A stretch of DNA of 49,813 nucleotides from Parabacteroides acidifaciens (lineage in GTDB: Bacteria; Bacteroidota; Bacteroidia; Bacteroidales; Tannerellaceae): contig NZ_QREV01000037.1 in the NCBI RefSeq assembly GCF_003363715.1, positions 1-49,813 on the forward strand. Direction: 5' to 3'. A program made the translations under genes and the position numbers. Shown here one piece after another: positions 1-49,813 of this stretch (position 1 is its first letter; the number at the start of each line of letters is the position of its first letter). The notes beneath the pieces are model-generated. The model ran no database searches and had not been told where the DNA came from. It saw only the letters and a list, made by a program, of their open reading frames with translations.

Positions 1-23
1 ACAGAGTCCTATCGGAACTCTGT
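1..23 (+). terminator. Probable hairpin terminator of a gene lying before the window
   Basis: A 7-bp perfect stem (ACAGAGT at 1-7, ACTCTGT at 17-23) with a 9-nt loop is followed by a pyrimidine-rich stretch. This is compatible with termination of an upstream plus-strand transcript that is not in the window. The stem is short and there is no clean T-run, so the call is moderate. Confidence 0.4.
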
Positions 24-638
24 CTCTTTCTGTATTTAACTTTACGTTGCAAAAATAAAGTAGATATTTGTTAGCGGTAATAGGCACAACTTTCATCTTT
101 AAGGGGTAAATGTGGCAAACAGTCAAATTGAGAGGGATACCCCTCGAAAAGATAGAAACTTCAAGGTTTGGGAGAAATTTATTTCCAAAAAGGCCCTTCC
201 AAAAATCAAGGCTTCGTGATAATCAACCAGTTAAGCAGCAGAAAGAAGGAGACAGCAAGCCATAAAGATTGGAACTACATGAAAGTCATAGCCGCAATAA
301 AAAAACGCATTCTTTTAGCTATAATACAGCAAGTTGAGCCACAAAACAGTTAACAATTATAAAAAAACGGTTCACTCCGGAAATAGATATAATTATAGTA
401 CCCATAAGGCATGTTTCCCTAAAACCAACTAAAAAAGCAATGAATTTAAGAGCAAATTTTTTGTCACCGAAAATCAAGGTGGGTATTGCTCTCGCATATT
501 TGGCACTTTATCGGTGCACCTCTCAACAATCAATAGATTGATATATTTGCCGCTAAAAATTGAAAGTTTCGCTTATCATCCGTTAATTTTACTAGCCCTA
601 CTTTTGCAGTGTAAGTTAAACGAAAAAATATTAGGGGT
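24..638. other. Intergenic region upstream of the pilus operon
   Basis: AT-rich, with no convincing gene. It has a weak 7-bp inverted repeat (AGGGGTA at 102-108, TACCCCT at 138-144) and two candidate Bacteroides -7 boxes: TATATTTG at 542-549 and TACTTTTG at 599-606. No pair of long inverted repeats that would mark an invertible promoter was seen. Confidence 0.5.
599..606 (+). promoter_or_regulatory. Candidate -7 box for the pilus operon
   Basis: TACTTTTG matches the Bacteroides housekeeping -7 consensus TAnnTTTG and lies 33 bases before the first pilus gene. No clear -33 TTTG is seen at the usual spacing, so this rests on one box and its position. Confidence 0.45.
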
Positions 639-1715
639 ATGAAACTGAAGAATATATTATCGATTCTTTGTGTCTTCTTTGTAGCAATCTCTTGCTCGAT
701 GGAAGACGATTTTACGGGAGAAAATTCCGGACAATTCACAAAAGACACTTATTTATCTGTAAAAGTAAAAACTGCAGGTGTTACTACCAAAGCGGGTGAA
801 TCTCATGCTAATGGGACAGCTGAATATGGTACTGTTGACAACTGTTACTATTTCGTTTTAGATGGTAGCGGCCAGGTACTTAACAGCAGATATATGACAG
901 GCACTGATGCTTCTGCTGCAAATATCCTTGTAAAAATGGAAAATGCGGCATCTGTTTTGGCTATTGTCAATTGTGATGATTTGAAAACTCAGTTAGAATC
1001 GAAGACAGATAAAGCAGGTATTTTATCGGTTGCAAGTACAGATGCCACAAAAATGGTGAAAGTTGGCGAAAGCAATATCAACTGGGAAGGTGTAACAGGT
1101 TCTTCATCAACGGCTCAAACTCCCGAATCTACAGTAAACGTTTCTATTACAGTTGATCAAAAAACATCGTTAGTAAGTTTTGACGGCTTTTACGTGAAGT
1201 ATAAGGATAATATATACGAGACACAAGTTCGTTTAACTAAAATCACACTGTCCAATTTAAAAAGTTCCGTTGCTTTGAATGGAACAGAAGGTACAATTAA
1301 AACAGACGAAGAAACAATCCTTTCTAACGGTGCAATCATTCCTGTAGCACTTAAAAATGATGCAACAATCTACAATTATAAAGATGAAAGTTCTAAATTG
1401 GTAGTAGAGAATGGTCCGGAAGACGGATCTATTATTGAGAATCTGCTTGCTAATGTTTTTCCGAATGAAATAGGAAACGATCATTTGACCATGAATATTA
1501 CATTTACGGTTAATGGCAAAGCAGATACACGCTCCTATACGATTAATCCGAACAGAGATACAAATACGAGCGGACATGATTATGTGAAAGCCGGCTACTG
1601 GTATAAAATGAATCTGATATTGAATGTTACGGCAGCAGGTATCGAATCACTCGATGTAGTTCCTTGGAGTGATGAGATTCTGATTGGTGGAAATAATGGG
1701 GTAGAATTTAAATAA
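639..1715 (+). CDS. FimA/Mfa1-like type V pilus subunit lipoprotein
   Basis: A 358-residue exported lipoprotein. Residues 1-18 form a signal peptide ending in a lipobox with Cys19 (AISC), followed by acidic residues. The mature part resembles Bacteroidales fimbrillins: a TKAGE segment near the N-terminus, a strand around residue 65 of the type seen in FimA/Mfa1 (NCYYFVLDGSGQVL), and a C-terminal segment with the conserved Trp of VVPWSDE. In this family the precursor travels as a lipoprotein to the outer surface, is trimmed by a protease, and polymerises by strand exchange. First of three co-directional lipoprotein genes with a 19-bp gap to the next, so probably one operon. Family assignment is by pattern; whether it is the stalk or an accessory subunit is inference. 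Confidence 0.7.
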   Translation: MKLKNILSILCVFFVAISCSMEDDFTGENSGQFTKDTYLSVKVKTAGVTTKAGESHANGTAEYGTVDNCYYFVLDGSGQVLNSRYMTGTDASAANILVKMENAASVLAIVNCDDLKTQLESKTDKAGILSVASTDATKMVKVGESNINWEGVTGSSSTAQTPESTVNVSITVDQKTSLVSFDGFYVKYKDNIYETQVRLTKITLSNLKSSVALNGTEGTIKTDEETILSNGAIIPVALKNDATIYNYKDESSKLVVENGPEDGSIIENLLANVFPNEIGNDHLTMNITFTVNGKADTRSYTINPNRDTNTSGHDYVKAGYWYKMNLILNVTAAGIESLDVVPWSDEILIGGNNGVEFK

Positions 1716-1734
1716 TAAGAAAAAATTAATAGGT

Positions 1735-4700
1735 ATGAAAAAGTATATCAATTTATTGTTTCTGTGGTTGTTGGCTTTTTCATCTTGCGTGGATGAAGAG
1801 ATGATACCGCAGGTGAATAACGGGGAAGATGTGAATGTCAGTCTGAATCTATACTTGCCCAATCCTTCACAAGTTACCACACGTGCAATAACTTCGGCAG
1901 AAGAGGCCAAAGTGGAAGTCCTGAAAATTCTGGTTTTCGATCAAAGAGGTAATTATATGCAGGAACGTTCTATTTCATCAGTACAGGTTGCAGATGCAGA
2001 ACAGGCTGTCGATGAGAACGGAGGTGCGCTAATATCTAAGAATATCTCGATGAAAACAACCAATGAAAATCTTTCCATAGTGGTTTTAGCAAACGTGGTA
2101 AATGAAGGTGAAGCCAACGACGGGACGTTGACGACTATCCCAGCTATCAACAATGAAACCAAGAACGCTTATCTGGCTCGCCTGGCTTATGAGGTTAACA
2201 ATAAGTGGAATGCCTCCAGTACGGAGAACTATCGCCGTTTTCCGATGTGGGGCGAATATTCCGGAGCGATTACAGCTGAGCCAATAGTAATTGACCTGTT
2301 GAGAGCTCTGGCACGCATCAATGTCTCTTTTTCAGAAAGCGCAAGCAGTAAGTTTACATTGACATCCGTACAAGTAAATAATTCATTGACTAATGGTTTG
2401 ATCGTTCCGACCTCTTCTTTGAAAGACAAGAATGTGACAAAACCAACTTTGCCTGCATCTCCAAACGTTAATTCTTCATTAATATATGATGGAGACGCTG
2501 TAAGCAACAATACCTGTATAAACGAAATATATATTCCGGAAGCAGCAAAATCGACTTCTTCGACTTCTTACGATGGTGTTTATCTCACTATCGCAGGTAC
2601 AATCGGAGGTGTAGACAAATTGTATCGTGTGTATATGACCAAAAGCGGTAAGGCGGATGGTGAAGCCTTGGATATTCTTCGTAACCACACCTATAAGGTA
2701 AATGTATCAAAAGTTGGTAACGGTGAAAACGACATTACAGTCGAGATAGAAGAGATGAGCGATGTCTACATGCGCTCTCCATACGAACAAAATACGCTGA
2801 CAGTCAGTTCAAACTTGTTCTATTTCAATCCGAATCAGCAAGCTCCGGCAACTCTGAATATAACGACAACGTGGGGAAGTTGGGAAATTGTTGATGAGAA
2901 TCTGGATAGTTTTACTATAGAGCCAGACAAAGAAAACAATAAAGTTGTCATTACGCCTTCAGACTTCAATAAGTTAGCATCCGGACATTTCTACGTTCAA
3001 TCAGGCCAGCTAAAAAAGAAAATCTTGGTAAAGATTGATCCGGAAGAAACAGCTAACTGTTATATCCGATTTGAATCAGGCAGTTATCCTTTAAATGTAA
3101 GCGTAAAAGGAAATGGGCGTGATGGTATGACTGCTGATGGTAAAACATTGATATCAGAAGAAGGATTGAAGTTGCGACCTGCACGAATCGGCATTATTTG
3201 GGAAACTTCTGAAGGGTTAGTTCGTTTGGATAATGGAAATGGAATGCACGATAAAACAAGTATAAGTATAAATTCGGATAACACGTTCAGTGGCGTTGTC
3301 AATTATTATATTGATATAGATAAAACTCCAAACAAGAAAGGCGGTAATGCTTTAATTGGAGCGTTTAACAGTGCTAATGAGTGTATTTGGTCATGGCACA
3401 TCTGGGTTGTTCCTGATTATGCAACTGGAGTTAAAACAGAAAACTGGAGTGGAAACTCAAAGAGCTATACTTTTATCGATCGATTTATAGGAGCTCTATC
3501 TAATCGTCCGGGGGATGACGCGTTAGGTTTGTTATATCAGTGGGGACGCAAAGACCCGTTTATTGGTGCGAATGGACCTAAAAACCAAACAAGAAGAACT
3601 ACATATAATTACCAACCTTGTGGCGATGGGACACGGACCTATACTTGGGGAGTTACAGGAACCACCACCCTAGAACAATCAATTAAGTATCCGACAGACT
3701 TATTAAAGACAGGCTTATGTAATGTGGATGAAAATGGAACTTATTTATGGGGTACTCCTTCTGGTATGGAAATGTTTTCGGGTAGCGCTGTAAATGAGGG
3801 GAATAAGACAATTTATGACCCGTGTCCGGTTGGATATCGCGTACCTCCTTTATTGGCTTACTTATTTAACAATGATCGTAACTATAAAAATAATTATAAT
3901 GGGAATAATACCTATATACCAACAGGTAATAGTTTTAATGACAATGCATCTCATTATGGTTTCTGGATTAACTATACGAAAAATAGCCAACCAAATGTTT
4001 CCAATAACTCGACATCTGCAACGAGCAGTACATGGTTTCCGTTAGCAGGTGTTTATGATCCTGGTTCATGGCAGACTGGTGAGAATGTTAACTATTCTTT
4101 TTCTCAAGTAGATAATCAAAATTCATTAAAGGTAAATAGTATTGTTTGGACAAATACGCCTATTAAATATGGAAAAGATGGGGATGATTTTAGACCGGGC
4201 GCAATGTTCTTACATGGGACAGAAAAGGGTAATTCAAGTAATGGCCGTCATCTTCATAAATTTATAGAAACGCAATATGATCTTTATGCCCAGACACAAT
4301 TTGCAGGTTCTGTACGTTGCGTGAAAATTCAGGAATCCCAGGATTTTAGTGAATTAAATGAGTTTCCTGAAAGTGTAACTTTAGATGCTGCCAACGGTTC
4401 AACAAAATCAGTTACAATTAAGGTAGTTAACGAAACCTGGGAAGTTACAAATCCGGGGGCACCTTGGTTCTATCTGGATAAGTATTCCGGAAATCCGGAT
4501 GGTGGTGAAGGACAAACTTTACGCTTTACAGCATCGGAAGATAATCCTGGCAAACAGCGTGATGCAATTTTAAAGGTTAAAACATCAAAAGGGAATGAGT
4601 ACTCAATTACGGTAATTCAAAAAGAAGCGTCTTACACTTTTAGTGCAAGTACTAACTCACTCAAGTTTGATAGGAATCCAAATGGTAGTACTCAAACAGT

Positions 4701-4908
4701 TACTATAACAAATGATAAATATGGTTGGACTGTTCAGTCTGGATATAGTAATTGGTTAACTGTAAATAGAAATGGGAATCGTTTAACGGTCTCTGCAGCT
4801 AATAATGACTCTACGTTAGCAGGTGCACGTAGTACAACTATCACATTGAAAGATGATAATGGTAAAACTATTACAATCAGTGTTTCTCAAAAGGGGTGGA
4901 GAAATTAA
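1735..4908 (+). CDS. Large multidomain pilus-tip-like lipoprotein with fimbrillin, FISUMP-like and BACON-like modules
   Basis: A 1057-residue lipoprotein with signal peptide and lipobox Cys18 (FSSC). Residues about 30-345 look like a Mfa/FimB-type fimbrillin fold (VEVLKILVFDQRGNYM; NHTYKVNVSKV before the module boundary). Residues about 370-445 resemble a BACON-type beta domain. The middle (about 580-870) has the WGRKDPF and DPCPVGYRVP motifs typical of FISUMP-like or DUF4906-type surface proteins. Two further BACON-like repeats fill about 870-1057 (TLRFTASEDN; SWLTVNRNGNRLTVSAANN). Such proteins commonly sit beside major pilins and are thought to be tip adhesins. Its central place in the three-gene operon and its size fit that role. 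The ligand cannot be predicted, and domain borders are approximate. Confidence 0.7.
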   Translation: MKKYINLLFLWLLAFSSCVDEEMIPQVNNGEDVNVSLNLYLPNPSQVTTRAITSAEEAKVEVLKILVFDQRGNYMQERSISSVQVADAEQAVDENGGALISKNISMKTTNENLSIVVLANVVNEGEANDGTLTTIPAINNETKNAYLARLAYEVNNKWNASSTENYRRFPMWGEYSGAITAEPIVIDLLRALARINVSFSESASSKFTLTSVQVNNSLTNGLIVPTSSLKDKNVTKPTLPASPNVNSSLIYDGDAVSNNTCINEIYIPEAAKSTSSTSYDGVYLTIAGTIGGVDKLYRVYMTKSGKADGEALDILRNHTYKVNVSKVGNGENDITVEIEEMSDVYMRSPYEQNTLTVSSNLFYFNPNQQAPATLNITTTWGSWEIVDENLDSFTIEPDKENNKVVITPSDFNKLASGHFYVQSGQLKKKILVKIDPEETANCYIRFESGSYPLNVSVKGNGRDGMTADGKTLISEEGLKLRPARIGIIWETSEGLVRLDNGNGMHDKTSISINSDNTFSGVVNYYIDIDKTPNKKGGNALIGAFNSANECIWSWHIWVVPDYATGVKTENWSGNSKSYTFIDRFIGALSNRPGDDALGLLYQWGRKDPFIGANGPKNQTRRTTYNYQPCGDGTRTYTWGVTGTTTLEQSIKYPTDLLKTGLCNVDENGTYLWGTPSGMEMFSGSAVNEGNKTIYDPCPVGYRVPPLLAYLFNNDRNYKNNYNGNNTYIPTGNSFNDNASHYGFWINYTKNSQPNVSNNSTSATSSTWFPLAGVYDPGSWQTGENVNYSFSQVDNQNSLKVNSIVWTNTPIKYGKDGDDFRPGAMFLHGTEKGNSSNGRHLHKFIETQYDLYAQTQFAGSVRCVKIQESQDFSELNEFPESVTLDAANGSTKSVTIKVVNETWEVTNPGAPWFYLDKYSGNPDGGEGQTLRFTASEDNPGKQRDAILKVKTSKGNEYSITVIQKEASYTFSASTNSLKFDRNPNGSTQTVTITNDKYGWTVQSGYSNWLTVNRNGNRLTVSAANNDSTLAGARSTTITLKDDNGKTITISVSQKGWRN

Positions 4909-4926
4909 TTATAAAAACGGAAAGAT

Positions 4927-6309
4927 ATGAAAACAAGTAATTTAATTTATATATTGACTTTCCTTTGTTTATTAGCCTCTTGTTCGCAAGAAGACATTGT
5001 AAAAGGAAGTAATGATGATGTAGTTGCCAAGATTCAGTTGGAATTGCCCAGTATGCAATTGCCGACTGTAACGAAATCAGCCTCTGTCGAAGAGAATCAG
5101 ATCAATGATTTATGGCTGTATATGTTTAATGAATCCGGTCAATTGATCTATCAGGTTCAAGGAACCGTAGGAGCAGGAGACGCGACAAAAGCTGTGACTG
5201 CCAATCTGAAAGCAACCCAGGAGGCTGTAACATTGATGGCTTTGGCTAATGTATCTTCTATTACACACGAATTTGCGGTGAACACATCTAAAGCTGATAT
5301 TCTGAAGAGTTTGGTTTTCGATGTTCCGTCACAGGAAGGCGATGTTTCTATTCCGATGTGGGGTGAAGTGAGTTTGCCGAATGGTCTGTACACGGATGAC
5401 GCTGCAATAAAAATCCCGATGACACGTGCTCTGGCTTGTGTGGAAGTTCTTGTAGACGAAAACCTGGTGATTAACTTTGAGATGACAGATGCTTATCTTG
5501 TTGGTACTTATGATAAAGGCTTTGTGGCTCCTATCGATGCGAACGGAAACCTGCAAAAAGGGACAATGTCAATTCCGGCTGAAGCAACAGGCGAACGCTC
5601 TCTGAAAGAAGAGTTTCATAAAGATGGGTTGACAAATGCTGCAGGTACTAAATTTTATGTGCCGGAAAGTCTCTTGGAATTAAGTAATTCCTCGGAAGGA
5701 GAAATATATCGTAGTTTATGCTTGATAGTCGGAGGCTATACGACAATCGACGGAATAAAACGACATGGTTATTACCGGTTGGATTTTCTGTTACAAAATA
5801 CGGTGAATAAAGATATGGATATTGAGAGAAATACCCGCTATATCTTCAAGATCGATGCTGTCCATGAATATGGGGAAGAATCAGCCCTAAAGGCATTAAT
5901 GAAATCTATTCCGGATAATGCCTCACATCTTACTGCATCGACAACAATTATGGTTGTTGGTGACAAGACGGAAATTAACAAGGAAGATTGTATAGAAAAA
6001 GGGTTGAATGACATTACAACGGATGGTATGGATTATTTAGCCGTAAATGCTTCTACGCTGACTGCTACAGCTACATCTTATGAAAATAGAACAATGTATT
6101 ATGCAAAGATTCAAATCTTTACTAATTGCGCAAGTGGATGGAAGATGATCGATATGCCTGCCGGCATTATAGCCCAGCAAAAAGAAGGGGAGGTAGGTGT
6201 ATTCTACGAAACATTTATCTGGATTGATCCGAATATAGTAACAAGTCGGAATCCTTTGTTCTATATCAAGGCCGGCGGAGTCTGGAAGACGATTACGATT
6301 ACATGGTAA
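4927..6309 (+). CDS. Mfa-like/FimB-like pilus-associated lipoprotein
   Basis: A 460-residue lipoprotein with signal peptide and lipobox Cys19 (LASC). The N-terminal half has the fimbrillin pattern (INDLWLYMFNESGQLIYQV; VTLMALANV; SIPMWGEV), closely paralleling the equivalent stretch of the preceding large protein (VLANVV, RFPMWGEYSG). The C-terminal half (about 330-460) is a further beta-rich segment ending in a Trp. It lies 18 bp after the large gene and is the last gene before a strong hairpin, so it is very likely part of the same transcript. A second accessory or anchor subunit of a type V pilus is the likely role; anchor versus tip cannot be separated from sequence. Confidence 0.65.
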   Translation: MKTSNLIYILTFLCLLASCSQEDIVKGSNDDVVAKIQLELPSMQLPTVTKSASVEENQINDLWLYMFNESGQLIYQVQGTVGAGDATKAVTANLKATQEAVTLMALANVSSITHEFAVNTSKADILKSLVFDVPSQEGDVSIPMWGEVSLPNGLYTDDAAIKIPMTRALACVEVLVDENLVINFEMTDAYLVGTYDKGFVAPIDANGNLQKGTMSIPAEATGERSLKEEFHKDGLTNAAGTKFYVPESLLELSNSSEGEIYRSLCLIVGGYTTIDGIKRHGYYRLDFLLQNTVNKDMDIERNTRYIFKIDAVHEYGEESALKALMKSIPDNASHLTASTTIMVVGDKTEINKEDCIEKGLNDITTDGMDYLAVNASTLTATATSYENRTMYYAKIQIFTNCASGWKMIDMPAGIIAQQKEGEVGVFYETFIWIDPNIVTSRNPLFYIKAGGVWKTITITW

Positions 6310-6320
6310 ATATTATTATT

Positions 6321-6386
6321 CAAAGCCCTGCAAGGACGACACATTGTTTCTAAAAGCATTTCAGGTGTTGCTCTTGCAGGGCTTTG
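6321..6386 (+). terminator. Long hairpin after the pilus operon
   Basis: A perfect 14-bp inverted repeat (CAAAGCCCTGCAAG at 6321-6334 with its complement at 6373-6386) extends inward to about 22 paired positions (6321-6342 with 6365-6386, one A:C mismatch and two G:U pairs). The loop is about 22 nt. It lies 11 bases after the stop codon. No T-run follows, but position and strength suggest a transcript end or 3' stabiliser. Confidence 0.65.
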
Positions 6387-6539
6387 ACATTTCCAGTTCA
6401 CAGTCTTCAGCATTTAGGGAGATTTCTTCGGCAAATCCCTCTGATTTTCTTTCGATATTCTCTTCCCTTTTAGCCATATCAATGACGCCGTTTTAAATTC
6501 TCTGATAGCGTCGAAGTATTTATCATAGCTAAGGTCTCT
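6361..6539 (-). pseudogene. Possible remnant of an Rpn/PD-(D/E)XK-type transposase C-terminus
   Basis: On the minus strand two short open frames abut. One reads LSYDKYFDAIREFKTA and ends at 6414. The other reads MAKREENIERKSEGFAEE from 6477 to 6361. Together they resemble the charged helical tail of Rpn-family proteins with a frame break between. No catalytic part is present, and the match is from memory only, so this is a weak call; the segment may simply be non-coding. Confidence 0.22.
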
Positions 6540-6580
6540 CTAAGGTGGCATGAGATAGTTTTTCATTTTTCAGCAAGGAC

Positions 6581-7084
6581 CTTATTGTATAAAACGTTTT
6601 TTTTAATCTCCAAATATCCCCGAAACAAAACAAATGTTAATCCACATTTCAGACGTCAAAAAGAGACTTTTTCCCCTTTTTCGGGAGTTTTTCGCCATCA
6701 CGACCGTCCTCTTTGCCATTACGACCGTTCTAATCTCTGCGAGGTGCCGAGTGCATCACCCATGAAGACGGTCGTAATGGCGATGACGACCGTCCTCTTT
6801 TGAAAAGCGACCGTCCTCATGGTAAAAAACCGCCAAAATTTCCTTGGGATATTTGGAACGCCGTCCGTTTTATTTTGCTACAGGCGATTCTCCGGGAGTT
6901 AAGGTTTATCACTTTGTCAGCATTTCCGCCTTTCTGTAATCAGATTGCACATTTTTTGGAATGGGCTCGGCACCTCATTTTCTCTGTTGTCATCCGAGTC
7001 GGTTAAAACCGTAAAAAGAGTCAATCCAAAATCGATCAAGATTTCGGACGAAATAGAAAAACAGGCAAAAAGAGGGGTTATTGT
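6581..7084 (+). repeat. Dispersed repeat, copy A (inverted partner at 41291-41795)
   Basis: About 500 bases that match, in reverse complement, the segment 41291-41795. The shared order is: a TTGTATAAAACG edge; an AAACAAATGTTAATCC block; an internal variable part with short reiterated units (GACGACCGTCCTC-type here); then a well-conserved block from about 6840 to 7084 containing CTCCGGGAGTTAAGGTTTATCACTTTG-like and CAATCCAAAATCGATCAAG-like stretches. The last part is open in one frame in both copies (KRVNPKSIKISDEIEK) with silent differences. It has no transposase gene and no clear terminal inverted repeats. Confidence 0.75.
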
Positions 7085-7162
7085 CTTTTTCTTTATTTGT
7101 AGGATGTCAGAATTTGGCATATATGAGTGCGCTCCGACGCGGTTCATATACAGAAAATCCAC

Positions 7163-8839
7163 TTATCCGGCTATCTTTACCCAGACCCGCTTGCCGTCGA
7201 AAGTGATAGCCATTTTGAGGATGTCAGTGAAACCATCCTGGCGCAGGACGGCATCATACTGCTTGTCTTCGATTTGCTGCAAGGCTGAACTCAACGCTTT
7301 CTCGACTGTCTCTGTCGGGCGCAGGCGCTTCAACTCCATAATCACCGCTTGCCCCTTCCCGTCTTTCGGACGCAGAAGGATGTCGTAGCGCCCGAAACCG
7401 GATTCGCGGTTACTGCTGACCTCGTAGTCCGACATGCCCGCCAGCAATCCTAACAGGAATGCCTGGTAAACTTTTTCCGGCTCACGGCCGTTGGTGTCAT
7501 AATAGGAAAAGGTATTGACGACAAAGTCATTCAACAACTCTTCAAAATATTCGATGTCGCCCGCGCGTAATGCCTGCAACATCAACTCTAAGCGGTCGTT
7601 CTTCACCGGACCGTTATTGATCCAGCTACGGATTATGGTGAAGAAAACAGTTCTTACTTCGCGATTAGGAACCTGTAAAGTGTATTCCATCAAATCGTCG
7701 CTATTCTTTGCCGGATCGGAGGCCTTCAGGTAGCCGCTGAAAAGCATAAATGACCAGATGTTAGTTGTTTCTGCCAACAAATCCGGAAACGCTAACTTGT
7801 CGTTTATCACACTGCGGATCGGTTCGCCCTGTATCAGCGACTCCACTCCCATACGTATTTGTGACGGGCCGTCGGCAAGCAGGTGACGCAAGAGGACATC
7901 AGAGCCGGTGTTTACCCAGTAAGGAGCCAGGACGCCGCCTTTATTTATAAAGGAAAGCACAGACCAGGGATTATAGACCGTTTGATCTCCGAACAGGTAG
8001 CCGTTGTACCAGTTCTTCACCTCGTCTTTCTGACCGCCGAACGAATAGTCGGTTAGCATTTGGTCCGTTTCTTCCTGCGTAAAACCGAAAGATGTACACA
8101 TCGGGAGTTCCAGGATCGTATCTACATCTATATTATTTAATCCGCTGAAAATAGACTCCTTGCTGACCTGCAGGATACCGGTGATGACGCCGCGAAAGAT
8201 ATCCGTATTGTCTTTGAACACTAAGCTCATAAAGTTACGCATAAAGCCGATCATGCGGTCATAATATCCTTTGTCGAAAGCGACATGAATTGGCGTGTCA
8301 TACTCGTCGAGCAGCACGAGGGGCGGCATGCCCCAATGAGTCGCCAGCAATCCGGATAAAAAAAGTAATGAGTTTTGGATCATGACCTCGTCTGCCTGTA
8401 GCATGAGTATCTGATTAAACCACAGGCGGTCCAGCTCGGACAGCTCGTCGTCCAGCAAATAACGGTGACGGGCAAACTCCTGTTGCATCTGTATCTTGAT
8501 TTGAGACAGGGTCGCTTCAAACGTATCGCCCTTGCAGTCTTTCAGCGTGACCAGGATCACCGGGTATTTACCTTGATACTTGTCGAAGTCTTTCCATTGC
8601 TCGATATTTTTCCCGTTGAACAGCGGACGATAGACGTTACCCTCCGTCCTCTCGAAGAAATAGCGGAGCGTGGAGAGGTTCAGTGTCTTGCCGAAACGGC
8701 GCGGACGCGGAAGAAGCGTAATTTTGCTTCCTTCTTCTATGATCTGGCGGATAAAATCAGTCTTATCCACATAATAATAATCTTCGTCTATCAGTTCTTT
8801 ATAATCACTGATGCCTATCGGTAACTTTTTCCGGTCCAT
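7163..8839 (-). CDS. AAA-ATPase-like protein with C-terminal PD-(D/E)XK nuclease domain (DUF1703 type)
   Basis: A 558-residue cytoplasmic protein of a family that is greatly expanded in Bacteroidales. The N-terminal AAA-ATPase-like domain shows a P-loop around residues 44-53 (PRPRRFGKT) and a Walker B-like LVLLDEYD at about 174-181. The C-terminal DUF1703/PD-(D/E)XK part has GRYDILL with Asp486, then AVIMELK with Glu502 and Lys504, followed by a Gln-rich QQIEDKQY helix. All nuclease residues seem intact and the length is normal. A minus-strand -7 box (TATATTTG, 8871-8864) lies 25 bases before the start. The biological role of this family is not established; a defence or genome-plasticity function is often suspected. 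Its 3' end lies about 80 bases from a dispersed repeat. Confidence 0.8.
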   Translation of the reverse strand: MDRKKLPIGISDYKELIDEDYYYVDKTDFIRQIIEEGSKITLLPRPRRFGKTLNLSTLRYFFERTEGNVYRPLFNGKNIEQWKDFDKYQGKYPVILVTLKDCKGDTFEATLSQIKIQMQQEFARHRYLLDDELSELDRLWFNQILMLQADEVMIQNSLLFLSGLLATHWGMPPLVLLDEYDTPIHVAFDKGYYDRMIGFMRNFMSLVFKDNTDIFRGVITGILQVSKESIFSGLNNIDVDTILELPMCTSFGFTQEETDQMLTDYSFGGQKDEVKNWYNGYLFGDQTVYNPWSVLSFINKGGVLAPYWVNTGSDVLLRHLLADGPSQIRMGVESLIQGEPIRSVINDKLAFPDLLAETTNIWSFMLFSGYLKASDPAKNSDDLMEYTLQVPNREVRTVFFTIIRSWINNGPVKNDRLELMLQALRAGDIEYFEELLNDFVVNTFSYYDTNGREPEKVYQAFLLGLLAGMSDYEVSSNRESGFGRYDILLRPKDGKGQAVIMELKRLRPTETVEKALSSALQQIEDKQYDAVLRQDGFTDILKMAITFDGKRVWVKIAG

Positions 8840-8916
8840 ATGTCACTGTTTTTATCGTGCTTACAAATATAGGAATAACGGACCGATATTCATAATTCTT
8901 TCCTGCCTTTGTGAAG

Positions 8917-9552
8917 TTACCGGCTCCGGAACATATACCCCAGCGACAACGTTACATTATTCTGATAAAGGGAAGACTCGCCTTCACGCTCAACAGCGCG
9001 GCGGTCCAGCGTGCCGCAAAGGGCGCCGACGGAGAAGAAATAACGGCTGTAGTCGACACGTAAGCCGACGTTTACACCTAAATCGAATGTTTTGAGGTCT
9101 GTCTCCTTGTCCTGGCCGAAATGGATATCCACATTCTGGTTTTGGGTTTTCATCTTGCCGAACAAGGAGAAATCGAGGGCGGGACCGACATAGACACCCA
9201 GTTGAACATCATTTATATTAAAGGTATAGGCCAGGTTCACCGGAACCTGTATCGAATAGTAACTACATTTATTAAGGGAGTTCTTCGCCCCTTCCACCTG
9301 GAAGTTGGATATGAAAGAACCACCCTGGTTGGCAAAAGCCACTTCGGGACGCAGAGACAATCCCTTATATAAAGGTATGTCGGCAAGCCCTGCCACGCTA
9401 AAACCGAAACGGGCACCTGCCTTATACGTTCCTTCCACTTTTTGCACCAGAGAAGAGTAAGCGCCACCCACACGTACGCCGAAAGCGACCTGACTCACTG
9501 CCGGCATAATCATCCATACACTTAAAAAGACAATAAATATAATTTTTCTCAT
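8917..9552 (-). CDS. Small outer-membrane beta-barrel protein (porin/PorT-like family)
   Basis: A 211-residue exported protein. Residues 1-20 are a signal peptide (MRKIIFIVFLSVWMIMPAVS). The remainder is an alternation of short amphipathic strands: FGVRVGGAYSSL near the mature start, SLRPEVAFANQGG, YSIQVPVNLAYTF, and an aromatic-ended last strand LSLGYMFRSR. This is the Bacteroidota outer membrane beta-barrel family of 8 to 10 strands. Function is unknown for most members. It is monocistronic: a minus-strand TATCTTTG box (9586-9579) lies 27 bases upstream, and dnaE diverges from it across about 126 bases. Confidence 0.75.
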   Translation of the reverse strand: MRKIIFIVFLSVWMIMPAVSQVAFGVRVGGAYSSLVQKVEGTYKAGARFGFSVAGLADIPLYKGLSLRPEVAFANQGGSFISNFQVEGAKNSLNKCSYYSIQVPVNLAYTFNINDVQLGVYVGPALDFSLFGKMKTQNQNVDIHFGQDKETDLKTFDLGVNVGLRVDYSRYFFSVGALCGTLDRRAVEREGESSLYQNNVTLSLGYMFRSR

Positions 9553-9640
9553 ATTGCAAACCTTCTAATTCCTATGAGCAAAGATAGAGTTTTTCAATCG
9601 GATTATAACAGGCGATAGAAGAAAATAACAAAATAAGCCG

Positions 9641-9648
9641 TATCTTTA
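9641..9648 (+). promoter_or_regulatory. Candidate -7 box of dnaE
   Basis: TATCTTTA is one mismatch from the Bacteroides -7 consensus TAnnTTTG and lies 31 bases before the dnaE start. No -33 box was recognised. Confidence 0.3.
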
Positions 9649-9678
9649 TAGGCCAAATAAACAGGATCAAAAATTGAT

Positions 9679-12600
9679 ATGGAACCATTTATACACCTCC
9701 ACGTACATACCCAGTATTCACTTCTGGACGGACAAGCGTCTATTGACGCTTTGATAGACAAGGCGCAAAAAGACGGGATGCGGTCGATTGCCGTCACCGA
9801 TCACGGCGTGATGTTCGGGATAAAAGAGTTTTTCAACAAGGTATCCAAGAAAAACAGCAAACCTTTAGATGCGATCAAAGGATATGAGAAAGAGCTGAAG
9901 GAGCTGAAAGGCAAAACGGAACTTAGCGCAGAAGAGCAAACCCTCCTGGAAGAAATACCGGCAAAGATCGAAGAAGAGAGAAAAAAGATATTCAAGCCGA
10001 TCTTCGGTTGCGAGTGCTATTGCGCCCGGAACGGACGGCATAGCAAACTGGCATCGCAGAACGACCGGAGCGGCTGGCACCTGATAGTCCTGGCAAAGAA
10101 CCTGAACGGGTACAAGAACCTGATCAAGATGGTCTCTCTCTCCTGGACGGAAGGTTTCTACGGACGGCCGCGTATCGACAAGGAACTGCTGGAAAAATAT
10201 CATGAAGACCTGATCGTCTGTTCCGCCTGTATCGGTGGGGAAGTGCCGCAGCATATCCTGAACGGACGGATGGACAAAGCGGAAGAATCGGTACTCTGGT
10301 TCAAGAACCTGTTCGGGGAAGATTATTACCTGGAGATACAACGCCATGAGACACATGACCCGTCAGCAGCCCAGGACACCTACCCCCACCAGGTGACAGT
10401 CAACAAGGTTATACTCGAGCTGGCGAAAAAACACAACATAAAGGTAATCGCAACCAACGACGTCCATTTCGTCAATGCAGAAGATGCCGAAGCGCACGAC
10501 CGGCTGATCTGCCTCAGTACAGGCAAAGACCTGGACGATCCGAACCGCATGCGTTACACCAAGCAGGAATGGATGAAAACGACGGCGGAGATGAATGCGA
10601 TCTTTTCGGATGTGCCCGAAGCACTGAGCAACACGCTCGAAATAGCCGATAAAGTCGAATTCTATTCCATCGACCACGGCCCTATCATGCCGACCTTCGC
10701 CATTCCCGAAGATTTCGGGACGGAGGAAAGCTACCGCGAGAAGTTCAGCGAACAAGACCTGTTCGAGGAATTTACACGCGACGAAAACGGAAATGTGGTG
10801 CTGAGCGAAGAGGCGGCGCACGACAAGATAAAGAAGTTAGGCGGTTATGAAAAGCTGTACCGCATCAAGTTAGAAGCCGACTACCTGAAAAAAATCACCT
10901 ACGACGGGGCTAAACTCTGCTATGGGGACGAGCTGACCGACGAAGTGAAGGAACGCCTGAACTTCGAATTGCATATCATGAAGACGATGGGTTTCCCGGG
11001 CTACTTCCTGATCGTACAGGACTTTATCCGTGCCGCCCGTGAGGAGTTAGGTGTCTCGGTCGGTCCCGGCCGTGGTTCGGCTGCCGGTTCGGCTGTGGCT
11101 TATTGCTTAGGGATCACGAAAATCGACCCGATTAAATACGACTTGCTGTTCGAACGTTTCCTGAACCCGGACCGTATCTCCCTCCCCGATATCGATACCG
11201 ACTTCGATGATGACGGACGAGGCGAAGTGCTCCGGTGGGTAACGGAAAAATACGGTGCCGAGCGTGTAGCGCATATTATCACTTACGGCACGATGGCAAC
11301 CAAGTCGGCCATCAAGGACGTAGCGCGTGTGCAGAAACTGCCGCTTTCCGAATCGAACCGCTTGGCAAAGCTTGTCCCGGACAAGATTCCCGATATGAAA
11401 AAATTCAAACTGGGAGACGCCATCAACTATGTACCGGAACTGAAAGAGGCGGCTACAGGGAATGATCCTTTGGCACGCGATACGCTTAAATACGCACAAA
11501 TGTTAGAGGGCAACGTTCGCAACACCGGCGTACATGCCTGCGGCGTTATCATCGGACGTTACGACATATCAGACGTCGTACCCGTCAGTACGGCCAAAGA
11601 CAAGGATACGGGTGAAGAAATGCTGGTGACCCAGTATGAAGGTTCCGTGATCGAAGAGACCGGATTGATCAAGATGGACTTCCTCGGACTGAAAACATTG
11701 TCCATCATCAAAGAAGCAATCGAAAACATCCGCCTGACAACGGGACAGGAACTGGACATCGACCATATCAGTCTGGAAGATCCGGTGACCTATAAGCTGT
11801 ATTGCGACGGAAAGACCACCGGCACGTTCCAGTTTGAATCCGCCGGTATGCAGAAATACCTGAAGGAGCTGCAGCCGTCCAAGTTTGAAGACCTGATCGC
11901 GATGAACGCCCTCTACCGTCCGGGACCTATGGACTATATCCCCTCTTTCATCGCCCGTAAACAAGGGAAAGAGGAAATCAAGTACGATATTCCGGTCATG
12001 GAACGTTACCTGAAAGACACCTATGGCATTACCGTCTACCAGGAACAGGTCATGCTTCTGTCCCGTTTGCTGGCAAACTTCACACGTGGTGAGAGTGACG
12101 CCCTCCGTAAGGCAATGGGTAAAAAGCTGATCGAAAAGATGAACCACCTGAAATCCAAATTTATGGCAGGCGGAAAGGCAAACGGTTACGAGGAAAGCAC
12201 GTTGCAGAAGATCTGGTCCGACTGGGAAAAATTCGCTTCCTATGCGTTCAATAAGAGCCATGCGACCTGTTATTCGTGGGTGGCCTACCAAACGGCATAC
12301 CTGAAAGCCAACTATCCGTCCGAATATATGGCGGCCGTCCTGAGCCGAAGTTTGTCCAACATCGTGGATATCACGAAGTTTATGGACGAATGTAAAGCGA
12401 TGGGTATCCAGGTGCTCGGACCGGATGTGAACGAGTCGATCCTCAAGTTCAGCGTAGACAAGGACAAGAACATCCGTTTCGGGTTAGGAGCCGTGAAAGG
12501 TGTCGGCGAAGCGGCTGTCCAGAACATCATCGATGTGCGGAAGAAGGACGGACCGTTCAAGAATATCTTCGATTTCGTGGAACGCGTCAACCTGACGGCC

Positions 12601-13479
12601 TGCAACAAAAAGAACATCGAATCGCTGGCATTGGCCGGAGCTTTCGACAATTTCGGCATCCAGCGCGAGCAGTTCTTTGCAGAAACCGGAAAAGGTGAAA
12701 TATTCCTGGAGACGCTCGTACGCTACGGCAATAAGTACCAGACGGACAAAAGCACAGCCACCAACTCGCTGTTCGGTGGAGACGTACAGGTGGAGATCGC
12801 CAAACCGGAAATCCCGAAATGTGAACGCTGGAGCGACCTGGAACGTCTGAACAAGGAAAAAGAGCTGGTCGGCATCTATCTTTCCGCCCACCCGCTGGAT
12901 GAATTCCGTATTATATTAACATATGTATGCAACACCGGCATGGCGGAAATCAACGACAAGGAGAGCCTGGTCGGGAAAGAGTTGTTGTTCGGCGGCATCG
13001 TGACCGATTTCCGGGAAGGCATGACAAAGAAAGGGAATCCGTACGGTATCATCAAGATAGAGGACTTTACGGGCAGTGGCGAGATAGCCCTGTTCGGGAA
13101 AGATTTCATCGAATACGGGAAATTCGGGAAACGGGGGATGTACCTGTTGATCAAAGCTCGTGTGGAAGACCGCTACAACTCCGGCCGGTTGAGCCTGTCG
13201 ATCGGTTCCATCCAACTGTTGCAGGAGGAAAAAGACCGGATGATCGAAAAGATCAGTATCACGGTTCCGATCCACGACCTCGACGAGCCGACCATAAACG
13301 AGCTTTCGACCTTGATAAAGAACAATCCGGGGCAAAGCCTGTTATATTTTAAAGTAGTTGACGGGGAGCACAACATCACGCAGAACTTCTTCTCGCAGAA
13401 CATACGTCTCAATGTCACACGTAATCTGGTCGAGTTCCTGCAAACGAATGAAAATATAGACTTTAAAATTAATGGTTAG
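9679..13479 (+). CDS. dnaE: DNA polymerase III alpha subunit
   Basis: A 1266-residue replicative polymerase subunit that catalyses template-directed DNA synthesis in the Pol III holoenzyme. The N-terminal PHP domain begins with HLHVHTQYSLLDG (residues 6-18). The polymerase active site PDIDTDFDDDGR lies near residue 500, and a fingers-type motif ALYRPGPMDYIP near 750. A helix-hairpin-helix FGLGAVKGVGEAA sits around 932, and an OB-fold around 1100 (LLFGGIVTDFREG ... IALFGKDF). Length and order are those of a Bacteroidota DnaE. The PHP domain here keeps the metal-binding style of HxH, so proofreading activity is possible but not shown. trxA follows 74 bases later with its own promoter. Confidence 0.97.
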   Translation: MEPFIHLHVHTQYSLLDGQASIDALIDKAQKDGMRSIAVTDHGVMFGIKEFFNKVSKKNSKPLDAIKGYEKELKELKGKTELSAEEQTLLEEIPAKIEEERKKIFKPIFGCECYCARNGRHSKLASQNDRSGWHLIVLAKNLNGYKNLIKMVSLSWTEGFYGRPRIDKELLEKYHEDLIVCSACIGGEVPQHILNGRMDKAEESVLWFKNLFGEDYYLEIQRHETHDPSAAQDTYPHQVTVNKVILELAKKHNIKVIATNDVHFVNAEDAEAHDRLICLSTGKDLDDPNRMRYTKQEWMKTTAEMNAIFSDVPEALSNTLEIADKVEFYSIDHGPIMPTFAIPEDFGTEESYREKFSEQDLFEEFTRDENGNVVLSEEAAHDKIKKLGGYEKLYRIKLEADYLKKITYDGAKLCYGDELTDEVKERLNFELHIMKTMGFPGYFLIVQDFIRAAREELGVSVGPGRGSAAGSAVAYCLGITKIDPIKYDLLFERFLNPDRISLPDIDTDFDDDGRGEVLRWVTEKYGAERVAHIITYGTMATKSAIKDVARVQKLPLSESNRLAKLVPDKIPDMKKFKLGDAINYVPELKEAATGNDPLARDTLKYAQMLEGNVRNTGVHACGVIIGRYDISDVVPVSTAKDKDTGEEMLVTQYEGSVIEETGLIKMDFLGLKTLSIIKEAIENIRLTTGQELDIDHISLEDPVTYKLYCDGKTTGTFQFESAGMQKYLKELQPSKFEDLIAMNALYRPGPMDYIPSFIARKQGKEEIKYDIPVMERYLKDTYGITVYQEQVMLLSRLLANFTRGESDALRKAMGKKLIEKMNHLKSKFMAGGKANGYEESTLQKIWSDWEKFASYAFNKSHATCYSWVAYQTAYLKANYPSEYMAAVLSRSLSNIVDITKFMDECKAMGIQVLGPDVNESILKFSVDKDKNIRFGLGAVKGVGEAAVQNIIDVRKKDGPFKNIFDFVERVNLTACNKKNIESLALAGAFDNFGIQREQFFAETGKGEIFLETLVRYGNKYQTDKSTATNSLFGGDVQVEIAKPEIPKCERWSDLERLNKEKELVGIYLSAHPLDEFRIILTYVCNTGMAEINDKESLVGKELLFGGIVTDFREGMTKKGNPYGIIKIEDFTGSGEIALFGKDFIEYGKFGKRGMYLLIKARVEDRYNSGRLSLSIGSIQLLQEEKDRMIEKISITVPIHDLDEPTINELSTLIKNNPGQSLLYFKVVDGEHNITQNFFSQNIRLNVTRNLVEFLQTNENIDFKING

Positions 13480-13481
13480 TA

Positions 13482-13513
13482 TTTGTTGGATGCAGAAAGA
13501 ATTTGTACTTTTG
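13482..13513 (+). promoter_or_regulatory. Bacteroides-type promoter of trxA
   Basis: A -33 TTTG at 13482-13485 and a -7 TACTTTTG at 13506-13513 are separated by 20 bases, matching the TTTG-N19-21-TAnnTTTG housekeeping consensus. The -7 box ends 40 bases before the trxA start. This is the best two-box match noticed in the window, so trxA is probably transcribed independently of dnaE. Confidence 0.7.
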
Positions 13514-13553
13514 GCGACTCTAAACAGAAACAAATTAAATACATATAAAGATT

Positions 13554-13868
13554 ATGGCACTACAAGTTACAGATGCAAATTTTGAAGAGTTGGTAAACTC
13601 TGGTAAGCCTATGGTCCTTGACTTTTGGGCAGAATGGTGCGGTCCTTGCCGCATGGTCGCTCCGATCATCGACGAGTTGGCAACCGAATATGAAGGCCGT
13701 GTGACAATCGGCAAAATGGATGTAGACAACAACAACGATGTGGTTGCACAGTTTGGTATCCGCAACATCCCGACCGTTCTTTTCTTCAAAGACGGACAGG
13801 TAGTGGACAAACAGGTCGGAGCTGCTCCCAAACCTACATTCGTCTCTAAAATCGACGCACTTTTATAA
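13554..13868 (+). CDS. trxA: Thioredoxin
   Basis: A 104-residue cytoplasmic thioredoxin that reduces protein disulfides using electrons from thioredoxin reductase. The catalytic WCGPC motif has Cys29 and Cys32, preceded by VLDFWAE, and the cis-proline loop is NIPTVLFF near residue 75. No signal peptide. Length is standard. It is preceded by a strong two-box promoter and overlaps the convergent mnmD gene by 6 bases at the 3' end, so the two transcripts must overlap. Confidence 0.96.
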   Translation: MALQVTDANFEELVNSGKPMVLDFWAEWCGPCRMVAPIIDELATEYEGRVTIGKMDVDNNNDVVAQFGIRNIPTVLFFKDGQVVDKQVGAAPKPTFVSKIDALL

Positions 13869-14522
13869 TTTCATAGCGCGGAGCATTTCGCGTTTTCCGG
13901 GAGGGCCGGGTATTCTTTCGACAGAATATCCGGCTTTCTGCATCATACGGCGTACGGCACCTTTGGCACAGTAAGTGGTCAAAATTCCTCCTTCCGCCAT
14001 ATGTCCATACAATTTGTCGAATATTTCCTGGTTCCACATTTCCGGCTGCTTATCCGGGGCAAAAGCATCGAAATAGACAAGGCCGATCCCTTCGGGCAGG
14101 TCGCAGGTATTGCTGTCCCCCTGTATCTTATGTAAAGTGAAACGTTCGGTAATGGCAACCTCCCGGTTCCAGGCAGCGGCATGCAAAGCACGGAACAGTT
14201 CTTTCTTTTCGGGACAGACGACCTCCCCATAGTTCAAAGCCTGTACAAGCCCGGGTTCAAGGGGGTATAACTCGATGGAATAATAATTGACGACACGCCC
14301 GTTCTTTTCCGCATCCAGCAAGGTAAGGAAAGCATTCAAACCAGTACCGAAACCGATCTCAAAAACGACAAGCTCTTTTCCCGTATGATGGTGCAACCCG
14401 GCCTCAATAAACACATGGCGCGATTCCTGCACCGCCCCGTTTACCGAATGATAGTGTTCATCCATTTCCGGAATAAATAATGTATGGCTGCCGTCGGCCG
14501 TCTGCTGCAATTCCCGCTTCAT
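13863..14522 (-). CDS. mnmD: tRNA U34 (aminomethyl) methyltransferase, MnmC methylase domain type
   Basis: A 219-residue stand-alone homologue of the MnmC methyltransferase domain. It is expected to methylate the 5-aminomethyl group of (thio)uridine at the tRNA wobble position using S-adenosylmethionine. The N-terminal motif DGSHTLFIPEMDEHYHS is typical, the SAM-binding loop FEIGFGTGLNAF lies at about 52-63, and the catalytic-side motif YFDAFAPDKQPEMW near 149-162. The FAD oxidase half of proteobacterial MnmC is absent, as usual in this phylum. A minus-strand TATCTTTG box lies at 14567-14560. Confidence 0.88.
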   Translation of the reverse strand: MKRELQQTADGSHTLFIPEMDEHYHSVNGAVQESRHVFIEAGLHHHTGKELVVFEIGFGTGLNAFLTLLDAEKNGRVVNYYSIELYPLEPGLVQALNYGEVVCPEKKELFRALHAAAWNREVAITERFTLHKIQGDSNTCDLPEGIGLVYFDAFAPDKQPEMWNQEIFDKLYGHMAEGGILTTYCAKGAVRRMMQKAGYSVERIPGPPGKREMLRAMKL

Positions 14523-14585
14523 TTGATTTTCGTCTTATTTCGTCATTATTTTGATCTTGCAAAGATATAAAAATATAGAATTGAT

Positions 14586-14593
14586 TACTTTTG
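14586..14593 (+). promoter_or_regulatory. Candidate -7 box of the TonB-dependent receptor gene
   Basis: TACTTTTG fits the Bacteroides -7 consensus and lies 42 bases before the receptor start. It sits about 20 bases from the divergent mnmD -7 box. No -33 box was recognised. Confidence 0.4.
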
Positions 14594-14634
14594 TAACCTA
14601 TTATTACAAATTCCCGTAAGACTGGCTACAACTT

Positions 14635-17022
14635 ATGAATTTAAGACTCTTTCTTCTCTTACTATTCCTGACCTGTATTCAGATCATACAGGCTCAAAAG
14701 AATTATTCCATAAAAGGGATCGTGAAAGAGGCGGCAAGTGGCGAGCCAATACCTTATGCTACTGTCGTTATCTGGAATACGACACAAGGAACGGCAACAG
14801 ATTCCACCGGAAATTTTGAAATAACAGGAATTGCCCCGGGCAGTTACCGGCTACAGGCTTCATTTATCGGATACAAGCCGACGGTAACGGCAGAATTCCG
14901 CGTGGCCAATAAAGATATCTTCTTCCCGGTCGAACTCGAAACGGCCAGTGAGAGCCTGCAGGAAGTAAGCATCGTCGCCTCCCCGTTCCGGAAAACGGCA
15001 GAAAGCCCGTTGGGACTGCGCGTTATCGGTTTTAAAGAGATAGAGAAAAGTGCCGGAGGAAACCGGGATATCTCGCGTGTCGTACAATCCTTTCCCGGAG
15101 TAGCCTCTACGGCAGCTTTCCGGAACGACCTGATGGTAAGGGGCGGCGGACCGTCTGAGAACCGTTTCTTTCTGGATGGAGTAGAAATCCCCAATATCAA
15201 TCACTTCTCTACACAGGGGGCATCCGGCGGACCGGTCGGAATCATCAATCCGGACTTCATACGTGAAGTCAATTTCTATTCTGCGGCATTTCCTGCAGCC
15301 AGGGGGAATGCGCTCAGTTCCGTGCTCGACTTCAAGCTGCAGGACGGAAACAAAGAAAAATTCTCCCTGCGGGGAGTAGTCGGCGCCTCAGATGTCGGTC
15401 TATCGGCAAACGGTCCGATAGGCGACAAGACGACATACCAGGTTTCCATACGCCGTTCGTACCTGCAATTCCTGTTCGACATGATCGGATTACCCTTTCT
15501 TCCGACTTTTACGGATGCCCAGTTCAAAATCAAACATGCTTTTAATAAGAAAAACGAACTGACCGTTATCGGATTGGGAGCCATTGACGACATGAAGCTG
15601 AACACCGGGAAGGACGATCTTAGCGAGAAAAACCAATACATACTGGCCTACCTGCCGGTCGTAAAACAAAAGACTTACACATTGGGTGCCGTTTACAAAC
15701 ATTTTTCAGGGCGTAATATACACTCCCTGATCGTAAGCCGTAGCCAGATGAACAATAAAAACATCAAATATCAGGATAATGATGAAAGCACACCTGAAAA
15801 CTTAATGTTGGATTACCGCTCGGATGAAATAGAGAATAAGTTCCGCAGCGAAAATATCTTCCGTTTGCCCTATATCCAGTTGCAAGCAGGAGGAAACATC
15901 GATTATTCGGAATATACAAACACAACTTTTCAGAAACTATATACCACCATCCCCCGGGAACTCCATTATCAGACAGACCTGGGCATCTGGAAATGGGGAC
16001 TGTATGCTACAGCTATATACGAAAGCAATAACGAACGCTTTACGGCATCTTTGGGGGTGCGGGCGGATGCCAACGGATATTCTTCGGAAATGAACAACCT
16101 GCTGGATCAGCTCTCTCCGCGCCTATCGCTCTCTTACCGCCTGTTCGGAGACATTTATCTGAATGCAAACGCAGGAAGATATTACGAATTGCCCCCTTAT
16201 ACGGTCCTTGGATTCAAAGACAACCAGGGTAATTATGTAAACAAGGATAACCGGTTGAGCTATATCCGGAGCGATCAGGCCGGAATCGGATTGGAATATC
16301 GTCCTTCCTCCTATCTGAAATTTACGGCGGAAGGATTCTACAAGAAATATGATCACTACCCGATGTCACTGACCGACAGTATTCCGCTTGCCTCAAAAGG
16401 GACCGATTACGGCGTACTGGGAAATGAAGCCGTCAATTCTACTGCAACCGGAAGAGCTTACGGGATGGAACTGATGGGACGTTGGTATAATTATAAGGGA
16501 TTGACATTTATTGCCTCCTATACTTATGTCCGAAGCGAATTTAAGGATGGACGGGGCAGTGACCAATACATTCCATCCGCCTGGGACAACCGCCATCTTT
16601 TTACTTTCAGCGGGACCTATGCCTTACCCAGGAATTGGGATATAGGAACGAAACTACGGATAGTGGGAGGCGCGCCCTATACACCTTATGATGTCGAGAA
16701 GAGCAGTTTTGTCGATGCTTGGGATGCCAGTGGCAACCTTTATTATGATTACAGCCGGTTCAACAGTGAACGCCTGAAGCCTTTTACCCAACTGGATATC
16801 CGGATAGACAAAACATTCTATCTGAAAAAGTTTATGATAGGGGCTTATATCGACTTGCAGAACGTGCTAAATTCAAAATACAAAGAGCAGGATGTATATA
16901 TTAAAACTGGCAAAATATTAAATCCGGATGCCCCTCGGGAACAACAACGTTATGAACTAAAACCGGTTGAACGCCGCACCGGGACGCTCCTGCCCAGTAT
17001 CGGCCTTATGATAGAACTTTAA
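14635..17022 (+). CDS. TonB-dependent receptor with N-terminal carboxypeptidase-regulatory-like domain
   Basis: A 795-residue outer-membrane receptor. Residues 1-20 are a signal peptide (ends IIQAQ). A carboxypeptidase-D-regulatory-like beta-sandwich spans about 25-110 (SIKGIVKEAASGEPIPYATV; GNFEITGIAPGSYRL). The plug follows at about 125-230 (DISRVVQSFPGV; MVRGGGPSENRFFLDGVEIP). The rest is a 22-strand-type barrel with an aromatic-poor final strand LLPSIGLMIEL. No SusD partner lies next to it, so it is not a glycan-type SusCD pair. The substrate could be a metal complex, vitamin or peptide; the sequence does not tell. The next gene is a co-directional sensor kinase about 100 bases downstream with its own -7 box. 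Confidence 0.88.
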   Translation: MNLRLFLLLLFLTCIQIIQAQKNYSIKGIVKEAASGEPIPYATVVIWNTTQGTATDSTGNFEITGIAPGSYRLQASFIGYKPTVTAEFRVANKDIFFPVELETASESLQEVSIVASPFRKTAESPLGLRVIGFKEIEKSAGGNRDISRVVQSFPGVASTAAFRNDLMVRGGGPSENRFFLDGVEIPNINHFSTQGASGGPVGIINPDFIREVNFYSAAFPAARGNALSSVLDFKLQDGNKEKFSLRGVVGASDVGLSANGPIGDKTTYQVSIRRSYLQFLFDMIGLPFLPTFTDAQFKIKHAFNKKNELTVIGLGAIDDMKLNTGKDDLSEKNQYILAYLPVVKQKTYTLGAVYKHFSGRNIHSLIVSRSQMNNKNIKYQDNDESTPENLMLDYRSDEIENKFRSENIFRLPYIQLQAGGNIDYSEYTNTTFQKLYTTIPRELHYQTDLGIWKWGLYATAIYESNNERFTASLGVRADANGYSSEMNNLLDQLSPRLSLSYRLFGDIYLNANAGRYYELPPYTVLGFKDNQGNYVNKDNRLSYIRSDQAGIGLEYRPSSYLKFTAEGFYKKYDHYPMSLTDSIPLASKGTDYGVLGNEAVNSTATGRAYGMELMGRWYNYKGLTFIASYTYVRSEFKDGRGSDQYIPSAWDNRHLFTFSGTYALPRNWDIGTKLRIVGGAPYTPYDVEKSSFVDAWDASGNLYYDYSRFNSERLKPFTQLDIRIDKTFYLKKFMIGAYIDLQNVLNSKYKEQDVYIKTGKILNPDAPREQQRYELKPVERRTGTLLPSIGLMIEL

Positions 17023-17060
17023 AATGTTCTGATTTATGCTTAGTTATATCAAATAATTTT

Positions 17061-17068
17061 TATTTTTG
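17061..17068 (+). promoter_or_regulatory. Candidate -7 box of the hybrid kinase gene
   Basis: TATTTTTG fits the TAnnTTTG consensus and lies 53 bases before the kinase start, in an AT-rich gap. A -33 match is not clear. Confidence 0.4.
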
Positions 17069-17120
17069 CATACGAATTCCCAAAAGATTAATTTAGGAGT
17101 TTCAGAACAATCTTTATTTC

Positions 17121-19472
17121 ATGAATAAATCATCGGATTACTACATAAAACAAACGTGGCGATTCTTTTTCATGGTCATTAGTTTACTCTTCACATGCCA
17201 AGTTCATGCTGATGATAGTAATCCTATTTTAATTATCAGCTCCTACAATCCGGATACCCGCAATACGACACAAAATATTTCCGAGTTCATGGAAGAATAC
17301 AAACAGCTTGGCGGGACCTCGCCTGTTGTAATCGAAAACATGAACTGCAAGAGCCTCCCCGAAGCTCCCCTCTGGAAAGCAAGGATGGAGAACCTGCTGA
17401 AGAAATACCAGGGGGAAAACAAGCCTAAGCTGATCGTAATCCTCGGACAGGAAGGGTGGGCCTCCTATCTTTCGTTAGACGACAGCAGCATACGGAATAT
17501 CCCGATCTTATGCGGCATGGTCAGCCGGAACGCGGTACTATTGCCTGACAGCAGCATCAACCTGTCCGAATGGGACCCCGAAAGTGTAGATATAGATGAG
17601 CTTAAAAGCAAAGAGCAGAACTTAGGCGGATTCGTCTACAATTATGATATTAAAGCAAACGTTGAGCTGGTCCGCAAGTTGTATCCGAGCACGAAACATA
17701 TTGCCTTGGTTACCGACAACAGTTACGGAGGCATTTCCCTTCAAGCCTTAGTCAAAAAAGAAATCAGCCGGATAGACGGTATAGACTTCATCCCGCTGGA
17801 CGGACGGAAAAACGACATTTATAATATCATCGAGGAAATCAAACGCCTACCTTCGGAAAGCGCCATTCTTTTGGGTACCTGGCGTGTGGATGTAAATGAC
17901 GGGTATTATGTCGGAAACGCCACCTACACCATGATGCTCGCCAATCCGAAAGTCCCGGCATTTTCGTTGACATCCATCGGATTAAGCCATTGGGCAATCG
18001 GTGGCTATATACCTAAATACCGTTCGATCGGAAAAGACCTGGCCCATCAGGCCGTACATGTTTTAGCGAATCGATCGGCCAAGTTCAATCCGGAAACGAT
18101 TCCCAACGTATATACGTTTGATGCTAAAAAATTAAAGGAACGGGGGATCGCGACAAAAAGTCTGCCACCCCATTCCGTATTGATCAATACGGAAGTAGGA
18201 TTGTTCGTGCAATATAAATTTGAAATCCTGTTAATCATTTCCGTCGTCTTGTTGTTGTTCCTGATCATGGTGCTCTACTACTATTTGCGCACCAGCAAAC
18301 TGAAAAACAGATTGCTGATCCTGATCGAGAAACAGAAAGAAGATGAAATCGAGCTCCGGAAAGCAAAAGACAAGGCGGAAGAATCCGACCGCCTGAAATC
18401 AGCATTCCTCGCCAACATGAGCCACGAAATCCGTACGCCGCTGAATGCCATCGTCGGTTTCTCCAATCTGTTGACAATCGCAGAGAACGAAGAAGAGCGG
18501 GACGAATATATCAATATCATCAGCAGTAACAACGAGCTGCTCCTCCAATTGATCAATGACATTCTGGATGTGGCCAAGATTGAAGCCGGGACATTGGAAT
18601 TTATCGATTCGGAGGTGGATATTAACGCGTTATTATCCGACATCGAACAATCCTCCCGCCTGAAAGCATCCGAGGGCGTACAGGTTTCCTTTGTCGAGAA
18701 AATGCCTCACTGTGTAATCATGACGGACAAGAACCGCTTAGCACAGGTTGTTACAAACTTCATCAACAACGCCATTAAGTTTACCGAAGAGGGCAGTATC
18801 CGGTTCGGTTACCGTCGCCAAGACAACAAACTGCGATTCTATGTTACCGATACCGGATGCGGCATCGAGTCTGAAAAAATAGATATGGTTTTCAACCGTT
18901 TCGTCAAACTGAACAGTTTTGCACAGGGAACAGGCTTGGGGCTTGCAATCTGCCAGATGATTATAAAGAAATTAGGCGGCGAGATCGGTGTGGAATCCGA
19001 ATTCGGAAAAGGTTCGACCTTCTGGTTCACGCTGCCCGATTCGATCATTCTCAACGTAAAAAAACAGCCTAAAAAAGAAGTGGAGGAAAAGACAGAGGAA
19101 CCTGCAAGCGAAACTCCTACAAAAGCGACGTTATTGATTGCCGAAGACAACGAAAGTAACTATATTCTGATTCAGGCAGTCCTGAAAGACTACAATTTAC
19201 TGCACGCCCATGACGGATGTGAAGCGGTCCGGTTATATCGTGAACACCAGCCGGATATGATCCTGATGGATCTTAAAATGCCGAATATGGACGGGTATGA
19301 AGCGACTGCCGAGATAAGAAAAGAAGACCCGCATGTCCCGATCATAGCAGTTACCGCTTTCGCCTTCGCCGAAGACGAACAACGGGTAAAGCAAAGCGGC
19401 TTCAACGGATATGCAGCAAAACCGATCAAACCGGCAGAGCTGAAAAACCTCATCAACCAATATCTCTCGTAA
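17121..19472 (+). CDS. Hybrid sensor histidine kinase/response regulator with periplasmic substrate-binding-like sensor
   Basis: A 783-residue inner-membrane sensor. An N-terminal membrane/signal segment (about 12-30) is followed by a periplasmic region to about 345 that resembles ABC-type substrate-binding folds ([37 protein letters not shown]). A membrane helix spans about 355-378. The HisKA box has His435 ([12 protein letters not shown]), the ATPase has the N-box [12 protein letters not shown] and G-boxes DTGCGIESE and [12 protein letters not shown]. The C-terminal receiver has phospho-acceptor Asp717 ([13 protein letters not shown]). There is no DNA-binding domain, unlike the AraC-type hybrid systems common in this phylum, so output must pass to another protein. 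Its stop is 20 bases from the convergent NtrC-type kinase gene. Confidence 0.88.
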
Positions 19473-19492
19473 AGGCTATCCGTAAACCGTTC

Positions 19493-20494
19493 CTACAGGA
19501 CGCGGGTTTGGGGAAATTGCAAGGTAAAAGTCGTCCCTTTCTCTTCTTCCGAAACAACGGTAATACTTCCCCCGTGGCGGTTCATGATCTGCCGGCAAAC
19601 GCTCAGACCGATGCCCGAACCTCCCTGCTTAGTCGTAAAGAACGGGACAAAGACCTTATCCATCGCTTCCGGCACGATACCGCAGCCATTGTCGGAAACG
19701 GTGATAACCGGAACCCCTTCACGCCTGAAAGCATTCACCCGTACTTCCGGAAAGGAACAATCTTTACAGGCTTCGGCTGCATTCTTCAATAAATTAATAA
19801 GCACCTGCTCGATCATCGAGCGGTCGGCATAAACCCGCAAATCAGTCGGACGGACAGAAAATGAAAACGAGACATCTCCGGCAGGATACAAGCCCCGCAA
19901 ATCGTCGAACAGGGTGGAAATCGGAAACAGTTGCTGTGTAGGGGCCGGAATACGTGTCAGTTTCCGGTAGTTCTCGACGAAATCCAACAAGCCTTTACTC
20001 CGGCGGTGTATCGTCTGCATAGCCTGAAGCATGATTCCGTAATCCCGCTCATTCAGTCCGTTGGATGCAGCCCGCTCCGTCACCGTCTCCGACAAAGAGA
20101 TAATCGGAGCGATCGAGTTCATGATCTCGTGTGTGAGAACCCGGATCAATTTCTGCCAAGCCTCCGTTTCCGCCTCCGACACCACTACATTATATAAACG
20201 GGTACGAAAAGCGGACAACGCTTCATTCATGGCACGCGTCAGGCTGGCCTCCGCACCGCCCGCCGACGGGACCGGAAAAGAAAGGTTCATATCTCCATAC
20301 CTGATATTGGCGATCAGGTGCTCCATCCGCTGCAACATTTTCCGTTGATCCAGATAGAGGGAAAAAGCAATACCCAACAAAATCAGAAAGCACATGACCG
20401 CCGTAAAATACAATCCTTTCAATAGCAGAAATGCAATCGAAAGAGACAACAATATCAACAATCCTATTTTCAGAAAAAGAACATAGCGTTTCAT
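19493..20494 (-). CDS. Membrane sensor histidine kinase, NtrB/NtrY-like, partner of the adjacent sigma-54 activator
   Basis: A 333-residue kinase. Two closely spaced membrane helices (about 8-28 and 31-48) leave almost no periplasmic loop, so it likely senses a membrane or cytoplasmic cue. The phospho-acceptor is His122 (RVLTHEIMNSIAPI). The ATPase domain has LINLLKNAAEAC, VSDNGCGIVPEAMDKVF, FFTTKQGGSGIGLS. The start overlaps the end of the upstream NtrC-type regulator by 4 bases, so the two are translationally coupled and form a cognate pair. It probably phosphorylates the regulator in response to envelope stress or a drug-like signal; that part is inference. Confidence 0.88.
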   Translation of the reverse strand: MKRYVLFLKIGLLILLSLSIAFLLLKGLYFTAVMCFLILLGIAFSLYLDQRKMLQRMEHLIANIRYGDMNLSFPVPSAGGAEASLTRAMNEALSAFRTRLYNVVVSEAETEAWQKLIRVLTHEIMNSIAPIISLSETVTERAASNGLNERDYGIMLQAMQTIHRRSKGLLDFVENYRKLTRIPAPTQQLFPISTLFDDLRGLYPAGDVSFSFSVRPTDLRVYADRSMIEQVLINLLKNAAEACKDCSFPEVRVNAFRREGVPVITVSDNGCGIVPEAMDKVFVPFFTTKQGGSGIGLSVCRQIMNRHGGSITVVSEEEKGTTFTLQFPQTRVL

Positions 20495-21858
20495 AGGCCC
20501 AGTTTATCCAGTTTCCGGTACAGGGCAAAACGGGTAATCCCCAACAGTTCGGCAGCACGGGTGATATTCCCGTCGGCACGGCGCAGGGCGCGTTCGATCG
20601 CTTCTTTCTCAAGCACGCTCAGATTCAGTTCATCGGACAGTTCCCCTTTTTTATGAACGGGAGCCGGATGAAGCATAAAGTTTTCAGGCTTCAGCATGGA
20701 GCCGTCCGACAGGATAACAGCGCGCTCGATGGCATGCTGCAACTCGCGGACATTACCGGGCCAGGCATAACTTTGGAGTTTCGTTTTTGCATCCCGGGTA
20801 AGCCCCGTCAGTTTCTTCTTATACTTGCGGGCATAGCGGTTCAGGAAATGGTCGGCCAACAACAGGATATCATTGCCCCGTTCCCGAAGCGGCGGGATAT
20901 GCAGCTCGATCGTATTGATGCGGTATAGCAAATCCTGGCGGAACGTCCCTTCCTGCACCATTTCCCGGATATTCATGTTCGTCGCGGAAATCAAGCGGAC
21001 ATCGATCGGCACGGAACGGGTCGCTCCCAACCGCAGGATCTGTCTTTTCTCGATAGCCGTCAACAGTTTCGCCTGCATCGGCAGACTCAGGTTACCGATC
21101 TCGTCCAGAAACAAAGTACCCCCGGAGGCCACTTCCATACGTCCGGGCTTATCGCGCCGGGCATCCGTAAAAGCACCTTTCTCATACCCGAACAGCTCGC
21201 TCTCGAACAGCTGTTCCGGGATGCTTCCCAAATCGATACTGACAAAAACCTGGCTGCTTCGGGGAGAATGATGGTAAAGGGCGCGGGCAATCAGATCCTT
21301 CCCGGTTCCGTTCTCACCCAAGATCAGGATATTGGCATCCGTATCCTTCAGCTTGGAAACAGTAGCAAACAGTTCCTGCATGACATCGCTCTCGCCTATA
21401 ATCTCAAAACCGGTCTCTTCGGAACTTTCCAACACCTCGACGCGCTGTTTCAGCGTGTTGACCTCCGTACGGCTTTCACGCAGTTTCAAAGCAGCCGAAA
21501 GAGTTGCCAACAGTTTTTCTTTTTCCCAGGGTTTCGGGATGAAATCCGTAGCACCGGCTTTTATGGCACGTACGGCTTTTTCCGTATCGGCATAAGCCGT
21601 AATAAAAAGGACCACCGCATCCGGATCAGCCGCCTTTATCTTTTCCAGCCAGAAAAAGCCTTCCTGCCCACTGATTGCATCCCGCCGAAAATTCATATCC
21701 AACAGGATGACATCCGGCTGGAAAGTCGACATAAAATGTTCGATCCGCTCGGGCTGTGTCGTCACCTTCACCTGTTCGACATATGGCTCCAACAACAGAT
21801 TTAAGGCGAAGAGGACATCTTCGTTATCATCGATGATTAAAATCTTTCCGTTCTTCAT
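20491..21858 (-). CDS. NtrC-family sigma-54-dependent response regulator of the transporter island
   Basis: A 455-residue activator. The receiver domain has Asp54 as acceptor (DVILLDMNF). A linker leads to the AAA+ domain with Walker A GENGTGKD (181-188), the sigma-54 contact loop GAFTDA (228-233, where the usual form is GAFTGA) and Walker B GGTLFLDEIG (246-255). The arginine-finger region and sensor II look intact (FRQDLLYRIN; WPGNVRELQHAIERAV). The C-terminal Fis-type helix-turn-helix is at about 428-455 (ITRAAELLGITRFALYRKL). It should bind the TGTGC-N6-GCACA pairs found upstream of itself and of three sigma-54 promoters in this window. Expression probably starts at a minus-strand TATCTTTG box (21891-21884). 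Confidence 0.92.
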   Translation of the reverse strand: MKNGKILIIDDNEDVLFALNLLLEPYVEQVKVTTQPERIEHFMSTFQPDVILLDMNFRRDAISGQEGFFWLEKIKAADPDAVVLFITAYADTEKAVRAIKAGATDFIPKPWEKEKLLATLSAALKLRESRTEVNTLKQRVEVLESSEETGFEIIGESDVMQELFATVSKLKDTDANILILGENGTGKDLIARALYHHSPRSSQVFVSIDLGSIPEQLFESELFGYEKGAFTDARRDKPGRMEVASGGTLFLDEIGNLSLPMQAKLLTAIEKRQILRLGATRSVPIDVRLISATNMNIREMVQEGTFRQDLLYRINTIELHIPPLRERGNDILLLADHFLNRYARKYKKKLTGLTRDAKTKLQSYAWPGNVRELQHAIERAVILSDGSMLKPENFMLHPAPVHKKGELSDELNLSVLEKEAIERALRRADGNITRAAELLGITRFALYRKLDKLGL

Positions 21859-21883
21859 ATTTTACCAATCACTTCAATATCGA

Positions 21884-21891
21884 CAAAGATA
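21884..21891 (-). promoter_or_regulatory. Candidate -7 box of the NtrC-type regulator gene
   Basis: Minus-strand TATCTTTG fits the Bacteroides -7 consensus and lies 25 bases before the regulator start. The upstream palindromic site at 21914-21929 covers the place where the -33 element would be, which would allow autoregulation. Confidence 0.5.
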
Positions 21892-21913
21892 GTGATTATA
21901 AGAACGGGATGTA

Positions 21914-21950
21914 TGTGCGCTTATGCACGTTTTTTGTGCGCGAGAGCACA
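21914..21950. promoter_or_regulatory. Paired palindromic activator sites upstream of the regulator gene
   Basis: Two 16-bp sites, TGTGCGCTTATGCACG (21914-21929) and TGTGCGCGAGAGCACA (21935-21950), start exactly 21 bp apart. They are the best palindromes of the family found at three sigma-54 promoters here. No sigma-54 -24/-12 element lies at the matching distance on either strand, so these sites probably serve autoregulation of the regulator gene. Confidence 0.7.
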
Positions 21951-22124
21951 ATGTATCTGCATAAAAAGCGGGAAGGTCCTGTAGGAATCAAGATCCTCTG
22001 CAAAGCAGTTTACTAATCCAGCACTTCATGGGAATATAGTGCCGTACAGGAAGGGACAACCCGGCAGATAGAGTGAGTCATACAGAATGTGCGCCTCTTC
22101 CATACTTACCTGCTATTCATGTCA

Positions 22125-22212
22125 CAGCTGTAACACAAAAGAAATCCAATTGTAACACAGAAAGAAGACAGTTGTGACATGGAAAGAATACGGTTGTGAC
22201 ATACAATAGAAG
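22125..22212 (+). repeat. Four tandem 22-bp repeats
   Basis: Four adjacent units, each exactly 22 bp (22125, 22147, 22169, 22191), share the core (A/C/G)NTTGTRACAYNNAAAGAA, for example TTGTAACACAGAAAGAA and TTGTGACATGGAAAGAA. They lie between the regulator's binding sites and the lipoprotein gene. There are no spacers, so it is not a CRISPR. The spacing equals about two helical turns, suggesting a protein-binding array. Confidence 0.75.
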
Positions 22213-22274
22213 ACTGAAAAAAAATCAAATCGATGTGCAAAAACACAAATATGGAATAATAAAAATATTTTAGT

Positions 22275-22282
22275 TATATTTG
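22275..22282 (+). promoter_or_regulatory. Candidate -7 box of the propeller lipoprotein gene
   Basis: TATATTTG fits the TAnnTTTG consensus and lies 59 bases before the chosen start. No -33 TTTG at the usual distance. Confidence 0.4.
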
Positions 22283-22341
22283 TTGCATAAATAACAGTTG
22301 ATGTTGTTTTGATTGATGATGATTCACTAAAAATTATCAAT

Positions 22342-23355
22342 ATGAAAACATATCTATTCTTCCTATACTCATTCTTTCTATTTGTTTCGTGCCGTCAACC
22401 ATTCGAACCATACCGATTTGAAAAAACAGAAGCGATCTCTTTCCATGAGATTGAATATCCAGAGTTATTAGGATTAACCATACAACTCATCAAAACTGGA
22501 GACCATCTGTTGGTAAGTGATTTTCATGGAGACACACTGGTATCGGTTTTTAATCTGAAAAGCAATCAAGTGGAACGCAAACTCGTCTCTGTCGGTAATG
22601 GACCGGGGGAACTGAATTCACCACTTGATCTTCAAATAGCAGGCGACAACCTCTATATCCTGTGCCGTCCGCAATTCCTGCTGAACCATTTGCCGCTCAA
22701 ACCGATTACCACAGGCGACAACCTGCCCATGCTGCAAAAAGACCTGCAACTGCCACAGAAAAGCGACCGGTTCCTGCCGCTTTCGGAGACACAGTTCGTA
22801 TTTTCCGGCATGTGGAACAAACGATATGCCTGGCTGGACCGGACACAGAATGATACGATCATCGAATTCGGCGATTATCCTGATTTTTGGGAAGAAGAAC
22901 ATGAGATTCCAAGCAATGCGAAAGCGATGTTTCACCAATCCTTCTTTACCAAACATCCTACCCGGAATTTGTTTGCAAGCTGTTCTCCCTATGTATTGGA
23001 AATATTTTGTTTCGAGGCGGAACACCCTGCCGTTCCTATTCGCATTTTCCAAAAACAATTAGGAAAATATGCCTACGATTTTACTTCCGGAGAATTCATT
23101 TCAACCCAAACCAAGCCCGGCTCCGATCCGGCGATCTACGATATGGTCTGTTCGGAAAAATACCTCTACCTTATAAAAGGCATCACCCGCAAAAAATATG
23201 AAATTCTAATTATTGACTGGGCCGGAAAACCTGTTAAATTGCTGACAACCGACAAACAGATTTCCTGCCTTACTGTCGATGAAAAAGAAGGGAAAGGATA
23301 CGCTTGTATCTCTGACCCCGAAGATAAACTGGTTTGGTTCGAGATCGGAAAATGA
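22342..23355 (+). CDS. Beta-propeller lipoprotein, BF3164/TolB-like 6-bladed family
   Basis: A 337-residue lipoprotein. The start at 22342 is chosen because it gives a clean signal peptide with lipobox Cys17 (LFVSCRQP); an in-frame ATG 33 bases earlier would spoil it. The mature part has repeated blade-like segments of the BF3164-type propeller family (DHLLVSDFHGDTLVSVFN; VGNGPGELNSPLDLQI; NLYILC). Members are abundant in Bacteroidales and mostly uncharacterised. It lies between the sigma-54 regulator and the efflux operon, and the two activator sites for the TolC promoter begin only 10 bases after its stop codon. A sensory or cargo-binding role in the island is possible but not shown. Confidence 0.65.
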   Translation: MKTYLFFLYSFFLFVSCRQPFEPYRFEKTEAISFHEIEYPELLGLTIQLIKTGDHLLVSDFHGDTLVSVFNLKSNQVERKLVSVGNGPGELNSPLDLQIAGDNLYILCRPQFLLNHLPLKPITTGDNLPMLQKDLQLPQKSDRFLPLSETQFVFSGMWNKRYAWLDRTQNDTIIEFGDYPDFWEEEHEIPSNAKAMFHQSFFTKHPTRNLFASCSPYVLEIFCFEAEHPAVPIRIFQKQLGKYAYDFTSGEFISTQTKPGSDPAIYDMVCSEKYLYLIKGITRKKYEILIIDWAGKPVKLLTTDKQISCLTVDEKEGKGYACISDPEDKLVWFEIGK

Positions 23356-23364
23356 CGATTATCC

Positions 23365-23401
23365 TGTGCACATCCGCACGTAGATTGTGCGCTTATGCAC
23401 A
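23365..23401 (+). promoter_or_regulatory. Paired activator sites of the TolC-operon sigma-54 promoter
   Basis: TGTGCACATCCGCACG (23365-23380) and TGTGCGCTTATGCACA (23386-23401) are 16-bp palindromes spaced 21 bp. Their centres lie near -110 and -88 from the predicted sigma-54 start site, the usual place for NtrC-type enhancer sites. The second is almost identical to a site upstream of the regulator gene. Confidence 0.8.
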
Positions 23402-23455
23402 ACGAACAGGCGAACTATTTTCCTCATTCACATAAAAGCCAACCACTTACAAGTA

Positions 23456-23470
23456 TGGCACATTATTTGT
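23456..23470 (+). promoter_or_regulatory. Sigma-54 promoter of the efflux operon
   Basis: TGGCACATTATTTGT keeps the invariant GG (23457-23458) and, 10 bases on, GT in place of the consensus GC (23469-23470). Predicted transcription start is about 23482, which is one base before the only plausible start codon of the TolC-type gene, implying a leaderless or nearly leaderless message. Confidence 0.7.
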
Positions 23471-23482
23471 CTTTCATCAGGC

Positions 23483-24949
23483 ATGAAACAGATTTTATCC
23501 ATACTTATATGTGTATTGTTCCCACTACAACTATGGGGGCAGAAAACACTTACCCTGACATTGAGCGAAGCAATCGAAATGGCGCGCCAACATTCACCGG
23601 AGGCTATTGCCGCCCGGCATGCTTTCAGGGCCTCTTACTGGAACTGGCGCTCTTTCCGGGCCAAACAGCTGCCAAGCCTGACGCTGACTTCCGATCCGAG
23701 CCTGAACCGCTCCATCCAGTCGGTGACGCTTGAAGACGGTAGTGATAAATTCGTACACCGGAACCAATTGTCGGTCGACGCCGGGCTGGAAATCCAGCAG
23801 AATATCGCCCTGACAGGCGGTACGGTGTTACTGAAGACCGGACTCCAACGGTTAGATATGTTCACCGACAACGTCTCATCATATAAAAGTACTCCGGTGG
23901 TCATCGGATATGAACAAAACCTGTTTGGTTACAACGACCTCAAATGGGAACGCCGGATCGAGCCGATTAAATTCGAAGAAGCGAAAAAAGCTTACATCGA
24001 AACACTCGAACTGGTAGCCGCCTACACAACCAACCGCTTTTTCAACTTGGCAAGCGCACAGACCTCGTTAGAAATCGCGGAATATAATTTTGCATATGCC
24101 GACACGCTCTACCGCTACGCGCAAGGACGTTACAACATCGGGACAATTACTGAAAACGAAATGCTCCAACTCGAACTCAACAAGCTGACCGAGCAGACCA
24201 ACCGCCTGAACGCGCAGATAGACGTGGACGATTACATCCAGTCGCTACGCAGCTACTTAGGTATTTCGGAAAACATCACGCTGGCGGTAATCCCGGACGA
24301 CAGCATTCCCCGCTTCACGGTCAACGTCGAAGAGGCCATGCAATTAGCTTTCCAGAACAATCCGGATATCAGCGCTTTCGAACGCCGCCGCCTGGAAAGC
24401 GAAAGCTCCGTTGCCGAAGCAAAAGCCAACCGGGGATTCAAAGCCGAACTATACGCCCAGTTCGGTTTGACACAGAGCAACGAGAAACTGAAAGAGTCCT
24501 ACCGCAACCCGATGGACCAACAGTTAGTGACACTCGGCATCCGTATTCCGATCCTGGACTGGGGCGTAGGAAAAGGACGGGTCAAGGTGGCCAAAAGCAA
24601 CCGTGACAAGGTCTATACCCAATTGGAACAGGAACGGATGGATTTCGAACTGAATGTCGCCAAGATGGTCAAGCAATTCAACCTGCAGGCCAACAAAGTC
24701 ATGATTGCAGAGAAAACCGACCAGACGGCACAACGCCGCAACGACGTGGCCCGCCGGCTTTATCTGCTCGGTAAATCAAGTATCCTCGACCTGAATGCCG
24801 CCATCTCAGAAAAGGATAACTCACGCCGGGCGTATATCTCGGCCTTGTATAATTACTGGAGTCTTTATTATGGCCTCCGCAGCCTGACGGGCTACGATTT
24901 CGAGAAGCAGATTCCGATTGTTGAGGATTATGAACTATTGCTAAAATAA
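23483..24949 (+). CDS. TolC-family outer-membrane efflux channel
   Basis: A 488-residue outer-membrane channel protein. The start at 23483 is chosen because it begins a normal signal peptide (MKQILSILICVLFPLQLWG); the frame stays open for 32 codons upstream but that stretch contains the activator site and the sigma-54 promoter. The mature protein has the two-fold TolC pattern of long helices (LSEAIEMARQHSPEAIAARHAF; NRFFNLASAQTSLEIAEYNF; QRRNDVARRLYLLGKSSILDLNAA). The channel should form a trimer spanning the outer membrane and periplasm, docking with the adaptor encoded 12 bases downstream. It heads the operon that continues with the adaptor and permeases. Confidence 0.88.
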   Translation: MKQILSILICVLFPLQLWGQKTLTLTLSEAIEMARQHSPEAIAARHAFRASYWNWRSFRAKQLPSLTLTSDPSLNRSIQSVTLEDGSDKFVHRNQLSVDAGLEIQQNIALTGGTVLLKTGLQRLDMFTDNVSSYKSTPVVIGYEQNLFGYNDLKWERRIEPIKFEEAKKAYIETLELVAAYTTNRFFNLASAQTSLEIAEYNFAYADTLYRYAQGRYNIGTITENEMLQLELNKLTEQTNRLNAQIDVDDYIQSLRSYLGISENITLAVIPDDSIPRFTVNVEEAMQLAFQNNPDISAFERRRLESESSVAEAKANRGFKAELYAQFGLTQSNEKLKESYRNPMDQQLVTLGIRIPILDWGVGKGRVKVAKSNRDKVYTQLEQERMDFELNVAKMVKQFNLQANKVMIAEKTDQTAQRRNDVARRLYLLGKSSILDLNAAISEKDNSRRAYISALYNYWSLYYGLRSLTGYDFEKQIPIVEDYELLLK

Positions 24950-24961
24950 AAACAACATACA

Positions 24962-26212
24962 ATGGATAAACCTATTGCTAAGAAACCCGTTTATTACCGC
25001 TACCGCTGGCATATTGCCGGAGGAGTCGCCTTTGTTGCCCTTCTTGTTTATGTAGGGATCGCCGCATCGGGAGGCAGAAAACTCCGTACCGAAGCCGAGA
25101 ACCTGATTATCGGTGAAGCCACCAGCGACAAATTCCTGGAATATGTGGATGTGGAAGGCGTCGTTCAGCCCATCCTTACCATCCAGATCAATGCCCGCGA
25201 GGCTGGCAGCGTAGACCGTATCATTGCCGAAGAAGGAACAATGATGAGCAAGGGAGACACGATACTGACCCTCAGCAATCCCGATCTGATCCGCACCATC
25301 GAGGATCAGCAGGATGAATGGGAAAAGCAGTTGATCTCCTACCAGGAGAAAGAGATCGAAATGGAACAGAAGAGCATCGACCTGCAACAAAAGACCTTAG
25401 AGACAACCTACGAACTGAACCGCCTCAAGAAAAGCTATGCCCTCGACGAGGAGGAATTCCACATGGGTGTCAAAAGCAAGGCGCAGTTAGAAGTAGCCCG
25501 CGACGAGTTCGACTATAAGACCCGCAGTACCGCCCTGCAACTGGAAGGCCTCCGCCACGACAGCGCCGCCACCATCCTACGCCGGGAATTGATGAAGAAC
25601 GACCTCGAACGGGAACGAAAGAAGTTCGACCGCGCCCGGGAGCGCATGGAAGACCTGATTGTCCGCGCTCCCCTCTCCGGCCAGCTCAGCTTCGTCAAAG
25701 TGACGCCCGGCCAGCAGGTGCAAAGCACTGAAGCGATCGCAGAGGTCAAAGTGCTCGACCAGTTCAAGATACACACCTCCCTCAGTGAATATTATATCGA
25801 CCGGATCACAACCGGGCTTCCCGCCACCATCACCTGGCAGAGCAAGAAGTTCCCGCTGCGGATCACCAAAGTCGTTCCGGAGGTGAAAGACCGTAACTTC
25901 GATGTCGACCTGGTCTTTACCGAGGCAAGCCCCGAAAATGTCCGCATCGGCAAAAGCTTCCGTGTCCAGATCGAGCTGGGACAACCGGAAGAAGCCCTTG
26001 TCATCCCGCGTGGCGATTTCTTCCAGACCACCGGCGGACAATGGATCTACAAGCTGAACGAATCCGGCACAAAAGCCCGCAAGACCCCGATCAGCATCGG
26101 CCGACAAAACCCGCAGCAATACGAAATAACCGGCGGCCTCCAACCGGGCGACAAGGTGATTGTCACGGGATATAGTACCTTTGGCGACGCGGAAGAATTG
26201 ATTTTGAAATAA
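24962..26212 (+). CDS. HlyD/MacA-type periplasmic adaptor subunit
   Basis: A 416-residue membrane-fusion protein. One N-terminal membrane anchor lies at about 18-36. The lipoyl-like halves flank a long coiled-coil hairpin (about 95-230, rich in Glu, Lys and Gln, EIEMEQKSIDLQQKTLETTY). The second lipoyl half reads VRAPLSGQLSFVKVTPGQQV, followed by a beta-barrel and membrane-proximal domain (VIPRGDFFQTTGGQWIYKL; LQPGDKVIVTGYSTFG). It should bridge a MacB-like inner-membrane permease to the TolC-type channel. It is the only adaptor in the island and so probably serves several of the six permeases that follow, the first of which starts 14 bases later. Confidence 0.87.
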   Translation: MDKPIAKKPVYYRYRWHIAGGVAFVALLVYVGIAASGGRKLRTEAENLIIGEATSDKFLEYVDVEGVVQPILTIQINAREAGSVDRIIAEEGTMMSKGDTILTLSNPDLIRTIEDQQDEWEKQLISYQEKEIEMEQKSIDLQQKTLETTYELNRLKKSYALDEEEFHMGVKSKAQLEVARDEFDYKTRSTALQLEGLRHDSAATILRRELMKNDLERERKKFDRARERMEDLIVRAPLSGQLSFVKVTPGQQVQSTEAIAEVKVLDQFKIHTSLSEYYIDRITTGLPATITWQSKKFPLRITKVVPEVKDRNFDVDLVFTEASPENVRIGKSFRVQIELGQPEEALVIPRGDFFQTTGGQWIYKLNESGTKARKTPISIGRQNPQQYEITGGLQPGDKVIVTGYSTFGDAEELILK

Positions 26213-26226
26213 ACGAATCTCTACAA

Positions 26227-28629
26227 ATGAAAATTATACTATTAGCATTACGATCGCTGACACGTTTCAGACTTTACAGTGCCATCAACATTATGGGGTT
26301 GGCGCTGAGTCTGGCGTGTGTCATTACTTTATCCCGATATATTTATCAGGAAACGACTGTCGATCATTTCCACAAACATTTGGACCGCCTGTATTTTACG
26401 ACGCTCCAATATCAGAATTCCCCGATGATACGTTTTTCCGGTAGCTCCAATATGAATAACGAACCCGATTACAAGGAGCCGTTAGAAGATATTGCGATTG
26501 AACAAAGCACGACATTCATCCCCATGCAGCAATATGATATCTACTCTGAAAACAGGAAGTTCACAGCAGACCTATTCGCTGTAGACACCAGCTTTCTGCA
26601 AATACTGGATTTTCCTGTTCTCGCCGGAAACAGAAAAACGTTGATGCTTAAACCGGAAAGTGCCGTAATCACCCGGGAAATGGCACAAAAACTATTCGGG
26701 AATGAGAACCCGATCGGCAAAACGATATCTTTCACATTCGGGAATCCTGTTACAATCGAAGGGATCATCGGGACTCCTGCAGGAAAAAGCACGCTGCATT
26801 TCGACATACTCATATCTGAATCGATGCAGAAAAAGTGGTCAAGAATGCCTCAAAGTATCGCTCTGCTTTATCCGGGAAGTGACCTGAAACAGATAAACAA
26901 ACGACTGGATTATTATATGTATATGAAAGCTGGAGACCGCTACCAACAGTACCAGTTCTTCCCCATGAAGAAAATATACTTCGACCACACCATACATGAT
27001 CTCAATTTATTCAACAAAGGGAATAAGACAAATATCCAAATACTATCGATCGTCACTCTTTTAATCCTGATCATAGGATTCGTCAACTTCACGAATATTT
27101 ACACGGTACTCATACAAAAACGGTCACGTGAATTCGGAATGAAAAAGGTATTCGGAGCTAAACGTTTCCATCTGTTCGGACAGATTTACATAGAAAATAT
27201 ATTTATCATAGCTTGCGCCCTTTTCGTCGGATGGGTATTTATCGAGTTGACACAAAATTATTTGAGTAATCAATGGGGAATATCCCAATCAAACGATTGG
27301 CGGCTGAATCTTTCACTGATGCTTATCTTAATCGTGCTTCTTCCGATAGTGACAGCCTCTTATCCTTTCTTCAAATATGGGTACAGCACTCCTATCCGGT
27401 CATTACAATCCGTCAGCAAAAAAGGTAACTCGGTCCTTTCAAGAAGCCTTTTCCTGATTATCCAATACGGCATATCGATCTCGCTCATTATCGTATCGTT
27501 GTTTTTCATCAAACAATTGCATTTCATGTTGAACTACGACAATGGATACCAAACGAAAGATATCATCAAAACTCAATTCCTCCGTAGTAATTATGCCCTG
27601 GATGACACCTACGAACAAGCAACTGCAAAGAATGAGAAACAAAAACAACTCGACAATATCATCACGACAAAGATGAATGAATCTCCTTTGTTTACAGCTT
27701 GGGCCTACGGAGAAAGTCCTTACGAATATGGAGAACCAAATATACAATTCGAATTTCAGGGGAAAAAGCAAATGGTTGTTTATAACACCGTAGACGAAAG
27801 ATACATGAAGATATACGATCTTCAAACAGTTGAAGGACGCAACTGGAACGACTCTATCGACCATTTCGGCACATATGACCTGATTATTAACGAAACAGCA
27901 AAAAAGACTTTTGGCATTACCGATATTGCTACAGCCAAATTACAACCTGAAAACAGATTATGGTGGAGCTCCGATATGCCGGATATGGATAAGAATCCCG
28001 CTTATAACATTGTCGGTGTAGTTAAAGATTTTCAAATCGGACATCTGTCTCAGGCCACACTTCCGCTCGTTTTCGCTTACGACATAGGATATCCTTATAG
28101 CCGTTTGACGGCACATATCGTTCCGGGCAAGCGGCAGGAAGCAATCCTTTTCCTGCAAAAACTGCATGAAGAAACTGTCGGAGGCGAATTTATCTATTCT
28201 TTTGCAGAGGATGAGATAAAAGCCATTTATAAAGAAGACAAGAAAGTAACCAGTATCTATACGGCATTTGCATTGATTGCAATCCTAATCTCCTCATTGG
28301 GGCTGTTCGGACTATCGCTGTTCGATGTACAGCAACGCTACCGGGAAATAGCCATCCGCAAAGTCAACGGGGCAACTACAGCCATCATCATGCAAATGCT
28401 GCTCCGAAAATACTATAAGCTGCTCGCTATCGCATTTGTCATAGCAACTCCTGTCTCCTGGCTCGCCATCCACAAATACCTGGAAAACTTTGCACACAAA
28501 GCCAGTATATCCTGGTGGTTGTTTGCCGTCGCCATACTGATTACAGGTAGTATTTCCCTGCTTACATTGATATGGCAAACCCGGAGAGCCGCACGGATGA
28601 ATCCGGCGATAGCGATTAAGAACGAATAA
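26227..28629 (+). CDS. ABC transporter permease 1, MacB/FtsX type with two FtsX domains
   Basis: An 800-residue inner-membrane protein without an ATPase domain. A first membrane helix (about 18-40, INIMGLALSLACVITL) precedes a MacB-like periplasmic region to about 270. A first FtsX block with three helices follows (about 275-390; REFGMKKVFGAKRFHLF). A helix near 410-435 (SLFLIIQYGISISLIIV) leads to a second periplasmic region, and a second FtsX block ends the protein (about 675-795; REIAIRKVNGATTAIIM; C-terminal NPAIAIKNE). The two half-permeases in one chain imply that one polypeptide could form the whole channel. It diverges from permeases 2-6, lacking their HYIKIAFRNL start. The ATPase must come from elsewhere, most likely the gene at 47123. 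Confidence 0.85.
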   Translation: MKIILLALRSLTRFRLYSAINIMGLALSLACVITLSRYIYQETTVDHFHKHLDRLYFTTLQYQNSPMIRFSGSSNMNNEPDYKEPLEDIAIEQSTTFIPMQQYDIYSENRKFTADLFAVDTSFLQILDFPVLAGNRKTLMLKPESAVITREMAQKLFGNENPIGKTISFTFGNPVTIEGIIGTPAGKSTLHFDILISESMQKKWSRMPQSIALLYPGSDLKQINKRLDYYMYMKAGDRYQQYQFFPMKKIYFDHTIHDLNLFNKGNKTNIQILSIVTLLILIIGFVNFTNIYTVLIQKRSREFGMKKVFGAKRFHLFGQIYIENIFIIACALFVGWVFIELTQNYLSNQWGISQSNDWRLNLSLMLILIVLLPIVTASYPFFKYGYSTPIRSLQSVSKKGNSVLSRSLFLIIQYGISISLIIVSLFFIKQLHFMLNYDNGYQTKDIIKTQFLRSNYALDDTYEQATAKNEKQKQLDNIITTKMNESPLFTAWAYGESPYEYGEPNIQFEFQGKKQMVVYNTVDERYMKIYDLQTVEGRNWNDSIDHFGTYDLIINETAKKTFGITDIATAKLQPENRLWWSSDMPDMDKNPAYNIVGVVKDFQIGHLSQATLPLVFAYDIGYPYSRLTAHIVPGKRQEAILFLQKLHEETVGGEFIYSFAEDEIKAIYKEDKKVTSIYTAFALIAILISSLGLFGLSLFDVQQRYREIAIRKVNGATTAIIMQMLLRKYYKLLAIAFVIATPVSWLAIHKYLENFAHKASISWWLFAVAILITGSISLLTLIWQTRRAARMNPAIAIKNE

Positions 28630-28640
28630 ATTATTAGACC

Positions 28641-31046
28641 ATGCTATTACAACACTACATTAAAATTGCATTTCGTAATCTGTTAAAATATAAGGTTCAG
28701 TCAATCATCAGTATCGTCGGGTTAGCTATCGGGCTGATCTGTTTTACTTATGGCTGGAACTGGTATCGGTATGAGACCTCTTATGACGGATTCTATCCAC
28801 AGGCTTCCAATATTTACAGAGTGTACGGGATAGATAAACAAACCGGGAAGAAGGTAGAACAGTTGCCACTTATACTGGCACGGAAACTGAAAAAGGATTT
28901 TCCGGAAGTGAAAGAGACGACACAGATCTATTCCAAATTCGGCTCGACTTTCCACTACGGAAAGACAAGGCTCGAAGACCCGGACGAAGAGTTTATAGAT
29001 GAACAGTATTTTCATTTCTTTCCGCGCCCGGTGATTTGCGGCAAGAAAGACGATATCCTGAAAACACTGGATGAAATAGCTTTGACCCGCTCTTTTGCAG
29101 TGAAGTATTTCAAAACACCGGAAGAGGCTTTAGGTAAAACACTACGGAACGGATACCGTGAACATATTACGATCGTATCCGTCCTCGAAGATGCCCCTAA
29201 AAACTCAATGATGCAAACCGATGTGTACGAGCTCGACAAATTCGACCACGAACGGGAAAACCGTATCACAGAAGAGATGCAATGGAAGCAACAAAGCACA
29301 ATAATATATCTGATGCTGGAACCCACGACCAACATCCAGGCATTCGAGAAAAAGATCAACGCTTATATAAGCGAACACGATTACAACCGCTCTTTACGGC
29401 TGAAGCTGGCACGCCTGACGGAGGTCCGCCATACGTTCGGAAGCGAATTGACTTTCAACCTCTCCTATATCCGGACTTTCACGATTACCGGGCTACTCTT
29501 GCTGCTCTGCGTATTCTTTAACTTCACAAACCTGCTTCTCAACCGTATCTATTTACGAAACAAAGAAATGAAACTGAGAAACGCAATCGGGGCGGACAAA
29601 AAGAATATGATCTTCCAATTGTTATTGGAACTGACACTACTCGTCTGGATCAGTTTTCTGCTTGCCTGCTGCCTGTTGGAAATAACAGCCGGAGGGTTCT
29701 CCCGTATCTTCGAGACGACATTGCAGCAGGATGTACTGCTCAGCCATTTATGTATCATCACCGGTCTTAGCTGGCTCTTGCTGACAGGAATCTGCCTGCC
29801 ACTTTTCCTGCGCTTCGTCCGGACTCCTTCCCTACTGGTTTCAGGGGGTATTGCACCTACCCGGAAAAGTACTTTCCGTAAAACAAGCATGACACTCCAG
29901 TTGGGCATCTGTATTTTCTTCCTGATGAGCACGTTTATCATGTCCCGGCAAATCTCCTTTATGAAGCATAAAGACTTGGGGTTCAAAAAGGATGGTTTGA
30001 TTCAACTTGCAATGACATTCAACGACCGGGAAGGCATAAGTCGGGAGATATCGACGCTCGCCATTTTAAAAGGATTCACGCAGGCCGGGATATTCTCTAT
30101 CACGCATGAACCACAGACTCAGAACGAGGTTGAATGGGATGGCAAATCATTGGATTTCGCTCCGAACTTCCAGGTGCTCCAAGTCGGCAGTAACTTCCCC
30201 GAAGTATTCGACATACCGATAGTAAAAGGCCGGTTTGTCGATGAAGCTGACATGATATCGGGACACAACCCAAGATTCCCCTGTACGAAAGCAGTTATCA
30301 ATGAAGAAGCCGCCCGCATCATGAATGTGGGCGATCCGATCGGGAAAAAAATCAGCGTATGGGACTACTCCACCTATAGCGACGGGACAAGAGGGCGTGC
30401 AGAAATGGAAATCGTCGGTGTTATCAAAGACTTTCAGTCAGCCAGCCTGCGAAACCCGATCCTGCCACAAGTCATCGTGATTGATGGTAGCAAATGGACC
30501 AGTTATGCTTATTATGCCCGTACCGAATCCGGAAAAGAAAAAGCGGCGATCAAGGCGATTCGGAATGTCTTTAAGAAGCACGCCAAGCAAGGCGACCCAT
30601 CTACTTGCGAAGTGCAGTCCATAAACCAGATACTCGATCAGCTCAGCACCTCCGAGAATGCCAGTCTGCAACTGTTCACGTTGCTGGCCGTGTTCTGTAC
30701 ACTGATCTCCATTTTCGGACTTTACTCTATTTCGTCCAGTAATATGGAACAGCGGCGAAAAGAGATTGCCGTCCGGAAAGTAATGGGAGCTTCGGCCCGG
30801 ACGATCGTCGAGATGTTCTTCCGGGAATATCTGGCCATTGTACTGATAGCCAACCTGCTCGCCCTACCGCTCGCCTGGCTGTTCATGCAAAACTGGTTAC
30901 AGCAGTATGCTTACCGGAGCAGTGTGCAGCCCTGGATGTATATAGCAATCATCCTGTTTACAACTATCATTATTATATGTACGGTATTGTATCAGACAAT
31001 CCGGGCGGCACGGACCAATCCGGCGGAAACGATTAAATCGGAATAA
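28641..31046 (+). CDS. ABC transporter permease 2, MacB/FtsX type (group A)
   Basis: An 801-residue double-FtsX permease. It has the N-terminal signature HYIKIAFRNLLKYKVQS, the first helix, then a YDGFYPQASNIYRVYG motif common to group A members. FtsX block 1 is at about 275-390 (NKEMKLRNAIGADKKNMIF), a central helix at about 415-438, and FtsX block 2 at about 680-800 (RRKEIAVRKVMGASARTIV), ending NPAETIKSE. Gap to permease 1 is 11 bases and to permease 3 is 14 bases, so all are in one operon. Function as for the other permeases: mechanotransmission-type efflux or lipoprotein-type extraction; the substrate is unknown. Confidence 0.86.
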   Translation: MLLQHYIKIAFRNLLKYKVQSIISIVGLAIGLICFTYGWNWYRYETSYDGFYPQASNIYRVYGIDKQTGKKVEQLPLILARKLKKDFPEVKETTQIYSKFGSTFHYGKTRLEDPDEEFIDEQYFHFFPRPVICGKKDDILKTLDEIALTRSFAVKYFKTPEEALGKTLRNGYREHITIVSVLEDAPKNSMMQTDVYELDKFDHERENRITEEMQWKQQSTIIYLMLEPTTNIQAFEKKINAYISEHDYNRSLRLKLARLTEVRHTFGSELTFNLSYIRTFTITGLLLLLCVFFNFTNLLLNRIYLRNKEMKLRNAIGADKKNMIFQLLLELTLLVWISFLLACCLLEITAGGFSRIFETTLQQDVLLSHLCIITGLSWLLLTGICLPLFLRFVRTPSLLVSGGIAPTRKSTFRKTSMTLQLGICIFFLMSTFIMSRQISFMKHKDLGFKKDGLIQLAMTFNDREGISREISTLAILKGFTQAGIFSITHEPQTQNEVEWDGKSLDFAPNFQVLQVGSNFPEVFDIPIVKGRFVDEADMISGHNPRFPCTKAVINEEAARIMNVGDPIGKKISVWDYSTYSDGTRGRAEMEIVGVIKDFQSASLRNPILPQVIVIDGSKWTSYAYYARTESGKEKAAIKAIRNVFKKHAKQGDPSTCEVQSINQILDQLSTSENASLQLFTLLAVFCTLISIFGLYSISSSNMEQRRKEIAVRKVMGASARTIVEMFFREYLAIVLIANLLALPLAWLFMQNWLQQYAYRSSVQPWMYIAIILFTTIIIICTVLYQTIRAARTNPAETIKSE

Positions 31047-31060
31047 AAGAAACAAACAAC

Positions 31061-33454
31061 ATGATACTACATTATATTAAAATTGCATACTGTACCATAC
31101 TCCGATATAAATTACAAAACGCGATCTCTGTTGCGGGATTGTCCGTCGGACTGCTTTGTTTCAGCCTCTGTTTGTACTGCAGTCGCTTTATGCTGAGTAT
31201 CGACTCTTGTTTCCGGCATCACAAACGGATTGCCGACATTCAGTTATATCTCGACAACAAACCTTTTTCCGGTACACCAGCCTCTTTTGCCGAAGTTCTG
31301 AAATCCATGCAATATCCGGAAATAGAAGATCTTTGCCGCACGGTGTACGCAAGTGAACGTCCGTTCAACGTATGGCTGCAAGAAGAGAAAAGTCTTCCTT
31401 ATACATTCCAGACAATGGAGGTCGACACTTCTTATTATCATATTTTTACGCCTGATATTCTTTTCGGAAGCTGGCAGCAAGCAGCCAATTCCGCCAATTC
31501 GGCTGTCATAACGGAAACGACAGCCCGAAAGGTGTTTAAAAACGCATCCGAAGCAATCGGCAAACAGCTGGAACTAAGCAAACGCCTATTCACGTCTCCC
31601 GAATCCACTCCTGAAACAGGCGGCATCTATTACACTATACGGGCCGTCATCAAAGACCTGCCCACCAACACCAGTATGCATCTGATGAGAAACATCGACC
31701 TGCTGACTCTTAACGACAGCGAAGGATTATTCACCTTTAAAGGAGATGAGAATATGACCGGGTGCTGTACATATGCCTTGTTACAACAAGGAAAAAGCCC
31801 TGCCGAACTGGACCGGCACTTTATCGAGAAGAAACAAACATTTCCTCTCTTTAAAGAAAATGCAAACGTCAGAAGCCTGCAAATCGGACATGACGAAACA
31901 ATCCGGAAAGCAGCTAATGGTATCTCCTGGCTTACCGGGACTATCGGTCTGTTAATCCTGCTGACCGGATTACTGGACTTCTTTTATTTCATGATCGGGC
32001 AGTTTATGAGCCGTACCCACGAATATAGTATCCGGAAAGTAAACGGCAGTAGCAGTTTCCAATTGTTCGTCCAACTTTTTACCCAATCCTTCCTGTTAAT
32101 CGCCTTAACAGCGGTCCTGACAGGATGCCTGCTGGAGCAAATCGGTTCCGGATTACAAATCGACCTGTTCAAAATCCATTTGACATTCGATTCGAGCCTG
32201 TTATTGTTACAAACCGGAGAATATATCCTTCTGATTCTGTTGGCTTGCATGGCTGTTTGCCTGCTGACAGTTCTGCGCATCCGGCGGATATCAATTCAGA
32301 AGGGTATCCGTGGCGGAGAACTGCGGGCAGGAAAACATTATCTGCGAAACACCATGTTAGGTATACAGTTTTTTATCTGCTGGCTATTTGTGTCTTTGAC
32401 ATTTGCCCTCTATCTGCAAACACAAACAACGACAAAAGCCATCTTCAACACGCTCAGTATGCAGGAGAAAGAATCCATCTTCAGCTTCTCCCTCGATTAT
32501 TCGTTTATGAAAACAGAAGAGAAACTGGACATTGTAAACCGTATCAGGCAGCAAGCCGGCGTAAAAGATGTACTACTGGCCGATGAGCCTTACACCGAAG
32601 AACCAAGCCATACAGGTTTTTATAAAGACATAGACAATAAAGATAGCGGCATGGAAGTGCAGTTGCTCCGCATCTCACCCAACTTCTTCACATTCATGCA
32701 GATTCCTCTACAGTCCGGACGGACTTTCAGTAATAAGGGAGAGATACTGGCAGACGAGACATTCATGCAGAAACATCCGGACATACAATTCGGCACGTCA
32801 TTATATAACTATGCGGATGCCTATTCCCTGTGCGGCGTCGCGTCTTCCTTCTTCCCAGATATTTACAACGGGAATATAGGGACTGTTTTCCTGCCCGCCG
32901 ACTTGGATAAAGAAATCGGGCATTGCTATATCAAGACATATCCCGGACAGGAGAAACAGATCAGGGAACATATCTATACCGTATTGCGAGAGGTGTTGCC
33001 ATCCAGCGTTCAACCTTATGTCCGGACTTTTAAAGAGGATATAAACGAAAAGCAAGCACTCGAAAGCAAGTTGAAAGGCATCATCCTGTTCTTCACGATC
33101 GTCTGCCTAATTATCACCCTGTTAGGCGTATATTCCGCCATCACCCTCGACACCGAACACAGGCAAAAGGAGGTGGCAGTACGGAAAGTGAACGGAGCCA
33201 GCTCGATGGCCATCATCCGCCTGTTCGCCCTCTTCTATATCAAGCTATTGCTGTTCTCTGCACTCCCGGCACTTGCTTTAGTCATCCTGATCCTGCATTT
33301 CTGGAAACAGATGTACATTGTGTTCTTCGAGCAAGGATTCTTCTACTGGGGCAGCATCTTCTTCACGATCCTGCTACTGACAACCTGTACCGTCATCTTC
33401 CGCATCCGGAAAGCGGCCAACCAGAACCCGGCGGAGGTGATCAAGACAGAATAA
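31061..33454 (+). CDS. ABC transporter permease 3, MacB/FtsX type (group B)
   Basis: A 797-residue double-FtsX permease of a second subtype shared with permease 6. Both have SAITLDT before the second FtsX coupling helix (HRQKEVAVRKVNGASSMAI here) and lack the YDxF...IYRV motif of group A; instead the first periplasmic part begins SCFRHHKRIADIQLYL. FtsX block 1 includes HEYSIRKVNGSSSFQLF. C-terminus is NPAEVIKTE. The last 35 coding bases before the stop are identical to those of permease 4, suggesting recent exchange. It may pair with a group A protein as a heteromeric unit; that is inference. Confidence 0.85.
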   Translation: MILHYIKIAYCTILRYKLQNAISVAGLSVGLLCFSLCLYCSRFMLSIDSCFRHHKRIADIQLYLDNKPFSGTPASFAEVLKSMQYPEIEDLCRTVYASERPFNVWLQEEKSLPYTFQTMEVDTSYYHIFTPDILFGSWQQAANSANSAVITETTARKVFKNASEAIGKQLELSKRLFTSPESTPETGGIYYTIRAVIKDLPTNTSMHLMRNIDLLTLNDSEGLFTFKGDENMTGCCTYALLQQGKSPAELDRHFIEKKQTFPLFKENANVRSLQIGHDETIRKAANGISWLTGTIGLLILLTGLLDFFYFMIGQFMSRTHEYSIRKVNGSSSFQLFVQLFTQSFLLIALTAVLTGCLLEQIGSGLQIDLFKIHLTFDSSLLLLQTGEYILLILLACMAVCLLTVLRIRRISIQKGIRGGELRAGKHYLRNTMLGIQFFICWLFVSLTFALYLQTQTTTKAIFNTLSMQEKESIFSFSLDYSFMKTEEKLDIVNRIRQQAGVKDVLLADEPYTEEPSHTGFYKDIDNKDSGMEVQLLRISPNFFTFMQIPLQSGRTFSNKGEILADETFMQKHPDIQFGTSLYNYADAYSLCGVASSFFPDIYNGNIGTVFLPADLDKEIGHCYIKTYPGQEKQIREHIYTVLREVLPSSVQPYVRTFKEDINEKQALESKLKGIILFFTIVCLIITLLGVYSAITLDTEHRQKEVAVRKVNGASSMAIIRLFALFYIKLLLFSALPALALVILILHFWKQMYIVFFEQGFFYWGSIFFTILLLTTCTVIFRIRKAANQNPAEVIKTE

Positions 33455-33483
33455 CAGAAAGTAATTAATAAACAACAAACACC

Positions 33484-35808
33484 ATGTTATACCACTACAT
33501 CAAAATAGCGTTCCGCAACCTCCGGAAGTACAGGCTTCAGTCTGTCATCAGCATCCTCGGGCTGGCGATCGGGTTTACCTGCTTTGCCTTGTCTTCGCTT
33601 TGGATACGGTATGAACTTACGTACGACACGTTCCGGGAAGGAGTAGACCGGATGTATTATGTACGGGCAGAATCGGAAACCGACGACCAGGGTGTTTCCA
33701 GTGTTACGCCTTATCCGCTTTCCAGCTATTTGAAGGAAACTTTTCCGGAGGTGGAGGAATCATGCAATACCGGTGCATGGAATTCCGAGTTTACTTATAA
33801 AGGGAAAAAGCAGGAAGCGTTTGAAATGTCGACAGACTCTGCAGTCGAACGTATGTTCGAAATCAAGATTATTTCCGGCAACCGGGATTTCATGATCCCG
33901 AAAAGTAATAAGATCGCAATTACAGACAGGCTTGCCAGAAAAGTCTTCGGGAATGCGGACCCGTTGGGAGAGAAACTGAAAATATGGTCCGACGAAGTAG
34001 AGATATGCGCCATTGTTGCCGGCCAGAACCGGCACTCCAACTTCCCGTTTGAAATACTAAAGCCGTCCGTTATCATAAATGAATGGGGCGTTGCTAACTG
34101 CCAAACATATATAAAGGTTCGTCCCGGCACAGATATGAAAGCATTCAGCCAGAAGCTCTACCAACACGAAATAGAAAAGGGAAGAGATAAACTGACTCAT
34201 CTTGTCCTGACGCCTGTCACAGCCATGCGTTATGACCGCCCGATAGAAGAACCGACTGTTAAGTTCGATCATATCCTCCTTTTCGCCCTTGCCGGCGGAC
34301 TGGTGATTTTGTGTGCGCTGTTCAACTACCTGACATTGTTTGCCAACCGCATACGGATACGGAGCAAAGAGATCGGCCTCAGGAAAGTGTGCGGATCGTC
34401 CAACGGGAATTTATTCGCGCTTTTTGCCTCTGAATACCTGTTGACACTTTTCATTGCACTCCTGACAGGATTAGTCTTGATCGAGCTCATATTACCAACG
34501 TTTCAGGAGCTGTCAAATGTAAAGACAGACGCATCCGGCCTCTATCTGGAAACATTCATTTATTTCGGGATCATCAGCCTATTGGCTTTTCTGTTCTCTC
34601 AGTTTCCCATCTACTATTTCCGGAAACGCTCGTTGCAAAAAGCGCTCAGAGGTTCTACAGACGGAAAAGGGAAAAACATCTTCCCGAAAGTCAGCCTGAC
34701 GCTGCAACTGATCATCAGTATCGGATTCATCTTTTGCTCATCTGTATTTATCAAGCAGATTTATCACCTGCACACAACCGACCTCGGACTGGCGCGGGCA
34801 GACCGGGGCTGCGTACGCATATATCCCGTGACGGACGGACTGAAAGAAGAGATCACCAAGCTCCCTTCCATCGCAGAGGTCTATCCGGACAAACACGATG
34901 CACTATTCCCCAGCCATTCCCGTTTTTATCGCTACTTTACGGAGTGGGAAGGCAAGCCGGCTTCTACGGAAGGCATCACGATCCAGTCGATCCCGTGCAG
35001 CAACCGCTATTTCAAGTTCTACGGCCTGCAACTCGTGAAAGGCAAGCTGCCGGAAGGGAACACACAAGACCATATACTGATCAATGAGGCGGCAGTAAAA
35101 GCATTGGGCATCGGCGACCCGATCGGCAAAACGCTCAGCCTCAAAGACTACTCCGGCCATACGATCGACGGTGTCATCAAAGACTTCTACATCGCTCCGC
35201 CGACCATTCCGGTCAAACCGATCATGCTCGACTTCAGCCCGATGGGGAAAAACCCCCAAGACGACTATTCGACCACCGTCATCTTCCGCCATCAGCCCGG
35301 CAGCAGCAAACTATGCAAACAGCAGATCGAGCAATTGGTAAAGAAGATGCAACCCAATGCGGTCGACACATACATCTCTTTTATGGAAGAGGAATACGAA
35401 AAGTTCCTGAAATCGGAACAGGCGTTGCTCAAGATGCTCGACTTCGTAACGCTCGTCTGCATCCTGATCTCACTGTTCGGCGTCTTCTCGCAAGTGACGC
35501 TGGACTGTGAACAACGCAGAAAAGAGATTGCCGTCCGCAAGGTAAACGGGGCGACAGCATCGGACATCCTGCGCCTGTTCTTCGCCACAAACCTGCGCCT
35601 GTTATGTATCGCTTCGCTCATCGCCTTCCCCGCCGGTTATCTGATCATGAAGTCGTGGATCGAGAACTACGTCTTGCAGACAACGATCAGTTGGTGGCTC
35701 TATCCGGCAATATGGCTTGTCCTCGTCCTGCTCCTGACGCTCTGCACCGGCTGGCGCATCCACAGGGCAGCCAACCAGAACCCGGCGGAGGTGATCAAGA
35801 CAGAGTAA
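33484..35808 (+). CDS. ABC transporter permease 4, MacB/FtsX type (group A)
   Basis: A 774-residue double-FtsX permease, the shortest of the six. It begins LYHYIKIAFRNLRKYRLQS and has the group A motif YDTFREGVDRMYYV. FtsX block 1 (about 262-380) contains SKEIGLRKVCGSSNGNLF, and block 2 (about 650-770) RRKEIAVRKVNGATASDIL. C-terminus NPAEVIKTE. It ends the first permease run; about 600 bases of structured intergenic DNA with a second sigma-54 promoter follow before permease 5. The gap to permease 3 is 29 bases, so it belongs to the same transcript. Confidence 0.85.
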   Translation: MLYHYIKIAFRNLRKYRLQSVISILGLAIGFTCFALSSLWIRYELTYDTFREGVDRMYYVRAESETDDQGVSSVTPYPLSSYLKETFPEVEESCNTGAWNSEFTYKGKKQEAFEMSTDSAVERMFEIKIISGNRDFMIPKSNKIAITDRLARKVFGNADPLGEKLKIWSDEVEICAIVAGQNRHSNFPFEILKPSVIINEWGVANCQTYIKVRPGTDMKAFSQKLYQHEIEKGRDKLTHLVLTPVTAMRYDRPIEEPTVKFDHILLFALAGGLVILCALFNYLTLFANRIRIRSKEIGLRKVCGSSNGNLFALFASEYLLTLFIALLTGLVLIELILPTFQELSNVKTDASGLYLETFIYFGIISLLAFLFSQFPIYYFRKRSLQKALRGSTDGKGKNIFPKVSLTLQLIISIGFIFCSSVFIKQIYHLHTTDLGLARADRGCVRIYPVTDGLKEEITKLPSIAEVYPDKHDALFPSHSRFYRYFTEWEGKPASTEGITIQSIPCSNRYFKFYGLQLVKGKLPEGNTQDHILINEAAVKALGIGDPIGKTLSLKDYSGHTIDGVIKDFYIAPPTIPVKPIMLDFSPMGKNPQDDYSTTVIFRHQPGSSKLCKQQIEQLVKKMQPNAVDTYISFMEEEYEKFLKSEQALLKMLDFVTLVCILISLFGVFSQVTLDCEQRRKEIAVRKVNGATASDILRLFFATNLRLLCIASLIAFPAGYLIMKSWIENYVLQTTISWWLYPAIWLVLVLLLTLCTGWRIHRAANQNPAEVIKTE

Positions 35809-35833
35809 AAATATTTTTACATAAGGAAAAAAC

Positions 35834-35968
35834 GCGAATCTACCGGCATCCCGGCACTGACCTGCATACCCAACTGTTTATCAGCCAAGTATCGATGCCG
35901 GCAGATTCGCCAACCCGGCACTGACTCGGCATTTTTCCGGCACAACCCGGCATTTCCCACCCGGCAAC
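35834..35968 (+). repeat. Inverted repeat plus reiterated CCGGCA units after permease 4
   Basis: A 17-bp inverted repeat (35834-35850 and 35894-35910, 16 of 17 pairing) encloses and is followed by repeated CCCGGCA or CGGCA units. Their CGGCA starts are near 35844, 35852, 35899, 35916, 35927, 35938, 35948 and 35962; several are 10 to 11 bases apart. The hairpin is well placed to terminate or process the first permease transcript; the phased units could also bind a protein. Confidence 0.6.
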
Positions 35969-36023
35969 CTGCTATAAGCTATCTCATACACAAGGAACAA
36001 CTATTCCATTGACAGGCAGGCAT

Positions 36024-36164
36024 TAATTCACGGATAGGCAGGGAGTAAGAATTAGGTCTACACCGTATCGCAAATAGGATGTACAGGGTATCGTCTATAC
36101 AATGTACATGGTATTCACGATACCCTCTACACCGTATCACAACTTTCTGCCTATCCGTGAATTA
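36024..36164 (+). repeat. 18-bp inverted repeat enclosing four 23-bp tandem units
   Basis: A perfect 18-bp inverted repeat (TAATTCACGGATAGGCAG at 36024-36041, complement at 36147-36164) encloses four units that begin TACACCGTATC, TACAGGGTATC, TACATGGTATT and TACACCGTATC at 36059, 36082, 36105 and 36128, exactly 23 bp apart. A nested perfect 10-bp inverted repeat joins 36085-36094 and 36117-36126. No open frame. The block lies just upstream of the activator sites of permease 5. Confidence 0.75.
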
Positions 36165-36220
36165 CTTCCTGCTTATCTTCGGATTAGTGCATAAGGAGCT
36201 TCGAAATAGTTTGTTCGCAT

Positions 36221-36257
36221 CGTGCGGATAAGAACGCCTTTCGTGCGGAAACACACA
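36221..36257 (+). promoter_or_regulatory. Paired activator sites of the permease 5 sigma-54 promoter
   Basis: CGTGCGGATAAGAACG (36221-36236) and CGTGCGGAAACACACA (36242-36257) are spaced 21 bp. They are weaker palindromes than the other pairs but keep a GTGC half-site and the same spacing. Centres lie near -110 and -89 from the predicted start. Confidence 0.65.
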
Positions 36258-36312
36258 TGCAGGGCGAAGCGAAAAACCATATAAACAACTATATAACAGA
36301 ACCATACAAGAA

Positions 36313-36327
36313 TGGCACGTCTTTTGT
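36313..36327 (+). promoter_or_regulatory. Sigma-54 promoter of permease 5 and 6
   Basis: TGGCACGTCTTTTGT has the -24 GG (36314-36315), a strong TGGCACG block and, 10 bases on, GT at -12. It differs from the ATPase-gene promoter at only two positions. Predicted start is about 36339, leaving a 71-base leader. Confidence 0.8.
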
Positions 36328-36409
36328 ATCTTTATATCCGGGGGATGTTATAATTTCGCCCTCTGAAATTTAATAACAATCGGATCAACTGCCAACAAAC
36401 AGAAGTATC

Positions 36410-38782
36410 ATGCTATCACACTACATCAAAGTTTCCTTCCGGGAACTCCTGAAATACCGGACACAATCCGTTGTCAGCATCATTGGGCTGGCAATCGGAT
36501 TCACTGCTTTCATATTAGGAGGTTATTGGCTGTGGTGGGAAACACATTTCGATAATTTCCACCCGGAAGCCGACCGGCTCTACTGCCTGACGACGGAAGG
36601 ACTTGTCAAACGGGCCAATGGAACAAACTCGGATCTGGACCAACTGCACGTCGACGACCGGAAGGAGTTGTTTCAGTTGCTTCCCGAAATCGAAGCATCC
36701 TGTTCCTTCAATCATCTCAGCTTCACACTCAAACAAAAGGATGAGACAATCTCTTTGCACGGCATGGAAAGCGACCATTCTTTCTTCGATCTCTTTTGGG
36801 CGGACTTCATAGCAGGGACTTACAAAGGTAAATCGCCTGATGGCAGTAACGTCATACTGACGGAACGGACTGCCCGCAAGCTGTTCGGGACAACAGATTG
36901 CGTGGGGAAAGAAGTGGCGCTGGACGAAGACCTCCGTCCCGTTGTCGCAGGCGTCATCCGGAACTATCCGGATAATACCGACCTGCTGTTCGACTTCCTG
37001 TTGATCAGATCGCCAAGACCCAATCACGTAAAACGGATGACGACCTACGTACGCCTCCAAAAAAATGCAAGCATCATACAGGTACACACCAAACTGGCGC
37101 GTTACAAAAGCCGCGCCGACAAGAAATGGAAAATACATCTGTTGACCGCTCCGGAAGTCCATCTCCGTTGCCATCCCGAACTGACGGATCGCATCCGGAA
37201 CATTCACATCCTGGCATTGGCTGGCGCAATGGCTTTCCTGAGCGCCCTTATCAACCTGCTGGTCCTCTTCATCGGACAGCAGCAACGGAAACAGCAGAAG
37301 AACCGCACATACCTTTGTGTCGGAGCTTCAACAAAAAGCATGATGCTAAAAGGATGCACGGAGTTGGTATTACCGTTGCTGATCGCTTTCCTAATTGCTT
37401 TCTGCCTGATCGAGAGTATTTACCCTTACTACGAAAGTTATACGACCTGGAACCGGTACGGCATCTACGAAGATGTCAGCCGCCATCTTTCGCGCGTCTC
37501 GCTTTTCGGTAATATGATATCAATAGCAGGCACCAGCATATTGGCATTCCTTCTTGTTTGCTATTATCCGATACGGAGTCTATTGGAACACAAGATACAA
37601 AAGCCCGTACTCTTTAAACGGAGCTTGATTGTCGTACAGATATTTATCGGTTCACTCTTTTTCATCACCTCTTTAGGATTATTCCGGCAGTTACATTTCA
37701 TCCTGTCGAAAGATAAGGGAATCGACTACAGCCAAGTCATCCAGGTAGATTTGGGATTCAGCACTGCCTACCAGACAGACCTGAGCGTCCTAAAGCCGGA
37801 AATGGCGAATCATCCGTACGTGAAAGGAGTTACATTTACCTGTGGAAACGCTCCGGTCTTTACGGAGCAGGGAGACTGGTACGGCTCTTTTTATACCCAC
37901 TTCTGTTTTGACCCGGCCGAACCGGACCCGAACCGCAGTGATCCGGTACTCGTTGCCGACAAAGACTTCTTTTCTTTCTTCGGTTTACAACTGCAATCCG
38001 GGAGTTGGCTTACCGATGCAAATGCTTATGGTTTTCTGGTGAATGAAACTTGTTTGCAGACGTTAGGATATGCCGACCTGTTTGAACGTTCGGTCTACAA
38101 TCCGGAAAACAAGCAGGCAAGTCCGCTCAAAGTCTGCGGCGTCATACACGATTATATGTATGCACCCATGCAGTATCCGGTATTACCTCTGTTCTTCACG
38201 ACTTTCGACAATCCAATGGTAAAAGGGTTTGAACCGGCTTATCTGTTCTATATCCGTTATGCGCCGGGACATAAGAAAGAGGTCTTGGAACATCTCCGCG
38301 AAGTGACCTCGCATATTCAGAATGACAATATAAACCGCAATAAAATGTTCACGGAACTGTCCGACTTGGTAGATACGTTCAACCGACCGGAGAAAGTGAT
38401 CTTTACCATTTTCAGCATTCTCTCACTGGTCTGCATCCTGATCTCAACCTTCGGCATTTATTCGTTGGTCAGCCTTTCCACCGAACAACGGAGGAAAGAG
38501 ATTGCGATCCGCAAGGTGAACGGGGCAACCTTCTATCACATCCTGCAACTGTTCTTCCGGGAATATTTCCTGTTGGTCACGCTGGGAAATGCTTTTGCCC
38601 TCCCGGTCGGTTACCTGTTGGCTAAACGATGGCTGGAAACATATGCCAACCACACGACTCTGCCGGCATGGCTGTTCCTCCTGGTCTTCATTATCACCAG
38701 CGGAATCGTCCTTCTCTCTATTTTCCAACAGGTTAAAAGGGCCGCCGCAACCAATCCGGCAGAAGTTATTAAAACTGAATAA
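36410..38782 (+). CDS. ABC transporter permease 5, MacB/FtsX type (group A)
   Basis: A 790-residue double-FtsX permease. It begins LSHYIKVSFRELLKYRTQS, then the first helix (SIIGLAIGFTAFILGGYW) and the group A motif FDNFHPEADRLYCL. FtsX block 1 is at about 265-385 but the coupling segment is divergent (QQQRKQQKNRTYLCVGAST), less like the usual EIGLRKV form. A central helix lies at about 403-425. FtsX block 2 has RRKEIAIRKVNGATFYHIL and ends NPAEVIKTE. It is the first gene of a second transcription unit driven by its own sigma-54 promoter, with permease 6 following after 19 bases. Confidence 0.86.
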   Translation: MLSHYIKVSFRELLKYRTQSVVSIIGLAIGFTAFILGGYWLWWETHFDNFHPEADRLYCLTTEGLVKRANGTNSDLDQLHVDDRKELFQLLPEIEASCSFNHLSFTLKQKDETISLHGMESDHSFFDLFWADFIAGTYKGKSPDGSNVILTERTARKLFGTTDCVGKEVALDEDLRPVVAGVIRNYPDNTDLLFDFLLIRSPRPNHVKRMTTYVRLQKNASIIQVHTKLARYKSRADKKWKIHLLTAPEVHLRCHPELTDRIRNIHILALAGAMAFLSALINLLVLFIGQQQRKQQKNRTYLCVGASTKSMMLKGCTELVLPLLIAFLIAFCLIESIYPYYESYTTWNRYGIYEDVSRHLSRVSLFGNMISIAGTSILAFLLVCYYPIRSLLEHKIQKPVLFKRSLIVVQIFIGSLFFITSLGLFRQLHFILSKDKGIDYSQVIQVDLGFSTAYQTDLSVLKPEMANHPYVKGVTFTCGNAPVFTEQGDWYGSFYTHFCFDPAEPDPNRSDPVLVADKDFFSFFGLQLQSGSWLTDANAYGFLVNETCLQTLGYADLFERSVYNPENKQASPLKVCGVIHDYMYAPMQYPVLPLFFTTFDNPMVKGFEPAYLFYIRYAPGHKKEVLEHLREVTSHIQNDNINRNKMFTELSDLVDTFNRPEKVIFTIFSILSLVCILISTFGIYSLVSLSTEQRRKEIAIRKVNGATFYHILQLFFREYFLLVTLGNAFALPVGYLLAKRWLETYANHTTLPAWLFLLVFIITSGIVLLSIFQQVKRAAATNPAEVIKTE

Positions 38783-38801
38783 AAACAAATAACATAACAT
38801 C

Positions 38802-41159
38802 ATGTTAAAGCACTACTTAAAAATAGCCATACGGCAAATACTCAAAAACAAAGTCCAATACTTGCTTTCCATCATTGGAATCGCTATCGGGTTGCTCTGT
38901 TTCAGTATGACCTCCTATTACATCAGGAGATTCAACAATCAGTTCACTGCTTGGGAAAATAGTGACAGGATAGCCAATATTTATATCAAGTCGACAAAGA
39001 ACAGTTATGAACAACCTTACATACCGGGCAAGGAGCTACAAGCATTGATCAGTAATCCTGTAACCGGAATAGAAAAGATTGCCTACTCATATGGCTTTAC
39101 AAAGGCTAATATTACTCTTTGTAAAGCCGGACAAAAAGAGGTTCCGTTCCAGTGTAGTTTTCTGAACATCACTGCAGACTTTCCTGCGATCTTCAGCATG
39201 AGAACTCCGGAAGGACAGACACCTATATTAAAACCGGGAGAGGCATGGATAAGCGAATCATCTGCAAAGAAAATGTTCGGCGATGAAACGCCTCTTGGTA
39301 AAACACTCTATTTCAGCCAGGCAGACAACGATACATCCGCAATCCGATACTCCACGATCAGCGCAGTCATCCGGGATTTACCGGATGGAGTACAGGAAAA
39401 GAAAGACCTCTACTTCCTGGAAACCTCGACAATAAACCCGGAAAGGAGATATGAGAATCCGGTTGTCTTGCTGGATAAGGATGTTTCGAGTGCAGAAATA
39501 AACCAACGGCTGCAAAAACAAATACCGGCTTTCGGAAACGAAAACGACAATTACCTTGCAGTACGAACCTTAAAAGAGGAAATGCACAAACCGGACAATC
39601 TCAGCGCAACACTTCTTATTCCGGTGATCGGAGCCTTGATACTGGTTGCAGCCATGATCAATTTCCTCAAGTTCTGTATCCAATCGTTCTATAACCGGAC
39701 ACGTGAACTCAGCCTGCGGAAATGCTTGGGGTCCGATTCGACAGGACTGTTCTGTCTGCTTTTTAGTGAAATCGCTATTCTCTTTATTCTATCGGCTTTA
39801 GTAAGCCTTGCTTTGATCGAATGGGTCATTCCCGTTTATTATCAATATCTGGCAAGCCAAGAACTGATCGACGAGGATGTATTTATCCACACACCTACCC
39901 TGATTTGGCAGGAGATGGAATACTTATGCATTCTACTTATCATCTGCCTGCTGATTGCTACCTGGGCTATTTTCCGTATCAGGCGGCTTTCGCTGACAGA
40001 AGGGATAAAAGGGACCAGACGAGAGAAGCATGGCGTACGCAACTTTATGCTGGGCGTGCAACTGTTCATTTGTTTCCTCTTTGTTGCCGGTGCAATCGGA
40101 CTTGGGAGTATCCATAACCTTGTAGACGAGAAAAGAAATAACACATTGACCGAAGAAGAATGCACCCGTATCTGGAAAATAGAACTTTGGGAACCGCAAT
40201 TGCAAGGCCATGAAGAAGAAATAGTTTCCCACATCCATGCACTTGCGGGTGTAAAAGATATTTTATCGGAGAATATAGGGGGCTACCCGGATTACATAAC
40301 GAAAAAGGAAGAGGCCGTACACGGCATACAACATGTTGTCAGTAGCAACTATCCAGACTTTATGAACCTGAAGATAGAAGGAAGAATGCCACAAGCGCCC
40401 AATGAGATAGCCGTTTCACGCTCACTGATCTGGGAACTGGAAAAAGACGGAGAGAAGAATCCTTCATCCGTACAACTGGGAGACAAGACTTACCAGATCA
40501 CAGGCATATACGAACAAATGCCATTCGAACCGCTCTACACTAAAGAACAGATCGTAAAGGCCAACCAATATCACCGCTTCACATTCCTTTCTGTACCTGA
40601 CAAGCCGAACTACAGCACTGTCTACGTCAAATGTGTACCCGGCCAAGAACAAAACGTCCGGAAAGAGATACTCCGTATTGTTCACAACCGCCTGCCGGAA
40701 TCCATTCCTTTCGAATTGACGACCAAGCAGGAAGAACGTTTCCGGTATAACGGAGGCTCGGAACTGATGAGCAATATGTTCACTTTGCTCTCTGTCATCA
40801 GTTTAATCATAACTATCCTGGGAATCTATTCCGCCATTACGCTTGATACGCACAGCCGTCAAAAGGAAGTTGCCATCCGGAAAATCAATGGGGCAGGTCC
40901 CCGCGTAATAGCACTCTTATTCGGGAAGTTGTACATCCGCCTGTTGATTATTGCGGCTATTCCTTCTTTAGCGATTGTCTATTTATTCCTGCATGCATTA
41001 ACCGACTCCGAGGCAGTCATTTCTCCGGGATGGCTGAATAATCCTCTTATATGGTTAGAGATTATCTTTCTGACAACAACAATCGTATGCGTAACCGTCG
41101 CCTATCGCATCTGGCTGATTTCACGATTGAATCCGGCAGAAACAATCAAAACTGAGTAA
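38802..41159 (+). CDS. ABC transporter permease 6, MacB/FtsX type (group B)
   Basis: A 785-residue double-FtsX permease. N-terminus LKHYLKIAIRQILKNKVQY and first helix SIIGIAIGLLCFSM. Like permease 3 it lacks the group A YDxF motif (it has RRFNNQFTAWENSDRIANIY) and has SAITLDT before the second coupling helix (RQKEVAIRKINGAGPRVIA). FtsX block 1 contains RELSLRKCLGSDSTGLF. C-terminus NPAETIKTE. The order A then B in 5-6 repeats that in 2-3, pointing to duplication of a two-gene unit. It is the last permease, followed by a short non-coding stretch and the dispersed repeat copy B. Confidence 0.85.
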   Translation: MLKHYLKIAIRQILKNKVQYLLSIIGIAIGLLCFSMTSYYIRRFNNQFTAWENSDRIANIYIKSTKNSYEQPYIPGKELQALISNPVTGIEKIAYSYGFTKANITLCKAGQKEVPFQCSFLNITADFPAIFSMRTPEGQTPILKPGEAWISESSAKKMFGDETPLGKTLYFSQADNDTSAIRYSTISAVIRDLPDGVQEKKDLYFLETSTINPERRYENPVVLLDKDVSSAEINQRLQKQIPAFGNENDNYLAVRTLKEEMHKPDNLSATLLIPVIGALILVAAMINFLKFCIQSFYNRTRELSLRKCLGSDSTGLFCLLFSEIAILFILSALVSLALIEWVIPVYYQYLASQELIDEDVFIHTPTLIWQEMEYLCILLIICLLIATWAIFRIRRLSLTEGIKGTRREKHGVRNFMLGVQLFICFLFVAGAIGLGSIHNLVDEKRNNTLTEEECTRIWKIELWEPQLQGHEEEIVSHIHALAGVKDILSENIGGYPDYITKKEEAVHGIQHVVSSNYPDFMNLKIEGRMPQAPNEIAVSRSLIWELEKDGEKNPSSVQLGDKTYQITGIYEQMPFEPLYTKEQIVKANQYHRFTFLSVPDKPNYSTVYVKCVPGQEQNVRKEILRIVHNRLPESIPFELTTKQEERFRYNGGSELMSNMFTLLSVISLIITILGIYSAITLDTHSRQKEVAIRKINGAGPRVIALLFGKLYIRLLIIAAIPSLAIVYLFLHALTDSEAVISPGWLNNPLIWLEIIFLTTTIVCVTVAYRIWLISRLNPAETIKTE

Positions 41160-41290
41160 AGATTATTGCTAAACAGGAAGTAGAAAAACGTATCATCGGG
41201 GATAAACACAAGGATGAGGCCGGCTATACGGATCAGTTTAAACCTGCAAATAATGAATCAATAACGGATAAATGCAAACCTGATGAATTT
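41160..41290. other. Short gap after permease 6
   Basis: No start codon or gene was recognised. One plus-strand frame is open from 41156 to about 41338 without an ATG (EVEKRIIGDKHKDEAGYTDQ), which may be a decayed coding remnant. No clear terminator hairpin is present. Confidence 0.3.
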
Positions 41291-41795
41291 ACAATAACCC
41301 CTATTTCAGCCATTTTTCTATTTCATCCGAAATCTTGATCGATTTTGGATTGACTCTTTTCACGGTTTTAACCGGCTCGGCTGACAACAGCTGAAATGAG
41401 GTGCCGGGCCCATTCCGAAAAGCGTACAATTTGATTATCGAAAACCGGAAACACTGTCAAAGTGATAAACCTTAACTCCCGGAGAATCGATTATTTGCGA
41501 ACGAAGGCGGACGGCGCTCCAAATATCCCAAGGAAATTTTGGAGACTTGTTGCCGTGAGGTGCGCAGAAAACTGCTTTGAAGTAACGCTTCATCGCTTTG
41601 AAGGTTGACTTTGTGCTATATGAAGTCCGACTTCAGAGCAACAAAGTGCCGGATCAGAGCAATAAAGTCCCTTTTCATGGCGATAAGGTGCCGGATCAGA
41701 GGAAAAAGCCCCTTTTTGACGGCTGAAAAGCGGATTAACATTTGTTTGCTTTCGGTCATCTTTCGAGGCTGTAAAATGCGTTTTATACAATAAGC
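41291..41795 (-). repeat. Dispersed repeat, copy B (inverted partner at 6581-7084)
   Basis: Reverse-complement partner of 6581-7084, with both edges alignable (ACAATAACCCC at 41291; CGTTTTATACAATAAG at 41780-41795). The internal variable section has different reiterated units from copy A: GTGCCGGATCAGAG and AAGTCC-type units here. The conserved block at about 41295-41560 differs from copy A mostly by scattered substitutions. Like copy A it lies just beyond the end of a large operon. Confidence 0.75.
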
Positions 41796-42059
41796 CCCTC
41801 TGCCGTAGGCTCTCTTTTGCCGTTTCGTTTCAACGAACGATTTTAGAGTTTAGAGGCAAAGCCTCTTCCTCTGTGGACTTGAGATATGAGTCCCTTTAAT
41901 AGGATTACTTGTAGATATTTGGAAGGGGGTTATTGTAAGTTTTCAATTTGCAGAAAGTCTAAATATAAGAAAAAGTGAACCTGTAAATGATAATTTATTG
42001 CTTCAGTTCTGGCAAATAATGAGTTTATTTATCCCAAATGATTATCGAGTGAGTTTCTT
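41796..42059. other. Non-coding stretch between the repeat and the ORF6N remnant
   Basis: No gene seen. A small hairpin (AGAGGC-AAA-GCCTCT, 41852-41866) followed by a T/C-rich stretch might act as a terminator. The rest is AT-rich. Confidence 0.35.
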
Positions 42060-42320
42060 TCAGGATACATTATCGAGTTGACAAACAAAGAGATGTACCC
42101 CTTGCAGTCGAAAATTTCGACCGCAAATATATCCTTCAAAGTACGCGTTAAAGCAAAAGCCTTTACCGAAAAAGGCCTCTACATGCTCGCCACCATTCTG
42201 AAAAGCCCCAAAGCGGTAGAGGAAACGGATGGCGACTTCACAGAAAGCGAATCGACCGTCGAGCTGAACCTTGCGATCCTGAAGGTAAAAAGAACAGTAA
42301 AAAAGAGAACCAAAGACTAA
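42060..42320 (+). pseudogene. ORF6N-domain-like C-terminal remnant
   Basis: A short frame (80 residues if started at the TTG at 42078; open from 42042). The segment IIELTNKEM...LQSKISTAN followed by KAFTEKGLYMLATILKSPKA and VELNLAILKVKR resembles the second half of ORF6N-type phage/mobile-element proteins (LTxxE...LxSQ..., AFTEQGVAMLSxVL). The N-terminal half, including the DFDLAxLY motif of the family, is missing, and a stop at 42039 closes the frame. It is either a degraded mobile-element gene or a diverged small protein. Family match is by memory of the pattern. Confidence 0.4.
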
Positions 42321-42436
42321 TTAAGTCAATACATCCCAAAAACAATTAACATTTTAAATTGATAAGACTAATTACACTAATTATAGTATAAACAAACACT
42401 AACTTAATTTACTTTCGTTGCAAATTCATAGGTTTC

Positions 42437-43090
42437 ATGCGCAAACAGCTACTTATAGTGATGTTGATTTGTCTGAAGGGAGCTGATTATCTCTCGGCAC
42501 AACAATGGACAAAAAAGGATTCAGTCTGGCTTCAGAACGTTTTATCCGGCAAAGAAAAGCTGGAACTGAATCCTGAGACGATGAAAGCGATCCAATCAGG
42601 TTCGTTTATCAACTTGGACGAGCCGGCGTCGAACATGAAGCTGTCTCCCGTAACCCCGTTGCCGATCATCAAAGATTTTTCCGAATATATACAGACAGAC
42701 TCTACCCGGCGCAAAATAGCATTGAAAGATTTACCGCCTTCCGTCTTTTGGCTATACGGACCGAAACCGGGGCAAATAATACCGGTTTATGAGAATATGC
42801 TGAAAGCCTGGAAGAATGATCCTGCGAACCATTCCTACAATACGGGATTCGCTACTTTAGATATAGCGGAACTGACCAGCCGGAAATCATATATACATAG
42901 ACGTAACGCGAAACGCGACGGGACATGGAAGAACTACAACAACCTGCCTACACCCGATATCATCAAGAAAAAGAAGAAATTTGCAGAAGACAATCCGCAG
43001 ATAGCCGGACAAGACACGCTTCTTCTGCACAAAGACTCGTTACAGATGAAAGATACAACACGCATGATAACTCCGGTCCCAGTCGACTAA
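42437..43090 (+). CDS. Exported protein of unknown function (DUF4858-like)
   Basis: A 217-residue protein with a signal peptide (MRKQLLIVMLICLKGADYLSA). The mature part is soluble and Lys-rich toward the C-terminus (DIIKKKKKFAEDN), with central motifs LPPSVFWLYGPKPG and SYNTGFATLDIAELTS. It resembles the Bacteroidales DUF4858 family of short exported proteins, for which no activity is known. A near-consensus -7 box (TACTTTCG, 42410-42417) lies 20 bases before the start. The next small lipoprotein gene begins 107 bases after its stop and may be co-transcribed. Confidence 0.6.
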   Translation: MRKQLLIVMLICLKGADYLSAQQWTKKDSVWLQNVLSGKEKLELNPETMKAIQSGSFINLDEPASNMKLSPVTPLPIIKDFSEYIQTDSTRRKIALKDLPPSVFWLYGPKPGQIIPVYENMLKAWKNDPANHSYNTGFATLDIAELTSRKSYIHRRNAKRDGTWKNYNNLPTPDIIKKKKKFAEDNPQIAGQDTLLLHKDSLQMKDTTRMITPVPVD

Positions 43091-43197
43091 GCACCCCGAA
43101 TAATCACTTTCTACAAAAAAAGTCGTACTCCTTTGCAACAATTCCGTGTTATTTAACGTCTTATAAGTATGTAAGAAACATTAATCGGAGAATCAGT

Positions 43198-43704
43198 ATG
43201 ACAAAGATACAACTATTAGCCACCTTGTTGGCATTCATCATAATCGCTTTGCTGGGCGCTTGCAGCAGCGAGGACTATTCGGAACCGGATGTGTTCAAGG
43301 TTACACCTGACCTCCGTGACCGCATCAATAGCGGGGTGAAGATGGCATCGCGCACGGAAAAGAAGCTATTCAACGAGAAGTTCAACGCCTTCCTCAGCAA
43401 ATGCGATGAAATGGGAGTCGAGAACACGCCTTACCAATACATGGAAACGGAAGAGTACGCAGACCTGAAAAACCAGATACTGACATCCTCTCCCGCCACC
43501 TGTTATCTATTAATGGACCGCTACCTGAAACGGAAGCCGCATTTCTTCTCTTTTATTCTGAACGACCTGATCGAAACTGCCTATCCCGATACGGCCGACG
43601 AGATTGCCAACCGGATGAAGGCCTCGACAACCGTACAGGAGACAATGGAACTCTATCCGCAGGTTTGTCTGGAAATCTGGCTCGACACGATCGAGAACCG
43701 CTAA
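43198..43704 (+). CDS. Small hypothetical lipoprotein
   Basis: A 168-residue lipoprotein. The start at 43198 is chosen because it gives a clean signal peptide (MTKIQLLATLLAFIIIALLGA) with lipobox LGAC; the frame is open much further upstream but overlaps the preceding gene. The mature part is largely helical with charged segments (RTEKKLFNEKFNAFLSKCDEM; ADEIANRMKASTTVQETMEL). I do not recognise a family. It ends one base before the convergent peptidase gene. Confidence 0.65.
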   Translation: MTKIQLLATLLAFIIIALLGACSSEDYSEPDVFKVTPDLRDRINSGVKMASRTEKKLFNEKFNAFLSKCDEMGVENTPYQYMETEEYADLKNQILTSSPATCYLLMDRYLKRKPHFFSFILNDLIETAYPDTADEIANRMKASTTVQETMELYPQVCLEIWLDTIENR

Positions 43705-43705
43705 T

Positions 43706-45847
43706 CTATTCCCACGCCGGCGGTTCCTGGTTCAAGAGGTTCTTGACAAAGAAATCGTGCATCTTATGCATCTCGAACGGGCCGCCCAAGCTGTGCGTCT
43801 TGCCCGGCAGATAGAGCTGTTCGAAGTTCTTGCCGGCTTTCATCAGGGCGCTGACCACCTGAAGAGTGGAAGCCGGGTCCACGTTGTCGTCCAGCTCGCC
43901 GTTGATCAGGAGCAGCTTGCCTTTCAACAGGTAAGCATTGTCCACATTCGAAGAGGCGCTGTATGAAGCGTCGATCGGATAGCCCATCCACTGCTCGTTC
44001 CACCAAATCTTATCCATCCGGTTATCATGGCAACCGCAAAGGGCAACCGCCACTTTATAGAAGTCGTTATGGAACAGCAAAGCCGCCATCGCATTCTGTC
44101 CGCCGGCCGACCAGCCGTAAATGCCGACACGCTCCAGATCCATATATTTATACTTCGCCCCTGCCGCCTTCATCCAGGCAATACGGTCCGGAAAACCAGC
44201 ATCCTTCAGATTCTTCCAACATACATCGTGGAAAGCCTTCGAACGATTGGACGTTCCCATCCCGTCAATGGAGACAACGATGAAGCCGAGTTCCACCAGC
44301 TTGGATATCAGATGATGAACCGGTTTAAAGTCCTTGTCGACATGCGAGTCGTGCGGACCTGCATAAATCATCTCCACAACCGGATACGAACGGGAAGCAT
44401 CGAAGTTCATCGGGCGATAGATATTTCCCCAGATGTCCGTCTTGCCGTCACGTCCTTTTGCCGAGAATACTTCCGGTATCTGCCAGCCTTTCGCCTGCAA
44501 GCCGCTGACATCGCATTTCTGAAGTTCAGCGACCGGAGAGGCATCAGCCGTCCGTTTCAACAGGCTTACCGGAGGCAGGTCGGGACGTGAATAGACATCG
44601 GTAAAATAGTTCCGGTCGGCAGAGAATGTCACATGGTGATTCCCGTCTTCAGGCGTCATATCCGTAAAGCCTGTCCCGTCCAGATTGATACGGCAGTAAT
44701 GCAGGTTGTACGGATCTTCCCCTTTGTTGAAACCGGAGGCGGTGAAGTAGACTACGCGGCCGGCCTCATCCACATGATCGACATGGCGAACAACCCATTC
44801 GCCTTTTGTCACCTGTTGTTTGACCTGTCCGTTCGTGCCGTCGATAAGGTAAAGATGACGCCATCCGTCGCGCTCGGATATCCAAAGCAGTTCCTTCCCG
44901 TCATTCAGGTCGTAGCGATAGTTATTGTAATAGTAGATAAATGTCTTCGTCTGCTCGTCCACCAAATGACGGATAGAGCCGTCAGCCACATTCACTTCGC
45001 CGATGACATAGCGTTGATGTCCGCGCTGGTTGAACTCGAACGTGAACGCACGGCTGTCTTCGCGCCAGCCGGTCAGATTCAGATAGAACTGGTTTTCGTA
45101 AGGAGCGACATCCAGCACAATCTGTTTGCGCGCCTCCACATCAAAGAGAACAGGCAGGTAAACAGGCAATACATCTCCCGGCTTGGCGTAATCGCGCCAT
45201 TGCAGGATCGGCTGTTTCTGGCTGGACGGACTGGACTCGATCAACGGTATGCGGCGTTCCTTCACGTCACGCACCTTCACCGTTGCTAACTTACGCGAGT
45301 CGGGCGACCAGATGACAGCCCCGCCATCATAGCGCAGGTTCGTCGTCCCGTCCATCGTCAAGGCGATCTCCTCCTTCTGTTTCCCTTTATCTTTCTCATC
45401 CTGAACGGGCGAGAGATAAAGGTTATTATCCTTCACATAAGCCTCCCACTTCTTATCCGGCGAGACAACAGGCTCCGGTGCCTCATCACGGCGACGCCAA
45501 CGGTCCGGCTTCCGTTCTTCTTCTTTCAAGAGGGATTCCGCCAGTTGTTTTTGCTTTTTAGAGAAGAATGCCGCCAGTCCTTTCTTGTCGGCTGCACGCT
45601 GCTTCTTCCCGTTCTCGGCATTGACAAGGTAGAAGAAGTCTCCCTCCTTCTCGTGATTCTTATACCAGAAATAGTGTGAACTGTCTATCCATTCGGGATG
45701 AACGGCAGGAGAATAGACAAGTTCGGAGCATTTCAGAATCGTGTCGGCACGCTGGTAATCGGCACGCGTGACCTGCGCAGACGCGCTCTCCGTCCCGAAA
45801 GCCATACCCAACAGACACAAAAGATAACATAAAGCCTTAGTTCTCAT
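43706..45847 (-). CDS. S9-family serine peptidase, dipeptidyl peptidase IV-like
   Basis: A 713-residue exported prolyl-oligopeptidase-type enzyme, expected to release X-Pro or similar dipeptides from peptide N-termini in the periplasm. The start at 45847 gives a signal peptide (MRTKALCYLLCLLGMAFGTESASAQ); an ATG 33 bases upstream would extend it unnaturally. The N-terminal half is the DPP IV beta-propeller (WSPDSRKLATVKVRDV; WISERDGWRHLYLIDG). The hydrolase part has the nucleophile Ser580 in YGWSAGG (the classic form is GWSYGG), an Asp in LINGELDDNVDP and a His in PGKTHSLGG. The upstream nudC gene is 59 bases away on the same strand, and no clear promoter lies between, so they may be co-transcribed. 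Confidence 0.88.
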   Translation of the reverse strand: MRTKALCYLLCLLGMAFGTESASAQVTRADYQRADTILKCSELVYSPAVHPEWIDSSHYFWYKNHEKEGDFFYLVNAENGKKQRAADKKGLAAFFSKKQKQLAESLLKEEERKPDRWRRRDEAPEPVVSPDKKWEAYVKDNNLYLSPVQDEKDKGKQKEEIALTMDGTTNLRYDGGAVIWSPDSRKLATVKVRDVKERRIPLIESSPSSQKQPILQWRDYAKPGDVLPVYLPVLFDVEARKQIVLDVAPYENQFYLNLTGWREDSRAFTFEFNQRGHQRYVIGEVNVADGSIRHLVDEQTKTFIYYYNNYRYDLNDGKELLWISERDGWRHLYLIDGTNGQVKQQVTKGEWVVRHVDHVDEAGRVVYFTASGFNKGEDPYNLHYCRINLDGTGFTDMTPEDGNHHVTFSADRNYFTDVYSRPDLPPVSLLKRTADASPVAELQKCDVSGLQAKGWQIPEVFSAKGRDGKTDIWGNIYRPMNFDASRSYPVVEMIYAGPHDSHVDKDFKPVHHLISKLVELGFIVVSIDGMGTSNRSKAFHDVCWKNLKDAGFPDRIAWMKAAGAKYKYMDLERVGIYGWSAGGQNAMAALLFHNDFYKVAVALCGCHDNRMDKIWWNEQWMGYPIDASYSASSNVDNAYLLKGKLLLINGELDDNVDPASTLQVVSALMKAGKNFEQLYLPGKTHSLGGPFEMHKMHDFFVKNLLNQEPPAWE

Positions 45848-45906
45848 AACGATCGATTTACAAGTTACACCCCAGTTCATAACGATTAATTATTAATTCT
45901 TAATTA

Positions 45907-46680
45907 TTAATTTCCCAACCACCAGTCAATCATCTTACGCGCCAGGCTGAGCTTGCGCGGTATCTCCGGCAGGTTGTCTTTCGAGAAGAAAGAACCGGAG
46001 CTCAGTTCCTCGTCCTGAAGCCGGATCTCCCCACCTGCATAATCGGCAATAAAACCAATCATCAGATTACTCGGATACGGCCAGGGTTGATTGCCGAAAT
46101 AAGTGATATTCCGGATCGACAGCCCCGTTTCTTCACGCACTTCGCGCTCCACACATTGTTCCAACGTCTCGCCTGTTTCCAGGAAACCAGCGACAAGCCC
46201 GTGAAACGATCCCCGGAAGTTCCGTGCATGCACCAGCAGAATCTCTTCCCCTTTCCTTATTAAAACAAGGATTGCGGGTGACACCGCCGGAAACATCTCA
46301 TTCCCGCATGCGGGGCACTTCTTCATGATCGGCCCTTCCTGCACAGTCGGCGTACCGCACACCGGACAGAAACGGCTATGCTTATCCCAATAGACAATCT
46401 CGTAAGCCTTTCCCGCCTGGTCATATAAAGACCGGTCGATATAGTCGTAAGAAGCCCGGAGTCCCATCGGCAGGAAAGCGTCCGTTTCCTCCAACGGCGC
46501 ATCGGTAAAAGCAACCATCGCCTCTGTCCCGTCCTGCATCTCTATGGGAAGTGAACGATCGACTGCGACAGGCGCTTTATCGGTAAAAGGGATTGTATAG
46601 CCTTCGGCTTTCTTTTGCAATAAGAGTTGGTCGTTATAGAAGACATACCAATATCGGGATGCGTTATTTGTCGTTTCCAT
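45907..46680 (-). CDS. nudC: NADH pyrophosphatase/NAD-cap hydrolase, Nudix family
   Basis: A 257-residue cytoplasmic Nudix hydrolase that splits NAD(H) to NMN(H) and AMP and, in characterised homologues, removes NAD caps from RNA. A zinc ribbon (CPVCGTP ... CPACGNE) precedes the Nudix box GFLETGETLEQCVEREVREE, and the NudC-specific motif NQPWPYPSN lies about 20 residues later. The start at 46680 (METTNNASRYWY) is preferred over an ATG 111 bases upstream, because a minus-strand -7 box (TATGTTTG, 46710-46703) lies inside that extension and would give a short leader. Length equals the E. coli enzyme. Confidence 0.9.
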   Translation of the reverse strand: METTNNASRYWYVFYNDQLLLQKKAEGYTIPFTDKAPVAVDRSLPIEMQDGTEAMVAFTDAPLEETDAFLPMGLRASYDYIDRSLYDQAGKAYEIVYWDKHSRFCPVCGTPTVQEGPIMKKCPACGNEMFPAVSPAILVLIRKGEEILLVHARNFRGSFHGLVAGFLETGETLEQCVEREVREETGLSIRNITYFGNQPWPYPSNLMIGFIADYAGGEIRLQDEELSSGSFFSKDNLPEIPRKLSLARKMIDWWLGN

Positions 46681-46821
46681 ATATCTATTTCTTTTGATTT
46701 CGCAAACATACGGAAAAATTACAACTATCGTTACATTTCCGGTGTAAATAGACCTTTTATCCGAAACATAAGGAAGAACTAAGTCAAACATCCCTGCCCC
46801 TTAGTCCGTTTCATTGCATTC

Positions 46822-46919
46822 ATTAGTTGTCCGCCGGGCGCCGAACGATCGTTCGCTTGGTGGCGGACGATCGTTCACTGGGCGGCGGACGATCGTTCGG
46901 CGCCAAGCGGACGACTAAT
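46822..46919. repeat. Three 22-bp tandem units of CGATCG palindromes within a 34-bp inverted repeat
   Basis: Units CGAACGATCGTTCG (46842), CGGACGATCGTTCA (46864) and CGGACGATCGTTCG (46886) start exactly 22 bp apart. Arms 46822-46855 and 46886-46919 are inverted repeats matching at about 30 of 34 positions (outer ATTAGTNGTCCGC, inner GGCGCCGAACGATCG). The block lies upstream of the ATPase gene's activator sites, in the same relative place as the 23-bp array before permease 5. Confidence 0.75.
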
Positions 46920-46986
46920 AGAACGCTTAGAACGGGCTAATGAACAGGCAAGAAAAGGTTAATCCATACCGAGATGTAAGCTAAAG

Positions 46987-47023
46987 TGTGCTTATCCGCA
47001 CGGCGGCAGTTCGGATACGCACA
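46987..47023 (+). promoter_or_regulatory. Paired activator sites of the ABC ATPase sigma-54 promoter
   Basis: TGTGCTTATCCGCACG (46987-47002) and AGTTCGGATACGCACA (47008-47023) are spaced 21 bp, with centres near -109 and -88 from the predicted start. Spacing and distance equal those at the TolC promoter, although the gene lies over 20 kb away. Confidence 0.75.
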
Positions 47024-47077
47024 ATACAGGAAGTATCTTCAATCGGCAACTTTCTATATACAAGACATTTATATCTA

Positions 47078-47092
47078 TGGCACGACTTTTGC
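47078..47092 (+). promoter_or_regulatory. Sigma-54 promoter of the ABC ATPase gene
   Basis: TGGCACGACTTTTGC is a near-perfect -24/-12 element: GG at 47079-47080 and GC at 47091-47092 with 10 bases between. Predicted start is about 47104, leaving a 19-base leader before the ATG. Confidence 0.85.
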
Positions 47093-47122
47093 CATAGATC
47101 TTGTAAACAAATTTAGCACACC

Positions 47123-47797
47123 ATGATTAAAACTGTTGCATTAGAAAAGATCTTCCGTACGGAAGAGGTGGAGACGTTAGCGTTGAACCAAGTTAACATA
47201 GAAGTAAAAGAAGGGGAGTTTGTGGCCATAATGGGGCCTTCCGGTTGCGGTAAATCTACGTTGCTGAACATCTTAGGATTGCTGGACAACCCGACGTCCG
47301 GGGAATATTTCCTGAACGGGATCGAGGTTTCCCGATACACGGAAGCTCAACGTACAAAACTGCGTAAAGGAATTATCGGTTTCGTCTTCCAGAGTTTTAA
47401 CCTGATAGACGAGTTGAATGTTTACGAGAACATCGAGCTGCCTTTGCTCTATATGGGTGTTTCGGCCGGCGAACGGAAGAAGAAAGTACAGGAAGCGATG
47501 GAACGGATGGCAATCGCGCACCGCGAAAAACACTTCCCGCAGCAACTTTCCGGCGGTCAGCAACAGCGTGTCGCAATCGCCCGCGCCGTAGTTGCGAATC
47601 CGAAGTTGATCCTCGCCGATGAACCGACCGGTAACCTGGACAGTAAAAACGGACAGGAAGTAATGAACCTCCTCAACGAGCTGAATAAGGAAGGAACAAC
47701 GATCGTCATGGTTACGCACAGCCAGCACGACGCCGGCTTTGCTTCCCGCATCATAAACCTTTTCGACGGACAGGTCGTGACAGAGACGGTTATTTAA
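47123..47797 (+). CDS. ABC transporter ATP-binding protein, MacB/LolD-type, likely serving the six permeases
   Basis: A 224-residue ATPase. Walker A GPSGCGKST is at 38-46, the Q-loop in FVFQSFNLIDEL near 88, the signature LSGGQQQRVAIARA near 140-153, Walker B LILADEPTGNLD near 161-172 and the switch His in MVTHSQHDA near 198. It is of the MacB/LolD/FtsE group, which pairs with FtsX-type permeases. It has no permease of its own beside it. Its sigma-54 promoter and paired sites match those of the TolC operon and permease 5, so it is the predicted energy source for all six permeases. The next gene follows after 48 bases and could be on the same message. Confidence 0.92.
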   Translation: MIKTVALEKIFRTEEVETLALNQVNIEVKEGEFVAIMGPSGCGKSTLLNILGLLDNPTSGEYFLNGIEVSRYTEAQRTKLRKGIIGFVFQSFNLIDELNVYENIELPLLYMGVSAGERKKKVQEAMERMAIAHREKHFPQQLSGGQQQRVAIARAVVANPKLILADEPTGNLDSKNGQEVMNLLNELNKEGTTIVMVTHSQHDAGFASRIINLFDGQVVTETVI

Positions 47798-47845
47798 GCT
47801 TTTAAACTCGTATATTACCGGCATCAATCGTAAATCGAATTACTT

Positions 47846-49348
47846 ATGAAACAGATTCTCTCTCTACTTTTATTACTCCTCTGCTGTACAGGATTGCAGG
47901 CACAGGAACGCGTAGTCGAACAGCCCGCTTTTGACGCATGGAGCTCGACAACGCTGGAAATAGACAAAATAGCCTTGAGCGACACGGCTACAGTCTTTTA
48001 TATCGACGCTTACTTCCATCCGAAATACTGGATACGGGTTGCCAAAGAAACCTACCTGCAAGCCGACGGCAAGCAATATCCGATCAAGAACGGCGTCGGC
48101 ATCGAACTTAGTGCGGAACACTGGATGCCGGAATCGGGGACAAGTTCGTTCCAACTGGTCTTTCCTCCTCTGCCAAAGGGAACGAAGACGGTCGATTTTA
48201 TTGAAGGCAATGATGAAGGCGCCTTCAAAATCTGGAACATACACCTGGACAGCTCTCCTGCCAGTTCACCTTTAGCGGGGAAAAAGAACCCGAAGGAAAC
48301 TCCCGTACTGGAAAAGCCGGAGTTCAAAATCGGGACAGCCGTGCTGAACGGGCATATCGCAGGCTATAAACCGGAAATGGAACTGAAAGGACGTGCGTGG
48401 GCGTTCAATATGCTGACAGGCGGTACGGACGAATATAACATCGCTGTGCAACCGGACGGTAATTTCAAACTGGAAGTTCCGCTGTACCATCCGACGAACC
48501 TGAATATTGTCGGCGACTTTATGAACGGGCAGATATATCTGAAACCGGGAGAGACGACAACGGTTGAAGTCAACTTCCCTGAACTATGCCGGGCGAAGTC
48601 GAAGAAACAACAGGACAAACCGTCTTTAGGTGAGAAATATTACTTTACAGGAGCCTTTGCCGCCCTCAACAACGAGGCTTGCAATTCGTCCCTCAGTTTT
48701 GTATCGGTCAGTCCCAGAACGCAGGACGAATACATGCAAATGTTTGTCGACATCAGCGCCATGAACGCAGATCAGTTCAAGGCATACTGGATGGACCGCT
48801 ACCAAAAGGAGAAAGCGACATTGGACAGCCACACGGAATTGAGCGACGCTTACCGCACGCTTCTGCTAAACAGTCTGAATAAAGACTTGGCGGAACAGTT
48901 GTTCGGTATCACCAATATGACGGAATATGCTTACCGGACGGTCAACAAGATCCCGCGCGACTCGGTTATGACGGATTATAAGAAAGTGGTGCCAACGATA
49001 GAATATTACAACTTCATACCGGAGCTCGTATGCAACAATCCGTTCATGTTGTATGACGGCACTTCTATTTATCTGATCTCGTATATCCAATATGCGAACT
49101 TCACGGGAGAAGAAAGGACAGTTAAGGGCGAAGTCCCGGACAATACGGCCGACCTGGTCAAAGTCATGGGAACAGACAAAGGAACGCTCTTCGACCTGCT
49201 TGCCGCACAACGCCTGGCCAAGCCGATAAAAGAGTTCCAGCCGCTAAGCGACGAAGAGATTGCTGAGGCCGGTAAAATATCTCCGGTCTTCCGGGAAGCT
49301 TTCGCACAGATGAACAACAAGGTCAAAACAGCTTATCGAGGAGAATAA
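47846..49348 (+). CDS. N-terminal part of an exported TlpA-like protein, frame broken near its end
   Basis: A 500-residue frame with a signal peptide (MKQILSLLLLLLCCTGLQAQ). Residues about 150-250 form a beta-sandwich of the type seen before thioredoxin domains in Bacteroidota (TAVLNGHIAGYKPEMELKG; LEVPLYHPTNLNIVGDF; GQIYLKPGETTTVEV). A helical linker follows. The frame stops at 49346-49348 after an unexpected tail (KTAYRGE). Skipping one base at the AAAA run at 49325-49328 restores QLIEENKKKSGYTVNRVNIAEIP and continues straight into the WCGPC domain of the next entry. This is therefore probably one gene with a one-base insertion, or a sequencing error. Confidence 0.7.
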   Translation: MKQILSLLLLLLCCTGLQAQERVVEQPAFDAWSSTTLEIDKIALSDTATVFYIDAYFHPKYWIRVAKETYLQADGKQYPIKNGVGIELSAEHWMPESGTSSFQLVFPPLPKGTKTVDFIEGNDEGAFKIWNIHLDSSPASSPLAGKKNPKETPVLEKPEFKIGTAVLNGHIAGYKPEMELKGRAWAFNMLTGGTDEYNIAVQPDGNFKLEVPLYHPTNLNIVGDFMNGQIYLKPGETTTVEVNFPELCRAKSKKQQDKPSLGEKYYFTGAFAALNNEACNSSLSFVSVSPRTQDEYMQMFVDISAMNADQFKAYWMDRYQKEKATLDSHTELSDAYRTLLLNSLNKDLAEQLFGITNMTEYAYRTVNKIPRDSVMTDYKKVVPTIEYYNFIPELVCNNPFMLYDGTSIYLISYIQYANFTGEERTVKGEVPDNTADLVKVMGTDKGTLFDLLAAQRLAKPIKEFQPLSDEEIAEAGKISPVFREAFAQMNNKVKTAYRGE

Positions 49349-49376
49349 AAAGAAATCCGGCTACACCGTCAACCGT

Positions 49377-49805
49377 GTGAATATCGCCGAGATCCCGGCA
49401 GAAGAGTTGTTCAATGCCATCACGACACCTTATCGCGGAAAGGTGGTTTTCATCGACTTCTGGGCAACTTGGTGCGGTCCGTGCAAAGCTGCGATGAAAC
49501 AATCCGAGCCGGTGAAGAAAGACTTCGTTGGCAAAGATGTCGTATTCCTTTACCTGGCCGGTGAAAACTCTCCGAAAGGGACTTGGGAGCAAATGATCCC
49601 GGACATCAAGGGCGAACATTACCGGATGACGGATGCCCAATGGACATACATCTGTAACAAATTCGGCGTCCAGGGTGTTCCTTCTTATATGGTCATCGCC
49701 AAAGACGGCACACCGAAGCATTTCCAAGTCGGTTTCATGGCTCACCCGATATTTCATGGGGGGGGGACTTCATTCACTTTCTTGGAATATCTATCGCTAC
49801 TATAA
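49377..49805 (+). CDS. Thioredoxin/TlpA-like domain, C-terminal part of the split gene
   Basis: A 142-residue frame (GTG at 49377 is only a nominal start) containing a TlpA-like thioredoxin domain: KVVFIDFWATWCGPCKAAM with the active-site Cys pair, an inserted helix (DIKGEHYRMTDAQW) and the cis-Pro motif VQGVPSYMVIAKDG. It would act as a periplasmic disulfide reductase. It appears to be the continuation of the 47846 frame. After HFQVGFM the sequence becomes unlike the family (AHPIFHGGG...) and passes a run of nine G (49758-49766), then stops at 49803. That end may be altered or an assembly artefact near the window edge. Confidence 0.6.
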   Translation: MNIAEIPAEELFNAITTPYRGKVVFIDFWATWCGPCKAAMKQSEPVKKDFVGKDVVFLYLAGENSPKGTWEQMIPDIKGEHYRMTDAQWTYICNKFGVQGVPSYMVIAKDGTPKHFQVGFMAHPIFHGGGTSFTFLEYLSLL

Positions 49806-49813
49806 TAGTCTTG

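Follow-up and report, generated by a model that had tools for sequence, protein, structure and literature searches.

A predicted sigma-54 regulon with 21-bp operator pairs joins an NtrC-type regulator to scattered exporter operons in Parabacteroides acidifaciens

Promoters of the glnA type are controlled by NtrC through paired upstream sites near -100 and a -24/-12 element. A locus of P. acidifaciens shares this layout, with a receiver-AAA+-Fis HTH regulator, paired sites near -100 and -24/-12 promoters, but departs from it in having exporter targets, an exact 21-bp pair at all promoters and a pair at the regulator's housekeeping promoter. Bce modules place a kinase with a short-loop, two-helix input alongside FtsX-type permeases. 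Our locus, with its kinase judged by eye, appears to resemble BceRS-BceAB in this respect, whereas its output is NtrC/sigma-54 and its predicted exporter is tripartite and Gram-negative; BceRS-BceAB systems are described as antimicrobial peptide sensing modules (PMC10314905). The exporter is also reminiscent of the darobactin exporter DarBCD (NF038007, NF038008, NF038010), in which ATPase, FtsX permease and adaptor are separate proteins of the same families by profile, although scores stay below equivalog level (290 of 375 bits for DarD, at best 94 of 700 for DarB and 144 of 450 for DarC) and six permeases accompany one adaptor here. Like ADOP proteins (TIGR03434), the permeases are MacB/FtsX proteins of about 800 residues without an ATPase domain of their own, but the three of six that were scanned reach 81-195 bits against a cut-off of 622. 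Sigma-54 has been found enriched at COG0577 permeases in Bacteroidia, with a claim to the first evidence tying this sigma factor to the FtsX-like permease family (PMC12316311); permease class, sigma factor and bacterial class are those of our locus, whereas the passages concerned stay at COG-level statistics and mention neither a regulator or operator nor any geometry or scattered regulon. An earlier note on this DNA had known of no description of the arrangement, which holds for the site code, absent from the open-licence literature that we searched, but not for the link between sigma-54 and these permeases, already in print (PMC12316311).

The window, that is, the whole stretch of 49,813 nucleotides analysed, encodes the following regulatory and exporter genes:

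19493..20494, minus strand: histidine kinase (HATPase_c profile and by-eye sequence reading)
20491..21858, minus strand: NtrC-type response regulator (Pfam: receiver, sigma-54 AAA+ domain, lid, Fis-type HTH)
23483..24949, plus strand: TolC-type outer membrane channel (OEP profile; start at ATG 23483)
24962..26212, plus strand: HlyD/DarC-like adaptor (profile search)
26227..28629, plus strand: permease 1, MacB_PCD and FtsX domains, ADOP/DarB-like (profile search)
28641..31046, plus strand: permease 2
31061..33454, plus strand: permease 3
33484..35808, plus strand: permease 4
36410..38782, plus strand: permease 5 (profile search)
38802..41159, plus strand: permease 6 (profile search)
47123..47797, plus strand: DarD/MacB-type ATPase subunit (profile search)
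47846..49348, plus strand: first part of a thioredoxin-fold protein gene (TlpA-like by eye)

Receiver, AAA+ and Fis-type HTH domains of the regulator were all recovered above cut-off (PF00072, PF00158, PF25601, PF02954), and the genome encodes RpoN (PF04552 on contig C13, 179 bits). The regulator loop reads GAFTDA where GAFTGA, which contacts sigma-54, is usual, a variant that we presume can be active. The last 4 bases of the regulator gene also belong to the kinase gene, whose product has an H-box that we take to be NtrY-like and, judged by eye in the window and five homologues, two N-terminal hydrophobic stretches with hardly any loop between them. Channel, adaptor, FtsX permease and ATPase families are all represented, as in tripartite MacAB-TolC-like exporters, and a thioredoxin-fold homologue follows the ATPase gene in relatives too. 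Four further ATPases of the same type, 58-75% identical, occur in the genome, so the remote ATPase may not be the sole one used. A peptide cargo of the NVEALA type was considered and dropped, the motif having no match in the loci scanned for it.

Operator pairs and promoters were located as follows:

21884..21891, minus strand: TATCTTTG, -7 box of the regulator gene, at a distance of 22 bp from the regulator-side pair
21914..21950, no strand assigned: regulator-side site pair (motif and composite scan; site starts 21914/21935)
23365..23401, plus strand: channel-operon site pair (motif and composite scan; site starts 23365/23386)
23456..23470, plus strand: predicted channel-operon sigma-54 promoter, TGGCAC-N5-TTGT (sigma-54 and composite scans)
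36221..36257, plus strand: degenerate pair at the second permease operon (site starts 36221/36242)
36313..36327, plus strand: predicted sigma-54 promoter before the second permease operon, -12 part TTGT (sigma-54 and composite scans)
46987..47023, plus strand: ATPase-operon site pair (site starts 46987/47008)
47078..47092, plus strand: predicted ATPase-operon sigma-54 promoter, -12 part TTGC (sigma-54 and composite scans)

The earlier note had described three sigma-54-like promoters, each with two TGTGC-N6-GCACA-type sites 21 bp apart, and a matching pair beside the regulator gene; re-reading recovered all of them in place, with start-to-start distances of 21 bp in all four pairs. From the start of the second site to that of the sigma-54 element we measured 70, 71 and 70 bp (23456, 36313 and 47078), distances that agree with the site centres given there, -88 to -90 and -109 to -111. 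The element at 47078 is perfect, with GG at -24, GC at -12 and 10 bp between, and the -12 box of the other two has GT instead of GC. The listed GTG start of the channel gene at 23387 lies within the operator, and the ATG at 23483 is preferred.

Neither element is enriched alone in the window: single sites with up to two mismatches number 17 against 15.5 expected and sigma-54-like strings 145 against 137, so the case stands on the combination of site pair and sigma-54 box. We scanned for a composite of two sites plus box with at most three mismatches, for gaps of 70 and 71 bp separately, using the reversed pattern in the same 38 genus genomes as control. It occurs in the 5.1-Mb genome at three places (gap 70) and one place (gap 71), three of the four inside the window, and 36 times in the 38 genomes, while the reversed control gave no match in all 38 in both scans. 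An earlier, poorly constructed composite matched 41 times and its control 31 times, and it was dropped.

Exporter channel, permease or ATPase genes follow 31 of the 36 genus matches, which supports genome-wide, and at sites distant from the regulator, what the earlier note had proposed; the remaining five comprise two before 6-bladed propellers and three other or unassigned, and the 36 include two opposite readings of counted pairs (L105, L114) and one at a contig end (L107), classed as other. Matches track the regulator: 13 of the 14 genomes encoding it at 67% identity or more have one, as against 1 of the 24 others (Fisher p=3.5e-8 with ancestry ignored and the identity cut chosen after the list was inspected), the exceptions being G028, a regulator without a match, and G024, a match without such a regulator. 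The operator also lies ahead of ATPase genes roughly 39-41 kb away from the regulator in G008 and G037, and on separate contigs of drafts in G012 and G021 and, before a 75% identical ATPase, in G036. Across the order (295 genomes, gap 70 only, no control match), 5 of 11 regulator-bearing genomes had matches versus 3 of 284 others, and outside the own genome 8 of 14 matches stand directly before a channel or permease gene, 6 not clearly so. The regulator locus is also present in Phocaeicola vulgatus ATCC 8482 and Parabacteroides gordonii.

Among homologous Bacteroidales regulator loci, taken as the best 80 of 96 relatives, 67 carry pair and sigma-54 box, so the sites are conserved at orthologous positions as the earlier note's reading demands; three of the 80 (L146, L147, L149) apparently come from genomes also used for building the weight matrix, and the neighbour table for these loci leaves out DPP, NUDIX, u1, u2, TBDR and hybrid-kinase matches. 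Within this set, all 77 site pairs less than 60 bp apart are spaced at 20-22 bp (74 at exactly 21). Of 79 pairs spaced at 21 bp, 68 have the box 70 or 71 bp away, with no box in seven. The scan did not find pair and promoter in 13 of the 80 homologous loci: L150 has both on the opposite strand, L151 has a pair without box, sequence ends less than 500 bp from the regulator in L153, L182, L200, L218, L221 and L224, and L152, L210, L213, L214 and L220 show neither pair nor channel gene despite at least 2.5 kb upstream.

Taken together, these sequence comparisons make it very probable that one NtrC-type regulator, through 21-bp operator pairs, directs sigma-54 expression of scattered exporter operons as a regulon. 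The kinase would phosphorylate the regulator, which would bind the two sites from one face of the helix, their 21-bp spacing amounting to two helical turns, and drive sigma-54 polymerase through DNA looping at a -24 element starting about 62-64 bp past the nearer site's centre. The circuit would act at three predicted operons, one for channel, adaptor and permeases 1-4, one for permeases 5-6 and one for the ATPase; with an operator pair at each, the scattered genes can still act as one regulon, and their products may assemble into a single pump exporting some peptide-like or lipophilic compound.

That the pairs are real enhancers mainly for autoregulation and the channel operon, leaving permeases 5-6 and the ATPase to another, paralogous regulator, is unlikely. 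The 36-kb pair matches only 7 and 8 of 10 consensus letters, the 36-kb and 47-kb pairs together 7-9, and paralogous regulators exist in the genome, as this alternative would have it; yet regulators with a different recognition helix adjoin distinguishable half-sites in unchanged geometry, and the ATPase-side pairs fit the GTGC pattern within three mismatches in all eight genomes where such a pair was found. 

The paralogues, the shared geometry and the other half-sites suggest that the GTGC system is one of several parallel circuits. A TGTCnAA-type composite, found 94 times in 29 of the 38 genus genomes (seven of the 94 being second readings of pairs already counted), points to a second circuit designed in the same way; its control gave no match with the sigma-54 box and 0-3 per strand and genome without it. 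A C101 paralogue has TGTCnAA-like half-sites spaced, by eye, at 23 bp, an exception to the 21-bp rule. For regulators of 61-62% identity, no clean half-site class emerged, a weight-matrix scan giving weak, drifted pairs at two of five loci and none at three.

The regulator-side pair looks like autoregulation. It is present in all nine genus loci scanned; in the window no sigma-54 box lies at the expected spacing from it, and it borders directly on the -33 region of a housekeeping promoter whose TATCTTTG we take to be the Bacteroidetes -7 box motif, an arrangement suggesting that the regulator also controls itself. TAnnTTTG lies 21-22 bp from the pair in 56 of the 58 loci with a regulator-side pair (among the best 80 of 96 relatives), which argues for feedback, probably by repression, possibly by activation. 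This pair and the GAFTDA variant would suit a regulator that mainly represses housekeeping promoters, with sigma-54 activation minor, but the placement of the box at 70 or 71 bp from most 21-bp pairs on the exporter side makes such a reading very improbable. The CRP-type consensus approximates TGTGA-N6-TCACA. Binding of a CRP/FNR-type regulator beside incidental sigma-54 boxes, suggested by the likeness of our half-sites to this consensus and by sites at an estimated -41 and -62 of the regulator's own promoter, presumably classic CRP positions, deserves equally little credence, because the box distance is fixed, the sites track the NtrC regulator across genomes and their letters change next to regulators with other recognition helices.

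The preferred reading is thus a regulon of the NtrC-type regulator. The earlier note's inference that channel, adaptor, six permeases and remote ATPase are co-induced by the kinase/regulator pair gains from the conserved sites, mostly before exporter genes, and needs qualifying in that this circuit is one of several and the regulator-side pair lacks a sigma-54 box. Tentatively, and with somewhat less than even confidence, we envisage several mutually insulated Bacteroidales sigma-54 circuits for orphan-permease exporter sets, sharing one rigid enhancer geometry (a 21-bp pair at fixed distance to -24) with half-site letters matched to the recognition helix. Exporter parts would be addressed by operator rather than operon and so be chromosomally mobile, the regulator-side pair would act as a switch in both directions, holding its own housekeeping promoter in check and driving sigma-54, and the kinase, apparently without a sensor domain, would read permease state.

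Bacteroidales are dominant gut bacteria, and so far as our literature search shows little is in print on their sigma-54 targets. For one Bacteroidales circuit, the regulator as well as its operators, promoters and targets can now be predicted. From the operator code it can be proposed to which regulator a scattered ATPase or permease belongs, something that is beyond gene order alone, and through this code exporter assembly, signal and paralogue insulation become directly testable.

The four pairs of 16-bp TGTGC-N6-GCACA-type sites and the three sigma-54-like promoters that the earlier note had described in the window were confirmed in position, and lie among the following genes:

19493..20494, minus strand: histidine kinase gene adjoining the regulator gene
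20491..21858, minus strand: NtrC-type response regulator gene
21914/21935 (site starts): pair
23365/23386 (site starts): pair; sigma-54-like element begins 70 bp after the second site
23483..24949: channel gene
36221/36242 (site starts): pair; sigma-54-like element begins 71 bp after the second site
46987/47008 (site starts): pair; sigma-54-like element begins 70 bp after the second site
47123..47797: remote ATPase gene

Within the window neither single sites nor lone sigma-54 strings were in excess over shuffles; unlike these single elements, the combination of sites and box is the enriched signal. A composite scan of 38 genomes of the genus (two sites plus a sigma-54 box at gap 70 or 71, at most three mismatches) returned 23 matches at gap 70 and 13 at gap 71, and none for the reversed control pattern. 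Exporter genes follow 31 of the 36 matches (channel 11, permease 12, ATPase 8), two (L088 in G007 and L095 in G023) stand directly ahead of 6-bladed beta-propeller genes, DUF5128 by Pfam, and the remaining three are of other or unassigned context. The window's own propeller gene (TolB_like) sits between regulator and channel and has, by eye, its own housekeeping-like promoter. Besides the three window promoters, the own genome holds one further match (C132:9976), with a contig end 181 bp away, and a similar site precedes a permease gene in G011 (locus L101). The membership of the remote ATPase in the regulon, as the earlier note proposed, is best supported by operators at distant ATPase genes, which are kept about 39-41 kb from the regulator in G008 and G037, on a different contig in the drafts G012 and G021, and in G036 on another contig at an ATPase gene 75% identical to that of the window.

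Regulator and sites travel together. Homologues with at least 67% identity and an E value of 1e-120 or better, a cut chosen after the list had been inspected, occur in 14 of the 38 genomes, and composite matches in 13 of these 14 versus 1 of the 24 others (Fisher's exact p = 3.5e-8, with ancestry left uncorrected). One regulator-bearing genome, G028, gave no composite match; the one genome with a match but no regulator above this cut is G024, a draft in about 620 contigs, and its match precedes a channel gene. In G007 the homologue (L046, C6:30000-49900) is split over two overlapping frames with operators intact, and may be broken. Across 295 genomes of the order, scanned at gap 70 only, matches were found in 5 of 11 regulator-bearing versus 3 of 284 other genomes and the reversed control gave none; outside the own genome there were 14 matches, 8 with a channel or permease gene directly behind them and the other 6 not clearly so placed.

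The sites are also kept at homologous loci. One scan of named genomes yielded 96 regulator loci, the best 80 of which, 65-93% identical, cover Bacteroides, Phocaeicola, Parabacteroides, Mediterranea, Proteiniphilum, Porphyromonas, Dysgonomonas and others. A pair spaced 20-22 bp with a sigma-54 box (at least 7 of 10 letters) at 69-72 bp was found in 67 of these 80, and in 61 when exactly 21 bp and 70 or 71 bp were required. Three of the 80 come from genomes used to train the site weight matrix (50 sites, nine genus genomes), so that the result at the remaining loci is independent of the training set. Sites scoring at least 12 bits numbered 188 in 1.35 Mb; all 77 pairs at most 60 bp apart were spaced 20-22 bp, 74 of them exactly 21. 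Among 79 pairs with 21-bp spacing the box stood at 71 bp in 57, 70 in 11, 69 in three and 72 in one, and seven had no box. Of the 13 failing loci, six are truncated less than 500 bp from the regulator, in L150 pair and box stand on the opposite strand, L151 has a pair without a box, and L152, L210, L213, L214 and L220 have neither pair nor channel gene in at least 2.5 kb, so that absence of the pair coincides with absence of the exporter. Within the stretch examined per locus, a channel gene was present in 67, at least one permease in 59 and an ATPase above 60% identity in 22 of the 80; because in these 22 the ATPase gene is close to those of the channel, and in several lies within the exporter-gene row, the scattered layout of the window might tentatively be read as derived.

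At nine genus loci a conserved TA(T/C)CTTT(G/A) box, which we take to be of the Bacteroidetes housekeeping -7 type, follows just past the pair at the regulator gene. In the wider set (best 80 of 96), a pair stands no more than 450 bp from the regulator start at 58 loci; measured from the site edge, 56 of these carry TAnnTTTG at a distance of 21 or 22 bp, and the other two read TATCTTTA there, which places the site right against the -33 region of the regulator promoter. NtrC represses at its own promoters, and by analogy we prefer the reading that this pair would repress the regulator's own promoter, although its estimated positions, near -41 and -62, would suit activation too. A single pair between regulator and channel gene, as in G020 and many Bacteroides loci, can serve both directions. 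At the channel gene the sigma-54 start estimated from the -12 box falls a few bp ahead of ATG 23483 (window 23456-23483), which suggests a leaderless or nearly leaderless transcript. By eye, CCGGCA-type and TACACCGTATC-type segments recur ahead of permease 5 (35800-36190). Tandem palindromic blocks of gacgatcgttcg type lie between the NUDIX and ATPase genes (46833-46915), and in G012 and G037 other palindromic tandem arrays lie ahead of paralogous regulators.

By family, the channel, the adaptor, the six MacB/FtsX permeases and the one DarD/MacB-type ATPase correspond to a tripartite ABC exporter whose ATPase is a separate subunit. The window parts scanned for the darobactin exporter, and the permeases scanned for ADOP, all scored below curated cut-offs and are therefore likened to these systems, like which they may work, but not classed with them. 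Since the own genome encodes four more DarD/MacB-type ATPases, 58-75% identical, exclusive pairing of the window ATPase with this exporter stays putative. The kinase has, by eye, two hydrophobic stretches joined by hardly any loop; kinases at L160, L165 and L183 (Bacteroides/Phocaeicola) carry an extra stretch, by eye PAS-like, before the H-box, which the window kinase and the Parabacteroides/Proteiniphilum homologues examined lack. A kinase that seems to lack an outside sensor, encoded next to FtsX permeases, is reminiscent of Bce modules, and our guess is that it might read the permeases. After the ATPase, near the contig end (47846-49805), a thioredoxin-fold gene, TlpA-like by eye, is broken into two frames by a natural frameshift or an assembly error; its G011 homologue is a single 651-aa frame.

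The arrangement noticed from raw sequence is thus a real, widely conserved operator-promoter layout, best read as a sigma-54 regulon. A general sigma-54/permease link is already in print: the accessible part of PMC12316311 (2025) describes COG0577 permeases of Bacteroidia as enriched for sigma-54, claims to offer the first evidence that ties sigma-54 to FtsX-like permeases, and names neither regulator nor operator. The terms bacteroid-, efflux, ABC and permease are all absent from the available portion of a 2011 survey (PMC3162934), and a flavobacterial study, as far as its text was accessible, assigns the sigma-54 regulon to protein quality control, envelope stress and gliding motility (PMC9723704). 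Searches of the open-licence literature turned up no account of the site code.

Three further regulators of the own genome, at 62, 49 and 47% identity, each adjoin a kinase, two also lying near an adaptor gene. Recognition helices read ITRF in the window regulator, ITRT, VSRQ and ISRQ in these paralogues and LTRG in two relatives. LTRG-group regulators adjoin TGTC-N8-GACA pairs, 21 bp apart with sigma-54 at 70; this composite had four matches in 4 of the 38 genomes and none in the control, and three of the matches stand 84 bp away from regulators that share 50-51% identity with that of the window. ISRQ-group regulators adjoin TGTCnAA-type 17-bp sites, 21 bp apart with sigma-54 at 72 (94 matches in 29 of 38 genomes, seven of them repeat readings of a counted pair, and none for the control). 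This circuit occupies nine places in the own genome, where the sigma-54 box stands at 72 or 73 bp. Permease or ATPase genes follow at six of them, an adaptor gene on contig C1 comes about 1.4 kb downstream of a seventh, and two precede, as named by eye, a serine-hydrolase-like lipoprotein and a small secreted protein, so that the targets of this second circuit extend beyond exporters. At position 2565 of L267 (G000:C102:21500-26600), the gene behind a TGTCnAA-type pair and its perfect sigma-54 box encodes a 134-aa protein whose start is signal-like, possibly a cargo or inducer of this circuit. The C101 regulator promoter, with 23-bp spacing by eye, is an exception to the 21-bp rule, and in the 61-62% identity group pairs are weak and drifted, occurring in only 2 of 5 loci. 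The half-site letters appear to follow the recognition helix, as a correlation over few regulator groups, and we consider these parallel circuits with altered half-sites the most interesting part of the finding.
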